Shown here piece after piece: positions 1-53,571 of a stretch of 53,571 nucleotides of DNA. Each line of letters starts with the position of its first letter. Within the stretch, counting starts at the first letter, position 1. This DNA is from a virus. The notes beneath the pieces were generated by a model that was not told the origin of the DNA, searched no databases, and saw only the letters and a program-made list of their open reading frames with translations. A program made the translations under genes and the position numbers. The stretch lies in the IMG/VR virus record IMGVR_UViG_3300027396_000044, positions 1 through 53,571 of that record; one strand, written 5' to 3'.

Positions 1-1316
1 GTATTATCGTATCTAACTGCATCGCCGACCTGATATATAGTTGTTGATGACCAGTCTCCTCTCAACGTGTAATCGGTTGTATAAGGGTTATCATCAAAAC
101 TTACCGCGTCAATAGTGAACTTGAAGCTTCTTGTCACTCTTGCCTGGTACGGAATGCGGCCAGCTATCTCACCAGTGATCTGATCTAGTTCAAGCCCTGG
201 CGGCAGGTCGGATGCTGTTTCGGGAGTTATAACATCCCAATCGCCTGCTTGTGTGAGTCTATTAAGTTGTTTTTCTGCTAAAGGAAAACGTGGCATATTG
301 CCTGATATTTCCCATCGTCCGAAATAATAATATTCGTCAGTGTACTTAGATTTATAAGTTCCTGGATTAGTTTTTAGGAAGTAACTGATATAACCGTTTA
401 ATGAACTAGGGTGATATACTTCTAAAAATATAGTAAGGTAGTTGTTGGCTCTATGTCGTCCCAGATAGCTTTCAGTGATCCATATAGGAAATCTACGTCC
501 GTCTGAGCTAGCTTGGAAAAGATTAGTGTCAACCTGTAGGAGTGTGTTGTCTGCTTTTAAGAACTCTTCGGATACTACATATATCTTGAAAACTCTGGTA
601 ACAGTATTGATACCATCAGTGACTGCAATAGCAAAGGTATAGATTCTACTTAGTTTCTTAGGATCTCTGCTAACAAGACTATAATCGTAGATAGTATCGT
701 CGTAGAGATAAGAATCGTAGCCTCTTGACTTAGCATCGCTAAAATCTAAAGGAATATTGTCATAGGGATATGTGTCGTATGCTCCCGAAGTTAACGCATT
801 GTATTCTACAGAAAATACTGGATCAGTGAATCCAAATATACGTCCATCTTCACTTAGAGATAGGCCGGGAGGCAGAGAACCGCCTGTAGGCACGAGATAA
901 TATTTCAACACATCACCAGCTATAGTATCTGGGTCAGTTACTTCGAGTTGAAAATCTACTTTAGCATTATCTAAAATAAAGTAAGCATTATCGGGACCTA
1001 CATTTAAGAATCCTTCTTTGGTTACCCATGACGGTACATCTGATCCGTCAATGCTTAAACTGAATGTTCTATCTTCAAGGTCTACCCCGTCAGAAGCACG
1101 TATAACAAATCTACTGATCGCTAACTTGTTAACTTCAGAAGGACTACCTACTATGAGATTATTTTTTAATCTAAGACCTCTGGGAAGTTTTCCAGAAATA
1201 AGACTAAAGGTTACAGGATTAGAAGTCGTAGAAGAAGCTAGCAAAGGAATACTGATGGTTATCCTTTCTGTTAGTAGTCCTAAACTTCCTGCCGGTGTGG
1301 CCCAAGTTAATGCCAT
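1..1316 (-). CDS. Large structural protein with Ig-like (He_PIG) repeats, partial
   Basis: About 438 codons are visible, open to the window edge, so the C-terminus is missing. The start is an ATG with AAGGAG five bases upstream, just after the stop of the neighbouring fibre gene. The protein opens MALTWATPAGSLG and carries at least two copies of the putative Ig (He_PIG, cadherin-like) signature 'LPPGL-x-L-x-x-x-x-G-x-I-x-G' near residues 160 and 360, with other beta-rich stretches between. Such repeats are common in T4-like marine phage virion proteins that form tail or fibre surfaces. It is the last visible gene of a minus-strand fibre operon. The fold and virion role are inferred from repeats and context; the exact structural component is unknown. 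Confidence 0.8.
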   Translation of the reverse strand, partial: MALTWATPAGSLGLLTERITISIPLLASSTTSNPVTFSLISGKLPRGLRLKNNLIVGSPSEVNKLAISRFVIRASDGVDLEDRTFSLSIDGSDVPSWVTKEGFLNVGPDNAYFILDNAKVDFQLEVTDPDTIAGDVLKYYLVPTGGSLPPGLSLSEDGRIFGFTDPVFSVEYNALTSGAYDTYPYDNIPLDFSDAKSRGYDSYLYDDTIYDYSLVSRDPKKLSRIYTFAIAVTDGINTVTRVFKIYVVSEEFLKADNTLLQVDTNLFQASSDGRRFPIWITESYLGRHRANNYLTIFLEVYHPSSLNGYISYFLKTNPGTYKSKYTDEYYYFGRWEISGNMPRFPLAEKQLNRLTQAGDWDVITPETASDLPPGLELDQITGEIAGRIPYQARVTRSFKFTIDAVSFDDNPYTTDYTLRGDWSSTTIYQVGDAVRYDN

Positions 1317-1325
1317 GCCTACTCC

Positions 1326-1880
1326 TTATTGGATCGAACCAAGGTCTAGACTTACAGAGGATGGGTTAGTTATAGTACCAAAGTCGATGTTTGTAAACGC
1401 TAATGCTAACTGTTCAGTGTACTGGAATGAAGAACCTATAGGACCGAAATCAAACGTAGTCATGATCTTTGTAACAGGTAGTATGGTGTTGACCGTAATA
1501 ACAGTACCTAGAGAAGTGACATCAACATCATCACCGCCTTGTAGTGTGATACGACCGTTGTTTCCATCAGTGGCCTGTACATAACCTGAGTTAGTTTCGA
1601 TCCTTGTCAGAGCAGCGTCGGCATCGTTGTTGATTACTACAGAAGTTAGTGTATCATCTAATGATACTTTTCTTCCAGCTACTATATTTTTAAACTCTAG
1701 ATTAGATCCATTTTTTTGCTTAAACAACCCTACTCCAGTAGTTCCTATGTTTAGGCCAGTAACCGCTAGCTCGGAGTTTAATGCAGTAAAGTTAGAGTTG
1801 ACTTTTTGGAAGGCAGTGCGTAGATCATCACCTAGACCATCATTGACTACATTACCGATATTGATTGTTTGTATAGACAT
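1326..1880 (-). CDS. Short fibre-like virion protein with conserved N-terminal motif
   Basis: A 184-residue protein starting MSIQTINIGNVVNDG, then GDDLRTAFQKVNSNF. This INIG/NDG-x-GD/KVN-x-NF opening is shared with the 1239- and 2856-residue proteins upstream and looks like a common attachment domain of fibre-like proteins in T4-like marine phages. The rest is beta-rich and Gly/Thr/Val-rich with no recognisable enzyme motif. It sits between two much larger structural genes, so it may be an adaptor or a short fibre carrying only the anchor. A possible late promoter (GTAAATA) overlaps the end of the gene upstream. Confidence 0.75.
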   Translation of the reverse strand: MSIQTINIGNVVNDGLGDDLRTAFQKVNSNFTALNSELAVTGLNIGTTGVGLFKQKNGSNLEFKNIVAGRKVSLDDTLTSVVINNDADAALTRIETNSGYVQATDGNNGRITLQGGDDVDVTSLGTVITVNTILPVTKIMTTFDFGPIGSSFQYTEQLALAFTNIDFGTITNPSSVSLDLGSIQ

Positions 1881-1900
1881 AGTTTGCGCTCTCTTTTACA

Positions 1901-1907
1901 TATTTAC
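1901..1907 (-). promoter_or_regulatory. Possible T4-type late promoter (GTAAATA)
   Basis: GTAAATA on the minus strand, overlapping the TAA stop of the 1239-residue gene and about 20 bases before the next start codon. It resembles the late -10 element but has G where stronger copies in this window have A or C. A weak candidate. Confidence 0.3.
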
Positions 1908-4900
1908 CAGGAGCCGTTACTCCAAGCCACACGCTTCCAGATATCACCGCCCGGACTGACGAATGTAAAGGTGTTGGTTAAAGTGAAAGTTACGTTGTTG
2001 CTAAAATTCAGTCCTGTTTGTGTTCCGTTGTTTAGGTTTTGGTCCACATTTGTCACTGTTACTGATGCGCTCTGACCTGGAACCACCAAAGTCCACCCTA
2101 GGATGTCAGTGTTGATTTTGTTGAAACCATAGTTGACGCCGAAATCAAAGTGGTCGTGGTTGCTGCCAGTAGTGCCTACCACATTAAGCATTTCAAAGTT
2201 CTGTACGCAGTAATAGATGTAATCACCGTCGAAGGCCATCATACCAATGCGGTCTCCCTCGGCACCATAGCTGTGTGCGGGCGGAATGGCCTTGACATTT
2301 AGATAGCCACCGCCGGGGAATCTCAGCATACCATAGTTTTTAAACTCCCAGGTGTGGGTATAGATATTTGAGTAATCATAGGTTCCTGTAGGTGCTATAC
2401 TGCCCAATGGTGGGTTGGTGTCCCACTGTTCATATGGTGTGTTCAACGGTCCTGTGTTGACATACAGTGCTTGATTAAATCCAGGAACCCAAATCCCATA
2501 TCCGTTATCGTACTGTATGTACGGATCGGTAGCAGGGTTATAACCAGCGGGAATCCAAGCATTAGGATCGCTGATAGATTGAGTGTAGGTTAGATTCACC
2601 GCGACGAAGTCAGCGCCGAGGATGGTTATGTGTGTGGGAGGCGCAGTTGGATTTTCGTTCGTCTCTATCGCGAGGCCGTGTGTGTTGTCGGACTTGATCT
2701 TGTCATCAGGGAACTTGGTCCTGCCATCGCTGGTAAAGGTCCAGTTGTAGTGATTGTTTCTAAGCAAATCGTGTGTGTAGAAATCTACCACTCCAGTGAG
2801 ATCATTCTGGCCACTGCCATAGACCATTATAGAAGATAACTCTGTGCCTCTATTGCTGACATTGCTGGAAACGCTGGCTATCGAGATCGGACTTTGTTGA
2901 TCTGTGGTGTTAGTGATGCCAGTCCAGCCCATACCATAGGTGCCTATCTTGGTATGGTTAGGCAACAGCAAGCTGCCGTCGTTGCCAAAGACCCATTCTG
3001 CGCTACGATTACTATTGGCATCAGGAATGTTTACCTGCCAGATGCTGGCATAGTCTGCGGGGACTTGATTATTGACCCTTCCAGATATCCTAGCTCTAGA
3101 TGGATTTTCTGGATCGCCTTGTGCTATGGTCTGGAATGCTTGGCTGACATAACCTATGATATCTGCTCGTCCTGCACCTACCTTGTTGTAGGTGAACTCG
3201 ATCTTGGCGCCTATTGATAGGCCTAACAGCGTACCTCCCAGTTCACCATTAGGATCTGTGAAGATGTTGACTTCTATCTCACTCTGATTTCTCTGTGATA
3301 GACCCGGTATCAGCACGTTAGGGCTGGTCAAGGTCACTTCATTGCTGAAATCCTGTCCATTGGTATAAACGTGTGATACCTGTTCTCTGGATGAGTAGAT
3401 GACCACGCGGTCTCCGCTGTTGGGTTGACCTTGTTGTCCTTCGCTGCCTTCTACTCTTATGTGCGATCCATAGCTGCCGTAACCAAAGCCCAAGGCCGCA
3501 CCTTTCTTCCTGCTTAGGGGTCTTAGATGCGTGTCGTTGTCAAAGCTGTAGTACAGCTCTAATCCATAATCCTCACTCCAGGCAAAGTCTTGATCTGCTT
3601 TAAGGATGAGGCTGTTTTCTACGCCATAGATCCTGCCTGTGTTGTTGGATATCTCTATGCGATTGTCTACTAGTCTTAGCTGTATGTTATCGCCGTTTGT
3701 GATCTGCGATTTATTTAGGTATCTACACACAGTGGTTATGTAGGAACCCACATAGTTTATGTCAGCGATATCTGCTAGATTGATCCTAGTCGTGTTATAT
3801 GTGGTAGTGGTATCTAAGGATCCTGATATAGCTCTGTAGACACCTGGAGCGTCCTGTAACAGTCTGACCATCACCGTGACATTAGGACCTGCGAGACCGT
3901 CGACTTCATTGAAGAAATCTAAGCCGCGTACTTCTACCCAGTATTCTTCCGTTTCAGTGTCACGATGATAAGCAGTGATCACATATCTGCTGGGGTTGGT
4001 ATTATAGATATAAGATAGGCCACCGCCACCGCCACCTAGCACACTTGTGCCATCGCTATTGACGATATCTCCACCTGAGGGTAGCTGTAGCTTACCGTCA
4101 TTCTTAAACTGCCATTGACTGGCTCCAGCATTTATCAAAACTTTGCCATAATAGCTGAGCCCTCCAGCCGATTGTCCGCCTGTGATAGTGACATCGCCGC
4201 CTGGTCCGTCTGTGCCATAGCCGCCAGCGAGGCTGATATAACCTCCAGTTGTTCCCTGGCCACCTTGACTTTGAATATATCCGCCGGTGCCGATGTTGAC
4301 ATCGCCGCCCTTTTGATAAATGTAGCCTGGTGTTCCTGAACCTTGCACATCACCGGCTTCTACTCGAATATAGCCACCCTGCCCATCGCCAGGGCCATAG
4401 CCGCCACGTATCTTGATATCGCCACCATTGCCGTTGGTATCACCGCCGCGGCCTGCCCATAAGTAGATGTCGCCACCTTCACCGCCGGTGCCGTCTTGGC
4501 CTTTACCAGGATTGATTACCAGTCGTTGTGCATTGTAACTGGTGGCGTCGGGTGTGGTGATAATAGCTTCTTGTTGGCCGTCACCTATGTTTAGAGTATA
4601 TCCTGTGATTGTACCGTTGGCAGTGTCACCGCGAGCCACTGAAATGAAAGGCAACACAGTCTGGCCATTGGCTTTGAAAAGCCAGTTGTTGCCAGTGTAA
4701 AGTCCTATACCGCTGCCAGCTGTGCTGTAGATCTGCACAGGCTGTGTGGACGCATTGGCTGAACCAGGTAGAGTTATACCAGTAGAGCCTTCTATGGCAG
4801 GATCGATGCGTATGCCCACTGTGCCGCCGACGCCGTTGCCACTGAACTCACCTATGGTCCATTCGCCGTCTAACCAGGCACCTATATTGCCCATACCAAA

Positions 4901-5623
4901 ACGCTGTTCGTTTATAGGCCAACCATCTCCGCTGTTATCTGGGAATGTCAATGTTCCGTCTGTGCCAAATGTCCAAGTATTGATTCCTGGTCCAAATGTC
5001 GCTGTCTTAGGTCCATCGGAAAATCCAGTGATTACATTTTGATTAAAAGTGAACACCCAATAGCCAGCGCCAGTGTCGTGTATGACAGTCTGTACTGTGG
5101 CAGTGACTGGTGTACCCCACGCTGTCCTCACCGTAGCACCTGCTGTAACAGTCGTGCCCAATGTTGGGTAATCGCTGTCTAACACAAACAGGCGCCAAAC
5201 GCCAGGACCAAAAGTGTCTGCAGCAAATATTGTAACACTCTGTACCAGTGGATGAGATCCCACGGTAATGTCTATGGCAGAGTTACTTTGTAAGTTGCTG
5301 CCGCTGCCACCTTGTACTGGATCGCCATCTACTGTAAGATTGCCATTACCATCTAAGCTGATAGGAACATTGTTGATGTAGAGTGTGTTAAGACCCACGT
5401 ACATGCTACGCCATTGGCGTGTAGGACTTCCAATATCATAGGTATTGTTAGTCTTAGGTAAAAGATGTGTATCTACGTTTGATGGATCAAATATTGTTCC
5501 ATCAGCTGCCAATGTGCTGTACAGTTCATTAAAGTTTGAGTTGACTTTGTTAAAGGCCGTCCTTAGGTTATCGCCTGTGCGATCGTTAGCGGTTTGTCCT
5601 ATGTTGATTGTTTGTTTTGCCAT
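1904..5623 (-). CDS. Large tail-fibre-like virion protein (1239 aa)
   Basis: Opens MAKQTINIGQTANDRTGDN, then AFNKVNSNFNELYS, the anchor motif shared by the fibre genes of this block. Around residues 370-510 there is a glycine-rich stretch built of short repeated units such as GGDI, GGYI and GGDV, suggesting a stacked glycine-rich or collagen-like surface. Motifs of the form 'W-x-F-x-x-D-G-x-L-x-L/F-P' (for example WTFGTDGTLTFP) recur along the chain, a repeat common in marine phage fibres. It ends in a short aromatic tail (RVAWSNGSW). The start has CGGAG upstream. It probably forms a host-contacting or baseplate-associated fibre; no catalytic domain is visible. Confidence 0.8.
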   Translation of the reverse strand: MAKQTINIGQTANDRTGDNLRTAFNKVNSNFNELYSTLAADGTIFDPSNVDTHLLPKTNNTYDIGSPTRQWRSMYVGLNTLYINNVPISLDGNGNLTVDGDPVQGGSGSNLQSNSAIDITVGSHPLVQSVTIFAADTFGPGVWRLFVLDSDYPTLGTTVTAGATVRTAWGTPVTATVQTVIHDTGAGYWVFTFNQNVITGFSDGPKTATFGPGINTWTFGTDGTLTFPDNSGDGWPINEQRFGMGNIGAWLDGEWTIGEFSGNGVGGTVGIRIDPAIEGSTGITLPGSANASTQPVQIYSTAGSGIGLYTGNNWLFKANGQTVLPFISVARGDTANGTITGYTLNIGDGQQEAIITTPDATSYNAQRLVINPGKGQDGTGGEGGDIYLWAGRGGDTNGNGGDIKIRGGYGPGDGQGGYIRVEAGDVQGSGTPGYIYQKGGDVNIGTGGYIQSQGGQGTTGGYISLAGGYGTDGPGGDVTITGGQSAGGLSYYGKVLINAGASQWQFKNDGKLQLPSGGDIVNSDGTSVLGGGGGGLSYIYNTNPSRYVITAYHRDTETEEYWVEVRGLDFFNEVDGLAGPNVTVMVRLLQDAPGVYRAISGSLDTTTTYNTTRINLADIADINYVGSYITTVCRYLNKSQITNGDNIQLRLVDNRIEISNNTGRIYGVENSLILKADQDFAWSEDYGLELYYSFDNDTHLRPLSRKKGAALGFGYGSYGSHIRVEGSEGQQGQPNSGDRVVIYSSREQVSHVYTNGQDFSNEVTLTSPNVLIPGLSQRNQSEIEVNIFTDPNGELGGTLLGLSIGAKIEFTYNKVGAGRADIIGYVSQAFQTIAQGDPENPSRARISGRVNNQVPADYASIWQVNIPDANSNRSAEWVFGNDGSLLLPNHTKIGTYGMGWTGITNTTDQQSPISIASVSSNVSNRGTELSSIMVYGSGQNDLTGVVDFYTHDLLRNNHYNWTFTSDGRTKFPDDKIKSDNTHGLAIETNENPTAPPTHITILGADFVAVNLTYTQSISDPNAWIPAGYNPATDPYIQYDNGYGIWVPGFNQALYVNTGPLNTPYEQWDTNPPLGSIAPTGTYDYSNIYTHTWEFKNYGMLRFPGGGYLNVKAIPPAHSYGAEGDRIGMMAFDGDYIYYCVQNFEMLNVVGTTGSNHDHFDFGVNYGFNKINTDILGWTLVVPGQSASVTVTNVDQNLNNGTQTGLNFSNNVTFTLTNTFTFVSPGGDIWKRVAWSNGSW

Positions 5624-5635
5624 TTATCGCTCCGA

Positions 5636-7612
5636 TTAACCAAATGTCTCTAACTTACCATGCACACTGATAACACCGCTTGCATTATAGAAAGTAAATG
5701 TAACTATGTCTCGTTTGTTAGCATTGCCTGTGGGTGGCGATCCACCTTGCCAGTACAGTGTAACACCAGTGTTACTACCATCTAGTAGAACGGCGTTTGG
5801 TATTCTTCCAGTAGCACCTTGTACTAAGATAAGAGTTACCACGGTATATTGTCCATCTAGCAGGTTCATATTAGTGAAGTCTGCGTTGAAGTTACCTTGT
5901 AGACTAGTATGTACGAATGTATCACTTAATCTATAATCATGTTCTACTGTAGCTGTAGCACCAGCTATTGGTGCGTATACTCTTTTTACACCTTTAGCTA
6001 TAGTAGTGTTTCTGATTGTCGTTGTTCCAACACCATTTGCACCCATGGTCAGTGCTGTGGCAGCACCACCTAAGGTCAATGTGGTTGGAGTACCCAATGC
6101 TGCAAATGTTGCGGCATTAGAATCTAGAGAACTGGTGCCCCAGTTAGCATTGGTTGGAATGACACTATGTAGGTCCCATGACCCATTGCTAGTACCGTTG
6201 TTATAAAGTACAGCTCTTTTATTACCGCCTGCTATGACACTGCCCACCTGTGTGGCATCATTGTACTGTATAGTCAGTGTACCTGTGGAGTTGTTATTGA
6301 ATACAAACAATGTTCCTGTAGGTAATGTAGTAGCATCTGGCAGCTTAAATGTATGATTGCTACTTCCAGAAAGTAGCTGCTGTTGATTTGAAGTTGATGT
6401 TAGTGTGGTAGTACCACCTGAACTGGTTGTTGCTGTAACTCCATTGACGAAGTTTTTAGCACTACCCCAGTTAGAGATTGTCAAGCTACCTAGTGTACCA
6501 ACTGATGTTAGGCTTGAACTAACAACATTTGATGCTAGAGTAGTTCCGGTCAACAATCCGGCAGGAGCAGTTCCTGAAACGTTACCAGTTACGTTACCAG
6601 TTACATTACCAGTAACGTTTGCAAATACAGGACCGACGATACGTCCCATTACAGCATCTACTAGCAGTGTTGAATCGTCGGCAAAGATACTGCCATTGAG
6701 GTCTATCTTGTTGTTCAATGAAAGTACCATTGAACGTCCACTAGCATTAGTACTGATGTTTATTCCATAGCCAGGAGTAATGCTTAGTGTATCTGTATTA
6801 TTAGTAGCAGCGATCAGCGGTTGTCCTGGAACTGATACGTTTCTAAATGTAAACAGTCCGCTGGCAGGTGATGTATTATTAAGTGTAGCTATCTTTGTAG
6901 TAGGATCAACGCTGACACTTAAACCTGTGATAACGCTTATACCTCTAATACCACTGTTGGTGATAGTTACATTACCTGTTGAGCCGCTAACTGTAATACC
7001 ACTGCCAGCAGTGATCTGAGTCACTCCAGTGTTAGTAAAAATCACATTGCCGGTAGACGAGCTAACTCCAATACCGGTTCCTGCTACAGCACCAGTGACT
7101 CCACTGTTACTAACAGTTAGAGTCTTAGTTGTTGGATTTGCTGTCAGTGTTATAGCTGTTCCTGACAACAGTTTTAAGGTATCATTGAACTGTCCTGCAA
7201 CGATATTGCTGCTGTTATCGACATTAAAAGTCTTGAAAAATGTTTTAGATGGATCAATGATCAGTTCACCGCCTAAGGTAGTCGATGCTGGAAGTTCTAC
7301 AGTACCGTTACTGCTCTTGATCTGCGCAGACCCTAGCCATATACCATTGTTTTCAGAACCAGGTGTTAGACTTTGATCCTCTATGTACAATGATTTAAAC
7401 GCTTTTCCACTATCACCTAACTGTAATGTGTTAGTTGCTGTTGGTATGATTGAACTATTAAAGTTGGTAAAATCAGCCAGAGAAACATTATTTTCTGATA
7501 ATGCTGTGCTGATCAGTGTGAAGTTTTGGCTGACTGCTTTTAGAGCATCGTCGACGTTGCTCCAAAGTAAGGGAGGACTTCCTGCGGTGATGTTTGTGTT
7601 TATTCCTGACAT
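5636..7612 (-). CDS. Fibre-like virion protein with GNVTG repeats (658 aa)
   Basis: The N-terminus reads MSGINTNITAGSPPLLWSNV with a looser version of the anchor (VSQNFTLI). The body is Thr/Ser/Gly/Val-rich beta-repeat. Near residues 310-345 it has the module FADDSTLLVDAVMGRI followed by GPVFANV and a tandem GNVTG repeat; the same module occurs in the fibre gene at 48478-49854, so the two share a domain. The start ATG overlaps the stop of the 2856-residue gene (TAATG), which implies translational coupling. Probably a fibre or tail accessory subunit; specific position in the virion unknown. Confidence 0.78.
   Translation of the reverse strand: MSGINTNITAGSPPLLWSNVDDALKAVSQNFTLISTALSENNVSLADFTNFNSSIIPTATNTLQLGDSGKAFKSLYIEDQSLTPGSENNGIWLGSAQIKSSNGTVELPASTTLGGELIIDPSKTFFKTFNVDNSSNIVAGQFNDTLKLLSGTAITLTANPTTKTLTVSNSGVTGAVAGTGIGVSSSTGNVIFTNTGVTQITAGSGITVSGSTGNVTITNSGIRGISVITGLSVSVDPTTKIATLNNTSPASGLFTFRNVSVPGQPLIAATNNTDTLSITPGYGINISTNASGRSMVLSLNNKIDLNGSIFADDSTLLVDAVMGRIVGPVFANVTGNVTGNVTGNVSGTAPAGLLTGTTLASNVVSSSLTSVGTLGSLTISNWGSAKNFVNGVTATTSSGGTTTLTSTSNQQQLLSGSSNHTFKLPDATTLPTGTLFVFNNNSTGTLTIQYNDATQVGSVIAGGNKRAVLYNNGTSNGSWDLHSVIPTNANWGTSSLDSNAATFAALGTPTTLTLGGAATALTMGANGVGTTTIRNTTIAKGVKRVYAPIAGATATVEHDYRLSDTFVHTSLQGNFNADFTNMNLLDGQYTVVTLILVQGATGRIPNAVLLDGSNTGVTLYWQGGSPPTGNANKRDIVTFTFYNASGVISVHGKLETFG
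6579..6614 (-). repeat. Three 12-bp tandem repeats encoding GNVT units
   Basis: Three adjacent 12-bp units (acgttaccagtt twice, then acattaccagta on the plus strand) inside the 658-residue fibre gene. They encode the GNVTGNVTGNVS stretch. The near-identity at DNA level suggests slippage expansion in a surface loop. Confidence 0.8.
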
Positions 7613-10600
7613 TATGTTCTCCCTACCGCTATTTCAACAGTGCCAATATGATCACTGTCATAATCTTTTAGAGCCTTACCTACTACAGTTCCGACTTTAA
7701 CATCGCCTGTGGCAGCTACAGCTACTCCTGGAATTCCTGATGTAATCAAGATGTCTCCTTTTTTAATCTTTCCAACTACTTTGCATGGAACACGACCTTG
7801 CAGCGCGACCAAGTTTTTAAATCCTGGACATGCTTCATACATGGTATAAGCAGCAGTATTAGATACAACACCTGCTACTCTTGTATCTCCTTTGATATTA
7901 GAAGTTGTAACTTCTTTTTCACCACCAAACACAAGAACTGTACCTACTTCATATTCTTTATCACCTTCATAGTTTTCTGCAAGGTCAGCGGAATATGTTG
8001 CCTGCAATCTTGATTCGTTCGGTGAAGTGCCAGTCAATGTCCAACGTCCTGTTATAGTACCACTATTAGTATTACCACCTGTGGTGATCGCGGTTACTTG
8101 GATGCTCGATGCTGTTATAGGAGCATCGGTACCACCGTCTTTGGTCTTAAACTGGTGTGTATCATTCCAATACAATGATTTGTTATCAGTAGATACTGTA
8201 CCAGATTGTACTAGTATACCACCTACGCTGTTCCAGCCATAGTATCTAATATAGCCACCACTACCTGCTGTGGCAGTATCAATACTGGTATTGTTATCAA
8301 CGTTGACCTTGCTGACGTTAATCTCATTGGCAGAGAAGTTACCGCTCGAGTCTCTGTTAATAAGTTTGTTGTTATCGGAGGATCCTGTATAGGCCGCTGA
8401 CATTTCAACAACGGTATAATCACCGTCGCCGGTTCCGGTACCACCTGTCCTTCTCAAGAAACCTGTAGTTGAATATTGAGATTTCTTAATGGATCCGCCA
8501 CTGTCAACTACAGTGGTAAAGTTTACCGCAGTAATATTGCCTGTGCTGATACTAGAGTTACCTAGTACAGTGTTAGACGCTATCTGTGAAATAGATGTCA
8601 ACGGCAATGAGTTAGTTTTGATAGTGATCCAACCGTTGGTTGAAACAAACAGTGCATCATCGAAACTAGCAAGTCCTAGAGCTGCTTGGTTTATACCAGT
8701 AGCATTTGTTCTGGTAGTGGCAGCATTCATGTTTAACTTGCTTTGATCGATAGCTGCCGATCCTGAAACTTTACTGTTTGTGATAGTTCCTGCACCTACT
8801 GATGCAGTGATTAATCTAGTTGTAGGATTCAACGATAGTGTGATATCGCCAGTTACTGTGGCGTTAACAGCACCAAAGCCTGTTCCTGTGAAACTTAACA
8901 GTTGACCGCTTGCGATGCTAGCACCAGAGAAGTCTTGGAAGTTGGCAAAGGTCATGCTCTGTAAGTTTACTGCGTCTAACGGGTTGACTGGGTTAGCGAT
9001 ATTGATAACCTTTTGGTTACCCATATCTAAGTTGGCCTTCATCTTCAAGGCGCCGTTAAGTGGTAGGAAACCGCCTGTGTTGATCGGAATAACCTGGCTA
9101 GGATCAACCACCGCACCGTTGTGTGTTAGGCCCAATCTACGTTCGAGATAGATACGTGTCGCGTTTTGTGTTGGAACGGTATCTGTAGCGTTGTTGGCAA
9201 ATGATGAGTCTGTTGAGAACTCACTGATTGGAACACCACGTTTAAATCCTAGACCGTCTAGGTTACTCAACGCAATAGCAGCTGAGAACGACACCTTACC
9301 AGTACCTTGGTCAACGCTAAAGTATGGACCGACTCTAAAGTTACCATATTGGTCTGTGGTCACATAGAACACACGACCTACTGTTTTTTCAATAACTTCC
9401 CCTGCTGCGTTTCTGGCGTTTACGGCTGGACCATAGATTTCGTTTGGATAGTTAGTATCTGCGTATGAACCAGTACCAATGTCCAGCAAATCGTGTCCTG
9501 TAACACGGGTCAACGCAATACGAATGGTCAGTGTACCGTTGGCGTTGGTAGTTCCTCTACGCACACCTGCTTTGAGAGTGATAGCTGAAGTATAAGATAT
9601 TACACTGTCATTCAAACCAACTCCAGACTGCACACCAGTGACTAGATTGATCTGGCTAACATATACGCGACCAAATGCTGTGTTAGTAACAGTTTCTGGA
9701 TCGTACTTGGTGATTACATAGTTTACACCTTTCCAGTTAAACACAGAACCAGCTGCTCTTGATCGATCATATGGACCTAGAGCGACCACAGCAAACCACG
9801 TATCTCCCACTCTGCCTCGTACTTTACTGACAGAGTGTGTACCTGCATTTAGTAAAGATGTCTGGATCGCAGTACCGCCTGGAGTTAGAGAAAGAGTAAA
9901 AGAAGTAGTAGTTAATCCTGATGCCAATACAAAGTAATGGGTTGTCGCGAGCAGTCCTGTAGGCAATGTTCCAGATGTTTCTAACTTGACTACATCACCG
10001 GCTGATAGTCCGTGTGCATAGGTTGATGTCAAGACGGCAGGTGAAGCTACACTTATAGTAACCGGAGTACCTCCTCCGAACACGGTATTAATAGTCCCAG
10101 ATGCTGATGATACTGTAACAGGGTTATGTTTCGCTATACCTGGGATAGATCCTGAAGCATTAGATATCTGGAATATCGAAGTTAGTGCAGATGTGGCACT
10201 CAATGCTAGAGATGTGCTGCTTGGTATAGCCGCGATATAGTATTGTGTACCACTGGCTATGTTACCAAAGCCTGTACCAGTAAATGCTATAGGCTGTCCA
10301 ATGCTCATTAGCCCACTGTTGGTTACAGTGACCGTATAAGCGGTAGCACTCATACTAGTTGATGCAACAGTCTGTGCGGTGTTAACGATCCACGATGCAC
10401 CCGATCCGCTGACTATGTATGTGTTAGCTGCGATGCCGCTGCCACTCAATACCATACCTGCTATAATAGTACCTGATGCAAGATTGGTAACTGTTAAAAT
10501 GCTACTGCTGATACTACCTGTAAATGAAGCAGTAGTGATAGTAGTGGCGGTTGCAGTAGTAGTTACATGCGGAGTCGTTGATAATGTTATCTTACCACTA

Positions 10601-13600
10601 GATGGAATCGATCCAACATAATATTGTTGACCTGCTGTGATACCACCAAACGCACCGGTGGTCAACACGTTCATCAACCCTGCGCTAGTAGTGACAGAAA
10701 GTACTGATCCTCCGTTAGTAGCACTAATAGTTAACTGGGTACCGCTAATAATAGAGCTAACGTAGTAAGTAGTTCCAGAAGTCAGCCCACCGATCGGTGA
10801 CGAACCCTGGGCTGTAGTGAACGATACTGGCATGTTTACAACCATACCTAGTGTACTAGTCACTGTGATATAGTTTGTTAGTGCATCTGAGTTAGTTGCT
10901 TGAGTACTAATACCAAACTTGATCGGTGTGTTTACAGTCATGCCTGTAGTTGAACTTAATGTCACTTGGTTGCTAGTACCAGTGATAGTTGTCGAACTTA
11001 CAGTTTGACTGATGCTGACGGTCCATGTTGAGCCGTTGCCGCTACCGCTGATATTGGAAACGATATATGTTCCAGAAGCAGTAGTTCCTCCACTTAATAC
11101 CATTCCTGCTGAGATAGTACCTGACGATAGAGTTCCGACAGTTAATGTTGTGCCACTAATACTAGAACCAGTCATAGTCGCTGTGGTCTGTGCTGTGGCA
11201 GTGGCTGTTGTTTCTACAGTAGCGTAATCATTTGGCTGATACACTGTCATAGAAATATATTGATAGTTTTCTCTTAGTAGAGTGGTTGTTAACCCAGTTG
11301 GAGTATAAGAGAATGTTCCAGAGCCTGCTGAAGTCGTGGTAACTGCTCCACCGCCTTTAACTGTAGATATCTGGAAGGTATTTGATGTAGGGTTAATAAC
11401 ATAATACACCTGCCCTGCAGTAATACCAGTAGGTAATGTAGCTGTGCTACTAAAAGTCAACGAATAGTTTGTTAATAAACCGTGGTTATTTCTTGTAACG
11501 ACTGCAGGACTTGCATTGCTAATAGTACAAGTAAACGGTGCATTAGGATCGTTATAGTCTGTGAACTGTAGAACACGATAAACGTTATTAGCAGCTTCAG
11601 TTAACACAAGACCAGTCGATGGTCGAACACTAACTCCAGACAGTGTACCAGTCAACATCAGTGCTTGGTTCTGTCTCACCGTCATTAATGTGCCATCATT
11701 GATCTGTGCATACAGACCAGATAGACCGCTGGCACCTGTAGTAGAGCCTAGCGTTAGACGTGCAACACCGGAAGGTAAGTCAGCACCTGTGTAGGCACTA
11801 TTGATCGGATAACGATACAATATACCACTGCCATGATCGACTTCTAGTTCTGAGTTTGGAAGTGGAACATATGTATAGTTGTTAATATAGACAATAACGC
11901 CTTGTGCAGAGTTTGCATAGTTTCCGCTAGGATAATAACAGGTCACTGATTGTGCTAGGTCATAGTATAAATCTGTGGGTGTTGGAACTTCTAATGGATC
12001 GCTGCCTTCTGCGACAAGAGCATATACACCGTGCGCACTTGAACCTGCGATAGAACGTATCTGACCACCGTTGATAGAATAGTAAGATACTTGACAGTAG
12101 TAGGTAAACATTGACACAGCTTCTGTCAAACCGCCGTTGGTTACCATCACACCGTAGCCTAGGTCAGCGACTTGTGTAAAGTCGTTTGACAGCATACTAC
12201 GGTTACCCGGCATCAATAGTTCATAGACACGATTATAGGTATGTGTTCCTGAACCTGCCGAAGTTGTTGCTACAGGAGTGATACTTCCTAATGTATCAGT
12301 GACCTGGAAAGAGTTCGCTCCAAGTCCGATTAAAAGCACATAATATCTCTTGCCCACAGACAGACCGGTTGGTAATGAACCTGTGGTTGTAAAGGTAATA
12401 GTGGCGCCGGCCTGAAGACCGTGATCGACTTTGGTAATGACCGCAGGGCTGCCGTTGCTGATGGTACAGGTCTGTACACCAACGTCTTTGGTATAAGGTG
12501 TTCCTGGATCAAACACGAATGTAGCCGTAGAACCGTTTACATTGTAGACCCAATCTCTAACGTAGTTTATTCTGTAAACACTGCCAGTGATAATAACTGA
12601 AGCAGGTAAGTTAGGGAATCTCTGAAGACCAGTAACAACGATTCTAGTTGAACTGATCTTGCTGACCATGGTAAATTCTAGGTTGCCTGCGAAGCCGTCG
12701 ACAAACATACCGCCGGCAAACTGCTTGCGTCCAGTGGATCCGATAAATGAAGCACTTTCTTGACAGTATGGAGATTTAGCAAGGATTTGACCTGCAGGAT
12801 CAAGAATCATCATGAACCCGCCTTGTCCTTGTGCTGTCATTCGACGTAGCATCGTAGCGTCGTTCATCATGAACACGTCAATCTTGTTATTATCTTTTGG
12901 AAGATTAACTAATGTTGATCCACTGACAATATCGATAATAGCATTAACTAAGTTAGTTACGATGGCTCTAGTACCACCTTCTGCTATGTAAGCATTATCG
13001 ATGATCTGGGGTACTAGTTCTTGTGTGCTGTTGGTATAGAGAATGTTCTGTAGAACATAGTCAGTCAAGACGATTAAATGATTCCACGCTGCCACGGTTT
13101 GATCTAACTGATCAGTGATGGCTTTTAGAGCACTAGCACTTTGGAAGTACTTTAACGCTGCTGAAATAGTTCTATTATACCCACCGTATCTAAGATCAAA
13201 TATTAATGCTTCAACAATCAGACCCACGTCTCTCTTACATAGTTTTCTGTTGTAGGTAAATGTACCTGGACTGTATGTTGCATTAAGATAAGAAATAACT
13301 TGATTTTGTATACTAACTGAAGCTGCTAAAGTAACAGTTCTATCGTTGGCCGCTACAATATTAGCGGCGTTAGCATCAATGGTTGGATCTACAGGAGAAG
13401 CTGCTGATGCTGCACCAACACCGTTGATAATGATATCTTTGATGATGTCAAACGCACTAGTAAGTGTGGTAGCTGATACACCGCTAGATGAAGCCGCAGG
13501 TAGAGTGGTCGTCTGTGAAGTAGTGTTAGAAGCTGATTTACCAGTCCATGATGTTTGATTTGATATTACAGCAGGAAGAATTATCTTTAACTGATTAAGT

Positions 13601-16182
13601 ACACTAGTAAATGCACTGGTTTCTCCGCCGACGGTTGTTGCATTGAGCGCATCATAGTAAGCAAGTCCTGCTTTAATAGTCTGACTGGTGCCGCCATAGA
13701 TTAGGTCATAGACCATGGCATCAATGATAAATCCTACATCTCTTCCACACTTGTCTGCGTCATATCCAGGAATGCTTCCAGGATTGAGTTGATCGGTGAT
13801 ATAGCCTAAGACTTCATTTTGTATAAATGTCCTATTGGCAATGATGATATCTTTAGCATATGATTTATCAGTTACCAACCCTCCTGGATTAGTATAGGTA
13901 ATAACAGTCGACGGCGTACCTGATTCTATGATATAAACGATCTTGTTGAACAGTGTGGTCACAGTCGCAGCACTGGCCACATAGGTAGTGCTACCATAGA
14001 TAGTATTCAAGACAAGGTCTCTTACTTTCTTGATAGCAGCAAGTGTCTGACCTTTCTGATAGCTAGTTACCACTCCTGAGTAAGATCTTAGATATGCATT
14101 GGCTGCGGTCACGGTTCGATATGTAGATCCTAGTACTAGGTCATCCATGACCGCATTAATCATGAGATCCACGTCTCTCTTACATTTTACTGTATCAAAT
14201 GTAAAGTTTCCATCGAATGGTTCTATGTCTGCGGCTATCTGCGCATCGATCCAACCGACGATTTCTTCTTGGAACCATTGTTTGTTTAGATATAGTAACT
14301 GTGCTGCTGCCTTGTAGTTTCCAGCGTTAGAAATAGCAGGATATACTCTATTGGCAGGATCTGTTAGATAATGTCTTGCAAATAGTTGTGTTGACGTAGT
14401 GATGCTGTCAATAGTAGAATCTCTACGGAATATATCAAATGCCCAAGGACTTGAACTAGGTCCTGATCTAGGCTTAACTAAGACACGTCTGAACTCGTCA
14501 CCGATCAATGAAACGTTCTGTGATACTTTCAAAGGAAAGTTTTCTTCGTAGATACCACTTTCGATAAAAATAGTGATCTGTATATTTTTAGTAATGTCAC
14601 CATAGCTTATAGCTTCACCAATCTGGAAAGACCCATATTTGATGTCAACGTCAAACAGTTCATTTCCCTGATTATCCATAGCACCAGTATGTGTTAGAAT
14701 CTGTGCTAATGCTCCCGAGGTTTCGCCTCGCATGTATAATCCAGGTCTAATATCTCTAGTTGCTAGAGCAGTAGGCGTATCTACCGAATAGTTTCCAGTA
14801 AAGTCTGTGAGCTTACCTGCTGTATAGATAGCGAACGTTGGAAGGTTAGCCACGACACTAGGAACGCTGGTAAAACCAGAACCTGGATCAGTGATCGTAA
14901 CGCTTTGGATAACTCCGCCGACTACGTTTGCAGTACCAAATGCGCCAGATCCTCCACCGCCAGTAATACGTACAGAAACAAGTCCAAACCCACTACCACC
15001 ATTGGAAATAGCGATGTTGTTGACCTTATAGGTTACATCAAATGTTGCGCCTGCGCCGAATGTTACTTTGGTTGTGTTTGAGGCAGTACTAGCTACTGAT
15101 AAGTTACCTGGAATCGCACTATAAACACCTGAACTTAGTATCTTAAATGTTATTAGAGAACCCGGAGTGGATGCTGTACTGAGCACCTGTATCTTACAAG
15201 GCTGGCCACCGGAGGCGACTGTACCACCATCTAGGGTAATAATATCGCCAACCCAATAGTTTGAACCAGGAGCGTTGATCGTTATCTTATCAACGCTCAT
15301 TAGGGCAGCGCCAACGAAGCCCGAACCGGAATCGTTTGAAATACTGATATTGCTTAGAGTACAGGTTCCTGCGCCATTATTATAAGTTAATAGCTTTTTG
15401 TATGGTCCTATCTCTACTCTAGATTCGTTTACTAGTTCTTCTGCACGTTTTAATGCAGCTTCTATTGTGCGATAGGCATAGGCAAGAGCTCTACCTTGTA
15501 GTTCGTCGCTGACTCCAGGACGTGCATCAGCACCGCTAGTTGCGACATATAAGTTTGCGACAGAACCAAAAGCACTGCTGTCTACGTAGGATTTTGTTGC
15601 TGCGATCAATCCATCATAGGTTTGATCATCTTCAGGCTGTGGGTTTCTTGACAAAATCAACGGACCAGTCATTCTTCCGAATGCTTCGTTGACTTCACCT
15701 GTGGCAGGATCTATAGCATTAATACCTGCTCTAGCGATCTTGCTGTCTACGTATCCTTTGTTTGCTGCTTCGCCAGATGCAACAGGAGTTGTAAGATCAA
15801 CGATTCTGTATTGATTACCACCTGATGTTGCGCTAAGATTTCCACCTAGCTGTGGATATCTATCTGCTGAAATCGCAGAGAAAATAGCGTTAAGTCTGAT
15901 TTCATTAGGATTAGATGTTTGATCTACGCTAATGCCAACGCCCGGAACTAGCTGTTTAAACTTTAAACCTGTAGTAGTTTGGTTAACAGTTACTAGCGCA
16001 CCTTCTTGACCTACATAGGAAGTAGGAGCGTCTGATAGTCCTGTAAACTTTAGTCTTTCACCGAGACCTAAAGAACTGTATAGTTCGAGAAAGTTGTCGT
16101 TGACTTTACTAAAGGAGTCGCGAATACTATCGCCTGTGCCGTCATTACCAACCGCACCAATATCAATGATTTTTCTTGCCAT
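7612..16182 (-). CDS. Giant fibre/structural protein (2856 aa) with intramolecular-chaperone-like C-terminus
   Basis: The N-terminus (MARKIIDIGAVGNDGTGD, then SFSKVNDNFLELY) is the shared anchor. Around residues 660, 805 and 980 there are three copies of a helical module, C-x-R-D-V-x-x-x-I-x-A-x-x-x-D-L. Near residues 1240, 1550 and 2040 a beta module with HGL, LPTGL and a YYV-like strand is repeated, and another pair (G-x-V-L-S-G, TYIVS) lies near 1670 and 1890. The last ~110 residues (EYEVGTVLVFGGEKEV, VAGVVS, GRVPCKVVG) match the C-terminal domain seen on many marine phage fibres, related to self-cleaving Peptidase_G2/intramolecular chaperone domains. Family knowledge suggests it helps trimerisation; cleavage here is inferred only. 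A late promoter lies 30-40 bases upstream. Confidence 0.85.
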   Translation of the reverse strand: MARKIIDIGAVGNDGTGDSIRDSFSKVNDNFLELYSSLGLGERLKFTGLSDAPTSYVGQEGALVTVNQTTTGLKFKQLVPGVGISVDQTSNPNEIRLNAIFSAISADRYPQLGGNLSATSGGNQYRIVDLTTPVASGEAANKGYVDSKIARAGINAIDPATGEVNEAFGRMTGPLILSRNPQPEDDQTYDGLIAATKSYVDSSAFGSVANLYVATSGADARPGVSDELQGRALAYAYRTIEAALKRAEELVNESRVEIGPYKKLLTYNNGAGTCTLSNISISNDSGSGFVGAALMSVDKITINAPGSNYWVGDIITLDGGTVASGGQPCKIQVLSTASTPGSLITFKILSSGVYSAIPGNLSVASTASNTTKVTFGAGATFDVTYKVNNIAISNGGSGFGLVSVRITGGGGSGAFGTANVVGGVIQSVTITDPGSGFTSVPSVVANLPTFAIYTAGKLTDFTGNYSVDTPTALATRDIRPGLYMRGETSGALAQILTHTGAMDNQGNELFDVDIKYGSFQIGEAISYGDITKNIQITIFIESGIYEENFPLKVSQNVSLIGDEFRRVLVKPRSGPSSSPWAFDIFRRDSTIDSITTSTQLFARHYLTDPANRVYPAISNAGNYKAAAQLLYLNKQWFQEEIVGWIDAQIAADIEPFDGNFTFDTVKCKRDVDLMINAVMDDLVLGSTYRTVTAANAYLRSYSGVVTSYQKGQTLAAIKKVRDLVLNTIYGSTTYVASAATVTTLFNKIVYIIESGTPSTVITYTNPGGLVTDKSYAKDIIIANRTFIQNEVLGYITDQLNPGSIPGYDADKCGRDVGFIIDAMVYDLIYGGTSQTIKAGLAYYDALNATTVGGETSAFTSVLNQLKIILPAVISNQTSWTGKSASNTTSQTTTLPAASSSGVSATTLTSAFDIIKDIIINGVGAASAASPVDPTIDANAANIVAANDRTVTLAASVSIQNQVISYLNATYSPGTFTYNRKLCKRDVGLIVEALIFDLRYGGYNRTISAALKYFQSASALKAITDQLDQTVAAWNHLIVLTDYVLQNILYTNSTQELVPQIIDNAYIAEGGTRAIVTNLVNAIIDIVSGSTLVNLPKDNNKIDVFMMNDATMLRRMTAQGQGGFMMILDPAGQILAKSPYCQESASFIGSTGRKQFAGGMFVDGFAGNLEFTMVSKISSTRIVVTGLQRFPNLPASVIITGSVYRINYVRDWVYNVNGSTATFVFDPGTPYTKDVGVQTCTISNGSPAVITKVDHGLQAGATITFTTTGSLPTGLSVGKRYYVLLIGLGANSFQVTDTLGSITPVATTSAGSGTHTYNRVYELLMPGNRSMLSNDFTQVADLGYGVMVTNGGLTEAVSMFTYYCQVSYYSINGGQIRSIAGSSAHGVYALVAEGSDPLEVPTPTDLYYDLAQSVTCYYPSGNYANSAQGVIVYINNYTYVPLPNSELEVDHGSGILYRYPINSAYTGADLPSGVARLTLGSTTGASGLSGLYAQINDGTLMTVRQNQALMLTGTLSGVSVRPSTGLVLTEAANNVYRVLQFTDYNDPNAPFTCTISNASPAVVTRNNHGLLTNYSLTFSSTATLPTGITAGQVYYVINPTSNTFQISTVKGGGAVTTTSAGSGTFSYTPTGLTTTLLRENYQYISMTVYQPNDYATVETTATATAQTTATMTGSSISGTTLTVGTLSSGTISAGMVLSGGTTASGTYIVSNISGSGNGSTWTVSISQTVSSTTITGTSNQVTLSSTTGMTVNTPIKFGISTQATNSDALTNYITVTSTLGMVVNMPVSFTTAQGSSPIGGLTSGTTYYVSSIISGTQLTISATNGGSVLSVTTSAGLMNVLTTGAFGGITAGQQYYVGSIPSSGKITLSTTPHVTTTATATTITTASFTGSISSSILTVTNLASGTIIAGMVLSGSGIAANTYIVSGSGASWIVNTAQTVASTSMSATAYTVTVTNSGLMSIGQPIAFTGTGFGNIASGTQYYIAAIPSSTSLALSATSALTSIFQISNASGSIPGIAKHNPVTVSSASGTINTVFGGGTPVTISVASPAVLTSTYAHGLSAGDVVKLETSGTLPTGLLATTHYFVLASGLTTTSFTLSLTPGGTAIQTSLLNAGTHSVSKVRGRVGDTWFAVVALGPYDRSRAAGSVFNWKGVNYVITKYDPETVTNTAFGRVYVSQINLVTGVQSGVGLNDSVISYTSAITLKAGVRRGTTNANGTLTIRIALTRVTGHDLLDIGTGSYADTNYPNEIYGPAVNARNAAGEVIEKTVGRVFYVTTDQYGNFRVGPYFSVDQGTGKVSFSAAIALSNLDGLGFKRGVPISEFSTDSSFANNATDTVPTQNATRIYLERRLGLTHNGAVVDPSQVIPINTGGFLPLNGALKMKANLDMGNQKVINIANPVNPLDAVNLQSMTFANFQDFSGASIASGQLLSFTGTGFGAVNATVTGDITLSLNPTTRLITASVGAGTITNSKVSGSAAIDQSKLNMNAATTRTNATGINQAALGLASFDDALFVSTNGWITIKTNSLPLTSISQIASNTVLGNSSISTGNITAVNFTTVVDSGGSIKKSQYSTTGFLRRTGGTGTGDGDYTVVEMSAAYTGSSDNNKLINRDSSGNFSANEINVSKVNVDNNTSIDTATAGSGGYIRYYGWNSVGGILVQSGTVSTDNKSLYWNDTHQFKTKDGGTDAPITASSIQVTAITTGGNTNSGTITGRWTLTGTSPNESRLQATYSADLAENYEGDKEYEVGTVLVFGGEKEVTTSNIKGDTRVAGVVSNTAAYTMYEACPGFKNLVALQGRVPCKVVGKIKKGDILITSGIPGVAVAATGDVKVGTVVGKALKDYDSDHIGTVEIAVGRT

Positions 16183-16211
16183 GGTTTATCCCAAGAATAG
16201 CTTATATCCAT

Positions 16212-16218
16212 TATTTAG
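16212..16218 (-). promoter_or_regulatory. T4-type late promoter (CTAAATA) for the giant fibre gene
   Basis: GCTAAATA on the minus strand, 30 bases before the ATG of the 2856-residue gene, in the short divergent gap. It matches the late -10-like element of T4-type marine phages. It would drive the whole 16182-to-1 fibre operon. Confidence 0.6.
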
Positions 16219-16240
16219 CCTAAACTTTTATAAGCCTAAT

Positions 16241-16247
16241 GTAAATA
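16241..16247 (+). promoter_or_regulatory. Weak late-promoter-like element (GTAAATA)
   Basis: GTAAATA ends four bases before the ATG at 16252. If used, transcription would start at or just inside the start codon, so either the mRNA is leaderless or the element is fortuitous. Confidence 0.25.
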
Positions 16248-16251
16248 CCAT

Positions 16252-16539
16252 ATGTACTTGGGAAAAGAAACAGAATTAAATCAATATGTAAGAACCAGCA
16301 AGCTCGGTAATGAGCATGTTTATTATCGTCGAAAGACTCTGGCTATCTTCCGTTGTGATAACTGTGACGAAATCTTTAAAAGAGATCTAAAAAAGATGCA
16401 TAAGAAAAGATTGAGCAACAATTTTTTCCATTGCTGTTCGAAGTGTGACTCTAAACGTTTTGCGCAGAAAAAAGGAGTAGAACAGAAAAAGATATGGGAT
16501 ATGCCTGCCAGTACAGAACTTCCTGTGGCCAAGTATTGA
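16252..16539 (+). CDS. Small zinc-ribbon protein, unknown function
   Basis: A 95-residue basic protein with two cysteine pairs: CDNC near residue 36 and a second cluster CCSKC near residue 61, separated by a Lys/Arg-rich helix (KRDLKKMHKKR). This looks like a zinc ribbon that may bind nucleic acid. It resembles the treble-clef start of homing-type HNH proteins but lacks the HNH catalytic residues, so no nuclease call is made. It is divergent from the fibre operon and is followed by a histone-like gene on the same strand. No clear Shine-Dalgarno precedes the start. Confidence 0.65.
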   Translation: MYLGKETELNQYVRTSKLGNEHVYYRRKTLAIFRCDNCDEIFKRDLKKMHKKRLSNNFFHCCSKCDSKRFAQKKGVEQKKIWDMPASTELPVAKY

Positions 16540-16542
16540 CAA

Positions 16543-16549
16543 CTAAATA
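16543..16549 (+). promoter_or_regulatory. T4-type late promoter (CTAAATA)
   Basis: ACTAAATA directly after the stop of the zinc-ribbon gene, with AAGGAG at 16556-16561 and the ATG at 16569. It would drive the histone-like gene alone. Confidence 0.6.
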
Positions 16550-16568
16550 AAGCACAAGGAGATTTACT

Positions 16569-16808
16569 ATGTTAAAGCTATTAGCCAAACTTTTTGGAGC
16601 CAAGAATACAGCACCAGCTGAGCCAGAGGCACCCTATAAAGTAGAAGCACCTGCTCCAGCACCAACGCCGGTCGCAGAACAGGCAGCTCAGGCTGTGGTA
16701 GAAAGCATTGCACCTGCCAAAAAGAAAGCACCTGCCAAAAAGACTGGTGCTCCTAAGCAAGGTGCTGCTAAAAAACCACGTAAGCCTAAATCAAAGCCCC
16801 AAGCGTAA
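16569..16808 (+). CDS. Lys/Ala/Pro-rich histone-like protein
   Basis: A 79-residue protein with a hydrophobic start (MLKLLAKLFGAKN), an Ala/Pro/Glu middle and a strongly basic tail of PAKK-type repeats (KKKAPAKKTGAPK, KPRKPKSK), like the tails of histone H1 or AlgP. It is likely a DNA-binding or condensing protein, perhaps packaged or acting on the phage chromosome; that is inference from composition. Strong AAGGAG and a late promoter precede it, consistent with late expression. Its last 18 bases overlap the 3' end of uvdE on the other strand. Confidence 0.75.
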   Translation: MLKLLAKLFGAKNTAPAEPEAPYKVEAPAPAPTPVAEQAAQAVVESIAPAKKKAPAKKTGAPKQGAAKKPRKPKSKPQA

Positions 16809-17816
16809 GGCTTGCTGATGTAGAGCAAAACTAGCTAGATTTTTAGCTTTGCTCTCACACATAATATCAAAGCTGTCTCGGAAACTCAGAGCCCATTCAT
16901 TAACTGCTGTATTCCAGTAGAAGTTAGAGTGAGCTCTGAGTTTCGCTTTTTTGTAACCTTCGGAAAGTAGTTTGTGATAGTCGGGCAATGTTTGATCGCA
17001 ATGATCTACGAGAACATCTTCACGACTAATAGAATAATGCATGACAGGCCTAACACCCCGCCAGCTCTCAACCACCATTTGAACACGCGAGTCCATGGGT
17101 TGTATATATTCCCCGCTATGTACCCAATGGTGATGTACATCCATAACCACAGGAACGATATCGCTAATACTAAGGCAAGTTTCAAGTCCATGCGTCATTT
17201 CCTCATTTTCGATAGTGATAGTGTTACGTGCTTCGGGTGTTAAGCGGCCCAATACAGCACGTATTCCATCGGGGCCTCGTCGACCCGCGATATGAACGTT
17301 GATTTTAAAGTCCTGAAACGTTTGGCCAAATCCCATCCAGCGAGCCATGTCCACATGATATTCAAACTCCTCTATAGATCGGCTGACAATATCATCGTTA
17401 TCACTTGCCAGCACAGTAAACTGACCAGGATGAAAACTGAGCCTAACACGATTCTTGCGAGCCAAATCACCGACGGCTCTGAAATGTCTTTCGGCGTAAT
17501 CTCGCACATCGGGAGTCCGCCAAAACCAAGACCAGCTTGGCTCAGTGTACACAGGAAGTATATCGCTGCTGAGTCGTACCATTCTAAGATCTTCATCAAG
17601 TGCTCCTACACGTTCTACAAGAAGACGTGTGGACTCAATGTTTTGTTTCATGAGAGACCATAGTTTATCTACAGCCACGTCCTTGGTTTGTCTATTTAAC
17701 CAAGCTACGGTAGTAGTTCCGGTGTTGTAGATCTTGCACTCATCTTTAGGCTTAATGCCATCTACCTGATGAGGGTGATCGATCCATTTGCAAGCGAAGC
17801 CAATACGTTTAGTCAT
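16791..17816 (-). CDS. uvdE: UV damage endonuclease UvdE
   Basis: A 341-residue protein matching the UVDE family, a TIM-barrel metal-dependent nuclease that nicks 5' of UV photoproducts and starts alternative excision repair. Visible family signatures include the start RIGFACKW, VRLSSDILP, RLSFHPGQF, a NVHIAG strand, ITIENEE and VVMDVHHHW, which carry the His/Glu/Asp metal ligands. The length fits the family. A TTG 36 bases further upstream would extend it, but the ATG at 17816 gives the family-like N-terminus and sits six bases after a consensus -10 box, so the mRNA would start at the ATG. It is transcribed away from the fibre operon's regulation, as an early repair gene. Confidence 0.93.
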   Translation of the reverse strand: MTKRIGFACKWIDHPHQVDGIKPKDECKIYNTGTTTVAWLNRQTKDVAVDKLWSLMKQNIESTRLLVERVGALDEDLRMVRLSSDILPVYTEPSWSWFWRTPDVRDYAERHFRAVGDLARKNRVRLSFHPGQFTVLASDNDDIVSRSIEEFEYHVDMARWMGFGQTFQDFKINVHIAGRRGPDGIRAVLGRLTPEARNTITIENEEMTHGLETCLSISDIVPVVMDVHHHWVHSGEYIQPMDSRVQMVVESWRGVRPVMHYSISREDVLVDHCDQTLPDYHKLLSEGYKKAKLRAHSNFYWNTAVNEWALSFRDSFDIMCESKAKNLASFALHQQALRLGL

Positions 17817-17822
17817 AGTATT

Positions 17823-17852
17823 ATTATACAATAAATCAACGCCAGTTGTCAA
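17823..17852 (-). promoter_or_regulatory. Consensus sigma70 early promoter of uvdE, leaderless
   Basis: TTGACA (17852-17847), an 18-base spacer and TATAAT (17828-17823). The expected start point, about seven bases past the -10 box, falls on the A of the ATG at 17816, and there is no Shine-Dalgarno. The -35 box lies inside the 3' end of the glycosyltransferase gene. Confidence 0.75.
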
Positions 17853-18522
17853 TGATGAAAGGATCCATTACATCTTCTGGTTTTGGATCTCCGTGGAATA
17901 CTAATACGCTACATTGTGCAGGTATAGCGATGTCTTTTACTTCTTTGAATACACGTTTGGCGTTTATATAGACTAGCTCTTCTTTGGTTCTTATTTCCCA
18001 TTTATAGCTCATGATCCATTCTAATGGCCAATATTTGATATAAGACTTAGATATGCTGTAGATCCAATCTTGATCCCCGGGCATAGACAATGCTTCTCCG
18101 GGATTTTCTTTAAACTTTGCCCATATGATAGACTGTGATCCTTTAGTCCAACTCATTACTGAACTGTTTAACACACACCAGTCCTTATGGAATGCTCGGT
18201 TGAAGTCTCTTATTCCATAAAAATCTTCGCCGCCAAGTAACTTTTCTATGTTACCACAGACTACAACATCGAGATCAAAATAAAGTATGCGGCCTTGTAT
18301 GTCCAACGACGGATCGAACATATGAACTTTATGCCACCAACCTTTGGCATATCCGGCATTTGATTGCACTATCAGTCTTACACCTTCGATGGGTTCGGGA
18401 TCGTCCGTTAGGCAAACAAAATCGTAAGGTATCGTAATATGTCGAGAGACCATATTTCTCAATCTCTCGACATATTCTTTTCCGTATTTGTTTCCAAATC
18501 TAACGCAGAGTATAGTTACCAA
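17836..18522 (-). CDS. Glycosyltransferase-like protein (GT-A fold, GT8-like)
   Basis: A 228-residue protein starting VTILCVRFGNKYG and containing LYFDLDVVVCGNI, a D-x-D-type metal/nucleotide-sugar motif near residue 100, and a later GDQDWIY stretch, both characteristic of GT-A enzymes such as GT8. VFHGDPKPED near the C-terminus resembles the H-x-x-G-x-x-K-P motif of that family. Substrate unknown; candidates are phage DNA, a virion protein or host surface glycan. The start is TTG at 18522, supported by AGGAG ten bases upstream and by the absence of an early in-frame ATG. It overlaps the stop of the small membrane gene. Confidence 0.75.
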   Translation of the reverse strand: MVTILCVRFGNKYGKEYVERLRNMVSRHITIPYDFVCLTDDPEPIEGVRLIVQSNAGYAKGWWHKVHMFDPSLDIQGRILYFDLDVVVCGNIEKLLGGEDFYGIRDFNRAFHKDWCVLNSSVMSWTKGSQSIIWAKFKENPGEALSMPGDQDWIYSISKSYIKYWPLEWIMSYKWEIRTKEELVYINAKRVFKEVKDIAIPAQCSVLVFHGDPKPEDVMDPFIIDNWR

Positions 18523-18674
18523 TGTCGTATCACTCCTGCTACAATAAAAATATTAGTGATAATGTAGATCAGGATGATTACAGTACGGACAAGTGCTATT
18601 TTATCAGCTTCCTGATCATTAGCACCTGCCTTTTCACCTAGGGCCTTTGCCCATAGTCTCCATATGTTACGCAT
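18516..18674 (-). CDS. Small single-span membrane protein (52 aa)
   Basis: A short gene: MRNIWRLWAKALGEKAG at the start, an acidic NDQEADK patch, then one hydrophobic span of about 20 residues (VIILIYIITNIFIVAGVI) and a short tail ending RHW. It starts inside the last codons of the queD-like gene (ATGCGTAA overlap) and its stop overlaps the TTG start of the glycosyltransferase, so all three appear translationally coupled. Function unknown; small membrane proteins are usual among early T4-like genes. Confidence 0.7.
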   Translation of the reverse strand: MRNIWRLWAKALGEKAGANDQEADKIALVRTVIILIYIITNIFIVAGVIRHW

Positions 18675-19209
18675 CACCCTCATAGATCGCTGAGTTTCCT
18701 GCGTGTTCGAAAACTTCTACACTTCTCAGTTTTACACCTTGTCCAACCGGATATCTGGCAGTGAAAGTATTTTTAGGTCCTTGAGTACCGTGCAGTATCC
18801 AATGATCACCTCTCTGAAAGGTCTTAAGAATATCATCCATGGTCTTGTATGCGAGTTCTGCAAACTTTTCACAACCTACAGCTTCGACAACTCGTAGGTC
18901 ACACATACCTCCTTGGTCCTGCAATCCATATGCCGCCATGCCTCGGAAAATATCTAGATAAGGGTCGTCTTGTGCGATAATCAGAGTATGATCAAACATA
19001 TGTTCTGACCATTCTTTAAATGCTTTAAGACCGCCGAAGTCCATTACCCAGTTACGATCATCTAGTGTTTCTGATTCAAATATTAGTTTGATACCGATAG
19101 AATAACCGTGGAGCAATGAACAATGACTATGGGTGCTACGCCATTGTCTGAAACAACAACTGAGCCCTCTGTCGTTGCCGTATGTTTTAGTTGAAATATA
19201 TTTCGCCAT
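18667..19209 (-). CDS. queD: QueD-like 6-pyruvoyl/6-carboxy-tetrahydropterin synthase homologue
   Basis: A 180-residue protein with the QueD/PTPS layout: THSHCSLLHGYSI near residues 26-38 (catalytic Cys and His ligands), WVMDFGGLK near 54 and MFDHTLI near 71-77. In the family this enzyme makes 6-carboxytetrahydropterin for 7-deazaguanine (queuosine or modified phage DNA) synthesis. The usual HGH zinc motif is HGY here, so one zinc ligand appears replaced and the chain is longer than E. coli QueD (about 120), so altered chemistry is possible. The start at 19209 has AGGAGG upstream; a 14-residue extension is rejected. Both a sigma70 and a late promoter precede it. Confidence 0.78.
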   Translation of the reverse strand: MAKYISTKTYGNDRGLSCCFRQWRSTHSHCSLLHGYSIGIKLIFESETLDDRNWVMDFGGLKAFKEWSEHMFDHTLIIAQDDPYLDIFRGMAAYGLQDQGGMCDLRVVEAVGCEKFAELAYKTMDDILKTFQRGDHWILHGTQGPKNTFTARYPVGQGVKLRSVEVFEHAGNSAIYEGDA

Positions 19210-19257
19210 CTCTTGCCTCCTGTAAAAATAAGCGAGTAAGTTTGATGACACGCAGAG

Positions 19258-19264
19258 TATTTAG
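19258..19264 (-). promoter_or_regulatory. T4-type late promoter (CTAAATA) before the queD-like gene
   Basis: TCTAAATA about 50 bases before the ATG at 19209, downstream of a sigma70-type promoter. The pair suggests expression both early and late. Confidence 0.5.
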
Positions 19265-19311
19265 AGAGGGGTGAGCGTCATTCGAGTCCTCTTTGTGTAT
19301 GTGTGTTTATT

Positions 19312-19340
19312 AATATACTATTTTTAGTTACCTTTGTCAA
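19312..19340 (-). promoter_or_regulatory. Sigma70-type early promoter before the queD-like gene
   Basis: TTGACA (19340-19335), a 17-base spacer and TATATT (19317-19312). The -35 box lies in the last codons of the upstream gene. It reads toward the queD-like, membrane protein and glycosyltransferase genes. Confidence 0.65.
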
Positions 19341-19935
19341 CCACAAAATCATTTATGTTCTGGAAATGTACATGGTCATGTCGCCATTCTTCTGGTATTT
19401 TCCAACCTTCATTATTCAGTACTGTGAACTCTACGAACGGATTGATTTTGAAGATCATTCCTATTTGATAAATCCAATATGCTGGATCGACTGCATCGGC
19501 AGTCTCTGGAAGATAATGTTGTGTGCCTTTGTAGATGTTATTGATTTTTCCATTAGATGGATACAAGTCAAAACCTGCTAATACTATTTTTGGAAATCCA
19601 AGTTCAGTAGCCAACAATACAGCATAAGGACCACTACCCCAATGCTCGGCACGATCTTGTTTTTGTGTGCCTACATATGGAATATTCGGAAGAGGTTTGA
19701 ATATTTCAACACGATTGAGCGCGACCATGTTTTGTGGTCTAACAAATATCCCTACTCGATGTTGATTAATGCGACTAGCTTCTTGTGCCATACGGACATC
19801 GCAGCATACAACATAGTCCATTGGATGGTCGCGGACGATGGCATTACAACCGATCGTAGTGAAATGGTTTGAAAGATTTTCAATGTCAAGGCTTTTACGG
19901 CTCTCACCGTTGCCTAATACCAATGCTTGCAACAC
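19324..19935 (-). CDS. Rossmann-type protein with GNGESR loop, unknown function
   Basis: A 203-residue protein. It opens with LQALVLGNGESRKSLD, a nucleotide-binding-like G-x-G-x-S loop, followed by alternating beta/alpha elements (TTIGCNAIVRD, YVVCCDVRMA, KIVLAGFDLYP). This resembles DUF115/MptE-like and some sialyltransferase-like Rossmann proteins found in phages; the match is by pattern only. The GTG start at 19935 directly follows the stop of the fibre paralogue at 19936, so it is the third gene of that operon. It may be a glycan-modifying enzyme for virion parts, which is a guess. Confidence 0.6.
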   Translation of the reverse strand: MLQALVLGNGESRKSLDIENLSNHFTTIGCNAIVRDHPMDYVVCCDVRMAQEASRINQHRVGIFVRPQNMVALNRVEIFKPLPNIPYVGTQKQDRAEHWGSGPYAVLLATELGFPKIVLAGFDLYPSNGKINNIYKGTQHYLPETADAVDPAYWIYQIGMIFKINPFVEFTVLNNEGWKIPEEWRHDHVHFQNINDFVVDKGN

Positions 19936-20763
19936 TTATTTTATTTCGCCGAATGGTTTCCATTGTCCCGGAGTTCCGCCTTGCACACAGACCCAACCCA
20001 TATAGGATCCTGTTGCAGGTTCCGAGTTCCATACGACATCTCCTCTATTGTATGTACCATCAATAGGGAAAGTGTTATCTTTAAAGTGAGCGACACCGTT
20101 GAATTTGATTGGCCCTGCAGCATCGAGGCTCATACGAGAATCGATATTATTAACACCGATACCTACAGCACCATGTACTTTGACTTTTATAGGACCACTT
20201 TGTTTGTTTCCTAGATCGATATTTCCATTAGCACCAACAGTGATTCTTGTTTTGTTATCAGTGACTATGCTAAGATCACTGCTGTTATATGTTCCGATAA
20301 GGCCGTTAACAAAGTCTTGGCTTCCAATAACGATTTCTGTTTGACCGTCAGCTACTGTAAATGTAGCGTGGGGAGTTTCTGTTCCGATGCTAAGACTGTC
20401 TAGTCCTGCATTATAGAACATGTATTGGTTGACACTAAACGAACCGTCAACATCGAGATTTTTTAATCTACCAACTTCTCGAAGATTACTCTTAACGACA
20501 TTTTTACCTAGTCCGTTTTGATTTATAACTTCAATGCCGTTTATGTTTAGACTTTTACCTTCTGCTAGTTCTAGAGTTTCTGATAAAAATATTCTATCGG
20601 GATTGCTTCTAAACACTAACTGCTTATTGTAATCGTCTCTTAGCCAAAGTATACCTTTGTTTTCGATATCCTCAAACTCTATGAAGTCGTTGACTATTGT
20701 GGCCTTTGTCGAAACAAGGTCCTTGATTTGTTGTACTACTGAATCTACTTTATCGTTGGCCAT
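19936..20763 (-). CDS. Short fibre-like virion protein, paralogue of next gene
   Basis: A 275-residue protein starting MANDKVDSVVQQIKDL. It shares with the gene at 20765-21559 the motifs FRSNPDRI, KNVVKSNL, GRL-x-x-L-x-VDG, a G-x-GT-x-x-P strand and the ending VVWN-SEP, GSYMGWVCVQGGTPG and W-x-PFGEI. The closing region looks like a compact C-terminal tip domain. It is very probably a virion surface or fibre protein made by duplication of its neighbour. The ATG at 20763 is preferred over an upstream start because it follows the neighbour's TAA by one base. Confidence 0.72.
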   Translation of the reverse strand: MANDKVDSVVQQIKDLVSTKATIVNDFIEFEDIENKGILWLRDDYNKQLVFRSNPDRIFLSETLELAEGKSLNINGIEVINQNGLGKNVVKSNLREVGRLKNLDVDGSFSVNQYMFYNAGLDSLSIGTETPHATFTVADGQTEIVIGSQDFVNGLIGTYNSSDLSIVTDNKTRITVGANGNIDLGNKQSGPIKVKVHGAVGIGVNNIDSRMSLDAAGPIKFNGVAHFKDNTFPIDGTYNRGDVVWNSEPATGSYMGWVCVQGGTPGQWKPFGEIK

Positions 20764-20764
20764 A

Positions 20765-21559
20765 TTATTGATTTCCAATCTTACCAAATGGTTCCCAACG
20801 TCCGGGATTTCCTGAGGTAATACATACCCAACCGACGTATGAACCTTCTCTAGGTTGTGTATTCCATATTACATCACCTACACCATGTATACCTGACGTA
20901 GGCGGAGCATTATTATATCGATGTACTCTGCCTTCGTATTTTATAGCACCGGCAACATGAAGATCAACATCTGTATCCGGATTAGCGACTCCAACAGCTA
21001 GTTTTCCATTTACTATTACTTGTACTGGTTCTTCGTTTGGGCTACCGAAAGAGACGTTTCCTTTTTCATCTATCAGTATTCGTGTTGTCGACAAAGTACC
21101 AATAGAAAGGGGACCTGAGCTCGTTCCAATGCGTCCAGGGTTTAAGTTTAGGTCTGCTCCTGATTCTTCTAAGGTTATGAATCCTTTAGGATCACTGGTT
21201 CCTAGACCTACTTTTTTATTAACATTATCAAAGTAAACAAACTGATCCAACACTACTGGACCGTCAACTATTAGTCCAGTTAATCTTCCTAGCTGTTCTA
21301 GATTGCTTTTAACTACGTTATCGCCCAGCGAATCTGCAGATAACACTGGAGTGCCATTTATTGAGAAAACTTTATCTTTTCCTAGATCAAGGCTTTCTGT
21401 AGACAGAAAACGATCTGGGTTTACTGTGAATAAGAACTGTTTTGTAGGTCCGTCGCCGGCCCAAACAAAACCTTTTCCGACGATATCTCCGTCGAAAGTT
21501 TTATGGTCAGTTAATAGCTCACGCAACGACTTCGCTAGGTCTTCCATTTGTTTAGACAT
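20765..21559 (-). CDS. Short fibre-like virion protein
   Basis: A 264-residue protein (MSKQMEDLAKSLRELLT), first of a three-gene minus-strand unit under a late promoter. N-terminal ~30 residues are helical, then a beta-rich body with FTVNPDRFLS, NVVKSNLEQLGRL, and a tip ending GWVCITSGNPGRWEPFGKI. It is paralogous to the following gene. Late control and similarity of the tip to other phage fibre ends support a virion role; the exact location is unknown. Confidence 0.72.
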   Translation of the reverse strand: MSKQMEDLAKSLRELLTDHKTFDGDIVGKGFVWAGDGPTKQFLFTVNPDRFLSTESLDLGKDKVFSINGTPVLSADSLGDNVVKSNLEQLGRLTGLIVDGPVVLDQFVYFDNVNKKVGLGTSDPKGFITLEESGADLNLNPGRIGTSSGPLSIGTLSTTRILIDEKGNVSFGSPNEEPVQVIVNGKLAVGVANPDTDVDLHVAGAIKYEGRVHRYNNAPPTSGIHGVGDVIWNTQPREGSYVGWVCITSGNPGRWEPFGKIGNQ

Positions 21560-21583
21560 ATTGGGTTCCAAATACTTATTAGA

Positions 21584-21591
21584 TATTTATC
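21584..21591 (-). promoter_or_regulatory. T4-type late promoter (GATAAATA)
   Basis: GATAAATA 25 bases before the ATG at 21559, immediately downstream of the terminator of the preceding early gene. It is one of the best late-promoter matches in the window. Confidence 0.65.
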
Positions 21592-21595
21592 CCCA

Positions 21596-21625
21596 AAAGA
21601 AAAAGCAGGCCGAAGCCTGCTTTTT
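21596..21625 (-). terminator. Intrinsic terminator with UUCG loop
   Basis: On the minus strand GCAGGC-TTCG-GCCTGC forms a tight hairpin with an extended A/T stem and a following T-run, 18 bases after the stop of the 402-residue gene. The plus strand also ends in T5, so it may work in both directions. Confidence 0.85.
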
Positions 21626-21642
21626 ACTGAGCCATTACTTTG

Positions 21643-22851
21643 TTATTGTACTTTAAGCAATACAGTATCTTCATTAATGCGCCCGTTGAGCTTGATATCT
21701 ACTGCTTTAATGTCTTCTAAGAACTTACGCAGAGCTACTTTTCCTGAACTCTTAAACTCTTTAAGTTGTTCATCGGGCTTGCGCAGAGTTTTTTGTACGC
21801 TCTTGTTCTCGTCAAACCCAATCAATGTAGTTCCTTTTACACGGATATCGTTGTAGGCAGCAGCCACATACTTTCCTAGCTTACGAGTTTTGGTGTTATA
21901 GACCCACACTTCTTGTGATCCAATGATGTCCGCAGGATTGATAGACACTAGTTTGAGCTGGTCGTCGGTCTTTTTGTACTTCAACTTAGCAACAAGTTTG
22001 TCTTTGCTAACAGCTTTCTTAGCACGTGGTTTGCGATTGACTTTACCTTCTTGCTGTAGCATTTCGCAGGCACTAAGGATTTCATGATAGAAATCGTAGA
22101 GCTTCTTGAGATTCTTTTTACCTAGCCAAGCATAACCTTCTTTAAGCTGATCGTCTTTGCCCTCGATAGCTTCTGCTACTTCGTCATGAGCACGTTGATA
22201 CAAATCCTTAATAACTCGAGCATGTGCCCCTTTGCATTCGCGACCTTTGAGCAGATTAACGATCTTGATGGCTTTAGGATCAAAGCTATCCGGATCTAGT
22301 AAGAAGCTTTCGTGAGCATCTTCGATTTCTGTAGTCATAGCGTAGGCAGCTTCACGAAGTCGATCTTGGATAGAAAGCACAACTCCAGTATCTTTTTTCT
22401 CAGTAACTTCTTCCTCTTCTTTGATAGTCTTACCACGTTCGATGGCGTCAGCGATACGTTCACGGAGAAATATAGTTACAGGTTTGAGCTCGCCCATGGT
22501 TCCGGGAAGTTCTTCCCAATGTTTGGCTTCTTTTTCGTTAAGATCGGGCATACCGGTGCGCAGACAACGAGCGATGATAGCAGCCTGCGTGAGGTTGAAT
22601 CCGCCTGATTGTTTGATATATTTGATATCTTCTGCGCTATACTTGTTTTCTTTCATCCAAGCATAGACATCTGGCAGGAGATCTGCTGTTTTGTATTCAG
22701 CATAGTAATAGGCTACAGCATTACGACGGAAGCGATGATACTCCTCACCGGTCATCTTTTCCCAATCAGCCCACTTCGGATCAGGATTCGCACCGCGGCG
22801 AGTACCTGCCGAAACAGAAACTTTCTTGGGTTTTGCTTTAGTCACAGCCAT
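21643..22851 (-). CDS. Conserved phage protein of unknown function (402 aa)
   Basis: A soluble, charged protein with no motif I can assign. It starts with a basic tail (MAVTKAKPKKVS), has a long helical middle with an acidic KEEEEV patch near residue 145, and a C-terminal third rich in Lys (KPRAKKAVSKDK, YKKTDDQ) that looks beta-rich (VWVYNTKTRKLGKYVAAAYND). Composition suggests nucleic-acid association. It is a monocistronic early gene: perfect sigma70 promoter, AGGAG before the ATG at 22851, and a strong terminator after the stop. Confidence 0.75.
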   Translation of the reverse strand: MAVTKAKPKKVSVSAGTRRGANPDPKWADWEKMTGEEYHRFRRNAVAYYYAEYKTADLLPDVYAWMKENKYSAEDIKYIKQSGGFNLTQAAIIARCLRTGMPDLNEKEAKHWEELPGTMGELKPVTIFLRERIADAIERGKTIKEEEEVTEKKDTGVVLSIQDRLREAAYAMTTEIEDAHESFLLDPDSFDPKAIKIVNLLKGRECKGAHARVIKDLYQRAHDEVAEAIEGKDDQLKEGYAWLGKKNLKKLYDFYHEILSACEMLQQEGKVNRKPRAKKAVSKDKLVAKLKYKKTDDQLKLVSINPADIIGSQEVWVYNTKTRKLGKYVAAAYNDIRVKGTTLIGFDENKSVQKTLRKPDEQLKEFKSSGKVALRKFLEDIKAVDIKLNGRINEDTVLLKVQ

Positions 22852-22884
22852 CACATGCTCCTATGTAAGTTAAACAATACATAT

Positions 22885-22913
22885 ATTATACGGCCAAAAA
22901 AGAGATTTGTCAA
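22885..22913 (-). promoter_or_regulatory. Perfect-consensus sigma70 early promoter
   Basis: TTGACA (22913-22908), exactly 17 bases, TATAAT (22890-22885), reading into the 402-residue gene, with a leader of about 27 bases and AGGAG. Confidence 0.85.
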
Positions 22914-22915
22914 CC

Positions 22916-23104
22916 TTATTCAAATCGTTCTACTTCGTCCAAATCGCCGTCTTCATTTTCTTTATATATGATAGTTTGGATATAATCGGTTCCAATACTA
23001 TCTTCGGCTAACTTAACCGCTTCTTTTCTACTGCTAGTCGTTTCGATCAACTCTTCGTGACCCCGTTCGTCGACTCCCCAAACTTCATAGAGTTCGAAGT
23101 TCAT
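22916..23104 (-). CDS. Small acidic protein, unknown (62 aa)
   Basis: MNFELYEVWGVDERGHEEL, then a helix and a strand ending in acidic DGDLDEVERFE. AGGAG lies upstream with a slightly long spacing. No family recognised; last gene of the minus-strand run that starts at 25498. Confidence 0.6.
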   Translation of the reverse strand: MNFELYEVWGVDERGHEELIETTSSRKEAVKLAEDSIGTDYIQTIIYKENEDGDLDEVERFE

Positions 23105-23128
23105 TTTATTGCCATTTCTCCTATTAGG

Positions 23129-23677
23129 TTAAACAAACTTTTTCCAATCTCCATCAGGCGCAACTGCCCAACCAAGACGTTGGAGATCATTCCGGATCTC
23201 GTCGGTTATGCACCCTTCTGCAACATAGTTTCTACCATCCCAAAGTTTGTTCTCTTCTTCATCATGTGATACATCACGAATACCAGAACAATACCAATCG
23301 ATATAATCACCTTTCTGTTGCATGTCGGCGATTATGCCACCAGCATATCGCCAAGAGCAACTCCATTCTTCTTGTTTGAGCACAGGTATAACTTCCAAAC
23401 GGATAAAGCCATTGTTGCACATTGCCGCATATAAGTTTTGAGCGTAGGCATCATTGTTTCGAGCTTTCTCCAAAATCCAATCAGTAGTCACAAGATCGTA
23501 CTCCAAATTGTTAATACGAGATTCTGGATCGTCAAACTTGCGGTTGTCATCATCTAGGATTTTTTGAAAGTAATCTAGATACGCTTCGTTAGGCTCTTCG
23601 CCTTTTTCTTCCATGCGTTTGATATAACCTTCTTTTTGGAAAGTATGTCTTTCAGGGCTTTTTGAAACCTTTGACAT
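23129..23677 (-). CDS. Conserved hypothetical phage protein (182 aa)
   Basis: Hydrophilic N-terminal half with helices (EAYLDYFQKILDDDNRKFDD), then a segment around residues 65-130 with Trp/Cys-rich strands (EEWSCSWRYAGGIIADM, DYIDWYCSGI). It ends in a small domain (RLGWAVAPDGDWKKFV). No catalytic motif is evident. It overlaps the end of the upstream gene by 26 bases, so it is translationally coupled within the early run. Confidence 0.65.
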   Translation of the reverse strand: MSKVSKSPERHTFQKEGYIKRMEEKGEEPNEAYLDYFQKILDDDNRKFDDPESRINNLEYDLVTTDWILEKARNNDAYAQNLYAAMCNNGFIRLEVIPVLKQEEWSCSWRYAGGIIADMQQKGDYIDWYCSGIRDVSHDEEENKLWDGRNYVAEGCITDEIRNDLQRLGWAVAPDGDWKKFV

Positions 23678-24065
23678 CTTCTACGGCTTTCTTAAGAGTT
23701 TCTGCATAGTTAAGAGCTTGTTGCTCAGTCATAGCGATAGTAGTTTCACACTGCACGTATCCTTTAGTCCAGATTCTCCATGTAAGGCGAAGTCTAGTTA
23801 CAAGGCCATTCCAGAGATCTTTCCAGAACCAATCAAACTCTTGTTGCCAAGGACTATCGATATCATAACGCTTTTTAACTGATTCAGTCCAATAATCAGT
23901 CTTAGCGGTAACATAGGTGTTGACATTGACACCGGTTTCGTCTGCTTCTACTTCTACAGTTAGAGAATGATCGGGCTGACCACAGCCACAGACGACGCTG
24001 TACCATTTTGAATCACCCCAATCGTGGGTTTTCAAGATTCCTTCTGCTGGTTCTTGTGCTTTCAT
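23652..24065 (-). CDS. Conserved hypothetical protein with CGCG cysteine pair (137 aa)
   Basis: Contains VVCGCGQPDHSLTVEVEAD near residue 25, a Trp-rich middle (FDWFWKDLWNGL) and a C-terminal helix. The paired cysteines with a following His could bind metal but two ligands are not obvious elsewhere. Its ATG overlaps the stop of its upstream neighbour (ATGA), showing coupling. Function unknown. Confidence 0.62.
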   Translation of the reverse strand: MKAQEPAEGILKTHDWGDSKWYSVVCGCGQPDHSLTVEVEADETGVNVNTYVTAKTDYWTESVKKRYDIDSPWQQEFDWFWKDLWNGLVTRLRLTWRIWTKGYVQCETTIAMTEQQALNYAETLKKAVEDVKGFKKP

Positions 24066-24310
24066 TGTAGTGTCCTATCGTTGCCTTTACCAAAGGCACG
24101 AACTAATCTTTCTCTATCATCGTCATCCATCTCGTCGAAATCTTCTTCGGTTAAAGGACGACCGATGCTTTCTAGTTCTTCTTTGGTCTTACCTTCAAAC
24201 ATATTTTTGATTTCGTTTATGAACTCATCGAGTTCTTCTTGTGTCCCCTCGAATCCGTCGAAAGCACCTGGTGCAAACTCGACTTTCAGGATTTTCTTTT
24301 CTTCAGTCAT
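24062..24310 (-). CDS. Small acidic protein (82 aa), unknown
   Basis: MTEEKKILKVEFAPGAFD, then strongly acidic helices (EEDFDEMDDDDRERLVRAFG). Directly follows the previous gene and overlaps the next by ATGA. Acidic composition recalls DNA mimics or small regulatory proteins, but nothing specific supports that. Confidence 0.6.
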   Translation of the reverse strand: MTEEKKILKVEFAPGAFDGFEGTQEELDEFINEIKNMFEGKTKEELESIGRPLTEEDFDEMDDDDRERLVRAFGKGNDRTLQ

Positions 24311-24529
24311 TTATGCTTCTATCCTTTTAACTTTGTCACGCGAGTCGTAGATTGATTTAACCATGCGTTGGTATTCATCTTCGTCCAAGATTGTCCGGTA
24401 GTATGTAAGTCCTTGCGTAACCATAATGGCTGCTACTTCTAATGGGCTATGATCTTCCATCATGAGAGTATTAAAAGACATAAACTTCTCATAAAGACTT
24501 TCTAGACTACCATCGCGTTCTGTCAGCAT
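24311..24529 (-). CDS. Small helical protein (72 aa), unknown
   Basis: The ATG at 24529 is preferred because AAGGAA sits six bases upstream; a longer reading from 24622 would overlap the neighbouring gene heavily. The product (MLTERDGSLESLYEKFMSFN) is helical, with MVTQGLTYYRTILDEDEYQ in the middle. Part of the coupled early run; function unknown. Confidence 0.58.
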   Translation of the reverse strand: MLTERDGSLESLYEKFMSFNTLMMEDHSPLEVAAIMVTQGLTYYRTILDEDEYQRMVKSIYDSRDKVKRIEA

Positions 24530-24692
24530 TGTTGTTCCTTTGATGTTTGTATTCTCTCTTGAGCCACCATTTAAACTTCTGGAAATATTCTTCATATGTG
24601 TATTTAGGTATCCTGGATTCAAAATGCTCGTCGCAGTTATCTAACCAAAGGTTTCTAACCCAGTTCCTAAATGGTGAAGATTTCATGTCCAT
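24507..24692 (-). CDS. Small Trp/Arg-rich protein (61 aa), unknown
   Basis: MDMKSSPFRNWVRNLWLDN followed by YTYEEYFQKFKWWLKREYKH. Overlaps the stop of the upstream 271-residue gene by 10 bases and the next gene by 23 bases, a pattern of tight coupling. The composition (many Trp, Arg, Lys) is like that of the preceding gene. No function known. Confidence 0.55.
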   Translation of the reverse strand: MDMKSSPFRNWVRNLWLDNCDEHFESRIPKYTYEEYFQKFKWWLKREYKHQRNNNADRTRW

Positions 24693-25498
24693 AGTGATTG
24701 ACGTATTTTAATAAGACGAATCATCATTTCTTCGTCTTCGTTCTCATATTGTAGTTCCAGTTTGTTGATTGTGTCAAGAGCTTTTCGTGATTCGGTTTTT
24801 TCTTTTTTAGTTTCGTCTTCTGGAAATATTTCGTCTGGATACTGTTTACGGCGACGTTCGCAGATATCATGCCAACCAGAAACTTCATAAGGATCCGGAC
24901 GCTTTGGGCGTTCGTACTTCCACCACTTATAAAGGATTTCGATTTCCTTAGCAGCTTCTGCCTGTGCAGTAGGTACAGCTTCGTGCTTCTTATCCTCGTC
25001 CAAAAACTCTGCATTGGTCAGGGTTTTAGCCCAAGCACAGTAGGCCATAGCGGCTTCTTCCGAACGCCAGTTACGATACCATCGGCGCCACCAAGGATAG
25101 CTATACTTCTTGCGAGCTTCGCTGTCCCATACACAGTAGTTCCATGCTAGTTCCACTTCAACAAAATCAACCAGCTCATTGAATAAGCAAGGCAAAAAGC
25201 GGTTCCCCACGTCTTGCCAGCTGCCAGGTTTAATATCCCTGGGATGAGCGGTAAGAGCATGAGTGCGAGTAACAAAGCGGTTGTTAATGTAGTATCGAAC
25301 ATCGTTAATCCTATCAGGAATCCACATCCAAACGTCCTGGATGTAGTCAAGCCCTTCCTCTGCTAACCAATAGCGGAAAGGGTGTTTTTCTTTGGAGGCA
25401 CGTTTCCACTGAGCCCATCCTTTAGATGTCTCAGCTGTAGGTTTATTTGAACCACGCAACCAATCTGCGAATCGTGAACAAGTCCAATAGTTTCTCAT
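24683..25498 (-). CDS. Conserved Trp-rich phage protein (271 aa), unknown
   Basis: A cytoplasmic protein with an unusual number of Trp residues (DVWMWIPDRIND, YPWWRRWYRNWRSEEAAM, YKWWKYERPKRP) and a long acidic/basic C-terminal helix (KKEKTESRKALDTINKLELQ). No enzyme motif recognised. It is the first gene after a perfect sigma70 promoter and heads a run of coupled small genes down to 22916. Related proteins are, to my knowledge, common and uncharacterised in T4-like marine phages. Confidence 0.7.
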   Translation of the reverse strand: MRNYWTCSRFADWLRGSNKPTAETSKGWAQWKRASKEKHPFRYWLAEEGLDYIQDVWMWIPDRINDVRYYINNRFVTRTHALTAHPRDIKPGSWQDVGNRFLPCLFNELVDFVEVELAWNYCVWDSEARKKYSYPWWRRWYRNWRSEEAAMAYCAWAKTLTNAEFLDEDKKHEAVPTAQAEAAKEIEILYKWWKYERPKRPDPYEVSGWHDICERRRKQYPDEIFPEDETKKEKTESRKALDTINKLELQYENEDEEMMIRLIKIRQSLWT

Positions 25499-25525
25499 AG
25501 TCTTTTCTCTTAGCTGAACAACTTA

Positions 25526-25554
25526 ATTATATGATAAAACAAAAAACTTGTCAA
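25526..25554 (-). promoter_or_regulatory. Perfect-consensus sigma70 early promoter
   Basis: TTGACA (25554-25549), 17-base spacer, TATAAT (25531-25526), reading into the gene at 25498 and the small-gene run below it. Confidence 0.85.
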
Positions 25555-25571
25555 GATGGTTCAAAAACGAA

Positions 25572-25958
25572 TCAAAACTTTTTTTGGTATCCTGCTAGAT
25601 TGAGCATGATAGAATACTGTTCATAGGCTTTTTGGACTGCGGCATTTTGATGTCTGATAGTAGCTTCTTCCCGTTCTTTGCTCATTAGCATATCAAAGAA
25701 GTCAACTTCATGTTTAGTGTGCTGTTGCCATTTAAAAAACCTCTTCTCGAGTTCTATCAAGGTTCTTAAACGACTTTCAGGTATTTCTAGTGTGAACACA
25801 CGTTCAGTTTCGTATTCCACTACATCATTTCTAATAATACTGGCGTTCTCAGGTTCAGTAAAAAACCGGGGAGGATGGTACCTCGCCCGGCGCTTAGTGT
25901 CATTGAGAACCCTAACTTCGTAGTTCTTGCAGAACTCGTCTAGGTGTTCTTTTTCCAC
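25572..25958 (-). CDS. Conserved hypothetical protein (128 aa)
   Basis: Mostly helical and charged: N-terminal basic segment (DTKRRARYHPPRFF), a strand pair (VEYETERVFTLEIPES) and a long C-terminal helix (SKEREEATIRHQNAAVQKAYE). The start is GTG just after the TGA of the BAX-inhibitor-like gene, with AAGGGA upstream, so it is translated from the same mRNA. Function unknown. Confidence 0.65.
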   Translation of the reverse strand: MEKEHLDEFCKNYEVRVLNDTKRRARYHPPRFFTEPENASIIRNDVVEYETERVFTLEIPESRLRTLIELEKRFFKWQQHTKHEVDFFDMLMSKEREEATIRHQNAAVQKAYEQYSIMLNLAGYQKKF

Positions 25959-25959
25959 A

Positions 25960-26637
25960 TCAGTCCCTTTTGACTCCGATAATCTGTAGTAGATTGATAA
26001 AGAGGTTGATGAAATCCATATAAAGAGTCAATGCTCCTAAGACTTCTTCACGGCCTGTATCTGAGTCTACACTGACCATTTCGCGGATTTGTTGTGTATC
26101 GTAGGCAGTTAAGCCTAAGAAGATCACGATGGCCAATGCGGAGATCACCATCTGCATCACGGTGCTACCAATAAAGATGTTAACAATACTGGCAATACAA
26201 ATGGCGATCAAACCAATAAACATAAACTGACCGACACTTTCAAGGCTACGTTTAGTAAAATATCCATACCCGCTCATAGTTACGAATAAGATACTAGCAC
26301 CAAAGAAAGCCGATACTACAGAACCTAGCGTGAATACTGCGAAGAAGGCGCTGATACTCAGCCCCATCAACGCGGCAAACGCCATTAGGAATAACTGTAG
26401 CTGTGTCTTATTAAAGTTTTCCTGTGCAAAGGCAAACGCTAGAATAGCGACCAGTGGCAGGAAAATAGTTACATACTGCATAAAACCTGTGAAAAAGAAT
26501 GATAACAGTGCAGGTGAGCTTGCGACTCCTGCAGCGGTCAACATACTGATAATCACAGCAGTGAGCATATTATTATAGACACGCAACATAGCTGAGTTAA
26601 CGGCTGCTGCATCTCTATATGTACTTGTTGCAAACAT
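25960..26637 (-). CDS. BAX inhibitor-1 / YccA-like membrane protein
   Basis: A 225-residue integral membrane protein with about seven hydrophobic spans. The C-terminal region contains the family-typical 'FLGLTAYDTQQIREM' segment followed by an acidic loop and 'LTLYMDFINLFINLLQI', characteristic of BI-1/YccA/YbhL (UPF0005). Members form pH- or Ca-sensitive channels; bacterial YccA also inhibits the membrane protease FtsH. A phage copy could protect phage membrane proteins or modify the host envelope, which is inference. Strong AAGGAG before the ATG; lies between thyX and a hypothetical gene in one operon. Confidence 0.88.
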   Translation of the reverse strand: MFATSTYRDAAAVNSAMLRVYNNMLTAVIISMLTAAGVASSPALLSFFFTGFMQYVTIFLPLVAILAFAFAQENFNKTQLQLFLMAFAALMGLSISAFFAVFTLGSVVSAFFGASILFVTMSGYGYFTKRSLESVGQFMFIGLIAICIASIVNIFIGSTVMQMVISALAIVIFLGLTAYDTQQIREMVSVDSDTGREEVLGALTLYMDFINLFINLLQIIGVKRD

Positions 26638-26651
26638 GATATCTCCTTAAG

Positions 26652-27320
26652 TTAATCACTAATAAAGTCTACACTCATTGGGAACACTTGGGCAATGACC
26701 TGAGCACACATTTGGGCGATTTCCCTGTGTTCTTTTTGGGTTCCATTGCCCGAACGCAGTTCGATGAAGTGTACCCAACTGCGAAGAGTCCCATTCATAT
26801 ATAGTCTGCTTTCGATCAAACCCTCTGGTAATACAGCGCGAGCTTGTTCTTTGGCTATGCCATTAGCGATAGCCCACTCGTATTCTCGTTTGGCTGCATA
26901 GATGACTCGTTGCTGAGCTCGGTACCATTCGTTTTGTAACAGTTGATCATCCACTTCGACGCTATTCTGTCTGTTTTTGTCGTCTTGAAGTCGTGCTTCT
27001 CTTGTAACAAAGTTAAGGTCTTTAGTTGGGTCAGCATAGCGTTGACTGAACTCTTGGAAGCTAAAGCTTCTGTGTCGCAGGATTTGTCTTGCGATGTCTC
27101 TGGTTGTTGTGATTTCGACACAGGCTGAGACCATTTCGAGTGGTGACCAGTGTTTGTGTTTGACCAAGTATCTGATGAGTTTTTCTGATGTCTCGGTGTT
27201 AAACTGATTGCTGGGATTGCTGACACGGGCGCAATACGCAATGAGTTCCTGCGCATCTTCGATGCCCATGCCTGCAAACTCTGATGTTGGTTGTGAATAG
27301 GAGACCAAACGTACATTCAT
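26652..27320 (-). CDS. thyX: Flavin-dependent thymidylate synthase ThyX
   Basis: A 222-residue protein with the ThyX signature RHRSFSFQEFSQRY (R-H-R-x-x-S-x-x-x-x-S-x-R-Y) near residues 78-91, flanked by the His/Glu residues of the active site (HWSPLEMV) and a C-terminal RSWVHFIELR segment that binds dUMP in the family. ThyX makes dTMP from dUMP with FAD, NADPH and methylene-tetrahydrofolate, serving phage DNA synthesis. Length is typical. The start overlaps the stop of the upstream gene (TAATG). Confidence 0.95.
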   Translation of the reverse strand: MNVRLVSYSQPTSEFAGMGIEDAQELIAYCARVSNPSNQFNTETSEKLIRYLVKHKHWSPLEMVSACVEITTTRDIARQILRHRSFSFQEFSQRYADPTKDLNFVTREARLQDDKNRQNSVEVDDQLLQNEWYRAQQRVIYAAKREYEWAIANGIAKEQARAVLPEGLIESRLYMNGTLRSWVHFIELRSGNGTQKEHREIAQMCAQVIAQVFPMSVDFISD

Positions 27321-27808
27321 TACTTTTCCCTTAGTATGTCCATGATTTTTTCTTTTTCGATGATATCCCTCTCTAGTTCTTCGTATTGTCTACGAAGTTC
27401 CTTGAGCTGTTCCCACTTGGCCTCTAGCTGTGGGTTAGGATGAAGGATGGCTAGTCGGTCTTCGATATTTTTTAATGTTTCGAACAGACTGATATTGCCT
27501 TTTTTGATATCACAGTTATTGTCTAGATCGATACCCGCAGAAGTTATCTTGACATTAGCTTGGCTAGTGACACTATTGTTGATCCAGTTATAACTAGTTC
27601 CGGCCCCACCGCTACCTCCACCTGTTATAGTGTAGCCTGTGGCTGAACCGAGAGCACCATAACCACCGCTACCTACGGGTAGTGTAACAGTGGTCGTGGA
27701 AGGCACAGTAATGGAACCAGTAGTATAGCCAGTTCCATTAATAGTAATAGTGTCTGTACCGAGATAAGAACCAGTCATGGAATCATAACTGACGGTATCA
27801 TCAGCCAT
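27320..27808 (-). CDS. Putative virion protein with C-terminal coiled coil (162 aa)
   Basis: The start at 27808 (MADDTVSYDSMTGSYLG) is chosen because an upstream reading would run through the preceding gene. The N-terminal 90 residues are a Thr/Gly/Ser-rich beta segment (TDTITINGTGYTTGSITV) like virion proteins; the C-terminal 70 form a long charged helix (EDRLAILHPN, then EQLKELRRQYEELERD) suitable for oligomerisation. Both halves recall neck or tail-associated proteins of T4-like marine phages, without proof. Directly coupled to thyX. Confidence 0.62.
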   Translation of the reverse strand: MADDTVSYDSMTGSYLGTDTITINGTGYTTGSITVPSTTTVTLPVGSGGYGALGSATGYTITGGGSGGAGTSYNWINNSVTSQANVKITSAGIDLDNNCDIKKGNISLFETLKNIEDRLAILHPNPQLEAKWEQLKELRRQYEELERDIIEKEKIMDILREK

Positions 27809-27809
27809 C

Positions 27810-28004
27810 TTAGGCGGCCTTGGCTTCTTTGCGGGCGTTCTTTTCTTCTGTGATTTCATTGCGGCGAGCCTTAACTGCTTTGCCAACTTCTTGAAGTGCT
27901 TTACGAGCACGAGTACCTGCTGCATTATTGCCTGCTGCGAACTTAGCATCCTCTGCTAAAAATGCTTCGAATGCTTGTTTGAGTTGTTCTACTGTGTTTG
28001 ACAT
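27810..28004 (-). CDS. Histone H1-like (Hc1-like) DNA-binding protein
   Basis: A 64-residue basic helical protein: MSNTVEQLKQAFEAFLAED, then GNNAAGTRARKALQEVGKAV and a Lys/Arg/Glu tail. The 'GN-x-AA-x-R-x-R-K' stretch resembles chlamydial Hc1 and the small histone-like proteins often annotated in T4-like marine phages. Likely binds DNA; whether it acts on host or phage chromosome is unknown. AAGGA precedes the ATG. Confidence 0.7.
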   Translation of the reverse strand: MSNTVEQLKQAFEAFLAEDAKFAAGNNAAGTRARKALQEVGKAVKARRNEITEEKNARKEAKAA

Positions 28005-28046
28005 AATAAATCCTTATAGTTATGTGTCTCTATATATCTTAGAGAT

Positions 28047-28160
28047 TGGTGTGGTCGGTAGGATTCGAACCTACAAAGGCTGTGACTAAGTCGGCGCCCC
28101 GGTCCCGAGCATCGTTTCCCAACGAGCTGGAGGTCTACCATTATTTCCACTCACGACCAC
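28047..28160 (-). tRNA. tRNA-like gene of unusual length (114 nt), anticodon not assignable
   Basis: On the minus strand a perfect 7-bp acceptor stem joins GTGGTCG (28160-28154) to CGACCAC, followed by A and encoded CCA. The T-arm is canonical: GTAGG-TTCGAAT-CCTAC. The D-arm region has the Leu/Ser-like TGGTAGAC. Between D-arm and T-arm are too many bases: a TCGTT-GGGA-AACGA hairpin with a GNRA loop (28112-28125) and a second hairpin around GAC-TTA-GTC (28084-28092). No 5-bp stem with a 7-base loop and U33 can be drawn, so the anticodon is unclear. It may hold an insertion in the anticodon arm, be a degenerate gene, or be a specialised tRNA-like RNA. Confidence 0.72.
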
Positions 28161-28205
28161 ATGTACATTATATAACCTTGTTCTACAGTCTGCAACCTTT
28201 TATGG

Positions 28206-28213
28206 CTTAAATA
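28206..28213 (+). promoter_or_regulatory. Possible late promoter (CTTAAATA) of the island's first operon
   Basis: CTTAAATA ten bases before the ATG at 28224, in the gap between the tRNA-like gene and the first radical-SAM gene. It differs from the better late promoters by one base. No sigma70-type promoter is visible here. Confidence 0.35.
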
Positions 28214-28223
28214 TGTGCAGTTT

Positions 28224-29204
28224 ATGACACAAGACTTTCAAAATATACCATTCCAAAATATCGTTCGATTTGGACAAAGACCAATGCTGGAAAGCCCTTT
28301 GTTCTCTGTGAGTTGGATCCTGGGTAGGTTCTGCAACTACAACTGTAGTTATTGCTGGCCTTATGCTAGGTCAGACAAACTAGACTATCAAGATCTAGAT
28401 GTATATAAAAGGACAGTAGATCAAATAAAAGAGCAGGCCAAACGAAACGGTTTTGATCAGTTTCATTGGAGTTTTAGCGGCGGTGAACCTACAGCCTACA
28501 AACATTTGAACGATCTTATTAAACACCTTGATGAAAAAGAAAGTTCCTATCAAAGTGTGCATATGACTACAAACCTAAGTCCAGGATCGAAATGGTGGAA
28601 CACATGGTGCAATAATACAGCCATGTTACAGCGCAGAAGTATCACGGCCAGCTATCACGAAGAGTTCGCTAAAGAACAAGAGTTTGGAGACAAGTGTCTG
28701 CAACTATTAAATGAGTATGTACACGTCACTATTAATCAGGTGATGGTTCCTGAGAGATTTTACGATCTCTACGAACGTTGCCAAAGATTCTATAAAAGGG
28801 GAATCAATGTTACACTCAAACCGCAGAGCGATCCTACTGCGAGTTTTGTTGTAGAAGGTTACACTGAAGAAATGATCAATCTTATGCAAACTGGTTTCCC
28901 TCAAGAATCTTTTGGAGAAGAACTGTATCAGATAGCTTTGTATGATCAAGAAGGTCGAGAATATCTTTTCGATCAGGCAGAAAGATTTAACAGCTACGGA
29001 TTTAATAACTTCAAAGGATGGACTTGTAATAGTGGATATCAAAGTGTTATAATAAGAAGTAATGAAGTTAAGAGGAGTTATAGTTGTCATGATGTTCCAT
29101 TGGGAACACTCACGGACGGATTTGAGTTATTTAAAAATCCACAGATATGTGTAACCCCTAGTTGTGTTAGTTCAGCAGACAGCAAGATACCAAAATACAA
29201 ATGA
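28224..29204 (+). CDS. Radical SAM protein with C-terminal SPASM-like cysteines
   Basis: A 326-residue protein with the radical-SAM motif C-x-x-x-C-x-x-C at Cys37/41/44 (RFCNYNCSYCWP) and the SAM-binding SGGEPT around residue 86. The C-terminal part has further cysteines (WTCNSGY, YSCHD, CVTPSC) spaced like an auxiliary Fe-S (SPASM/twitch) domain. Radical SAM enzymes cleave SAM to a 5'-deoxyadenosyl radical; SPASM members often modify peptides. It is a paralogue of the gene at 32747. The ATG at 28224 is preferred over a GTG three codons earlier. First gene of a coupled plus-strand run. Confidence 0.88.
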   Translation: MTQDFQNIPFQNIVRFGQRPMLESPLFSVSWILGRFCNYNCSYCWPYARSDKLDYQDLDVYKRTVDQIKEQAKRNGFDQFHWSFSGGEPTAYKHLNDLIKHLDEKESSYQSVHMTTNLSPGSKWWNTWCNNTAMLQRRSITASYHEEFAKEQEFGDKCLQLLNEYVHVTINQVMVPERFYDLYERCQRFYKRGINVTLKPQSDPTASFVVEGYTEEMINLMQTGFPQESFGEELYQIALYDQEGREYLFDQAERFNSYGFNNFKGWTCNSGYQSVIIRSNEVKRSYSCHDVPLGTLTDGFELFKNPQICVTPSCVSSADSKIPKYK

Positions 29205-29821
29205 AAATAGATCTAGAACATCTCCACTATTGGATGCAGGCCATCCGCGAAAGCAAAGATCATATGCGGACATTAGATGCCTTTTGGCGTGGACAACTAC
29301 GCAGCAAAGAGTGGCTAGTCGATACACTGGTGTATCACATCTATCCAGAACGTAACAAGGTATTGGACTTCCCGGTGTCGGTGGATGTACACGGTGGTTG
29401 GGTAGGTGTACTATCTAGTATGCTGTTTCAAAGTGCCATTCCTATCAAACATATCCGTAGCATCGACATAGATCCGGAATGCGAAGATGTGGCAAGAGTA
29501 ATGAACAAAGGTGAAGAAGTAGTTGGAAAGTTCAGTGCCATTACCGCAGATATGTGTGACATAGTCAGTGAAGCTGATATAGTCATTAACACCAGCTGTG
29601 AACATATTACACAATCACAATATGATTCTTGGTTAGAAGGGCTACGTGACGATAGCATAATAGTATTACAGAGCAATAACTATAGACTTCCTGAACATAT
29701 CAGGCACGCAGACAGCCTAGAACATTTTAAAGAACAATCACACATCGCCGTAGAATGGGCCGGCGAAATAGATTTGCCCTTGTATAAGCGTTTTATGATT
29801 ATAGGAAAGAAACATGTATGA
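29201..29821 (+). CDS. SAM-dependent methyltransferase-like protein
   Basis: A 206-residue Rossmann-like protein. VSVDVHGGWVGVLSSML looks like motif I (glycine loop), SIDIDPECEDVA like the acidic residue binding SAM ribose, TADMCDIVSEADIVINT like motifs III-IV. Overlaps the radical-SAM gene by ATGA and the next one by eight bases. Substrate unknown; it may act in the same pathway as the radical-SAM proteins. The class call rests on pattern, not on a specific family. Confidence 0.62.
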   Translation: MKIDLEHLHYWMQAIRESKDHMRTLDAFWRGQLRSKEWLVDTLVYHIYPERNKVLDFPVSVDVHGGWVGVLSSMLFQSAIPIKHIRSIDIDPECEDVARVMNKGEEVVGKFSAITADMCDIVSEADIVINTSCEHITQSQYDSWLEGLRDDSIIVLQSNNYRLPEHIRHADSLEHFKEQSHIAVEWAGEIDLPLYKRFMIIGKKHV

Positions 29822-30803
29822 TTATAAAGATATAAGAAACATACATCTTGAAGTAACATCAAAATGCCAAGCAAGATGCCCTATGTGTCCTAGAAGGCTT
29901 GCCGGCGGCCCGATGCAGCCCTTTGTTGAACTGGCCGAAATAGATCTCGACACATTTAAAAAATGGTTTCCTATAGATTTTATCAAGCAGTTAGGCCATC
30001 TAAACATGTGCGGCAATCTAGGTGATCCTATCATAGCTAAAGATACACTAGAGATTTTTAGATACCTTCGTGAAGTTAATCCCAATATTGGTTTACAGAT
30101 GCATACTAACGGCAGCGCAAGGTCTGAGAAATGGTGGCGTGAGCTTGCAGGCTTAGAAGTATTCGTGGTATTCGGCATTGACGGTCTAGCAGATACACAC
30201 TCTATATACAGAATAGATACTGACTGGGATAGGATCATAACCAATGCAAAGATCTTTATTGAGAATGGAGGTTCTGCAAGATGGGATATGATCGTTTTTT
30301 CTCATAACGAACATCAAGTAGATGCCTGTAAAGAGTTGAGTCAACAACTAGGGTTTAAAGATTTTACGGTAAAGCACACTAGTCGTTTCAAAGATGGCGA
30401 GTTTCCAGTGCTAGACGACCGAGGAAAAAAGATATACACTCTTTATCCTACATCAAAGAGTGAATCAATGATACCTAAGATAAAATCTTCTATAAAGGAA
30501 GAGCTACCCACTATAAGCTGCAAGGCTAAATCAGATAGTATGCTTTATATCAGCGCCACTGGAAACGTCACACCTTGCTGTTGGTTGGATCTAGAATGGG
30601 TTCCTCCGACTAGTTTTTCTAGGATAGACTACTTAGATAAGATAGATGTATTTCCTAATCTCAATGATCAAAGTCTGCAGGAAATATTCGACAGTGATTA
30701 TTTCAACAAAATAGAACGCACCTGGAATACATGTGGACTAAAAGAGTGTGGAAAGCAATGCGGCTCATTTGATAGACAAAAGGCACAGTACGTAAATGAA
30801 TAG
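29814..30803 (+). CDS. Radical SAM / SPASM-domain protein
   Basis: A 329-residue protein with Cys18/22/25 (KCQARCPMC) as the radical-SAM cluster and a C-terminal SPASM-like cysteine set (ISCKAKSDS, GNVTPCCW, CGLKECGKQC). The 'Y-I-S-A-T-G-N-V-T-P-C-C' segment is typical of SPASM proteins. This arrangement is the classic one (radical-SAM core first), unlike the next gene. Overlaps both neighbours, so it belongs to the same coupled operon. Substrate unknown; a peptide or glycan is possible. Confidence 0.88.
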   Translation: MYDYKDIRNIHLEVTSKCQARCPMCPRRLAGGPMQPFVELAEIDLDTFKKWFPIDFIKQLGHLNMCGNLGDPIIAKDTLEIFRYLREVNPNIGLQMHTNGSARSEKWWRELAGLEVFVVFGIDGLADTHSIYRIDTDWDRIITNAKIFIENGGSARWDMIVFSHNEHQVDACKELSQQLGFKDFTVKHTSRFKDGEFPVLDDRGKKIYTLYPTSKSESMIPKIKSSIKEELPTISCKAKSDSMLYISATGNVTPCCWLDLEWVPPTSFSRIDYLDKIDVFPNLNDQSLQEIFDSDYFNKIERTWNTCGLKECGKQCGSFDRQKAQYVNE

Positions 30804-32094
30804 TTCTACATTCTGTCCTTTACCATGGATACATCTAGCAACAAGACCCAACGGTGATGTGCGAGTATGCTGTACCGCCAACGCCAGTGGTGCAGGTCCT
30901 GATGACGTGAAAGATGCAGGTTTGGTTAAGAGAGATGGTAGGGTGATGAATCTGAGAGATAATACTATAGAAGAAGTATGGAACTCAGATTATATGAAAT
31001 CTATTAGACTTAAGATGCTGGATGGCGGCATTCCTAGTAGTTGTACAAAATGTTTCGAAGAAGAATCTAACGGTATTATTAGCAAACGTGTATGGGAAAC
31101 TATAGTTTGGAAGGATCGTATAGATATACAGTCAGTAGTCGATAAAACATCAACGGATGGAAGTCTTCCTGTTGACATTCCTTACTTTGATCTTAGGCTA
31201 GGAAATCTTTGCCAACTAAAATGTGTTATGTGTAGTCCACATGATAGCAGCAGTTGGATTAAAGATTGGAAACAACAGTATCCTAAGTACAAGACTTTTG
31301 AACTGAAACAAGATCAGGACTGGGATCGAAGCTTTGATTATACATGGTATCAGAAAGGTAGCTTCCTTGATACGATGAAATCACAAGCTCACAATATCAA
31401 GGAGCTCTATTTTGCAGGTGGCGAACCTTTACTAATCCCAGAACACTATAAAATATTAGAGTTTATGGTCGATTCGGGTAATGCTAAAAACTGTATCCTT
31501 AGATACAACAGCAACGGATTAGAGCTGCCTAGTAAGCTATTTGATCTATGGAAGCATTTTAAACAGGTAAAGTTTAATTTTAGTATTGATGCTTTAGGCG
31601 AACAAAATGATTATATACGTTATCCTAGCAAGTGGGCTGATGTAGAAAAGAATATAAGACTTTTAGATCAAACCGACGATAACATTGTTGTTAACATAGC
31701 CTGTGCAGTACAACTATTAAATGTTCTATATCTTCCAGATCTGGCTATGTGGAAAAAAGAATCTAACTTCCGTAAAATAAACCTAGCACCATTTGGCGGA
31801 GGACTCATAGGACTACATATGGTATACCTTCCAAGCTATCTTAATATAAAAGTTCTACCAATGGAAATTAAAGAGTTAGCTAAACAACGGATAGAAACAT
31901 TTTTAGATCATCACCAAAGTTTAGAGTTCTTGGTCGGACCTACTGGTCGCAAACGGTGGGAAGGAATAATTAGTTACATGATGTCTGAGGATTGGTCAGA
32001 TAAACTAACCTCTACAGTAGAATATTTAGAAGTCTGCGACAGTACTCGCGGTACAGATTTTAGAAAGATATTTCCGGAGTTGAGAAGTCTATAA
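30796..32094 (+). CDS. Radical SAM protein with N-terminal twitch/SPASM domain
   Basis: A 432-residue protein of the 'twitch domain-containing radical SAM' type. The auxiliary cysteines come first: FCPLPWIHL with Cys7, DVRVCC at Cys25/26 and Cys83/Cys86 (SSCTKCFEE). The radical-SAM motif follows at Cys139/143/146 (GNLCQLKCVMC), then AGGEPLL near residue 210. The chain ends FRKIFPELRSL. The same layout occurs in the genes at 36415 and 37521. It is followed by an AspH-like oxygenase gene starting in its stop codon (TAATG), a pair also seen at 37521/38716. Confidence 0.9.
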   Translation: MNSSTFCPLPWIHLATRPNGDVRVCCTANASGAGPDDVKDAGLVKRDGRVMNLRDNTIEEVWNSDYMKSIRLKMLDGGIPSSCTKCFEEESNGIISKRVWETIVWKDRIDIQSVVDKTSTDGSLPVDIPYFDLRLGNLCQLKCVMCSPHDSSSWIKDWKQQYPKYKTFELKQDQDWDRSFDYTWYQKGSFLDTMKSQAHNIKELYFAGGEPLLIPEHYKILEFMVDSGNAKNCILRYNSNGLELPSKLFDLWKHFKQVKFNFSIDALGEQNDYIRYPSKWADVEKNIRLLDQTDDNIVVNIACAVQLLNVLYLPDLAMWKKESNFRKINLAPFGGGLIGLHMVYLPSYLNIKVLPMEIKELAKQRIETFLDHHQSLEFLVGPTGRKRWEGIISYMMSEDWSDKLTSTVEYLEVCDSTRGTDFRKIFPELRSL

Positions 32095-32750
32095 TGACAC
32101 AAGAAGAACTAGAAAGAGCAGCACTTTGGTATAGTTTAGTCAATCTAGGTGCCGTGGTTAAAACTAAATGGCGCTTAGATCCCCACGGAGTTGAGCAACA
32201 GATATCAAAGTTCAAAGATAACTGGTGTCCTTATAATGCAAAAAAAGACACAGTAAACAATCGTTGGGGTTTGCCAGTAACAAGTCAAACAGGTGAAGTT
32301 ATGGATAACTTCCATCTTAATAGTTTTGGTTACATGCAAAGGTACCATGATTCTTCTCTAAAGGAATCTGACTTTACCACACCGACTGATGTTTATCATT
32401 CGGTCCCTGATATTAAAAATCTAGTTGATGTTTTTAGACCAGACATTGGAAGAGTGCATCTTTTACGTGTTGACAAGGGAGGTTTCTTTCCGCCGCACAG
32501 AGACTTCCACGGTGTTAGCCCAGAGTACTTTAGATTGATTGCTGTGTTTGGTAGATGCAGTCCAGAGAACTATGTACAGATGATAGACGGTCGACCTGTG
32601 TATCTAGAACCTGGTTGGTTATATTTTGTAAACTTCCAACTTGATCATAGCGTGTTTAGCTTTAGTGATAATCTGTATTCATTGATACTTACAGTCAAAC
32701 TCAATGAACGGACTCACGAGTTAATAATGAATAACACAATGTCAGAATGA
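32094..32750 (+). CDS. AspH-like Fe(II)/2-oxoglutarate oxygenase
   Basis: A 218-residue cupin-type (double-stranded beta helix) protein. The metal facial triad is visible: H135-x-D137 (FPPHRDFHG) and H185 (QLDHSV) after LEPGWLYFVNF. This is the aspartyl/asparaginyl beta-hydroxylase (AspH) pattern; members hydroxylate peptide side chains or small molecules using Fe(II), O2 and 2-oxoglutarate. It is coupled to the N-twitch radical-SAM gene upstream and to another radical-SAM gene downstream. Substrate unknown. Confidence 0.82.
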   Translation: MTQEELERAALWYSLVNLGAVVKTKWRLDPHGVEQQISKFKDNWCPYNAKKDTVNNRWGLPVTSQTGEVMDNFHLNSFGYMQRYHDSSLKESDFTTPTDVYHSVPDIKNLVDVFRPDIGRVHLLRVDKGGFFPPHRDFHGVSPEYFRLIAVFGRCSPENYVQMIDGRPVYLEPGWLYFVNFQLDHSVFSFSDNLYSLILTVKLNERTHELIMNNTMSE

Positions 32751-33661
32751 AACTGCTATATCAAAATCCCTCTAAAGAAGATTGGTTTCTTGTAGCATGG
32801 ACACTGTCGAATAAATGCAACTATAGATGCGATTATTGTCCTAGTTTTCTGCATGACGGTAGCACTGGTCATCCTAAATGGGAAACGGTAAAACATTTTA
32901 TAGAAAACTTCAAGGTAGACAAAAAAGATATCTGCTACCGTATCAGCGGAGGAGAACCTACCTATTGGAAGCACTTCATTGATATGGCCAGACTGATCAA
33001 ACAGCAAGGTCACTATTTTAGCTTTCTAAGCAATGGTAGCCAGTCAGTAGAATATTACAAAGAAATAAGCAGATACAGCGATGGGATTATGTTGAGTTTT
33101 CATGAAAAATATTCTGACCCAGATCATTTCATAAACATCGCCAATGCTGTAGAGTGTCCTGTTGTAGTTAATCTAATGCTAGTCAAGGATAAGTTTGACG
33201 AACTAATAAAGATAGCAGAACACCTATATAACAATACTTCTAGCCTGGCTGTGTGGCCAAAAGTTGTATTGGACAAAACATCAGTAGATTATGTTACTAA
33301 TGATGTCAGTGATTATGATCAGAATCAAAAAAACATAATCAAACAATGGCCTTATTTTAGAAAGATCAACGACGATAAAATCCATCGAGGAGAGCTAATG
33401 CTTGATGGTAACAAAATCACAGGTAATGATATAATAATCAAGGGATTGAACAATCACCAAGGCTGGCAATGTTGGGGAGGTCTTCATATGATCAGTATCG
33501 ACATGTGGGGAGACATTTATAGATCCGAATGCCGGCAAGGCGGCAAACTAGGAACCTTAGAGCAATATCAAATGCCTACAGAAGTGTTAACGTGCGGAGC
33601 TACTAGATGTAGCTGTCTTAGCGACATTTATCTTAGAAAAGAATCCAAAGACATAATATAA
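32747..33661 (+). CDS. Radical SAM protein, paralogue of the island's first gene
   Basis: A 304-residue protein with Cys24/28/31 (NKCNYRCDYCPSF), SGGEPTYWKHF and a C-terminal cysteine set (GWQCWGGLH, YRSECRQGG, CGATRCSC). The opening 'W-x-L-S-N-K-C-N-Y' and the ending match the 28224 product. Last plus-strand gene of the first run; its 3' end overlaps the end of the opposite-strand beta-propeller gene by 34 bases, with no visible terminator between. Confidence 0.87.
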   Translation: MKLLYQNPSKEDWFLVAWTLSNKCNYRCDYCPSFLHDGSTGHPKWETVKHFIENFKVDKKDICYRISGGEPTYWKHFIDMARLIKQQGHYFSFLSNGSQSVEYYKEISRYSDGIMLSFHEKYSDPDHFINIANAVECPVVVNLMLVKDKFDELIKIAEHLYNNTSSLAVWPKVVLDKTSVDYVTNDVSDYDQNQKNIIKQWPYFRKINDDKIHRGELMLDGNKITGNDIIIKGLNNHQGWQCWGGLHMISIDMWGDIYRSECRQGGKLGTLEQYQMPTEVLTCGATRCSCLSDIYLRKESKDII

Positions 33662-34758
33662 CTTTCTTTGTCTTTGAAACTGTAGGCCATAGTCTTGACG
33701 ATTCCCTCGTGTTTTATAGGCCTACCTAAAAGATAATCACTGCAATATTCTTTAGCTATTATTTCACCATCAGTATCTATCAACAATATAGGGCAGCTTG
33801 GAGTTCCGGTGGGAAGAAACATGGCCTTACCTTGATAGTTGATTCCTGATCTAAATCGATATTTTCCACCAAAGTTGATTCCTATATCAAAAGTTTTATA
33901 TTTCTTAGTTTCTACATCAAATATTAAACCTAGATTACTGTCATGTTGATGTTCGTCGCCGTATGGCAATGCGATTATAGAACTATCAACCAATACACCT
34001 GTATTAAACTTTTTTGCAAAGTCTGGTATATCTAGTTCGTGTAGCTTATAGGTTTCTGTAAATGTATCAAACTCGATGATCTCTGTAATGCCAGGTTCTT
34101 CTCCGTAGGGCAGACAAAAAAGGCTGTTACCGTAAACTATGATATCTGTGTATTTCCTAGTGACATTAGGGTTCTTGATCTTAATATCATATCTAGTTAT
34201 TTCATACCCATCAAATCTGACTAGATCACAATACCCAGGAGTATCACCTCTGGGCGCACTCCAATAGCTACCATTGCAATATACGGTGCCCATATGAAGC
34301 TTAGTATGATTCTTTTTATCAAAGTCTATGGTATGCACTTTATCATTCTCTATGTAGATTCCATAGCCAGTGTCTTCGTACCCTAAAGGAAAACTGAACG
34401 CGGTATTACCGTTAGTGGCCATTCCATAGAACTGCCCCTTGCCTGGTCTATCTATATTGTGATAAATCGCTTCTCCGTTTTTTATTTGGACGATGACGTT
34501 GAAGTCGTCCCATATCCCATAGGGAATGAACCACACGCTATCTCCGATGCTGGCCACAGCATTAAACTTACTAGTAGCCGAAGGCAATGTAAGATTTATG
34601 AATGATATATCATCATTATACATAAACATCGCTTTACTATAATCTTTGCATTTCTCAGTGGCAAACGGAGGGCTGACCAACACACCGTTATGATTATGTA
34701 GTAGAAGATGCTTGATAGGTTCTTCGTGATAAAAATCTTGAAAGGCCTTATATGACAT
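33628..34758 (-). CDS. Beta-propeller-like protein (376 aa)
   Basis: At least seven repeats of a blade motif with the form 'hydrophobic-x-x-P-x-G' occur, for example VWFIPYGIWDD, AFSFPLGYEDT, YWSAPRGDTPG, LFCLPYGEEPG and IIALPYGDEH. Each is followed by a short beta segment and a D/E-containing turn, as in Kelch/WD-like propellers. It is paralogous to its neighbour at 34748. No signal peptide or transmembrane span. Propellers serve as binding platforms or as enzymes; here it may present or bind the substrate of the tailoring enzymes, which is speculative. Confidence 0.75.
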   Translation of the reverse strand: MSYKAFQDFYHEEPIKHLLLHNHNGVLVSPPFATEKCKDYSKAMFMYNDDISFINLTLPSATSKFNAVASIGDSVWFIPYGIWDDFNVIVQIKNGEAIYHNIDRPGKGQFYGMATNGNTAFSFPLGYEDTGYGIYIENDKVHTIDFDKKNHTKLHMGTVYCNGSYWSAPRGDTPGYCDLVRFDGYEITRYDIKIKNPNVTRKYTDIIVYGNSLFCLPYGEEPGITEIIEFDTFTETYKLHELDIPDFAKKFNTGVLVDSSIIALPYGDEHQHDSNLGLIFDVETKKYKTFDIGINFGGKYRFRSGINYQGKAMFLPTGTPSCPILLIDTDGEIIAKEYCSDYLLGRPIKHEGIVKTMAYSFKDKESYIMSLDSFLR

Positions 34759-35971
34759 TTAGATCTATTTCCTTGATTACTTTTTCTTGTATCGTGTCAA
34801 ATACTAAAACTGTTTGAAACTCTTTGCTCTGCCCATAAGGGAAGGTGAATATTTTATCATCTAATATTACACTGGCATTAAATTTTTCTATAGTAGTCGT
34901 ATCGGTGAAATGATCACTGATATCTACAGTATAATGGCTGTCATCTTTAGTATCAATAACTAATACTTCTGCAAGGTCTCCGTTTCTTTTCCAACTATCT
35001 CTGGGTTCACAGACACATCCGCCTCTGGGGATGTAGTAGATCTTACCCTGGCTATTTTCCCAACCGGTAAAATATTTTTTGCTTTCTTTTCCTAGTCCTA
35101 ATGATATAGTTTTCCAAGTGTCGTCGTTGGAGTTTATAACTAACAGATCACTCCAGTCGTCCTCATGACCTGCAGGCGGGCAATAGATTTTTCCATTACG
35201 TGCTGTAGTATGGCTGTAATATTTTCTTGAAGTTTCTTTTAGCCCAGTTCTTTCATAATGCCAGTTAGTGTCGAATCTTAACATAATATCGAACTCTGGA
35301 TTTTCACTATACGGTGGAGCATAGAGTTTATTATTAGCTTTGGCTAATGTAGTAAACTTTTTATTTGTGTAAGACTGTTGATCATAATCCTGCCACAGGA
35401 AAGATAGATCATATAACTCATATTCCAATGTGTCACAGTCTAAACGCACAGCATACGGAAAATAGTTTTCCAACCATCTTTCACCCCGAGGCACAGCATA
35501 TATCTTTCCGTTGAGATATTGACTAGTGTGCCATTTCTTTTGATCGTTGGGATTACAGATTATGTTTTTGAATCGAAGATCACCGGTATCAACATCAAAG
35601 GAAACAGCAAAGTTGAAGTTGTTGTTTTCTCCATATGGCAACGCCAATACCTTTCCTTCGTGTAGATGAGAACATATATATTTTCCTTTAGAATCAAAGG
35701 GAAGTTCTACATAGGATACAGTATCGTGATCCGTGTCTACGATTAATATATTCCTTTCATTGTAAGGAAGAAAGACTATTTTGTTTTTATAGGCGACACC
35801 GAACTGCCATTTTTCAAAACTTCCATCTACTTTCAAAGGTATTTTTGTTACCTCGTAAGTGATAGGATTTACTTTGATCATATAGTCAATAACTTCGTTC
35901 AACCCGTAAGGAGGAACGTAGATCATTCCGTTATTACCTACGGTTGGAAAACTAAAAGCCTGCGGGGTCAT
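34748..35971 (-). CDS. Beta-propeller-like protein (407 aa), paralogue
   Basis: Eight clear repeats of 'G/N-K-hydrophobic-hydrophobic-x-x-P-x-G', for example GMIYVPPYGLNE, KIVFLPYNERN, KVLALPYGENN, KIYAVPRGERW, KLYAPPYSENP, KIYCPPAGHED, KIYYIPRGGCV and KIFTFPYGQSK. The regular spacing of about 45-55 residues fits a seven- or eight-bladed propeller. It overlaps the next gene by 11 bases and the kinase-like gene by 20. Cytoplasmic; function unknown. Confidence 0.77.
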   Translation of the reverse strand: MTPQAFSFPTVGNNGMIYVPPYGLNEVIDYMIKVNPITYEVTKIPLKVDGSFEKWQFGVAYKNKIVFLPYNERNILIVDTDHDTVSYVELPFDSKGKYICSHLHEGKVLALPYGENNNFNFAVSFDVDTGDLRFKNIICNPNDQKKWHTSQYLNGKIYAVPRGERWLENYFPYAVRLDCDTLEYELYDLSFLWQDYDQQSYTNKKFTTLAKANNKLYAPPYSENPEFDIMLRFDTNWHYERTGLKETSRKYYSHTTARNGKIYCPPAGHEDDWSDLLVINSNDDTWKTISLGLGKESKKYFTGWENSQGKIYYIPRGGCVCEPRDSWKRNGDLAEVLVIDTKDDSHYTVDISDHFTDTTTIEKFNASVILDDKIFTFPYGQSKEFQTVLVFDTIQEKVIKEIDLNVI

Positions 35972-36434
35972 AACCTATTACCTTGTAAAATCTATCACCA
36001 AATGCAGAGTGTAGATCTCTATGCATCTTATCTAAACTTAGTTCTTCTGCATACATTCCTACATTGTCCCAATCACAAAAATGTAGTTGATCACCTTCTA
36101 TGTAGATATTACTTAACACCCAATCGCCATGAGAGTAAGGTGCTGTTTCTTTTATATTTTTCAAACATCCTTCGTAGACAAACAACATAAACTCGTCTGT
36201 ATGTTCTCTGAGGTTAGCAGGAAAACCTTTTAGTTGTTTGAACACAGCCCAAGCACCTTTTAAATCAGTTCCGTGGTCTAATACATAACCGGGCATGATC
36301 TTGTTTAAGATTTCTACGTGTCTGTATATCCAATAGAGATCTTTATCGTACCAATACTTTTTATAGTTTCCATCGTCGAGTTTATATACTGCTCGATGTT
36401 TGTCTTTATTTTCTTTAATTAATTCCATATGCAT
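35952..36434 (-). CDS. Small APH/choline-kinase-like protein
   Basis: A 160-residue protein holding the catalytic core of the aminoglycoside phosphotransferase/choline kinase fold: SHGDWVLSNI with H102-G103-D104 and N109, then HFCDWDNVG with D121-W122-D123. These are the HGD-x-x-x-x-N and D-W-D metal-binding motifs. The N-lobe is short and the whole is about half the usual length, so it may be a minimal kinase. Substrate unknown. GAGGT before the ATG at 36434 supports that start. Lies between an N-twitch radical-SAM gene and the propeller pair in one operon. Confidence 0.72.
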   Translation of the reverse strand: MHMELIKENKDKHRAVYKLDDGNYKKYWYDKDLYWIYRHVEILNKIMPGYVLDHGTDLKGAWAVFKQLKGFPANLREHTDEFMLFVYEGCLKNIKETAPYSHGDWVLSNIYIEGDQLHFCDWDNVGMYAEELSLDKMHRDLHSAFGDRFYKVIGYDPAGF

Positions 36435-37452
36435 CTGCTACCTCGGGTAGATAGTCTCTGATATTCACATGCCGCCATAAATCTAACTTGTTGATGTTGT
36501 CAACAAAATCTTTCTGTTTAATAGTATCGGAAGGTGCGTCCATCCAGTTATGGAAATATTTTATTTTAGATTTAAGAGAATCTGGAGCATTCTTTATATC
36601 TAACCATTCGGGTGCAGATAACATGATAGGCTGATAAAGTTTGATTTTGTTTTTATCACACCATTCTATTAACTCATCATGATAGAGTGCGTTAAGCACA
36701 CTGATGCAGGGAGCAACATCGACTTTACAGAACTCTGCATAACGTAGAGCATTAGTTTCCACCTCCGACCACTTAGCTCCGTACCTAATATATTCTATAC
36801 GTTTTCCTACAGCATCTATGCTCATAGTCATGATGACTTTTTTAAACTTCTTAAGAACATTCACTACCTTAGGATTATAGATTGTGGTGTTAGTCGTAAA
36901 TCTTACAATAACATCTGGATCCAATCTTTCTAGAAACTCAGGAAGATATTTGATCATCATAGGCTCCCCGCCAGCGAATGATACTTCTTTCAAAGGTAGA
37001 TTTTCAAAATATTTTAGATATTTTTCATCGTACCAGTTTGACACTGAGTTTGGAAATATTGGATGTAACGGAATGATAGAGTTCTTTTTCATCTCTATCG
37101 CTTCTTCATTTAAGCTGCTACTCGAACCACTCCAACAACTTATACATTTTAGATTACAACTGTTTGACCATCGAAGATCTATGTGGGTAATCCCTGGACC
37201 ATAAAACTGTCTATCCAACCTCCTGCTTCTAATACCAGCAGCTTCTTCAGTCTTGCAGCGTACACAGGCATCAGGCCACTCGTTTCTTGCAAACTGTTCT
37301 CTGGCTGTTTTTACTCTTTCACTGTTGAGCCATTCCTCTGGAGTATGAGTCCATATAGTTTCTTTACCAGATGGCTCCATGCTGGTGCAACAGAATCTAT
37401 ATTCACCTGTCGTGGCCACATACACTTGATTTTCTAACAGTTTACATTCCAT
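36415..37452 (-). CDS. Radical SAM protein with N-terminal cysteine domain
   Basis: A 345-residue protein of the same N-twitch layout as 30796 and 37521: Cys3, RFCCTS at 21-22 and CVRC at 63/66 come before the radical-SAM motif at Cys99/103/106 (SNSCNLKCISC). AGGEPMM and 'S-I-D-A-V-G-K-R-I-E-Y-I-R-Y' follow, the latter also in its paralogues. First gene of the minus-strand operon that continues with the kinase and the two propellers. A late promoter lies about 40 bases upstream. Confidence 0.88.
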   Translation of the reverse strand: MECKLLENQVYVATTGEYRFCCTSMEPSGKETIWTHTPEEWLNSERVKTAREQFARNEWPDACVRCKTEEAAGIRSRRLDRQFYGPGITHIDLRWSNSCNLKCISCWSGSSSSLNEEAIEMKKNSIIPLHPIFPNSVSNWYDEKYLKYFENLPLKEVSFAGGEPMMIKYLPEFLERLDPDVIVRFTTNTTIYNPKVVNVLKKFKKVIMTMSIDAVGKRIEYIRYGAKWSEVETNALRYAEFCKVDVAPCISVLNALYHDELIEWCDKNKIKLYQPIMLSAPEWLDIKNAPDSLKSKIKYFHNWMDAPSDTIKQKDFVDNINKLDLWRHVNIRDYLPEVADAYGIN

Positions 37453-37487
37453 GGAGTTTCTTTATTAAAATAGTAGCATATTATTCA

Positions 37488-37495
37488 GATAAATA
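37488..37495 (+). promoter_or_regulatory. T4-type late promoter (GATAAATA), divergent pair, right-hand
   Basis: GATAAATA on the plus strand, 26 bases before the GTG at 37521. It overlaps by two bases a late promoter on the opposite strand, so two operons start from one 14-base element. Confidence 0.65.
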
Positions 37496-37501
37496 TTTAG
37501 C
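37494..37501 (-). promoter_or_regulatory. T4-type late promoter (GCTAAATA), divergent pair, left-hand
   Basis: GCTAAATA on the minus strand, about 40 bases before the ATG at 37452. Overlaps the plus-strand element at 37488-37495. Confidence 0.65.
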
Positions 37502-37520
37502 TGATGGAGATTTGGATACT

Positions 37521-38723
37521 GTGTCTATAGATTTTACTCAAACCAAAAAATGTATATTACCCTGGATACATTTTAATGTAGAGACTGATGGTAATGTCTA
37601 TCCTTGCTGTGAAGCGGATCAAAGGTTAGAACCACTAGGTAATATCAATGAAATGAAGTTTGACGATATATGGAACGGCGATCGTTATCTCAAACTTAGG
37701 AATCAGATGATCAACGAGGAAGAACCTGAATATTGTAAAGGGTGCTATCATAGAGAAAAAAATCTTCCTCCTGTTGTTAGAAGCAAACGAATCAGAGAAA
37801 ATACAACATGGTCGCAGTATTGGGCTAGAACGACTAGCGCCAGGGTCAACTCTACTATTCCTTATGTTGATCTAAGATTTAATAATCTATGTAATCTAAA
37901 ATGTAGATTCTGTTATCCTACTGCTAGTAGCTCTATCGCTTCAGAACAAAAGCAGATAGGACTCATACCAGAAGATAGTTCTTTGCTGCGTCAGACAGAC
38001 TCTGCCAATGTTTTTGAAATGCTAGAAAAAAACATCAACGATCTAGAAGAAATCTATTTCGTGGGCGGAGAACCGCTAATCATGGAGCAGCATTATAAGT
38101 TACTCAAAATGTTGATCGATTCAGGGAACACTAATGTTAGACTAAGATACAACACTAATGTTAGTAGATTCCATTATAAGTCAGAAAATGTTTTAGATTA
38201 CTGGAAACATTTTGATAACATATCGGTTAATGCTAGTGTTGATCATTATGGAAAAAAACTAGAATATATCAGGCACGGTGTAGTATGGAATGAAATATTA
38301 TCTAATCTACAGATCATTTCTAGAATGCCCAATATAACTTTAAAGATACATTGTCTTTTATGTGTGTTTAACGCACTAGATATATTTGAAATATTCCAGA
38401 CTTTTGTTTCTCTAGGAATAGTCAAAGAAAAAAACTTTGATATCGGTTTACTTTTTGAACCAGAATACTATTCTGTACAATCACTAAATCCTAGTTTAAA
38501 ACCGTTAGTTGAAGAGAGTGTTAATAAAATTATTTCAGATTTTCCTAATGTAGATGAATATTTTAAGATGAACCTGTCTCGTATCGTAAAACATATGCAT
38601 GAAGAAGATAAATGGGTACAGAATCTTAATCGTTTCAAAGAGAATACTAATACTCTAGATAAGATCAGGAATGAAAACTTTTTAATAACTTTTCCAGAGT
38701 TAAGAGCACATATCTATGGATAA
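37521..38723 (+). CDS. Radical SAM protein with N-terminal twitch/SPASM domain
   Basis: A 400-residue protein starting at GTG 37521 (MSIDFTQTKKCILPW), ten bases after GGAGA. The longest open reading begins at 37371, but that would run through the divergent gene and its promoter. N-terminal cysteines: Cys11, Cys29/30 (VYPCCEAD), Cys72/75 (YCKGC). Radical-SAM motif at Cys124/128/131 (NNLCNLKCRFCYP), then VGGEPLIM. Close paralogue of the 30796 gene, down to the LPW-x-HF start and FPELRAH end. Followed by an AspH-like gene overlapping its stop by eight bases. Confidence 0.88.
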   Translation: MSIDFTQTKKCILPWIHFNVETDGNVYPCCEADQRLEPLGNINEMKFDDIWNGDRYLKLRNQMINEEEPEYCKGCYHREKNLPPVVRSKRIRENTTWSQYWARTTSARVNSTIPYVDLRFNNLCNLKCRFCYPTASSSIASEQKQIGLIPEDSSLLRQTDSANVFEMLEKNINDLEEIYFVGGEPLIMEQHYKLLKMLIDSGNTNVRLRYNTNVSRFHYKSENVLDYWKHFDNISVNASVDHYGKKLEYIRHGVVWNEILSNLQIISRMPNITLKIHCLLCVFNALDIFEIFQTFVSLGIVKEKNFDIGLLFEPEYYSVQSLNPSLKPLVEESVNKIISDFPNVDEYFKMNLSRIVKHMHEEDKWVQNLNRFKENTNTLDKIRNENFLITFPELRAHIYG

Positions 38724-39429
38724 CGATCACAAGAAAATATTAGAAAAGTTTTTCCAGGATAATCTAGATACCTTTTATGCTAGATATCCTGATCTGTTCG
38801 ATCCTAAGTGGCTGGTAACTGAATCTGGGTGGCCGTACTTCAGGGTTAGTTCTCTAGATAACCAGCCCTACAAAAAAATGTACGATGAAGCATTTGCGCT
38901 CATGGACCACTTCCATGATCACCGAGAGGATTATGGACACGGATGGAAGAGTCTTACTATACACGGACTCAACGAAGATACACAAAGTTTAAATCAGTAT
39001 GGCACTGATCGTAACGCTGTGCTAGATCAGTTAGATTGGACATGGGTAGCAGATCGCTGTCCTGAGACTAAAAAGTTTTTAACAGATGTTTGGCCAGCTG
39101 AGTTTTTAAATCGAGTTAGATTTATGCTACTAGAACCGGGCGGTTATATATTGCCGCATCAGGACCGACCTGATGATCAACGTAGACTTAGTGTATGTAA
39201 TATCAGTCTCAATAATCCCGAAGGATGTGAGTTTGTTTTTAAAGGACATGGAAGAGTTCCCTTTGACGATCGGGGAAGTGCTTTCCTTATGGATATTTCA
39301 AATGTTCACGCTGTATGGAACCGAAGTGACAAACCTAGATTGCATATGATCATACATTATGAGATGGGACGTAGGATCAGAGATTTTTTCTATGTGCTAA
39401 GAAGCAGTTACTATACCAATAGAGGATGA
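38716..39429 (+). CDS. AspH-like Fe(II)/2-oxoglutarate oxygenase
   Basis: A 237-residue protein with H148-Q-D150 (GGYILPHQDRPDD) and H198 (ISNVHAVWN), the Fe(II) ligands, and a following Arg (KPRLHMI) that would bind 2-oxoglutarate. 'R-L-S-V-C-N-I-S-L-N-N-P' between them fits the AspH strand pattern. Closest in layout to aspartyl/asparaginyl hydroxylases. It pairs with the N-twitch radical-SAM gene just upstream, as in 30796/32094. Substrate unknown. Confidence 0.83.
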   Translation: MDNDHKKILEKFFQDNLDTFYARYPDLFDPKWLVTESGWPYFRVSSLDNQPYKKMYDEAFALMDHFHDHREDYGHGWKSLTIHGLNEDTQSLNQYGTDRNAVLDQLDWTWVADRCPETKKFLTDVWPAEFLNRVRFMLLEPGGYILPHQDRPDDQRRLSVCNISLNNPEGCEFVFKGHGRVPFDDRGSAFLMDISNVHAVWNRSDKPRLHMIIHYEMGRRIRDFFYVLRSSYYTNRG

Positions 39430-39430
39430 T

Positions 39431-40912
39431 ATGAGAGATTGGAATAGCATAACCTCTGATCGATACATAGATGATAAGTTGTCTACTGTTCCTGTTGGTC
39501 TGGGGATATTGGATATATCTAGGGACATACCTAGCGAAAAAGTCAGGAAACGTAGTTTTGATATGACCTTCTGGATGACCAATCAGAGTCTTAAGATCAA
39601 TATGGGGACCTATAGAGGGTTTCATGAACGTATTGAAGACATTCTAGAAGAAAGTTTATTACAAGGTGACGAGATCTGCATCATACAATGTCAAGGAATG
39701 ATGAGCTTCAGACTAGCTGAAATAGTTTCATCTATGGTCGACTATTTTAAAAACAATCCTGATAGATTTGTAGTTGGGCATATAATGGCAAGGAAAGGAA
39801 GGTATCCAGGTCTGCATAGACAGATGCTAGCCGTAAATCTAAAAACTTGGGTAAGACTAGGAAAGCCACCTTATCTAGAACAAGGAGTTTTTTGGGATAG
39901 AAAACAAAACTATATTAACTTTGAAGTCAGCGAAAATAAAATGGCCGCAGACTATACACCGGAATGGATTGGTCCAGCGATGGGCACCGGTCTATGGGCC
40001 GAAACCGAAGATGGTGCTAACTGGGTTGATGCTGCTCTAAGAAACAACATAGAGATAGAAAATTTTAGTATGTCGATGAGAGAATGCAAGGCATTCTTAT
40101 ATCCTTATGAGGACACTGAACAACTAGAGCGTTGTTGGAATAATCTCCAGAATGAAACAGAGCTAGACAAGCTAAAAAACTATACTGCTCGAGCATGGTT
40201 ACGTAAACTAGGATATCAAGAGTTTATAGAAAAAGATCGTGTATATGCGTTCAACACTGAAAGACTAAGTGCCGAAGGTGTAAGAAGTCCTGGACCTATA
40301 GATGCATTATTTTGCGCAGCGGCAGGATTTAAACCTTTAGCTCTGCTGAGAAATAATACCTTCCATGAGGGCACGGTCGTACATTATTATGATTGGTGTG
40401 ATTCCAGTCTAAGATTTAAAAAACATCTTTTAGAAACATGGGATGGCATAGACTTCCATCAATGGCTCTTAAACCATGATCTCGAATACAACTTTTCTAG
40501 TACCTATAGAGGAAACTATGATCAGTTCTGGAAGATGGAAGTAGAAAAAGAGTTTGGCTCATATAAGCAGTTTAAAGAGCTCTGGGATCGGTATAGAAAA
40601 CTAGAGCATCATTACCATGTTATTGATATTGTTAACGAGCCAGAAAAACTTTTTGACATCGTAGGTAATCATACAGGAAACAGAGTGTTATGGACTACCA
40701 ACATTTGGGCCAGTCTTGCCCTGCACTGGAATGTCGAACCAGAAATATTAGAACAAAAATATCTTAGATTTGAATCAATGATACCTAACGATATGATCTT
40801 ATACGGTCAAGATTATATGGCTAGAGATATGTCACACCGTATCAGAGACAATGTTCCTTACACTCATCCACGCTATAAAACCACCAATAAATACATCACC
40901 GCAGGGGTGTAA
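39431..40912 (+). CDS. Large unknown protein (493 aa), two-domain
   Basis: No confident family. The first ~200 residues have alternating strands and helices (DEICIIQCQGMMSFRLAE, RFVVGHIMARKGRYPG, LHRQMLAVNLKTWVRLG) that recall a GT-A-like or Rossmann-like domain. The C-terminal part (GTVVHYYDWCDSSLRFK, VLWTTNIWASLALHW) looks like a Rossmann-type methyltransferase-like fold, though no clear SAM loop is seen. Starts one base after its neighbour's stop and is followed by an AspH-like gene. It is the largest protein of the island and might act on or carry the substrate. Confidence 0.6.
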   Translation: MRDWNSITSDRYIDDKLSTVPVGLGILDISRDIPSEKVRKRSFDMTFWMTNQSLKINMGTYRGFHERIEDILEESLLQGDEICIIQCQGMMSFRLAEIVSSMVDYFKNNPDRFVVGHIMARKGRYPGLHRQMLAVNLKTWVRLGKPPYLEQGVFWDRKQNYINFEVSENKMAADYTPEWIGPAMGTGLWAETEDGANWVDAALRNNIEIENFSMSMRECKAFLYPYEDTEQLERCWNNLQNETELDKLKNYTARAWLRKLGYQEFIEKDRVYAFNTERLSAEGVRSPGPIDALFCAAAGFKPLALLRNNTFHEGTVVHYYDWCDSSLRFKKHLLETWDGIDFHQWLLNHDLEYNFSSTYRGNYDQFWKMEVEKEFGSYKQFKELWDRYRKLEHHYHVIDIVNEPEKLFDIVGNHTGNRVLWTTNIWASLALHWNVEPEILEQKYLRFESMIPNDMILYGQDYMARDMSHRIRDNVPYTHPRYKTTNKYITAGV

Positions 40913-40913
40913 G

Positions 40914-41645
40914 ATGAGCGACAGAATAATAAAAAACTATGACCCAACCAACCATGGGATAACTCATGATTTTCTCTATAACTCCAATGATTGGGATTTG
41001 ATAGAGTTAAACTATAATATCGATGCAGCTAGATTGCAGCAATGGTGGAATGAAATACTAAATGATCATTCGTATATGCTGTTTAACTTTAATGAAAACT
41101 ATCAATCTCTTGAGCTTGAAAAAAGCAAAGAGATGGTTGAGAAAGGATACTGCGGCTATTACTGCGGTCCTATAGATGGTGTAACCCTAGCTTGGCCCAA
41201 GGAACGATATGAGCCGTTGCCACCGCCGGTGCAGGCAAATCTTGACCTATACCCAGAAGTTAATCGAGATACATTTTTTGATGATGCAAAACTAATGCCT
41301 AGATTTAGATTTGGATATTTTAACGAGCTGATTAACATATTCGGTGAAGACAGTTTCAGACAGGCTATCGTGACTAGACATCATCCAGGTATGTATATCA
41401 GACAGCATAGAGATAGCAAAGTATTAAAGTTGCACATACCTATCGAGTCTGATGAAAACTCTTTTTTCCATTTTGGAGAAAATAAAGAAAGAGGCAAGTA
41501 TCATCTCAAGCCCGGAAAAGTCTATATATTAAACACAGGTGATTGGCACGGTACTACAAACGAATCCGAAAAGTTTAGATCACATATTATCACAAGAATA
41601 GCAGACTGGCATATATTAAAAGTCATAGGAATGGTCAATGACTAA
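40914..41645 (+). CDS. AspH-like oxygenase
   Basis: A 243-residue protein starting at ATG 40914 after AGGGG; a longer reading from 40851 runs into the preceding gene and is rejected. Metal ligands H165-x-D167 (RQHRDSKV) and H212 (GDWHGTTNE), with Arg222 for 2-oxoglutarate, follow the DSBH strands LKLHIPI and LKPGKVYILNT. It is a close paralogue of the 47685 protein: both share 'ERY-x-PLP', 'YPEV' and 'R-x-RFG-x-F-x-EL'. Coupled to the next oxygenase gene. Confidence 0.82.
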   Translation: MSDRIIKNYDPTNHGITHDFLYNSNDWDLIELNYNIDAARLQQWWNEILNDHSYMLFNFNENYQSLELEKSKEMVEKGYCGYYCGPIDGVTLAWPKERYEPLPPPVQANLDLYPEVNRDTFFDDAKLMPRFRFGYFNELINIFGEDSFRQAIVTRHHPGMYIRQHRDSKVLKLHIPIESDENSFFHFGENKERGKYHLKPGKVYILNTGDWHGTTNESEKFRSHIITRIADWHILKVIGMVND

Positions 41646-42294
41646 GATTATGAAAAGGTATATAGAGCAGTTTGATCCTATTGACCTAGGATTCACTGTG
41701 TTACCTTGGGTTAAAGTTGATGTGGATGCTATTAGAGAATGGTATACTGATCTAGAAAAAAACTTCTCTGATTGGAAGTTTGTTGTGGGCGAAAATCATC
41801 ATGTATGGGAAATCCCTATCAGCGATCCAACTGGTGAAACTGGTCATGTATTGCCCGATGATACTTTTTACTACACGCTATGTTGGAACAGCGACGAGCC
41901 CGGCCCTAAGCCATTTGAACAAGGCTGTGCAAAACCAGAGTATAGAGACGATGACAATGATCAACTTAATCCTAGAAAATGTTTCTATGGTTACGGACTA
42001 GAAGTAGTTAAGTCTTTACCACTGAGAAGTAAGAAGTGGCTGATATCGGCTCATACACCTGGAACTAAACTTATTACACATCAAGACGCTACTGATAAGA
42101 TACGAGTACACATTCCGATCTACACCAATGAACAGAGTTTATGGACCATCGGGGAAAAAGATTATCACTTAGAACCTGGGTGGGCATATTTGATTAATAC
42201 TACATTACCACATAGTCTCGAAAATAAAGGTAGCACACCAAGGATACATCTTTACGGTAAAGTATGGACTGATGATGTAAGGGCGTTGCTATGA
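41638..42294 (+). CDS. AspH-like oxygenase
   Basis: A 218-residue protein with H148-Q-D150 (ITHQDATDK) and H192 (LPHSLEN), Arg202 after GSTP, and strands RVHIPI and LEPGWAYLINT, the AspH pattern. The ATG overlaps the previous stop by eight bases and its own end overlaps the following short-chain-dehydrogenase-like gene by ATGA. Residues 60-115 contain an insert rich in Asp/Pro that is absent from the shorter paralogues. Confidence 0.82.
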   Translation: MTKIMKRYIEQFDPIDLGFTVLPWVKVDVDAIREWYTDLEKNFSDWKFVVGENHHVWEIPISDPTGETGHVLPDDTFYYTLCWNSDEPGPKPFEQGCAKPEYRDDDNDQLNPRKCFYGYGLEVVKSLPLRSKKWLISAHTPGTKLITHQDATDKIRVHIPIYTNEQSLWTIGEKDYHLEPGWAYLINTTLPHSLENKGSTPRIHLYGKVWTDDVRALL

Positions 42295-42890
42295 AAGTCG
42301 TTATAACAGGATCAAGGATTTCGTCAACGCCCGGACATGTTATTAATGGGTGGATGTATGACTACTTTAAAAAACATGAAGTCGTTCAGCTTAGTAGATC
42401 TACAGGATACGATTTTAATACCGACTACGACAAAGCATTAGAAATAGCTCGTAGTGCTGATGTATTTGTAAACAGCGCAGCAGTCAATGATTGCCAGATA
42501 AGATTTTTAAATGATCTATATGGAGTCGTTCCTAAGATTATTTCTATAGGTAGTATTGCAGGCGATTTTAAAGACGCCTTAGATGATTTTTATCCTAAGA
42601 TGAAATATCAACTAAAACAGGATAATAAGTTGCTACCCTTAAAGAATCTAGGGGTTCACTCGGATCTATTACATCTAACCTTAACAGAGGTAGAAAATAA
42701 AGAAGAAAATCTAAAAGGATTGACCTACGATCATTTTTCAAAGATATTAGATTTTTGGTTCGAAATACCAATGTTCACTAACATAGATCTGAAATATTTT
42801 ATCAATGAAGAATATCACAGTACTGATAAAAAAGAAAAAATACAACGTGTGTTAGAATATTATGCAAATAGTAAGATTGGCTCGAGATAA
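42291..42890 (+). CDS. Short-chain-dehydrogenase-like Rossmann protein
   Basis: A 199-residue protein. MKVVITGSRISSTPG at the start is a dinucleotide-binding-like loop, ADVFVNSAA an NAD-binding strand, ISIGSIAG the strand carrying the active-site Ser, and FYPKMKYQLK contains a Y-x-x-x-K. These match the extended/atypical SDR layout, although the glycine loop is unusual. It may oxidise or reduce an intermediate. Its last 29 bases overlap the phosphatase-like gene. Confidence 0.62.
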   Translation: MKVVITGSRISSTPGHVINGWMYDYFKKHEVVQLSRSTGYDFNTDYDKALEIARSADVFVNSAAVNDCQIRFLNDLYGVVPKIISIGSIAGDFKDALDDFYPKMKYQLKQDNKLLPLKNLGVHSDLLHLTLTEVENKEENLKGLTYDHFSKILDFWFEIPMFTNIDLKYFINEEYHSTDKKEKIQRVLEYYANSKIGSR

Positions 42891-43314
42891 GTTTAAGGCA
42901 TTGATGATATCTAAAGATATCAATGACAGCAATGTCGCCGATTCTAACGACTTTTATATATGTATCAACAGCACAGGCTGGATACACGGAGTACCGTACT
43001 TCAAAGAATCTCATAAGAATGTTATTAATCTATATTTTGACGATGTAGAAATATCAGGACCGAAAGAAATACAATGGTTCGGTGGTTCGACTAAAACCAT
43101 AGATGCTGTTGCAATGGACAAGAGTCAGGCTACAGAGTTATACGACTTTATTAAAGAGATTCCCGAATCATCGATAGTATATGTTTACTGTGCCAAAGGT
43201 AAATCAAGATCAGGAGCGGTAGAAGATTTCCTTGAAGGCCTTACGACACCTAGAGAAGGTTCTAATGCACATGTTTTTAATAGTCTTAAAAAGGTAAAAG
43301 ATGCTAGACTTTGA
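42862..43314 (+). CDS. Dual-specificity-phosphatase-like protein
   Basis: A 150-residue protein with the PTP signature C110-x5-R116 (VYCAKGKSRSGA), flanked by a beta-alpha layout (IVYVYC, then an alpha helix). Its opening IVRLARDKF is like the phage-type DSPs. Paralogous in function to the phosphatase at the right end of the window, where the loop is HCVAGVCRSGA. A kinase-like gene also lies in the island, so reversible phosphorylation is possible, but this is inference. The next gene starts 14 bases before its stop. Confidence 0.72.
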   Translation: MQIVRLARDKFKALMISKDINDSNVADSNDFYICINSTGWIHGVPYFKESHKNVINLYFDDVEISGPKEIQWFGGSTKTIDAVAMDKSQATELYDFIKEIPESSIVYVYCAKGKSRSGAVEDFLEGLTTPREGSNAHVFNSLKKVKDARL

Positions 43315-44476
43315 TATAAAAGAACTGCCTAACATCAAGTTTTCTTATAAAGCTCTTCTTGACTACTATAATGAAGTAGTCTCAGATTATCCACATTTGA
43401 TGTGGCGACCCAATGACGTCGACAGACTAAATCACAAAGTAGATAATATCTATAGTTGGGCTATACAGACAAATCTAAAAGATTCATCAATGCCCTGTCC
43501 TCCTTATGATATCAAACATGATGACGAAGTTATCGGCACGTTTGATAGTCCTACTGATCTTGTTTTTGGATTTGCAAAGATAGTCATTGATGCATTTCCG
43601 AAAATAAGACAGACGGTTATAAGCGCACACCCTCCGGGCACAATAATACAAGAACACATAGATAATGACCAGTTTTTAAAAATACATATACCTATTAAAT
43701 CTAACAAGAATAGTTTCTTTGTATTCGGAGATCAGAAATATAATCTAGAAGAAGGAAAAGCCTACCTAGTGAATACCACAAGGCCCCATGGAACTTCCAA
43801 TGATGGCGAAACTGATCGTATACATTTTATTTTTAAGTTTCCGATAGAGCTATCGGATGAAATCATTAATAGTGAATGGATATTAGATCCTTCTCAGATA
43901 GACTTTGATCTACTAGTATTAGATAATATAAAATTTAATCTAACAGACTTATCTGCCTATTATCAAGATATAAAGAATAACTTTGATTATCTAAAATGGA
44001 CTATGCCGGACGTTCAAGAAAAAATGTTGACAGGTGTATATGGCTATGGAATTTTAACAAATAAAGATAATGTTGATGAAGCAGTTGATCCCCCGGGTAC
44101 ACGCAGAGATAAGAAAAGATATGAACCTCTGATTAAACCGACTAAGATGCTAAAAGGATTTGCAAAAACTATATACGAAAAGATTAGCTATGCTGAAGAA
44201 ATAGTTATTACAGGACATCCTCCTTTTACGGGTATCCCACCGCATGTAGATAAGGATGAACATATTAGAGTACATCTTCCGATTGAGGCCAACGATAAAT
44301 CCTATTTTATTATTAACAATAATAGATATGTGCTGGAATCAAAAAAAGCATATCTTGTTAATACTAAACGACTACATACAACTATAAATGAAGGTAATAA
44401 TGATAGGATACATTTGCATTTTAAAATACCTATCGGAAAAATAAATCAGTTTTTAAAAACAGAGATAACTTTATGA
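43301..44476 (+). CDS. Tandem-domain AspH-like oxygenase (two copies fused)
   Basis: A 391-residue protein made of two AspH-like domains. Domain 1: H119-x-D121, H163 and R173. Domain 2: H315-x-D317, H359 and R369. Each pair of equivalent residues is exactly 196 apart, which points to an in-frame gene duplication. Both copies retain all ligand residues (QEHIDND/PPHVDKD, RPHGTSND/RLHTTINEG), so both could be active. AAGGT precedes the ATG. It is followed, in ATGA overlap, by the halogenase-like gene. Two-step hydroxylation or two-site binding is conceivable. Confidence 0.85.
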   Translation: MLDFDIKELPNIKFSYKALLDYYNEVVSDYPHLMWRPNDVDRLNHKVDNIYSWAIQTNLKDSSMPCPPYDIKHDDEVIGTFDSPTDLVFGFAKIVIDAFPKIRQTVISAHPPGTIIQEHIDNDQFLKIHIPIKSNKNSFFVFGDQKYNLEEGKAYLVNTTRPHGTSNDGETDRIHFIFKFPIELSDEIINSEWILDPSQIDFDLLVLDNIKFNLTDLSAYYQDIKNNFDYLKWTMPDVQEKMLTGVYGYGILTNKDNVDEAVDPPGTRRDKKRYEPLIKPTKMLKGFAKTIYEKISYAEEIVITGHPPFTGIPPHVDKDEHIRVHLPIEANDKSYFIINNNRYVLESKKAYLVNTKRLHTTINEGNNDRIHLHFKIPIGKINQFLKTEITL

Positions 44477-45648
44477 AAATATCTATAATAGGTGGCGGAT
44501 CTGCAGGATGGATGGTTGCGAGTTATATATCGGCCAAGACCTCTCATGAAGTTGTTTTAGTCGAAAGCCCTAATTTTCCTATTGTAGGCGTAGGAGAAAG
44601 TACTATTCCGAGCATAGTTGATTTCATGAATGATGTTGGTCTGACTGAACAAGATCTGATAGATGAGTGTGGAGCTATAAGAAAATATGGAATACAACAT
44701 AACGGGTGGAAAAACTATAATGACAGTTGGTGGCACATGTTTTGCTTTGATGAATCTGAGCACGATGAGCAGTTTAGCTGGATGGAAAATCTAACATTAC
44801 CAAAGAAAAAGTGGCGTCTTGCTTATCATTTAGATGCTACTAGGTTAGGAATATTGCTTAAAGAAAAAGTAGCTATTCCTAATGGTGTAAAACATATCTT
44901 AGATGATATCATTCATGTTGAAGTAAATGAGAATGGTATCAAAGAAGTCAAAGGAAAAAAACAAACATATACTTCAGATCTTTTTATCGATTGCACAGGT
45001 TTTAAAAGTTTACTAAACAAAGAGCTAGGTGGTAAAAGAAGTCAACACCCTGGGCTAATCAACAACTATGCTGTCGCAGGACCTGGCGTTTTTAAAGAAT
45101 CTTTAGTAAACTATAGTCAGACATATGCTATGGATTATGGTTGGAGATGGAGGGTTTGCCTACAGCATAGGACAGGAAACGGTTATGCTTTTAATAAAGA
45201 TATCATTAGCGTTGATCGTGCAGTAGATGAACTTATAAAGAAAACACCCGGTATAGATGTAGGTAAGATATTTGAAGTTCCTATCAATAATAGTGTTGAT
45301 TACGAACCATGGAAAAAGAACTGTGTCTCTATGGGATTAAGTTGCGGATTTTTAGAACCGCTCGAAGCCACCGGTTTATTTTTAATACATGCTCCGTTAA
45401 AGTTGCTTGTAAGGTTGTTATCAGATGATCAGAGACAGACTAAGTTTAATAGAGTATGGAGAAGAATGTATCATCACATAGCTGATTTTCTTAGTCTACA
45501 TTATAGAACTAGCCAGCTTGATCATACCGAATATTGGAGAAGTATTCCAAAAATAGATAAGATTATTTTGCCTCAGCCTAATCAAGTTTTATTCGAAAGA
45601 TACAACTATAGGCAGTTGGCAATATCTAGGAACATAGACTATCTATGA
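44473..45648 (+). CDS. Flavin-dependent tryptophan-halogenase-like protein
   Basis: A 391-residue FAD protein. GGGSAGWM (7-14) is the FAD loop; VGVGESTIP (38-46) is the halogenase start motif; Lys71 (AIRKYGIQHNGW) aligns with the catalytic Lys of PrnA-type enzymes; CGFLEPLEATG (291-301) is the conserved C-terminal Glu motif. The W-x-W-x-I-P signature is WRWRVC here (224-229). The chain is shorter than typical PrnA-type enzymes (about 500-540). The family makes chloro/bromo-aromatics with FADH2 and halide; a viral relative, VirX1 of cyanophage Syn10, was reported to iodinate diverse substrates. Last gene of the plus-strand run. Confidence 0.85.
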   Translation: MKISIIGGGSAGWMVASYISAKTSHEVVLVESPNFPIVGVGESTIPSIVDFMNDVGLTEQDLIDECGAIRKYGIQHNGWKNYNDSWWHMFCFDESEHDEQFSWMENLTLPKKKWRLAYHLDATRLGILLKEKVAIPNGVKHILDDIIHVEVNENGIKEVKGKKQTYTSDLFIDCTGFKSLLNKELGGKRSQHPGLINNYAVAGPGVFKESLVNYSQTYAMDYGWRWRVCLQHRTGNGYAFNKDIISVDRAVDELIKKTPGIDVGKIFEVPINNSVDYEPWKKNCVSMGLSCGFLEPLEATGLFLIHAPLKLLVRLLSDDQRQTKFNRVWRRMYHHIADFLSLHYRTSQLDHTEYWRSIPKIDKIILPQPNQVLFERYNYRQLAISRNIDYL

Positions 45649-46200
45649 TTCTCTCCATTGTTTATAGGTGTCTACATTTAATCTCCATAAAGTCTGTGTA
45701 GTATACATATAATAGAAGTTATCCTGTATCTTGGTGCATAGACCAATTTTCTGCATCTTGGGGGCCATTACCGTATCCATGCTATGGCTCTTAGCATTTG
45801 TAGAAGATTTTTCAGCATTAGTTGTAAAATAAAACTCTGCCGTTGGATTTTTTTCTAAGATGAAATCTACCTGCATGTTTAGTGATATCATTAGTTGTAA
45901 GCTACCTTTTATTCCTCCCCTGCCAGTATGATATCCTGGAAGGCCAACACCGCGATAGAATACTCTATATGCATTATTGTTAATATCAGGTATATGATGT
46001 ACTCCGCAGAGATTGATAATAATATTTTTATCTAAATCTAATCCTATAAAATATTGCCCGTGAGGCATCTTCATTTCTGATAGTTTGATAGCCTCGAACG
46101 ATTGATTATTATAATAACCTAGTTCTTTACATCTATTACAGAAATCAGAAAGAAGATTAAGTTCATCTTCTAAAGGTTTGAAAATAATTTTAGAATGCAT
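45643..46200 (-). CDS. GNAT-like acyltransferase candidate
   Basis: A 185-residue protein. The central part (GQYFIGLDLDKNIIINLCGVH, then YRVFYRGVGLPGYHTGR) and the C-terminal strands resemble the acetyl-CoA-binding fold of GNAT/N-acyltransferases, and its gene overlaps an adenylate-forming enzyme by 11 bases, making an acyl-transfer role plausible. No clear R/Q-x-x-G-x-G/A CoA loop was found, so the family call is tentative. Its last six bases overlap the halogenase stop on the other strand. Confidence 0.45.
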   Translation of the reverse strand: MHSKIIFKPLEDELNLLSDFCNRCKELGYYNNQSFEAIKLSEMKMPHGQYFIGLDLDKNIIINLCGVHHIPDINNNAYRVFYRGVGLPGYHTGRGGIKGSLQLMISLNMQVDFILEKNPTAEFYFTTNAEKSSTNAKSHSMDTVMAPKMQKIGLCTKIQDNFYYMYTTQTLWRLNVDTYKQWRES

Positions 46201-46864
46201 TTTTCCAAGTTTTGTTACTGGCTGATTTATTTCTTGCTACAAACTCTAATGTTTCGATATTAAAATAATCTCCTGTAGGATTATTGTTAATGTAACATTC
46301 TACTAAAGGTTCGACGCTGTCTATCACTGTTTCAAATGTAACCTTGTAATCCTCTGGAACTGTTGAAAGATCAAAAGATGTAGAGTTGTACCCGATCATC
46401 ACCGGAGGTGGTGCTTCAGTCATTCCATACCAGTTAGCTACGATCTGCACTCCTCTTTCTCGGAATGTATCGATAAACTCTTGTGTGATTTTACCGCTAC
46501 CGGCGACCATATATCTTACACAGTTCATATCTAAATCTTTAAATCCCTTGGTGGATTTTAAAAGTTCTAGATGTCTAGGAATAAGTGATATGTATGTAGG
46601 TTGCACTTCTTTAAAGAGTTCTATGTAACTATAGGGATTAAAGTTTGCGGATACCAAATGGGCACCACTGATAATAGAAGGATATGCTGTGACAGTATAG
46701 TGAGCTATAGTGTTTGCTGGAAACACATCTAGTACACGATCATTGGGAGTCAGTCCTATTTCTTGAGCAGACCTCAATGCACACTGTTTGATATATTCCC
46801 AACTATGAAAAACTTTTTTAGGCTCAGACGTACTACCAGACGTGAACAAAGTAATGCCACTCAT
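46190..46864 (-). CDS. Minimal ANL-superfamily (AMP-forming) adenylating enzyme
   Basis: A 224-residue protein with the phosphate loop TSGSTSEPKK (8-17), YGMTE (146-150) and TGDY (197-200), in the correct order for acyl-CoA synthetases and NRPS adenylation domains. It lacks about 100-150 N-terminal residues and the entire C-terminal domain with the catalytic Lys; family members are usually about 500 residues. Some naturally truncated ANL enzymes catalyse only half-reactions. Coupled to an SGNH hydrolase and to a GNAT-like gene, it could activate an acyl group for transfer. Confidence 0.75.
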   Translation of the reverse strand: MSGITLFTSGSTSEPKKVFHSWEYIKQCALRSAQEIGLTPNDRVLDVFPANTIAHYTVTAYPSIISGAHLVSANFNPYSYIELFKEVQPTYISLIPRHLELLKSTKGFKDLDMNCVRYMVAGSGKITQEFIDTFRERGVQIVANWYGMTEAPPPVMIGYNSTSFDLSTVPEDYKVTFETVIDSVEPLVECYINNNPTGDYFNIETLEFVARNKSASNKTWKNAF

Positions 46865-47688
46865 TATACAACCTCTAATATTTTTTCTGTAGTTATCCTA
46901 TGGACACCTATGCCTGGATGTGCGGATATACCGTCGTGGCGGTGTATGATATCTCTAGCATAACGCTGATCAATATTTGTTCGATCGATCAAGTCCATAT
47001 CTATAACTACGGTATTTTCTTTAGCAAACTCGTCATTATGATTATAAGATATTTCTATTAATTTACAACCTATGTTTTTACAATACTGTCGAAGGATATT
47101 CGAATATACTAATGCTTCAGATCTAAAGTAATCGGTCTCTTTAAGAATATCATATGCATCTATGTATTTTTGATAGTTTCTAGGATAATGACTTCCTCCT
47201 GTAAAGGTAAGGGCATGTTCCTTGTCTAAGAAAGTATAACCGGTAAGTATTGGATATTCAAAGACGCATATCTTAGGTATCTGATATTTCTGTATATAGT
47301 TGAAAAATGTATAGACCTGTAACTTGATACTGAAGGTAGGACCAGAATAGTTAATATAGTCTAAAGATAACTTATTGGCTAAAATGTCCGAATATCGATC
47401 TTCTTCGGCTAGACCTATGCCCATAGAAAAACTAGTACCCGAAACATATAATATATCTTTCTTTAGCTCATCAAGATCTTTAGACATCCTGAGACCCAAT
47501 TTATTAAATCTGTATTCTATATTTTTATTTCTATAAATCCAATCTAATGGCTGGTACTTTAGATTACGTTCAAAGAGGTTTAAGTTGTCCGGACCATAAA
47601 ACTTTTCTCGAACGGATGGTACCATACTATCGTGTAGATATGGCCAGCTTCCGTGTTTATATAGTTGTTCAGTGTTTAGCTTGGTCAT
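46864..47688 (-). CDS. SGNH/GDSL hydrolase-like protein
   Basis: A 274-residue protein. Near residues 82-92 VSGTSFSMGIG replaces the usual GDS-x-T-x-G block I, and at the C-terminus DGISAHPGIGVHR retains the D-x-x-H-like block V (HPG and H). INYSGPTFS could be block II/III. The substitution of Thr for Asp in block I is unusual. Family members are esterases, lipases or O-acetyl-esterases/transferases. It overlaps the ANL gene (TAATG) and its own ATG overlaps the AspH-like gene. Esterase or acyltransferase activity on the pathway product is possible. Confidence 0.65.
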   Translation of the reverse strand: MTKLNTEQLYKHGSWPYLHDSMVPSVREKFYGPDNLNLFERNLKYQPLDWIYRNKNIEYRFNKLGLRMSKDLDELKKDILYVSGTSFSMGIGLAEEDRYSDILANKLSLDYINYSGPTFSIKLQVYTFFNYIQKYQIPKICVFEYPILTGYTFLDKEHALTFTGGSHYPRNYQKYIDAYDILKETDYFRSEALVYSNILRQYCKNIGCKLIEISYNHNDEFAKENTVVIDMDLIDRTNIDQRYARDIIHRHDGISAHPGIGVHRITTEKILEVV

Positions 47689-48404
47689 TTTATCTTTATT
47701 AAAGATTCTAAATCTTCTCTATTAGGAGTTCCATAAAGTATAACCCAATCCGGGCCGCCGTGATTTATCACAGAGTGAAAAACTGCTGTGTTGGCTAGAT
47801 ATACCTTACCTGGTTCCATCACATACTGTCGCTCAGCACTATGTCCGAAATACCATACGCAGTTTTCGTGGATATTAAGATTCATATGCATACGAGGTAT
47901 AACATCCGGATATGGCATATCTACATGTAGATGTAGTCCAGCACCTTCTGGAATAACCTGTATTCTCATATTAAGAAGGTATCTATCTAGCCTTTTATAT
48001 AACTCTTCGAAAGCACCAAACCTGTAACGAGACAATATTGAGTTTGTCTGGTCGCTGTGATTAGAATCTAATACTTCTGGATATATCTGCCTATTAGCTA
48101 AAAAGCTAAATGGTAAGGGATCATACCTTTCTATAGACCAGTTTAGAAACCACCAATGCGATGGTCTATTTTTGTAGAAAGCAGAGTTGGCCGCTTTCCA
48201 TCTACGTAGCATAGATTGTTCTAGATATTTTTCATCTTCTTCATCTACATTGAACTTTGAGCTCTGCATAGTTTCTTTAATGGTTTCGTACCATTGCATG
48301 AGACTGATGTGATCTACCGTGAATCCAAGTTCTATTAGATCCCATTCTGTGTTACAAAGTTTATCGTAGTCTAGATTTTTTAAATCAGTGATATATCGTT
48401 CCAT
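47685..48404 (-). CDS. AspH-like oxygenase
   Basis: A 239-residue protein with H160-x-D162 (HLHVDMPY) and H210 (AVFHSVINHGG), strands LNIHENCVWYFG and MEPGKVYLANT. Paralogue of the 40914 product. It is the first gene of the minus-strand run of four that ends at 45643, and it is preceded by AGAGGT and a weak TTAAATA. It would act with the acyl-activation genes downstream. Substrate unknown. Confidence 0.82.
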   Translation of the reverse strand: MERYITDLKNLDYDKLCNTEWDLIELGFTVDHISLMQWYETIKETMQSSKFNVDEEDEKYLEQSMLRRWKAANSAFYKNRPSHWWFLNWSIERYDPLPFSFLANRQIYPEVLDSNHSDQTNSILSRYRFGAFEELYKRLDRYLLNMRIQVIPEGAGLHLHVDMPYPDVIPRMHMNLNIHENCVWYFGHSAERQYVMEPGKVYLANTAVFHSVINHGGPDWVILYGTPNREDLESLIKIK

Positions 48405-48420
48405 TAATGACCTCTATGGG

Positions 48421-48427
48421 TATTTAA
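48421..48427 (-). promoter_or_regulatory. Possible late promoter (TTAAATA)
   Basis: TTAAATA directly after the terminator of the upstream fibre gene and 17 bases before the ATG at 48404. One base off the better late promoters. Confidence 0.35.
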
Positions 48428-48432
48428 TGGTC

Positions 48433-48463
48433 AAAAAAATAGCCCACTGGTAAAGTGGGCTAT
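48433..48463 (-). terminator. Intrinsic terminator after the 458-residue fibre gene
   Basis: On the minus strand, ATAGCCCACT and AGTGGGCTAT form a 10-bp stem with a 5-base loop, followed by T7. It lies 15 bases after the stop of the fibre gene and separates it from the island. Confidence 0.85.
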
Positions 48464-48477
48464 TTGTTTTATTTTGA

Positions 48478-49854
48478 TCAGTTATCTAACTGTTTCCATT
48501 GTGTACCGTTGTACCCATAGAAATGATTATTACTGCTGTCAAATATAATCATTCCTGCCGCAGGGCTAGGATAATAACTGCTGCCATTGTAACTGCCTAC
48601 TTTTACAGCAGGTGCTGCAAAAGTTCCTGCCGCGTCAAAACTATAGGTTTTAGCATTTGCTAGATTTGGACCATTCAGTAGTGTAACATCAATCCTAGCT
48701 GAAGGGTCTAGTAGTCCTGTACCTTGTTGTGTCAATACGGCGTTGATGGATGCTACTGATGCTTCTTGATTACCACCGGTAGTAGTAAGGAATGCGTTGA
48801 AACGAAGACCACCAATACTGTCGTTGACATTGATCACCGAAGGACTGCTTAGGCTGTTTCCTGCCGCATAGAACTTGACCTGTGGTCCGTTAATACCACT
48901 AGTGATCTGTTGGATTTCTATACCGGGGTCGGTGTTATCGTTTTGGATAACAAGCCCGGGACCTAGATCACCTAGGCCGTCGATGGTAACAACACCTGAT
49001 ACACTCTTAAGAGTTGAGTTAGTGATACTTAAAATAGTATTGCTGATATATGGTGTTGTAGCACTATGTAAAATAGTACCATCTGCTTTTTTCAATGTAC
49101 CACGCACATCACCTACGACATTACCTGTAACATCTGCAAACACAGGACCAGTGATTCTACCCATGACAGCATCTACTAGTAGTGTAGAATCGTCAGCAAA
49201 TACAGAACCTTGTATATCACGCTTGATAGAAGTTGCGCCTGCATTGCTGATAATAGGCACTCCCCCTACAGTCGTTCCTGCTGGAAGGTTTAGGCTCGAT
49301 CCGCTAACGCTAATAGCATAACCGCCGATATCAAGTCCTGTGCCCAGATATAGTTCACGGAATCTTTTAGAAATAGTTCCTAGATCGTTTACGTTGGTTG
49401 TTCTTGGTACTGCGTGGTCGTCGATAGTATTGTTTAGATTAACGGTACCTAGGTATCCGTTAATGATGTTTGTTGAATCGTCAGCATACAACGATCCTTG
49501 GAAATCGGCTTTTACATTACCGCTGATAACGATGTTACCTGTGCCTGTAATGTTATGACCGTTTAATGCTATATTTTGTGATAGCCCGTTTAATGTAGCT
49601 ACGATTTTGTCTTGTGCATCGTATTTGGTAAAAGTTATACCTGTATTGTTAGCGTTGCCCGCTTCTAGTGCTGTCCCTATAGCGTCTCTGGCGTCTTCAT
49701 CGGTATATCCTGTGATACCTATACCGCCCATGGTCGTGCCATCGCCTATGTATAAACGATGTCCGTCGGTGGTGTATACTAGCTCGCCAGCAGCTAATGG
49801 CTGTGTCAAGGCTAATCTTTCAGCATCAGTGCCTCTGCGAATCTGTAATGGCAT
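48478..49854 (-). CDS. Fibre-like virion protein with Mtd-type N-terminus (458 aa)
   Basis: Opens MPLQIRRGTDAERLALTQ with AAGELVYTTDG and LYIGDGTT, an N-terminal motif found on phage tail fibres and on Mtd-like proteins. Residues 125-260 contain two YADDST/FADDSTLLVDAVMGRI modules followed by GPVFADVTGNVVG, shared with the 658-residue fibre gene at 5636. The end (GMIIFDSSNNHFYGYNGTQW) is a typical fibre tip. AGGAG, a late promoter and a strong terminator frame it as a monocistronic late gene. Confidence 0.82.
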   Translation of the reverse strand: MPLQIRRGTDAERLALTQPLAAGELVYTTDGHRLYIGDGTTMGGIGITGYTDEDARDAIGTALEAGNANNTGITFTKYDAQDKIVATLNGLSQNIALNGHNITGTGNIVISGNVKADFQGSLYADDSTNIINGYLGTVNLNNTIDDHAVPRTTNVNDLGTISKRFRELYLGTGLDIGGYAISVSGSSLNLPAGTTVGGVPIISNAGATSIKRDIQGSVFADDSTLLVDAVMGRITGPVFADVTGNVVGDVRGTLKKADGTILHSATTPYISNTILSITNSTLKSVSGVVTIDGLGDLGPGLVIQNDNTDPGIEIQQITSGINGPQVKFYAAGNSLSSPSVINVNDSIGGLRFNAFLTTTGGNQEASVASINAVLTQQGTGLLDPSARIDVTLLNGPNLANAKTYSFDAAGTFAAPAVKVGSYNGSSYYPSPAAGMIIFDSSNNHFYGYNGTQWKQLDN

Positions 49855-49887
49855 AGTGTAAAACTCCTGGTTTCAAGATACTCATTA

Positions 49888-49895
49888 TATTTATG
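49888..49895 (-). promoter_or_regulatory. T4-type late promoter (CATAAATA)
   Basis: CATAAATA 34 bases before the ATG at 49854, between the terminator of the metallophosphoesterase gene and the fibre gene's AGGAG. Confidence 0.65.
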
Positions 49896-49901
49896 CCAGC
49901 C

Positions 49902-49930
49902 AAAAAAATAGGACTCCGAAGAGTCCTATT
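49902..49930 (-). terminator. Intrinsic terminator with UUCG loop
   Basis: Minus strand: TAGGACTC-TTCG-GAGTCCTA followed by T7. It ends the early metallophosphoesterase unit. Confidence 0.88.
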
Positions 49931-49946
49931 AAGTACGTAGATAATG

Positions 49947-50549
49947 TCACATCGTAGGACCGTTTCCGTTCCTGAACCCTACTTCACCGCCCTCTGCTTT
50001 GATACGTGCTATAACGTCTTCAAACAAGATAGGAGCAAAGTCCGGTGTTTGTTCTACGCAAACACAGTGATAACGAGTATCGATTTCATCGCTGTACAAA
50101 ACTTCTCCTGTACGAGCATCAACACCACGAGCCTTTTTTACACGACCTGCGTGTAAGTGACCGTGTATGTTTACACCAAATCGACCTAACGATGCTTCGT
50201 GTACTGGAATATGGCTTAATATCATTCCGTTCATAACGTGGTAAGCACGTAACTCTCGGAAGTATTGTCCGTATTCTGTATCACGAAAAATATCGTGATT
50301 ACCACGGATTAACACCTTGTCACCGTTCAATCTGCGTAACGTTGACAAGGCCTTGCGGTTGATAACAACATCTCCCAAATGGTAGACCTTATCCGTGGGC
50401 TTAACTCTTTCGTTCCAAGCCTTAACCATAGCTTCGTCCATTTCTGCAGGATCGGTCCACGGTCTCAACTTAGAGCCATCTTCTCGAGTGAAACGGCACA
50501 CGCCAGCGTGGCCAAAGTGCGTATCACTGACTAAAAACACGCTAGGCAT
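49947..50549 (-). CDS. Calcineurin-like metallophosphoesterase
   Basis: A 200-residue protein with the full set of metallophosphatase motifs: D9-x-H11 (VSDTHFGH), GD (YHLGDVV), GNHD (RGNHDIF), H (LSHIPVHE) and GHLH (NIHGHLHAG). It binds two metals and hydrolyses phosphodiesters or monoesters; phage members may act on nucleotides, RNA or proteins. Strong AAGGAGGG before the ATG; same direction as the small early gene upstream, with a gap of ten bases. Confidence 0.9.
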   Translation of the reverse strand: MPSVFLVSDTHFGHAGVCRFTREDGSKLRPWTDPAEMDEAMVKAWNERVKPTDKVYHLGDVVINRKALSTLRRLNGDKVLIRGNHDIFRDTEYGQYFRELRAYHVMNGMILSHIPVHEASLGRFGVNIHGHLHAGRVKKARGVDARTGEVLYSDEIDTRYHCVCVEQTPDFAPILFEDVIARIKAEGGEVGFRNGNGPTM

Positions 50550-50559
50550 AGTGCCCTCC

Positions 50560-50808
50560 TTACATCTTTAACAGAGCCATAGTAGCAGTTGATTCGTTTT
50601 TCATTCCTACATAGTAGGGTCTGCTATCATAGCCCCAGGCGTTCTTCTTTGGCTTGCCCCAGAATGTCATATCCCAGCGCCAACCTTCTAACTCTTTTAC
50701 AGCCTTTTCTATCTTGTTAGATTCTTCAGTAAATCTGTTGATCAAGAAGGCATAGCGATAGCCTTTGTGATACAGATTGTGTCTGCGGTCTAGTTTTATG
50801 ACCTTCAT
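50560..50808 (-). CDS. Small basic protein (82 aa), unknown
   Basis: MKVIKLDRRHNLYHKGYRYAF, then a helix and a Trp-rich end (EGWRWDMTFWGKPKKNAWGYD). No known motif. First gene after a perfect sigma70 promoter with AAAGGAGGG. Early expressed; function unknown, possibly a host-takeover protein. Confidence 0.65.
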   Translation of the reverse strand: MKVIKLDRRHNLYHKGYRYAFLINRFTEESNKIEKAVKELEGWRWDMTFWGKPKKNAWGYDSRPYYVGMKNESTATMALLKM

Positions 50809-50837
50809 TATGCCCTCCTTTCATTGTTTAATATCCT

Positions 50838-50866
50838 ATTATACTATGGTGTGCTCAAAATGTCAA
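50838..50866 (-). promoter_or_regulatory. Perfect-consensus sigma70 early promoter
   Basis: TTGACA (50866-50861), 17-base spacer, TATAAT (50843-50838), followed by a leader of about 24 bases with a strong Shine-Dalgarno. The -35 box lies near the end of the gene upstream. Confidence 0.85.
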
Positions 50867-51143
50867 CCACACGTTGTTTTTGGTACCACTGGAATCTCTC
50901 ACCGCGATTAACCCAATCTTGATAGAGCTCCGGACTACCGTAACTACCTCTAGGTGCGTTATGTACAATATAGTACACAATATGTCCAAGAGACTCTTTG
51001 TTCCACGGGTCAGCGCGAACAATAGCATTATAGACATCCCCACAGAGTAGAGCGGCTAAAAAACTACCAGGTTCATACCCGTGAGTCCAATATCGATCTA
51101 GTGCTTCAATGGTGTGACTAGGAACACTATTATCTTTTTCCAT
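50844..51143 (-). CDS. Hypothetical protein (99 aa)
   Basis: MEKDNSVPSHTIEALDRYW, then a segment with LAALLCGDVYNAIVRAD and a C-terminal RFQWYQKQRVVDIL helix. AGGAAG before the ATG. The gene's end overlaps the promoter of the next gene. No family recognised. Confidence 0.62.
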   Translation of the reverse strand: MEKDNSVPSHTIEALDRYWTHGYEPGSFLAALLCGDVYNAIVRADPWNKESLGHIVYYIVHNAPRGSYGSPELYQDWVNRGERFQWYQKQRVVDILSTP

Positions 51144-51147
51144 ATTG

Positions 51148-51393
51148 TCAACTTCCTGTATTCTTAATCAAATACATTGTAACTTCGGGACCTTCTAACA
51201 AAACTAGATCGCTAGGATATTTGTTGCTAGGTCCCCAACCTTTTTGTCCTACTCTGGCCACTCCGATCATCTTGGGATTCAGTTTTTTAACGGTTCCAAT
51301 GATCAGTGTATTGCTACCAGGGTAAGCAACACAGTCGCCTACCTTGAGTAAACGACCAAGTTTGTCACGATGTTCCGGAAGTTCTTTAGCCAT
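51148..51393 (-). CDS. Small protein with KOW/SH3-like strand pattern (81 aa)
   Basis: DKLGRLLKVGDCVAYPGSN followed by TLIIGTVKKLNPKMIGVARV looks like a small SH3-like or KOW-type beta barrel, a pattern found in several small phage proteins. AAGG precedes the ATG. Function unknown. Confidence 0.58.
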   Translation of the reverse strand: MAKELPEHRDKLGRLLKVGDCVAYPGSNTLIIGTVKKLNPKMIGVARVGQKGWGPSNKYPSDLVLLEGPEVTMYLIKNTGS

Positions 51394-51394
51394 A

Positions 51395-51703
51395 TTAAAC
51401 CTTAAACAGAGCCCAAAATGCAGTCTTTTCCAAATCTTCTTGAAACTCAGGATAGACTGTATCTAACTGGTTGCGATCGATCTTCTTGTAACCTTTGTCT
51501 TCTTTCTTTTCTGCAAGACGTAGCATTTGCCAATCAGACTCATCTTTGTGCATTTTAGTCTGTAGCTTTTTACCACGACGACCCCAGAAGCTTACATAGT
51601 CCCCATCCCAACGATCGCCTGTGAGCTTGATGATACCCCAGACTTTATCGTGATTTTCAAAATCGTCTTTGCACCAACCAATGAACTTATACTCGATAGC
51701 CAT
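51395..51703 (-). CDS. WGR-domain-like protein (102 aa)
   Basis: The stretch YVSFWGRRGKKLQTK followed by 'R-L-A-x-K-K-x-D-K-G-Y-K-K-I' matches the WGR domain, including the W-G-R signature and the closing K-x-x-K-G-Y. WGR domains bind nucleic acids in PARP and in some phage and plasmid proteins. Here the domain is the whole protein. Two stretches of Lys/Asp and a C-terminal helix complete it. Early gene; may be a DNA- or RNA-binding takeover protein. Confidence 0.6.
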   Translation of the reverse strand: MAIEYKFIGWCKDDFENHDKVWGIIKLTGDRWDGDYVSFWGRRGKKLQTKMHKDESDWQMLRLAEKKEDKGYKKIDRNQLDTVYPEFQEDLEKTAFWALFKV

Positions 51704-51878
51704 TTGCTGCTCCGATCATAGAAATTAAAAAATACAAACTAGATAGGCCTAGTCCTATGCTCCAGATTAACATCTTGCGATTGAACTTGCCTTCGACACG
51801 ATCGATCTTATATGCGCTGTAAAACATTCCGCTTTGGAACATCATTGCAGTACCGATTATCAAATAGACCAATATCAT
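51687..51878 (-). CDS. Small membrane protein (63 aa)
   Basis: Two hydrophobic spans (MILVYLIIGTAMMFQ and LIWSIGLGLSSLYFLISMIG) with a basic loop between (YKIDRVEGKFNRKM). TGGAG precedes the ATG. Its end overlaps the WGR gene start. Function unknown. Confidence 0.68.
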   Translation of the reverse strand: MILVYLIIGTAMMFQSGMFYSAYKIDRVEGKFNRKMLIWSIGLGLSSLYFLISMIGAANGYRV

Positions 51879-51879
51879 T

Positions 51880-52557
51880 TTATCTCCAGAGTAGATCTAG
51901 GTTGCCTTTGAGGACCTGAGAACATTTAGCTCTCTTGCCCGTCAAGTGATCTTGGACATTGTCATCTTGGAAACGATATGTGCGGATTTTGTCACCTCGC
52001 ATACCAGAACCAACCTGCTGGCGTCTATCACTTGCTATGCTATTATTATACGATCTTTTCAGCTCGGAGTCAATGCGTTGTTGTAGACTAGCCACAGCTT
52101 CTGCTAGGCTATTTTGGCGACTACGACATTCTGCTTTGGATATAATACCTGTAGGAAGGTGTGTGATACGGCAGCTATTTTGGTGCTTGTTCCGATATTG
52201 CCCACCGGCACCTGTTCCGCTATACCATTCAATCTTTAGATCATTTTGGTTGATAGCTACGGATTCGATTTCCGTAGTGCGGTCTATGACGGCAACGGTT
52301 ACGGTGCTGGTATGGACACGACCTTTTCGTTCGGTCGGAGGCACTCGCTGGATTCTATGACCACCGGGCTCGTTGTCTAAGCCGGATAGATCTGCGCCCT
52401 CTACAAGTATTGAACACTCGCCAGGACGTACATCTATCAGGCGAGCTGTTCAGCCCAGTTTCATTCCTAGTTTTGTGTATGCCTGCGCGAGATCGCTGAC
52501 AAACAGTTTACTATCTTCTCCGCCCTCTGCGGCACGGATTTCAATCACTCGTTTCAT
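51880..52557 (-). CDS. Release-factor-like protein (RF1-type) with in-frame TGA at codon 36
   Basis: A 225-codon gene. ATG 52557 has AAGGAG upstream and overlaps the previous stop (ATGA). The product begins MKRVIEIRAAEGGEDSKLF, matching RF1 domain 2 (EIRAGTGGDEAALF in E. coli). Codon 36 is TGA (52452-52450). Beyond it the frame continues as domain 2 and 3: PGGHRIQRVPPTERKG with tripeptide P-P-T at 73-75 (RF1-type P-x-T), GRVHTS, then the catalytic GAGGQ (GGQ at 118-120) and ITHLPTG. The N-terminal domain 1 is absent, as in RF-like rescue factors. The TGA sits where E. coli RF1 has Trp in an ungapped alignment. Either readthrough/recoding or a broken gene. Confidence 0.82.
52450..52452 (-). 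other. In-frame TGA codon inside the release-factor-like gene
   Basis: TGA in context CTG-GGC-TGA-ACA-GCT. Both sides are clearly homologous to release factors in the same frame, so no frameshift is needed. Other genes in the window end with TGA, so the code is standard here. Confidence 0.85.
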
Positions 52558-52772
52558 TGCCGTCTCCTTTTCATCCATGTGTAATCTGTACCGTCCGGTA
52601 GTTTACCGTCCTTGACAGAATCTGTTCCAAATACACCAACCAGTTCGAAATCGTCGCCGTTTATTTTTACAAATAAGCCTATTTCTTTAGATCTTGTTAG
52701 TGCCAGTGATAGTGTTTCTACTTCTTCCTCGCAGGCTCTACCCCCTGCGTCATTCCATTTTACTTTATACAT
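52554..52772 (-). CDS. Small protein (72 aa), unknown, leaderless start
   Basis: ATG at 52772 (MYKVKWNDAGGRACEEEVE) is six bases after a perfect -10 box, so the transcript starts at the ATG. A longer reading from 52811 would begin in the promoter itself and is rejected. The protein has a beta-alpha-beta layout with KINGDDFELVGVFG and a basic end (WMKRRRQ). Its stop overlaps the release-factor ATG, so the two are coupled. Function unknown. Confidence 0.68.
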   Translation of the reverse strand: MYKVKWNDAGGRACEEEVETLSLALTRSKEIGLFVKINGDDFELVGVFGTDSVKDGKLPDGTDYTWMKRRRQ

Positions 52773-52778
52773 ACTGCT

Positions 52779-52807
52779 ATTATATAGCCAATATGCATAT
52801 TTGTCAA
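52779..52807 (-). promoter_or_regulatory. Perfect-consensus sigma70 early promoter, leaderless
   Basis: TTGACA (52807-52802), 17-base spacer, TATAAT (52784-52779). The start codon at 52772 coincides with the predicted +1, as at uvdE. It drives the 72-residue gene and the release-factor-like gene. Confidence 0.8.
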
Positions 52808-52811
52808 CCAT

Positions 52812-53015
52812 TTACCAGTCTTCGATTCCGCTGATTTCTACAGAAAACTCTCCACGTATACCTTCGATATTAGTATTGAGTTTTAATGTAGTAATGTCAC
52901 CGATTCCAGATGAGTTATCTTGTTCTATAGAGAAACTATTAACTTCTGGAAACTTGTCTAAGATTTTTGAAACTTGTTCTAGATCTTTCCTGTTTAGATA
53001 TACAGTTTTGGTCAT
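52812..53015 (-). CDS. Small acidic protein (67 aa), unknown
   Basis: MTKTVYLNRKDLEQVSKIL, a helix, then strands (FSIEQDNSSGIGDITTLKLN) and an acidic end (EISGIEDW). AAGGT precedes the ATG. Its ATG overlaps the stop of the phosphatase gene (ATGA). No family recognised. Confidence 0.6.
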   Translation of the reverse strand: MTKTVYLNRKDLEQVSKILDKFPEVNSFSIEQDNSSGIGDITTLKLNTNIEGIRGEFSVEISGIEDW

Positions 53016-53571
53016 ATATCACCTTCTCTTTCTCTACGCTCTCTACGCTCTGCAGCCAGTGTAAAGACCTTTTCGTTGTCGTCGGTCCAATCTACAGTCT
53101 TAGGAAGAACGATCCCAAACTCGGTCGTGTAACCGTTGATGGTGTGGGGCTCGTTCTCGTCGTAACTCCATCCTAGCTTCTTCATCATCTTGTGCTTGAC
53201 TAAGAGATTAGGTGAGCGAAAAGCTTCAGTATCACGGAATCCCATCATAACACCGACTTCACAGACAGCACCTGAGCGACAAACACCTGCTACACAGTGA
53301 ACAACAACATTCGTACGATTTTCAAATGCACGTTGTAGAAGTTCTACCAGTTGATCGGCCTGTGCCTGTGTGATAGCGAACTCGCTCATGTCGACCATTT
53401 TACCGTCGCCGAAGTTAGTCATTCCATCTTCCTCGATGTCAAGGAACTCGAACTGATGCACTTCTCTGAACTGGTAGCTAGGAGTAGGAAACTCCATAGC
53501 AGGATCGACGATCTGAATCAGCATAGAGTTAATACCCGCATCGATGTGATGACCTTTCTTAACATCGCTGA
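53012..53571 (-). CDS. Dual-specificity phosphatase-like protein, 5' end outside the window
   Basis: The reading frame stays open to the window edge; the first ATG (53524) lacks a Shine-Dalgarno and is preceded by in-frame sequence (GHHIDAGINSM) that looks like protein, so the true start is probably beyond the edge. The PTP loop is HCVAGVCRSGA, C-x5-R, with an N-terminal IVDPAMEFPTP segment typical of phage DSP-like proteins. It would dephosphorylate Tyr/Ser/Thr or a small phosphate. Related to the island protein at 42862. Overlaps the next gene by ATGA. Confidence 0.75.
   Translation of the reverse strand, partial: SDVKKGHHIDAGINSMLIQIVDPAMEFPTPSYQFREVHQFEFLDIEEDGMTNFGDGKMVDMSEFAITQAQADQLVELLQRAFENRTNVVVHCVAGVCRSGAVCEVGVMMGFRDTEAFRSPNLLVKHKMMKKLGWSYDENEPHTINGYTTEFGIVLPKTVDWTDDNEKVFTLAAERRERREREGDI

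Follow-up and report, generated by a model that had tools for sequence, protein, structure and literature searches.

A conserved, co-linear island of tailoring-enzyme genes in uncultivated T4-like aquatic phages

Introduction

Do radical-SAM proteins, oxygenases and a halogenase that lie side by side in a phage genome form one system, and if so, what do these enzymes modify? The question is raised by positions 28215–48404 of the window analysed here, that is, the whole 53,571 nt of IMG/VR record IMGVR_UViG_3300027396_000044. The island consists of 23 overlapping genes with a coding fraction of 99.995%. Among others, they encode six radical-SAM proteins, six further proteins that together contain seven AspH-type domains, two propellers, a truncated adenylate-forming (ANL) enzyme, a predicted compact flavin halogenase and several smaller enzyme-like proteins. 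An assembly artefact is ruled out by other IMG/VR contigs that carry the island at 100% identity: contig 3300024513_000816 contains the same island (99.4% for the gene cut by the contig end), and the gene at 34748–35971 is 100% identical in two further contigs.

Gene sets of this general kind have been reported before. Clusters combining a halogenase with 2OG-oxygenases were proposed for jumbo cyanophages, for instance S-SSM6a, where carbamoyltransferases and a HemK-like methylase belong to the core (PMC7824862). Another report places radical-SAM cassettes in the host-recognition cluster of pelagimyophages, a hypervariable island with tail fibres that extends from VrlC to gp14 (PMC7029224). 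A third notes 12 radical-SAM genes in one T4-like marine genome (PMC5332604). The original prediction considered the combined pathway undescribed. For this particular gene set that still holds, as our literature search found no description, but the general idea had already been put forward.

Results

Gene content of the island

All 23 open reading frames were recovered, with ends that equal the stated limits or differ from them by a few bases, and the tight coupling it described is evident from the overlap of neighbours. On the left, the first gene opens with GTG at 28215, where the in-frame ATG at 28224 had been taken. All six radical-SAM proteins match PF04055 above the cut-off (genes at 28215, 29814, 30796, 32747, 36415 on the minus strand, and 37371). 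rSAM1 (28215–29204, plus strand; E 6e-13) is a conserved CxxxCxxC protein, rSAM2 (29814–30803, plus) combines PF04055 with PF13186 as a radical SAM/SPASM protein, and rSAM3 (32747–33661, plus) matches PF04055 with E 1e-11. Twitch-domain proteins TwiA (30796–32094, plus), TwiB (36415–37452, minus) and TwiC (37371–38723, plus) reach 427, 231 and 351 bits with NF033640, above its curated cut-off of 170 bits, and conserve both CxxxCxxC and the N-terminal twitch cysteines. The radical-SAM cysteines are invariant in TwiB (55/55) and rSAM3 (48/48). TwiC probably starts near GTG 37521 and not at 37371, because a late promoter motif at 37489 falls inside the called 5' end.

The count of seven AspH-type domains in six proteins was borne out by PF05118 together with the HxD...H motif. 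PF05118 scores above cut-off in the genes at 38716, 40851, 41638 and 43301, the last one containing two domains. These are Asp1 (38716–39429, plus; E 2.5e-12; HxD..H in 61/61), Asp2 (40851–41645, plus; E 5e-7; HxD..H..R in 60/60), Asp3 (41638–42294, plus; E 7.5e-12; HxD..H in 49/49) and the tandem protein Asp4 (43301–44476, plus; E 3e-22, two stretches), in all of which the HxD...H iron ligands and the distal Arg are conserved. Since a late promoter motif lies inside its called 5' end, the true start of Asp2 is probably ATG 40914. Asp5 (47685–48404, minus) scores 21.4 bits against a cut-off of 22.6, and keeps HxD..H in 11/11 sequences. OxyZ (32094–32750, plus), a member of the AspH superfamily, has no Pfam match, yet HRD...H is present and HxD..H is kept in 33/33; its profile weakly finds L-proline cis-4-hydroxylase.

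HAL (44473–45648, plus), foreseen as a halogenase-like flavoenzyme, is predicted to be a compact flavin-dependent halogenase and matches PF04820 with E 1e-85. The GxGxxG FAD motif, the catalytic Lys and the catalytic Glu are each found in 32/32 family members, and in the WxWxIP region the two Trp are kept (32/32 and 30/32) and the Pro in just 7/32. For the kinase, phosphatase, SGNH, SDR and methyltransferase labels given earlier, conserved motifs (HGDxxxxN..DWD, CX5R and similar) speak in favour, and profile matches of note were not obtained. The methyltransferase-like protein (29201–29821, plus), a conserved family with class I motifs recognised by eye, and the SGNH-hydrolase-like protein (46864–47688, minus), with conserved G-x-S and a late His, gave no Pfam or PDB profile match, and the SDR/NAD-epimerase-like protein (42291–42890, plus), with GSR.S..G...Y seen by eye, gave no Pfam match. 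PTP (42862–43314, plus), dual-specificity-phosphatase-like, matches phrog_5614 (E 3e-10) and weakly PF00782, and C and R of its CX5R are kept in 27/27. KIN (35952–36434, minus), a minimal kinase-like protein, has HxDxxxxN..DWD in 55/55 and weak protein-kinase profile matches.

One core protein, GT493 (39431–40912, plus), had been overlooked in the earlier inventory. In its AF2 model (pLDDT 73) residues 15–269 match GT-A folds with Z 9–10 over 143–191 aligned residues, and residues 268–476 match the Leptospira protein 6ulo with Z 9.5. The fold relatives are viral and collagen-type glycosyltransferases, namely the PBCV-1 capsid enzyme, mimivirus R699, LH3 and COLGALT1. The model suggests a GT-A glycosyltransferase-like N-domain followed by a putative Rossmann/methyltransferase-like C-domain; the GT-A likeness is one of fold (best Foldseek E 0.004), with no sequence profile match for the N-domain.

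The beta-propellers PropA (33628–34758, minus) and PropB (34748–35971, minus) are paralogues with 23% identity, and PropA is found only alongside Asp3, Asp4 and ANL. PropB (AF2 pLDDT 90) matches 8-bladed folds, with BamB and cd1 nitrite reductase found by Foldseek at TM about 0.6; likeness to these proteins points to no particular enzyme class. One distant PropB relative in Flavobacterium limnosediminis, which lacks other module genes, adjoins a muramidase-like gene in an apparent phage-like element. ANL (46190–46864, minus) is, as anticipated, a minimal enzyme: PF00501 is matched with E 4e-22 at model positions 168–364 of 384 only. It is 224 aa long, comparable in length to 16 relatives, and motifs A3, A5 and A7 (T-S-G-S-T..PK, YGMTE, D) are kept in 38–41 of 41 sequences, while a full N-domain and the C-terminal domain (A8–A10) are absent. 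The label of the neighbouring GNAT-like acyltransferase gene (45643–46200, minus) is weakly supported by a PDB profile match to 3t9y (E 3e-4); it adjoins ANL in 32/33 loci.

Pfam recognised no transporter, carrier protein or resistance gene in the island, and no genes for nucleotide-sugar synthesis or polymer export. The absence of a precursor-peptide gene, claimed earlier, agrees with the nearly complete coding of the island and with the relatives, within whose modules no conserved family of small ORFs (at least 50 aa) was found.

Conservation and distribution

A GT493 profile found 96 related stretches in IMG/VR. Neither the 50,697 isolate phages nor the 84,980 prokaryote genomes searched contain a relative, and a bacterial origin was rejected on the latter result. 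Isolate phages gave no match by DNA search, and none by protein search for GT493, PropB and Asp1; a protein search with tandem Asp4 gave no match at E 1e-5. The co-occurrence for which the original prediction proposed to search phage genomes was found in 51 non-redundant loci with a co-linear core. The recurring order is PropA-PropB-KIN-TwiB / Asp1-GT493-Asp2/3-PTP-Asp4-HAL / GNAT-ANL-SGNH-Asp5-fibre. In the relatives, the genes are held together in order and not scattered among unrelated neighbours, and their active-site residues are almost invariant across about 50 lineages and not decayed. The pairs PropA-PropB and HAL-GNAT are neighbours in 38/38 and 25/25 cases, TwiB adjoins KIN in 48/48 loci and Asp1 adjoins GT493 in 49/51. 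Core genes (kinase-like, twitch radical-SAM, AspH and glycosyltransferase) have 51–78% identity across the 51 lineages, and KIN, TwiB and Asp1 were present in all 35 fully spanned loci. PropA, Asp3, Asp4 and ANL were all present in 28 of the fully spanned loci and all absent in 7. The accessory block (two propellers, two AspH proteins and ANL) is therefore gained or lost as a unit, and the halogenase varies separately: according to the GT493 tree, two changes are required for every gene of the block, and six for the halogenase. Two tree events also mean that this strict co-occurrence does not amount to many independent observations. On the basis of co-linearity and block co-occurrence together, a chance gathering of auxiliary genes was rejected; the island is a conserved co-linear gene system.

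Phage type, genomic site and late promoters

The island is carried by T4-like phages of aquatic habitats, which are large, uncultivated and form an extensive family. A gp23-type major capsid protein, encoded outside the window, was found in 7/16 related contigs, and that of relative G006 is nearest to Vibrio phage 2.275.O and PA5oct-like phages. Together with psbA, found in 0/16 related contigs (fragments that could miss the gene), this led us to reject a cyanophage identity. Fibre and baseplate-like genes flank the island, and the site is hypervariable. Its right neighbour is an Mtd-N tail-fibre-like protein (48478–49854, minus; PF18454 E 6e-9), a candidate substrate; of 102 loci that were inspected, 63 have a fibre of this type close to the module. 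VrlC and gp14, the borders of the pelagimyophage cluster, were not located in this fragment. In relative G017 the flanks of this site are conserved but most of the enzymes encoded between them differ, with an 81% identical counterpart of rSAM1 inside the replaced island; G002 has yet another gene set at the same site. QueD and ThyX lie to the left of the island, outside the module, and some relatives have QueC-like genes.

T4-type late promoter motifs ATAAATA were found upstream of TwiC-Asp1-...-HAL (37489–37495, plus), of Asp2 (40887–40893, plus) and of the fibre gene (49888–49894, minus). Upstream of genes no other 7-mer is as enriched as ATAAATA (89 of 174 copies, against a background of 2.8%), and inside the module it is about fivefold depleted except near starts. 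Near Asp1, ATAAATA and ATAAGTA occur in 28/49 loci, compared with about 5 per permuted 7-mer. Enrichment and placement agree with the late-type promoters noticed earlier, and the motifs suggest that the island is probably expressed late, during virion assembly. The original interpretation thus stands in its view of one conserved co-linear system with late-type promoters and no precursor.

Discussion

Tentatively, with confidence that falls just short of even, we read the island as a late-expressed, dedicated multi-step tailoring pathway. The target would most likely be an exposed virion protein, that is the Mtd-like or another tail fibre or the propellers, a proposal that we hold about as firmly. 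The link to the virion is drawn because fibre genes border the island, the site is swapped in G017 and GT493 resembles viral and collagen-type glycosyltransferases; halogenases and oxygenases that adjoin structural or fibre genes in cyanophages P-RSM6 and S-RIM44, and the lack of a recognised transporter in the island, point the same way. We infer the timing of expression, the order of reactions, their chemistry, the substrate and the purpose as follows. The fixed core (KIN, TwiB and further radical-SAM proteins, Asp1 and GT493) would make the first modifications; by analogy with collagen, Asp1 may hydroxylate a residue to which GT493 would then attach a sugar, and radical-SAM enzymes may introduce carbon-centred changes. 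The accessory block (PropA, PropB, Asp3, Asp4, and ANL with GNAT) could hydroxylate the substrate further and attach an acyl or aminoacyl group to it, the propellers being either substrate or scaffold. HAL, Asp2, Asp5, SGNH, the phosphatase and SDR genes would vary the end product. With an exposed virion protein as target, the receptor-binding surface would be varied chemically. Less probable still is the full picture of a phage assembly line that uses radical-SAM and AspH enzymes, hydroxylates, halogenates and glycosylates its own fibre or propeller proteins and swaps tailoring genes for chemical, not sequence, variation of its surface.

Genes for the host surface occur in cyanophage hypervariable regions too, therefore adjacency to fibres and late expression are no proof of a virion target. 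The main rival, in our judgement unlikely, is a diffusible peptide- or amino-acid-derived metabolite, freed at lysis and directed against competitors, at grazers or at the next host cell, for which ANL and GNAT would activate and couple a building block and radical-SAM, AspH and halogenase enzymes would decorate it. The enzyme classes and the stable ANL-GNAT neighbourhood fit it, swapping of halogenase and oxygenases resembles natural-product clusters, and the similar cyanophage cluster was read so (PMC7824862). The missing precursor peptide, recognised carrier protein, transporter and resistance gene, an ANL devoid of its C-terminal domain, and the strict tie to phage propellers, together with the position next to fibre genes, all speak against it. 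The ANL-GNAT pair, like an aminotransferase-like gene in relative G003, suits small-molecule synthesis and protein modification alike.

Clearly less probable is that, as infection nears its end, the enzymes alter LPS or capsule sugars of the host surface, which might block superinfection or aid progeny exit. Where twitch/SPASM radical-SAM proteins abound, the targets are typically peptides and proteins, and together with the late-type promoters and the absence of nucleotide-sugar and export genes by Pfam this disfavours such a reading, even though the GT-A-like GT493, the SGNH- and kinase-like genes and a NodU-type carbamoyltransferase in a second cluster of G006 would suit it, as would the LPS genes of the host-recognition cluster of such phages (PMC7029224). 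Auxiliary genes that had come together in a hypervariable region and act independently, with no single pathway, could explain the other sets at the same site in G002 and G017 and the six halogenase changes; the shared gene order and the strict co-occurrence of the block, seen in 51 lineages with the core identity observed, make this very improbable. A nucleic acid or cofactor target, such as a hypermodified base or tRNA, seems the least probable of all: QueD, ThyX and the QueC-like genes bring it to mind, but the former two lie outside the module, and halogenase, AspH proteins, propellers and late-type promoters are ill-suited to DNA hypermodification.

If the virion protein that we favour is the target, phages would vary their adhesins chemically and not through sequence alone; if a metabolite is the product, lysing phages would supply halogenated compounds to water. 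Either way, a widespread group of aquatic phages, not seen among cultivated ones, maintains the order of about twenty enzyme genes that take up roughly a tenth of a 200-kb genome, and new enzyme families (compact halogenase, truncated ANL, twitch radical-SAM proteins and the glycosyltransferase fusion) are on offer, for whose assays the strong co-occurrence data can serve as a guide.

The logic proposed here, in which a set of viral genes serves to decorate a protein of the virion, has a parallel in chlorovirus PBCV-1 and mimivirus, whose capsid glycosyltransferase (Z 9.4–9.6) and collagen-type R699 (Z 9.3–9.7) match the GT493 N-domain at the level of fold only (5–8% identity); those viruses infect eukaryotes, and to our knowledge no radical-SAM protein or halogenase has been reported in their glycosylation. 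RiPP clusters with radical-SAM/SPASM enzymes share enzyme types with the island, including flavin halogenases acting on RiPPs (PMC10858898), and differ from it in having a precursor gene and a transporter. Pelagimyophages and radical-SAM-rich marine genomes are likewise T4-like, with several radical-SAM genes and a hypervariable region with tail fibres; these reports, as far as consulted, give the genes without a conserved module and without mention of the set of AspH, halogenase, propeller and ANL (PMC7029224, PMC5332604). The jumbo-cyanophage cluster is also phage-borne, and its roughly ten tailoring genes encode several Fe/2OG oxygenases beside a flavin halogenase (PMC7824862). The island adds radical-SAM, propeller, ANL and GT493 genes, and none of its 23 proteins matches Carbam_trans. 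With P-RSM6 and S-RIM44 the halogenase family alone is in common; the oxygenases there are of 2OG-FeII_Oxy and JmjC_2 type, those of the island AspH. The best PDB match of the HAL profile is the cyanophage flavin halogenase VirX1 (6qgm, E 2e-63), which with 531 aa against 391 has a C-terminal part that HAL lacks, and HAL is about 30% identical to its cyanophage relatives.

Composition of the island

The 53,571-base window is a single IMG/VR virus record and its source is a T4-like phage. Genes resembling those of baseplates and tail fibres occupy its left part, QueD-, Bax1- and ThyX-like genes stand between them and the island, and an Mtd-N fibre gene (48478–49854, minus strand), followed by a conserved phosphoesterase, is found to the right. 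The island itself (28215–48404) is coding over 99.995% of its length, most adjoining genes overlap by 1–82 bases, and its GC content is 37.0% versus 42.9% and 43.5% in the flanks. A divergent tRNA-like sequence at its left edge (28050–28160, minus strand; 24.3 bits for Rfam tRNA, below the gathering score of 29, and nothing by ARAGORN) may be an insertion-site mark.

Six radical-SAM proteins and seven AspH-type domains in six proteins, as originally predicted, were recovered. Three of the former are twitch-domain proteins above the NF033640 cut-off; five of the latter exceed the Pfam cut-off, one falls just below it and one combines a motif with a weak profile. They are accompanied by two propellers (PropA and PropB), a halogenase of only 391 residues (HAL), an ANL protein of 224 residues devoid of both ends, a GNAT-like protein and, labelled by motif only, kinase- (KIN), phosphatase-, SGNH-, SDR- and methyltransferase-like proteins. 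The phosphatase-like family phrog_5614 is represented again outside the island (53012–53569, minus strand), by a second copy that relatives keep at 59–69%.

The gene at 39431–40912 (GT493) was not named in the original prediction. In its AlphaFold2 model (pLDDT 73) residues 15–269 match GT-A glycosyltransferases (Z 9–10) and residues 268–476 an uncharacterised Leptospira protein (Z 9.5), and the Foldseek list for this model also includes methyltransferase AviRa. No relative was found among 50,697 isolate phages or 84,980 prokaryote genomes. The best 80 of 96 profile matches were taken as loci and collapsed to 51 lineages at 97% GT493 identity.

Conservation and layers

In the first relative, G003, the gene order is kept at 29–63% identity, with two propellers, kinase, twitch radical-SAM protein, three AspH proteins, phosphatase, halogenase, GNAT and ANL retained. 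Across the 51 lineages adjacency persisted for KIN and the twitch protein TwiB (48/48), PropA–PropB (38/38), HAL–GNAT (25/25), Asp1–GT493 (49/51) and GNAT–ANL (32/33), and active-site residues were near-invariant. Thus neither the scattering of genes nor the active-site decay that would have spoken against the original prediction was seen.

KIN, TwiB and the AspH-type Asp1 were present in all 35 loci spanning the region on both sides. Of these loci, 28 hold the whole set of PropA, PropB, Asp3, Asp4 and ANL and 7 hold none of it, correction for kinship being limited to the change count on the GT493 tree. There each of PropA, Asp3, Asp4 and ANL requires two changes, so that this accessory block shifts as one piece but did so no more than twice. 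For the halogenase six changes are required, and extra AspH genes stand in its place in several lineages. Nine lineages have a third protein of propeller type, about 414 residues long (L010:8036–9271 and relatives), between Asp2 and the halogenase.

ATAAATA, the T4 late-promoter core, ranked first among 7-mers upstream of genes in an unbiased count (89 of 174 copies versus 2.8% background, p 3e-89), and away from gene starts it was about five times rarer in the module than permuted 7-mers. Its sites at 37489, 40887 and 49894 (minus strand), and the 28 of 49 loci with ATAAATA or ATAAGTA close to Asp1, support at the motif level the late-type promoters suggested originally.

Alternative gene sets

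Flanks that match the window at 68–93% (phosphoesterase 93%, ThyX 78%) are kept in the relative G017, where another gene set replaces most of the island. That set includes several further radical-SAM proteins, and two of these show weak B12-binding matches. On the contig of L116, from a relative, largely different tailoring genes are found at this site (L204 and L205); among the 15 radical-SAM matches of that contig, two also show weak B12-binding matches and one has an HMPTM zinc ribbon. In G006, which carries the module, a second cluster (L206, G006:C1:12000–22000) combines several radical-SAM genes of the twitch type with a NodU-type carbamoyltransferase.

Proposed substrate

What the data establish is a modular tailoring pathway of late type next to fibre genes. 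We infer that the tailored molecule may be an exposed virion protein, a reading favoured because the site is hypervariable like fibres, because the propellers strictly accompany half of the enzymes, and because GT493, judged by its model, seems to resemble the glycosyltransferases of capsid and collagen glycosylation. The same choice is supported by the fact that no transporter, precursor or carrier was recognised in the island. Release of the product as a metabolite is a less probable alternative, and decoration of the host surface by these enzymes is less probable still. In PrnA-like halogenases the C-terminal part covers free tryptophan, whereas HAL is compact and lacks this part, which would suit a bulky substrate.

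Relation to known clusters

The kind of system is already known from prediction, since a ten-gene halogenase/2OG-oxygenase/carbamoyltransferase cluster was predicted in cyanophage S-SSM6a by Iyer and colleagues (PMC7824862), and radical-SAM cassettes are described in host-recognition clusters of pelagimyophages (PMC7029224) and radical-SAM-rich T4-like genomes are on record (PMC5332604). Judged by the open-access journal literature searched, what is new is the present gene set, together with its conservation, block structure and promoters. In cyanophages P-RSM6 and S-RIM44, several oxygenases of the 2OG-FeII_Oxy or JmjC_2 type come after a pair of halogenases, and the run adjoins structural genes; Gly-rich proteins precede it in P-RSM6 and a giant structural gene in S-RIM44. 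Halogenase is the only family shared with the module.

Some carriers of the module are jumbo phages, since their contigs (L126, L124 and L137) reach 356, 260 and 268 kb. The only propeller relative found in a prokaryote genome, of 352 residues, belongs to a Flavobacterium limnosediminis contig (L211), where it lies within a run of small genes and adjoins a muramidase-like gene, probably in a phage-like element.
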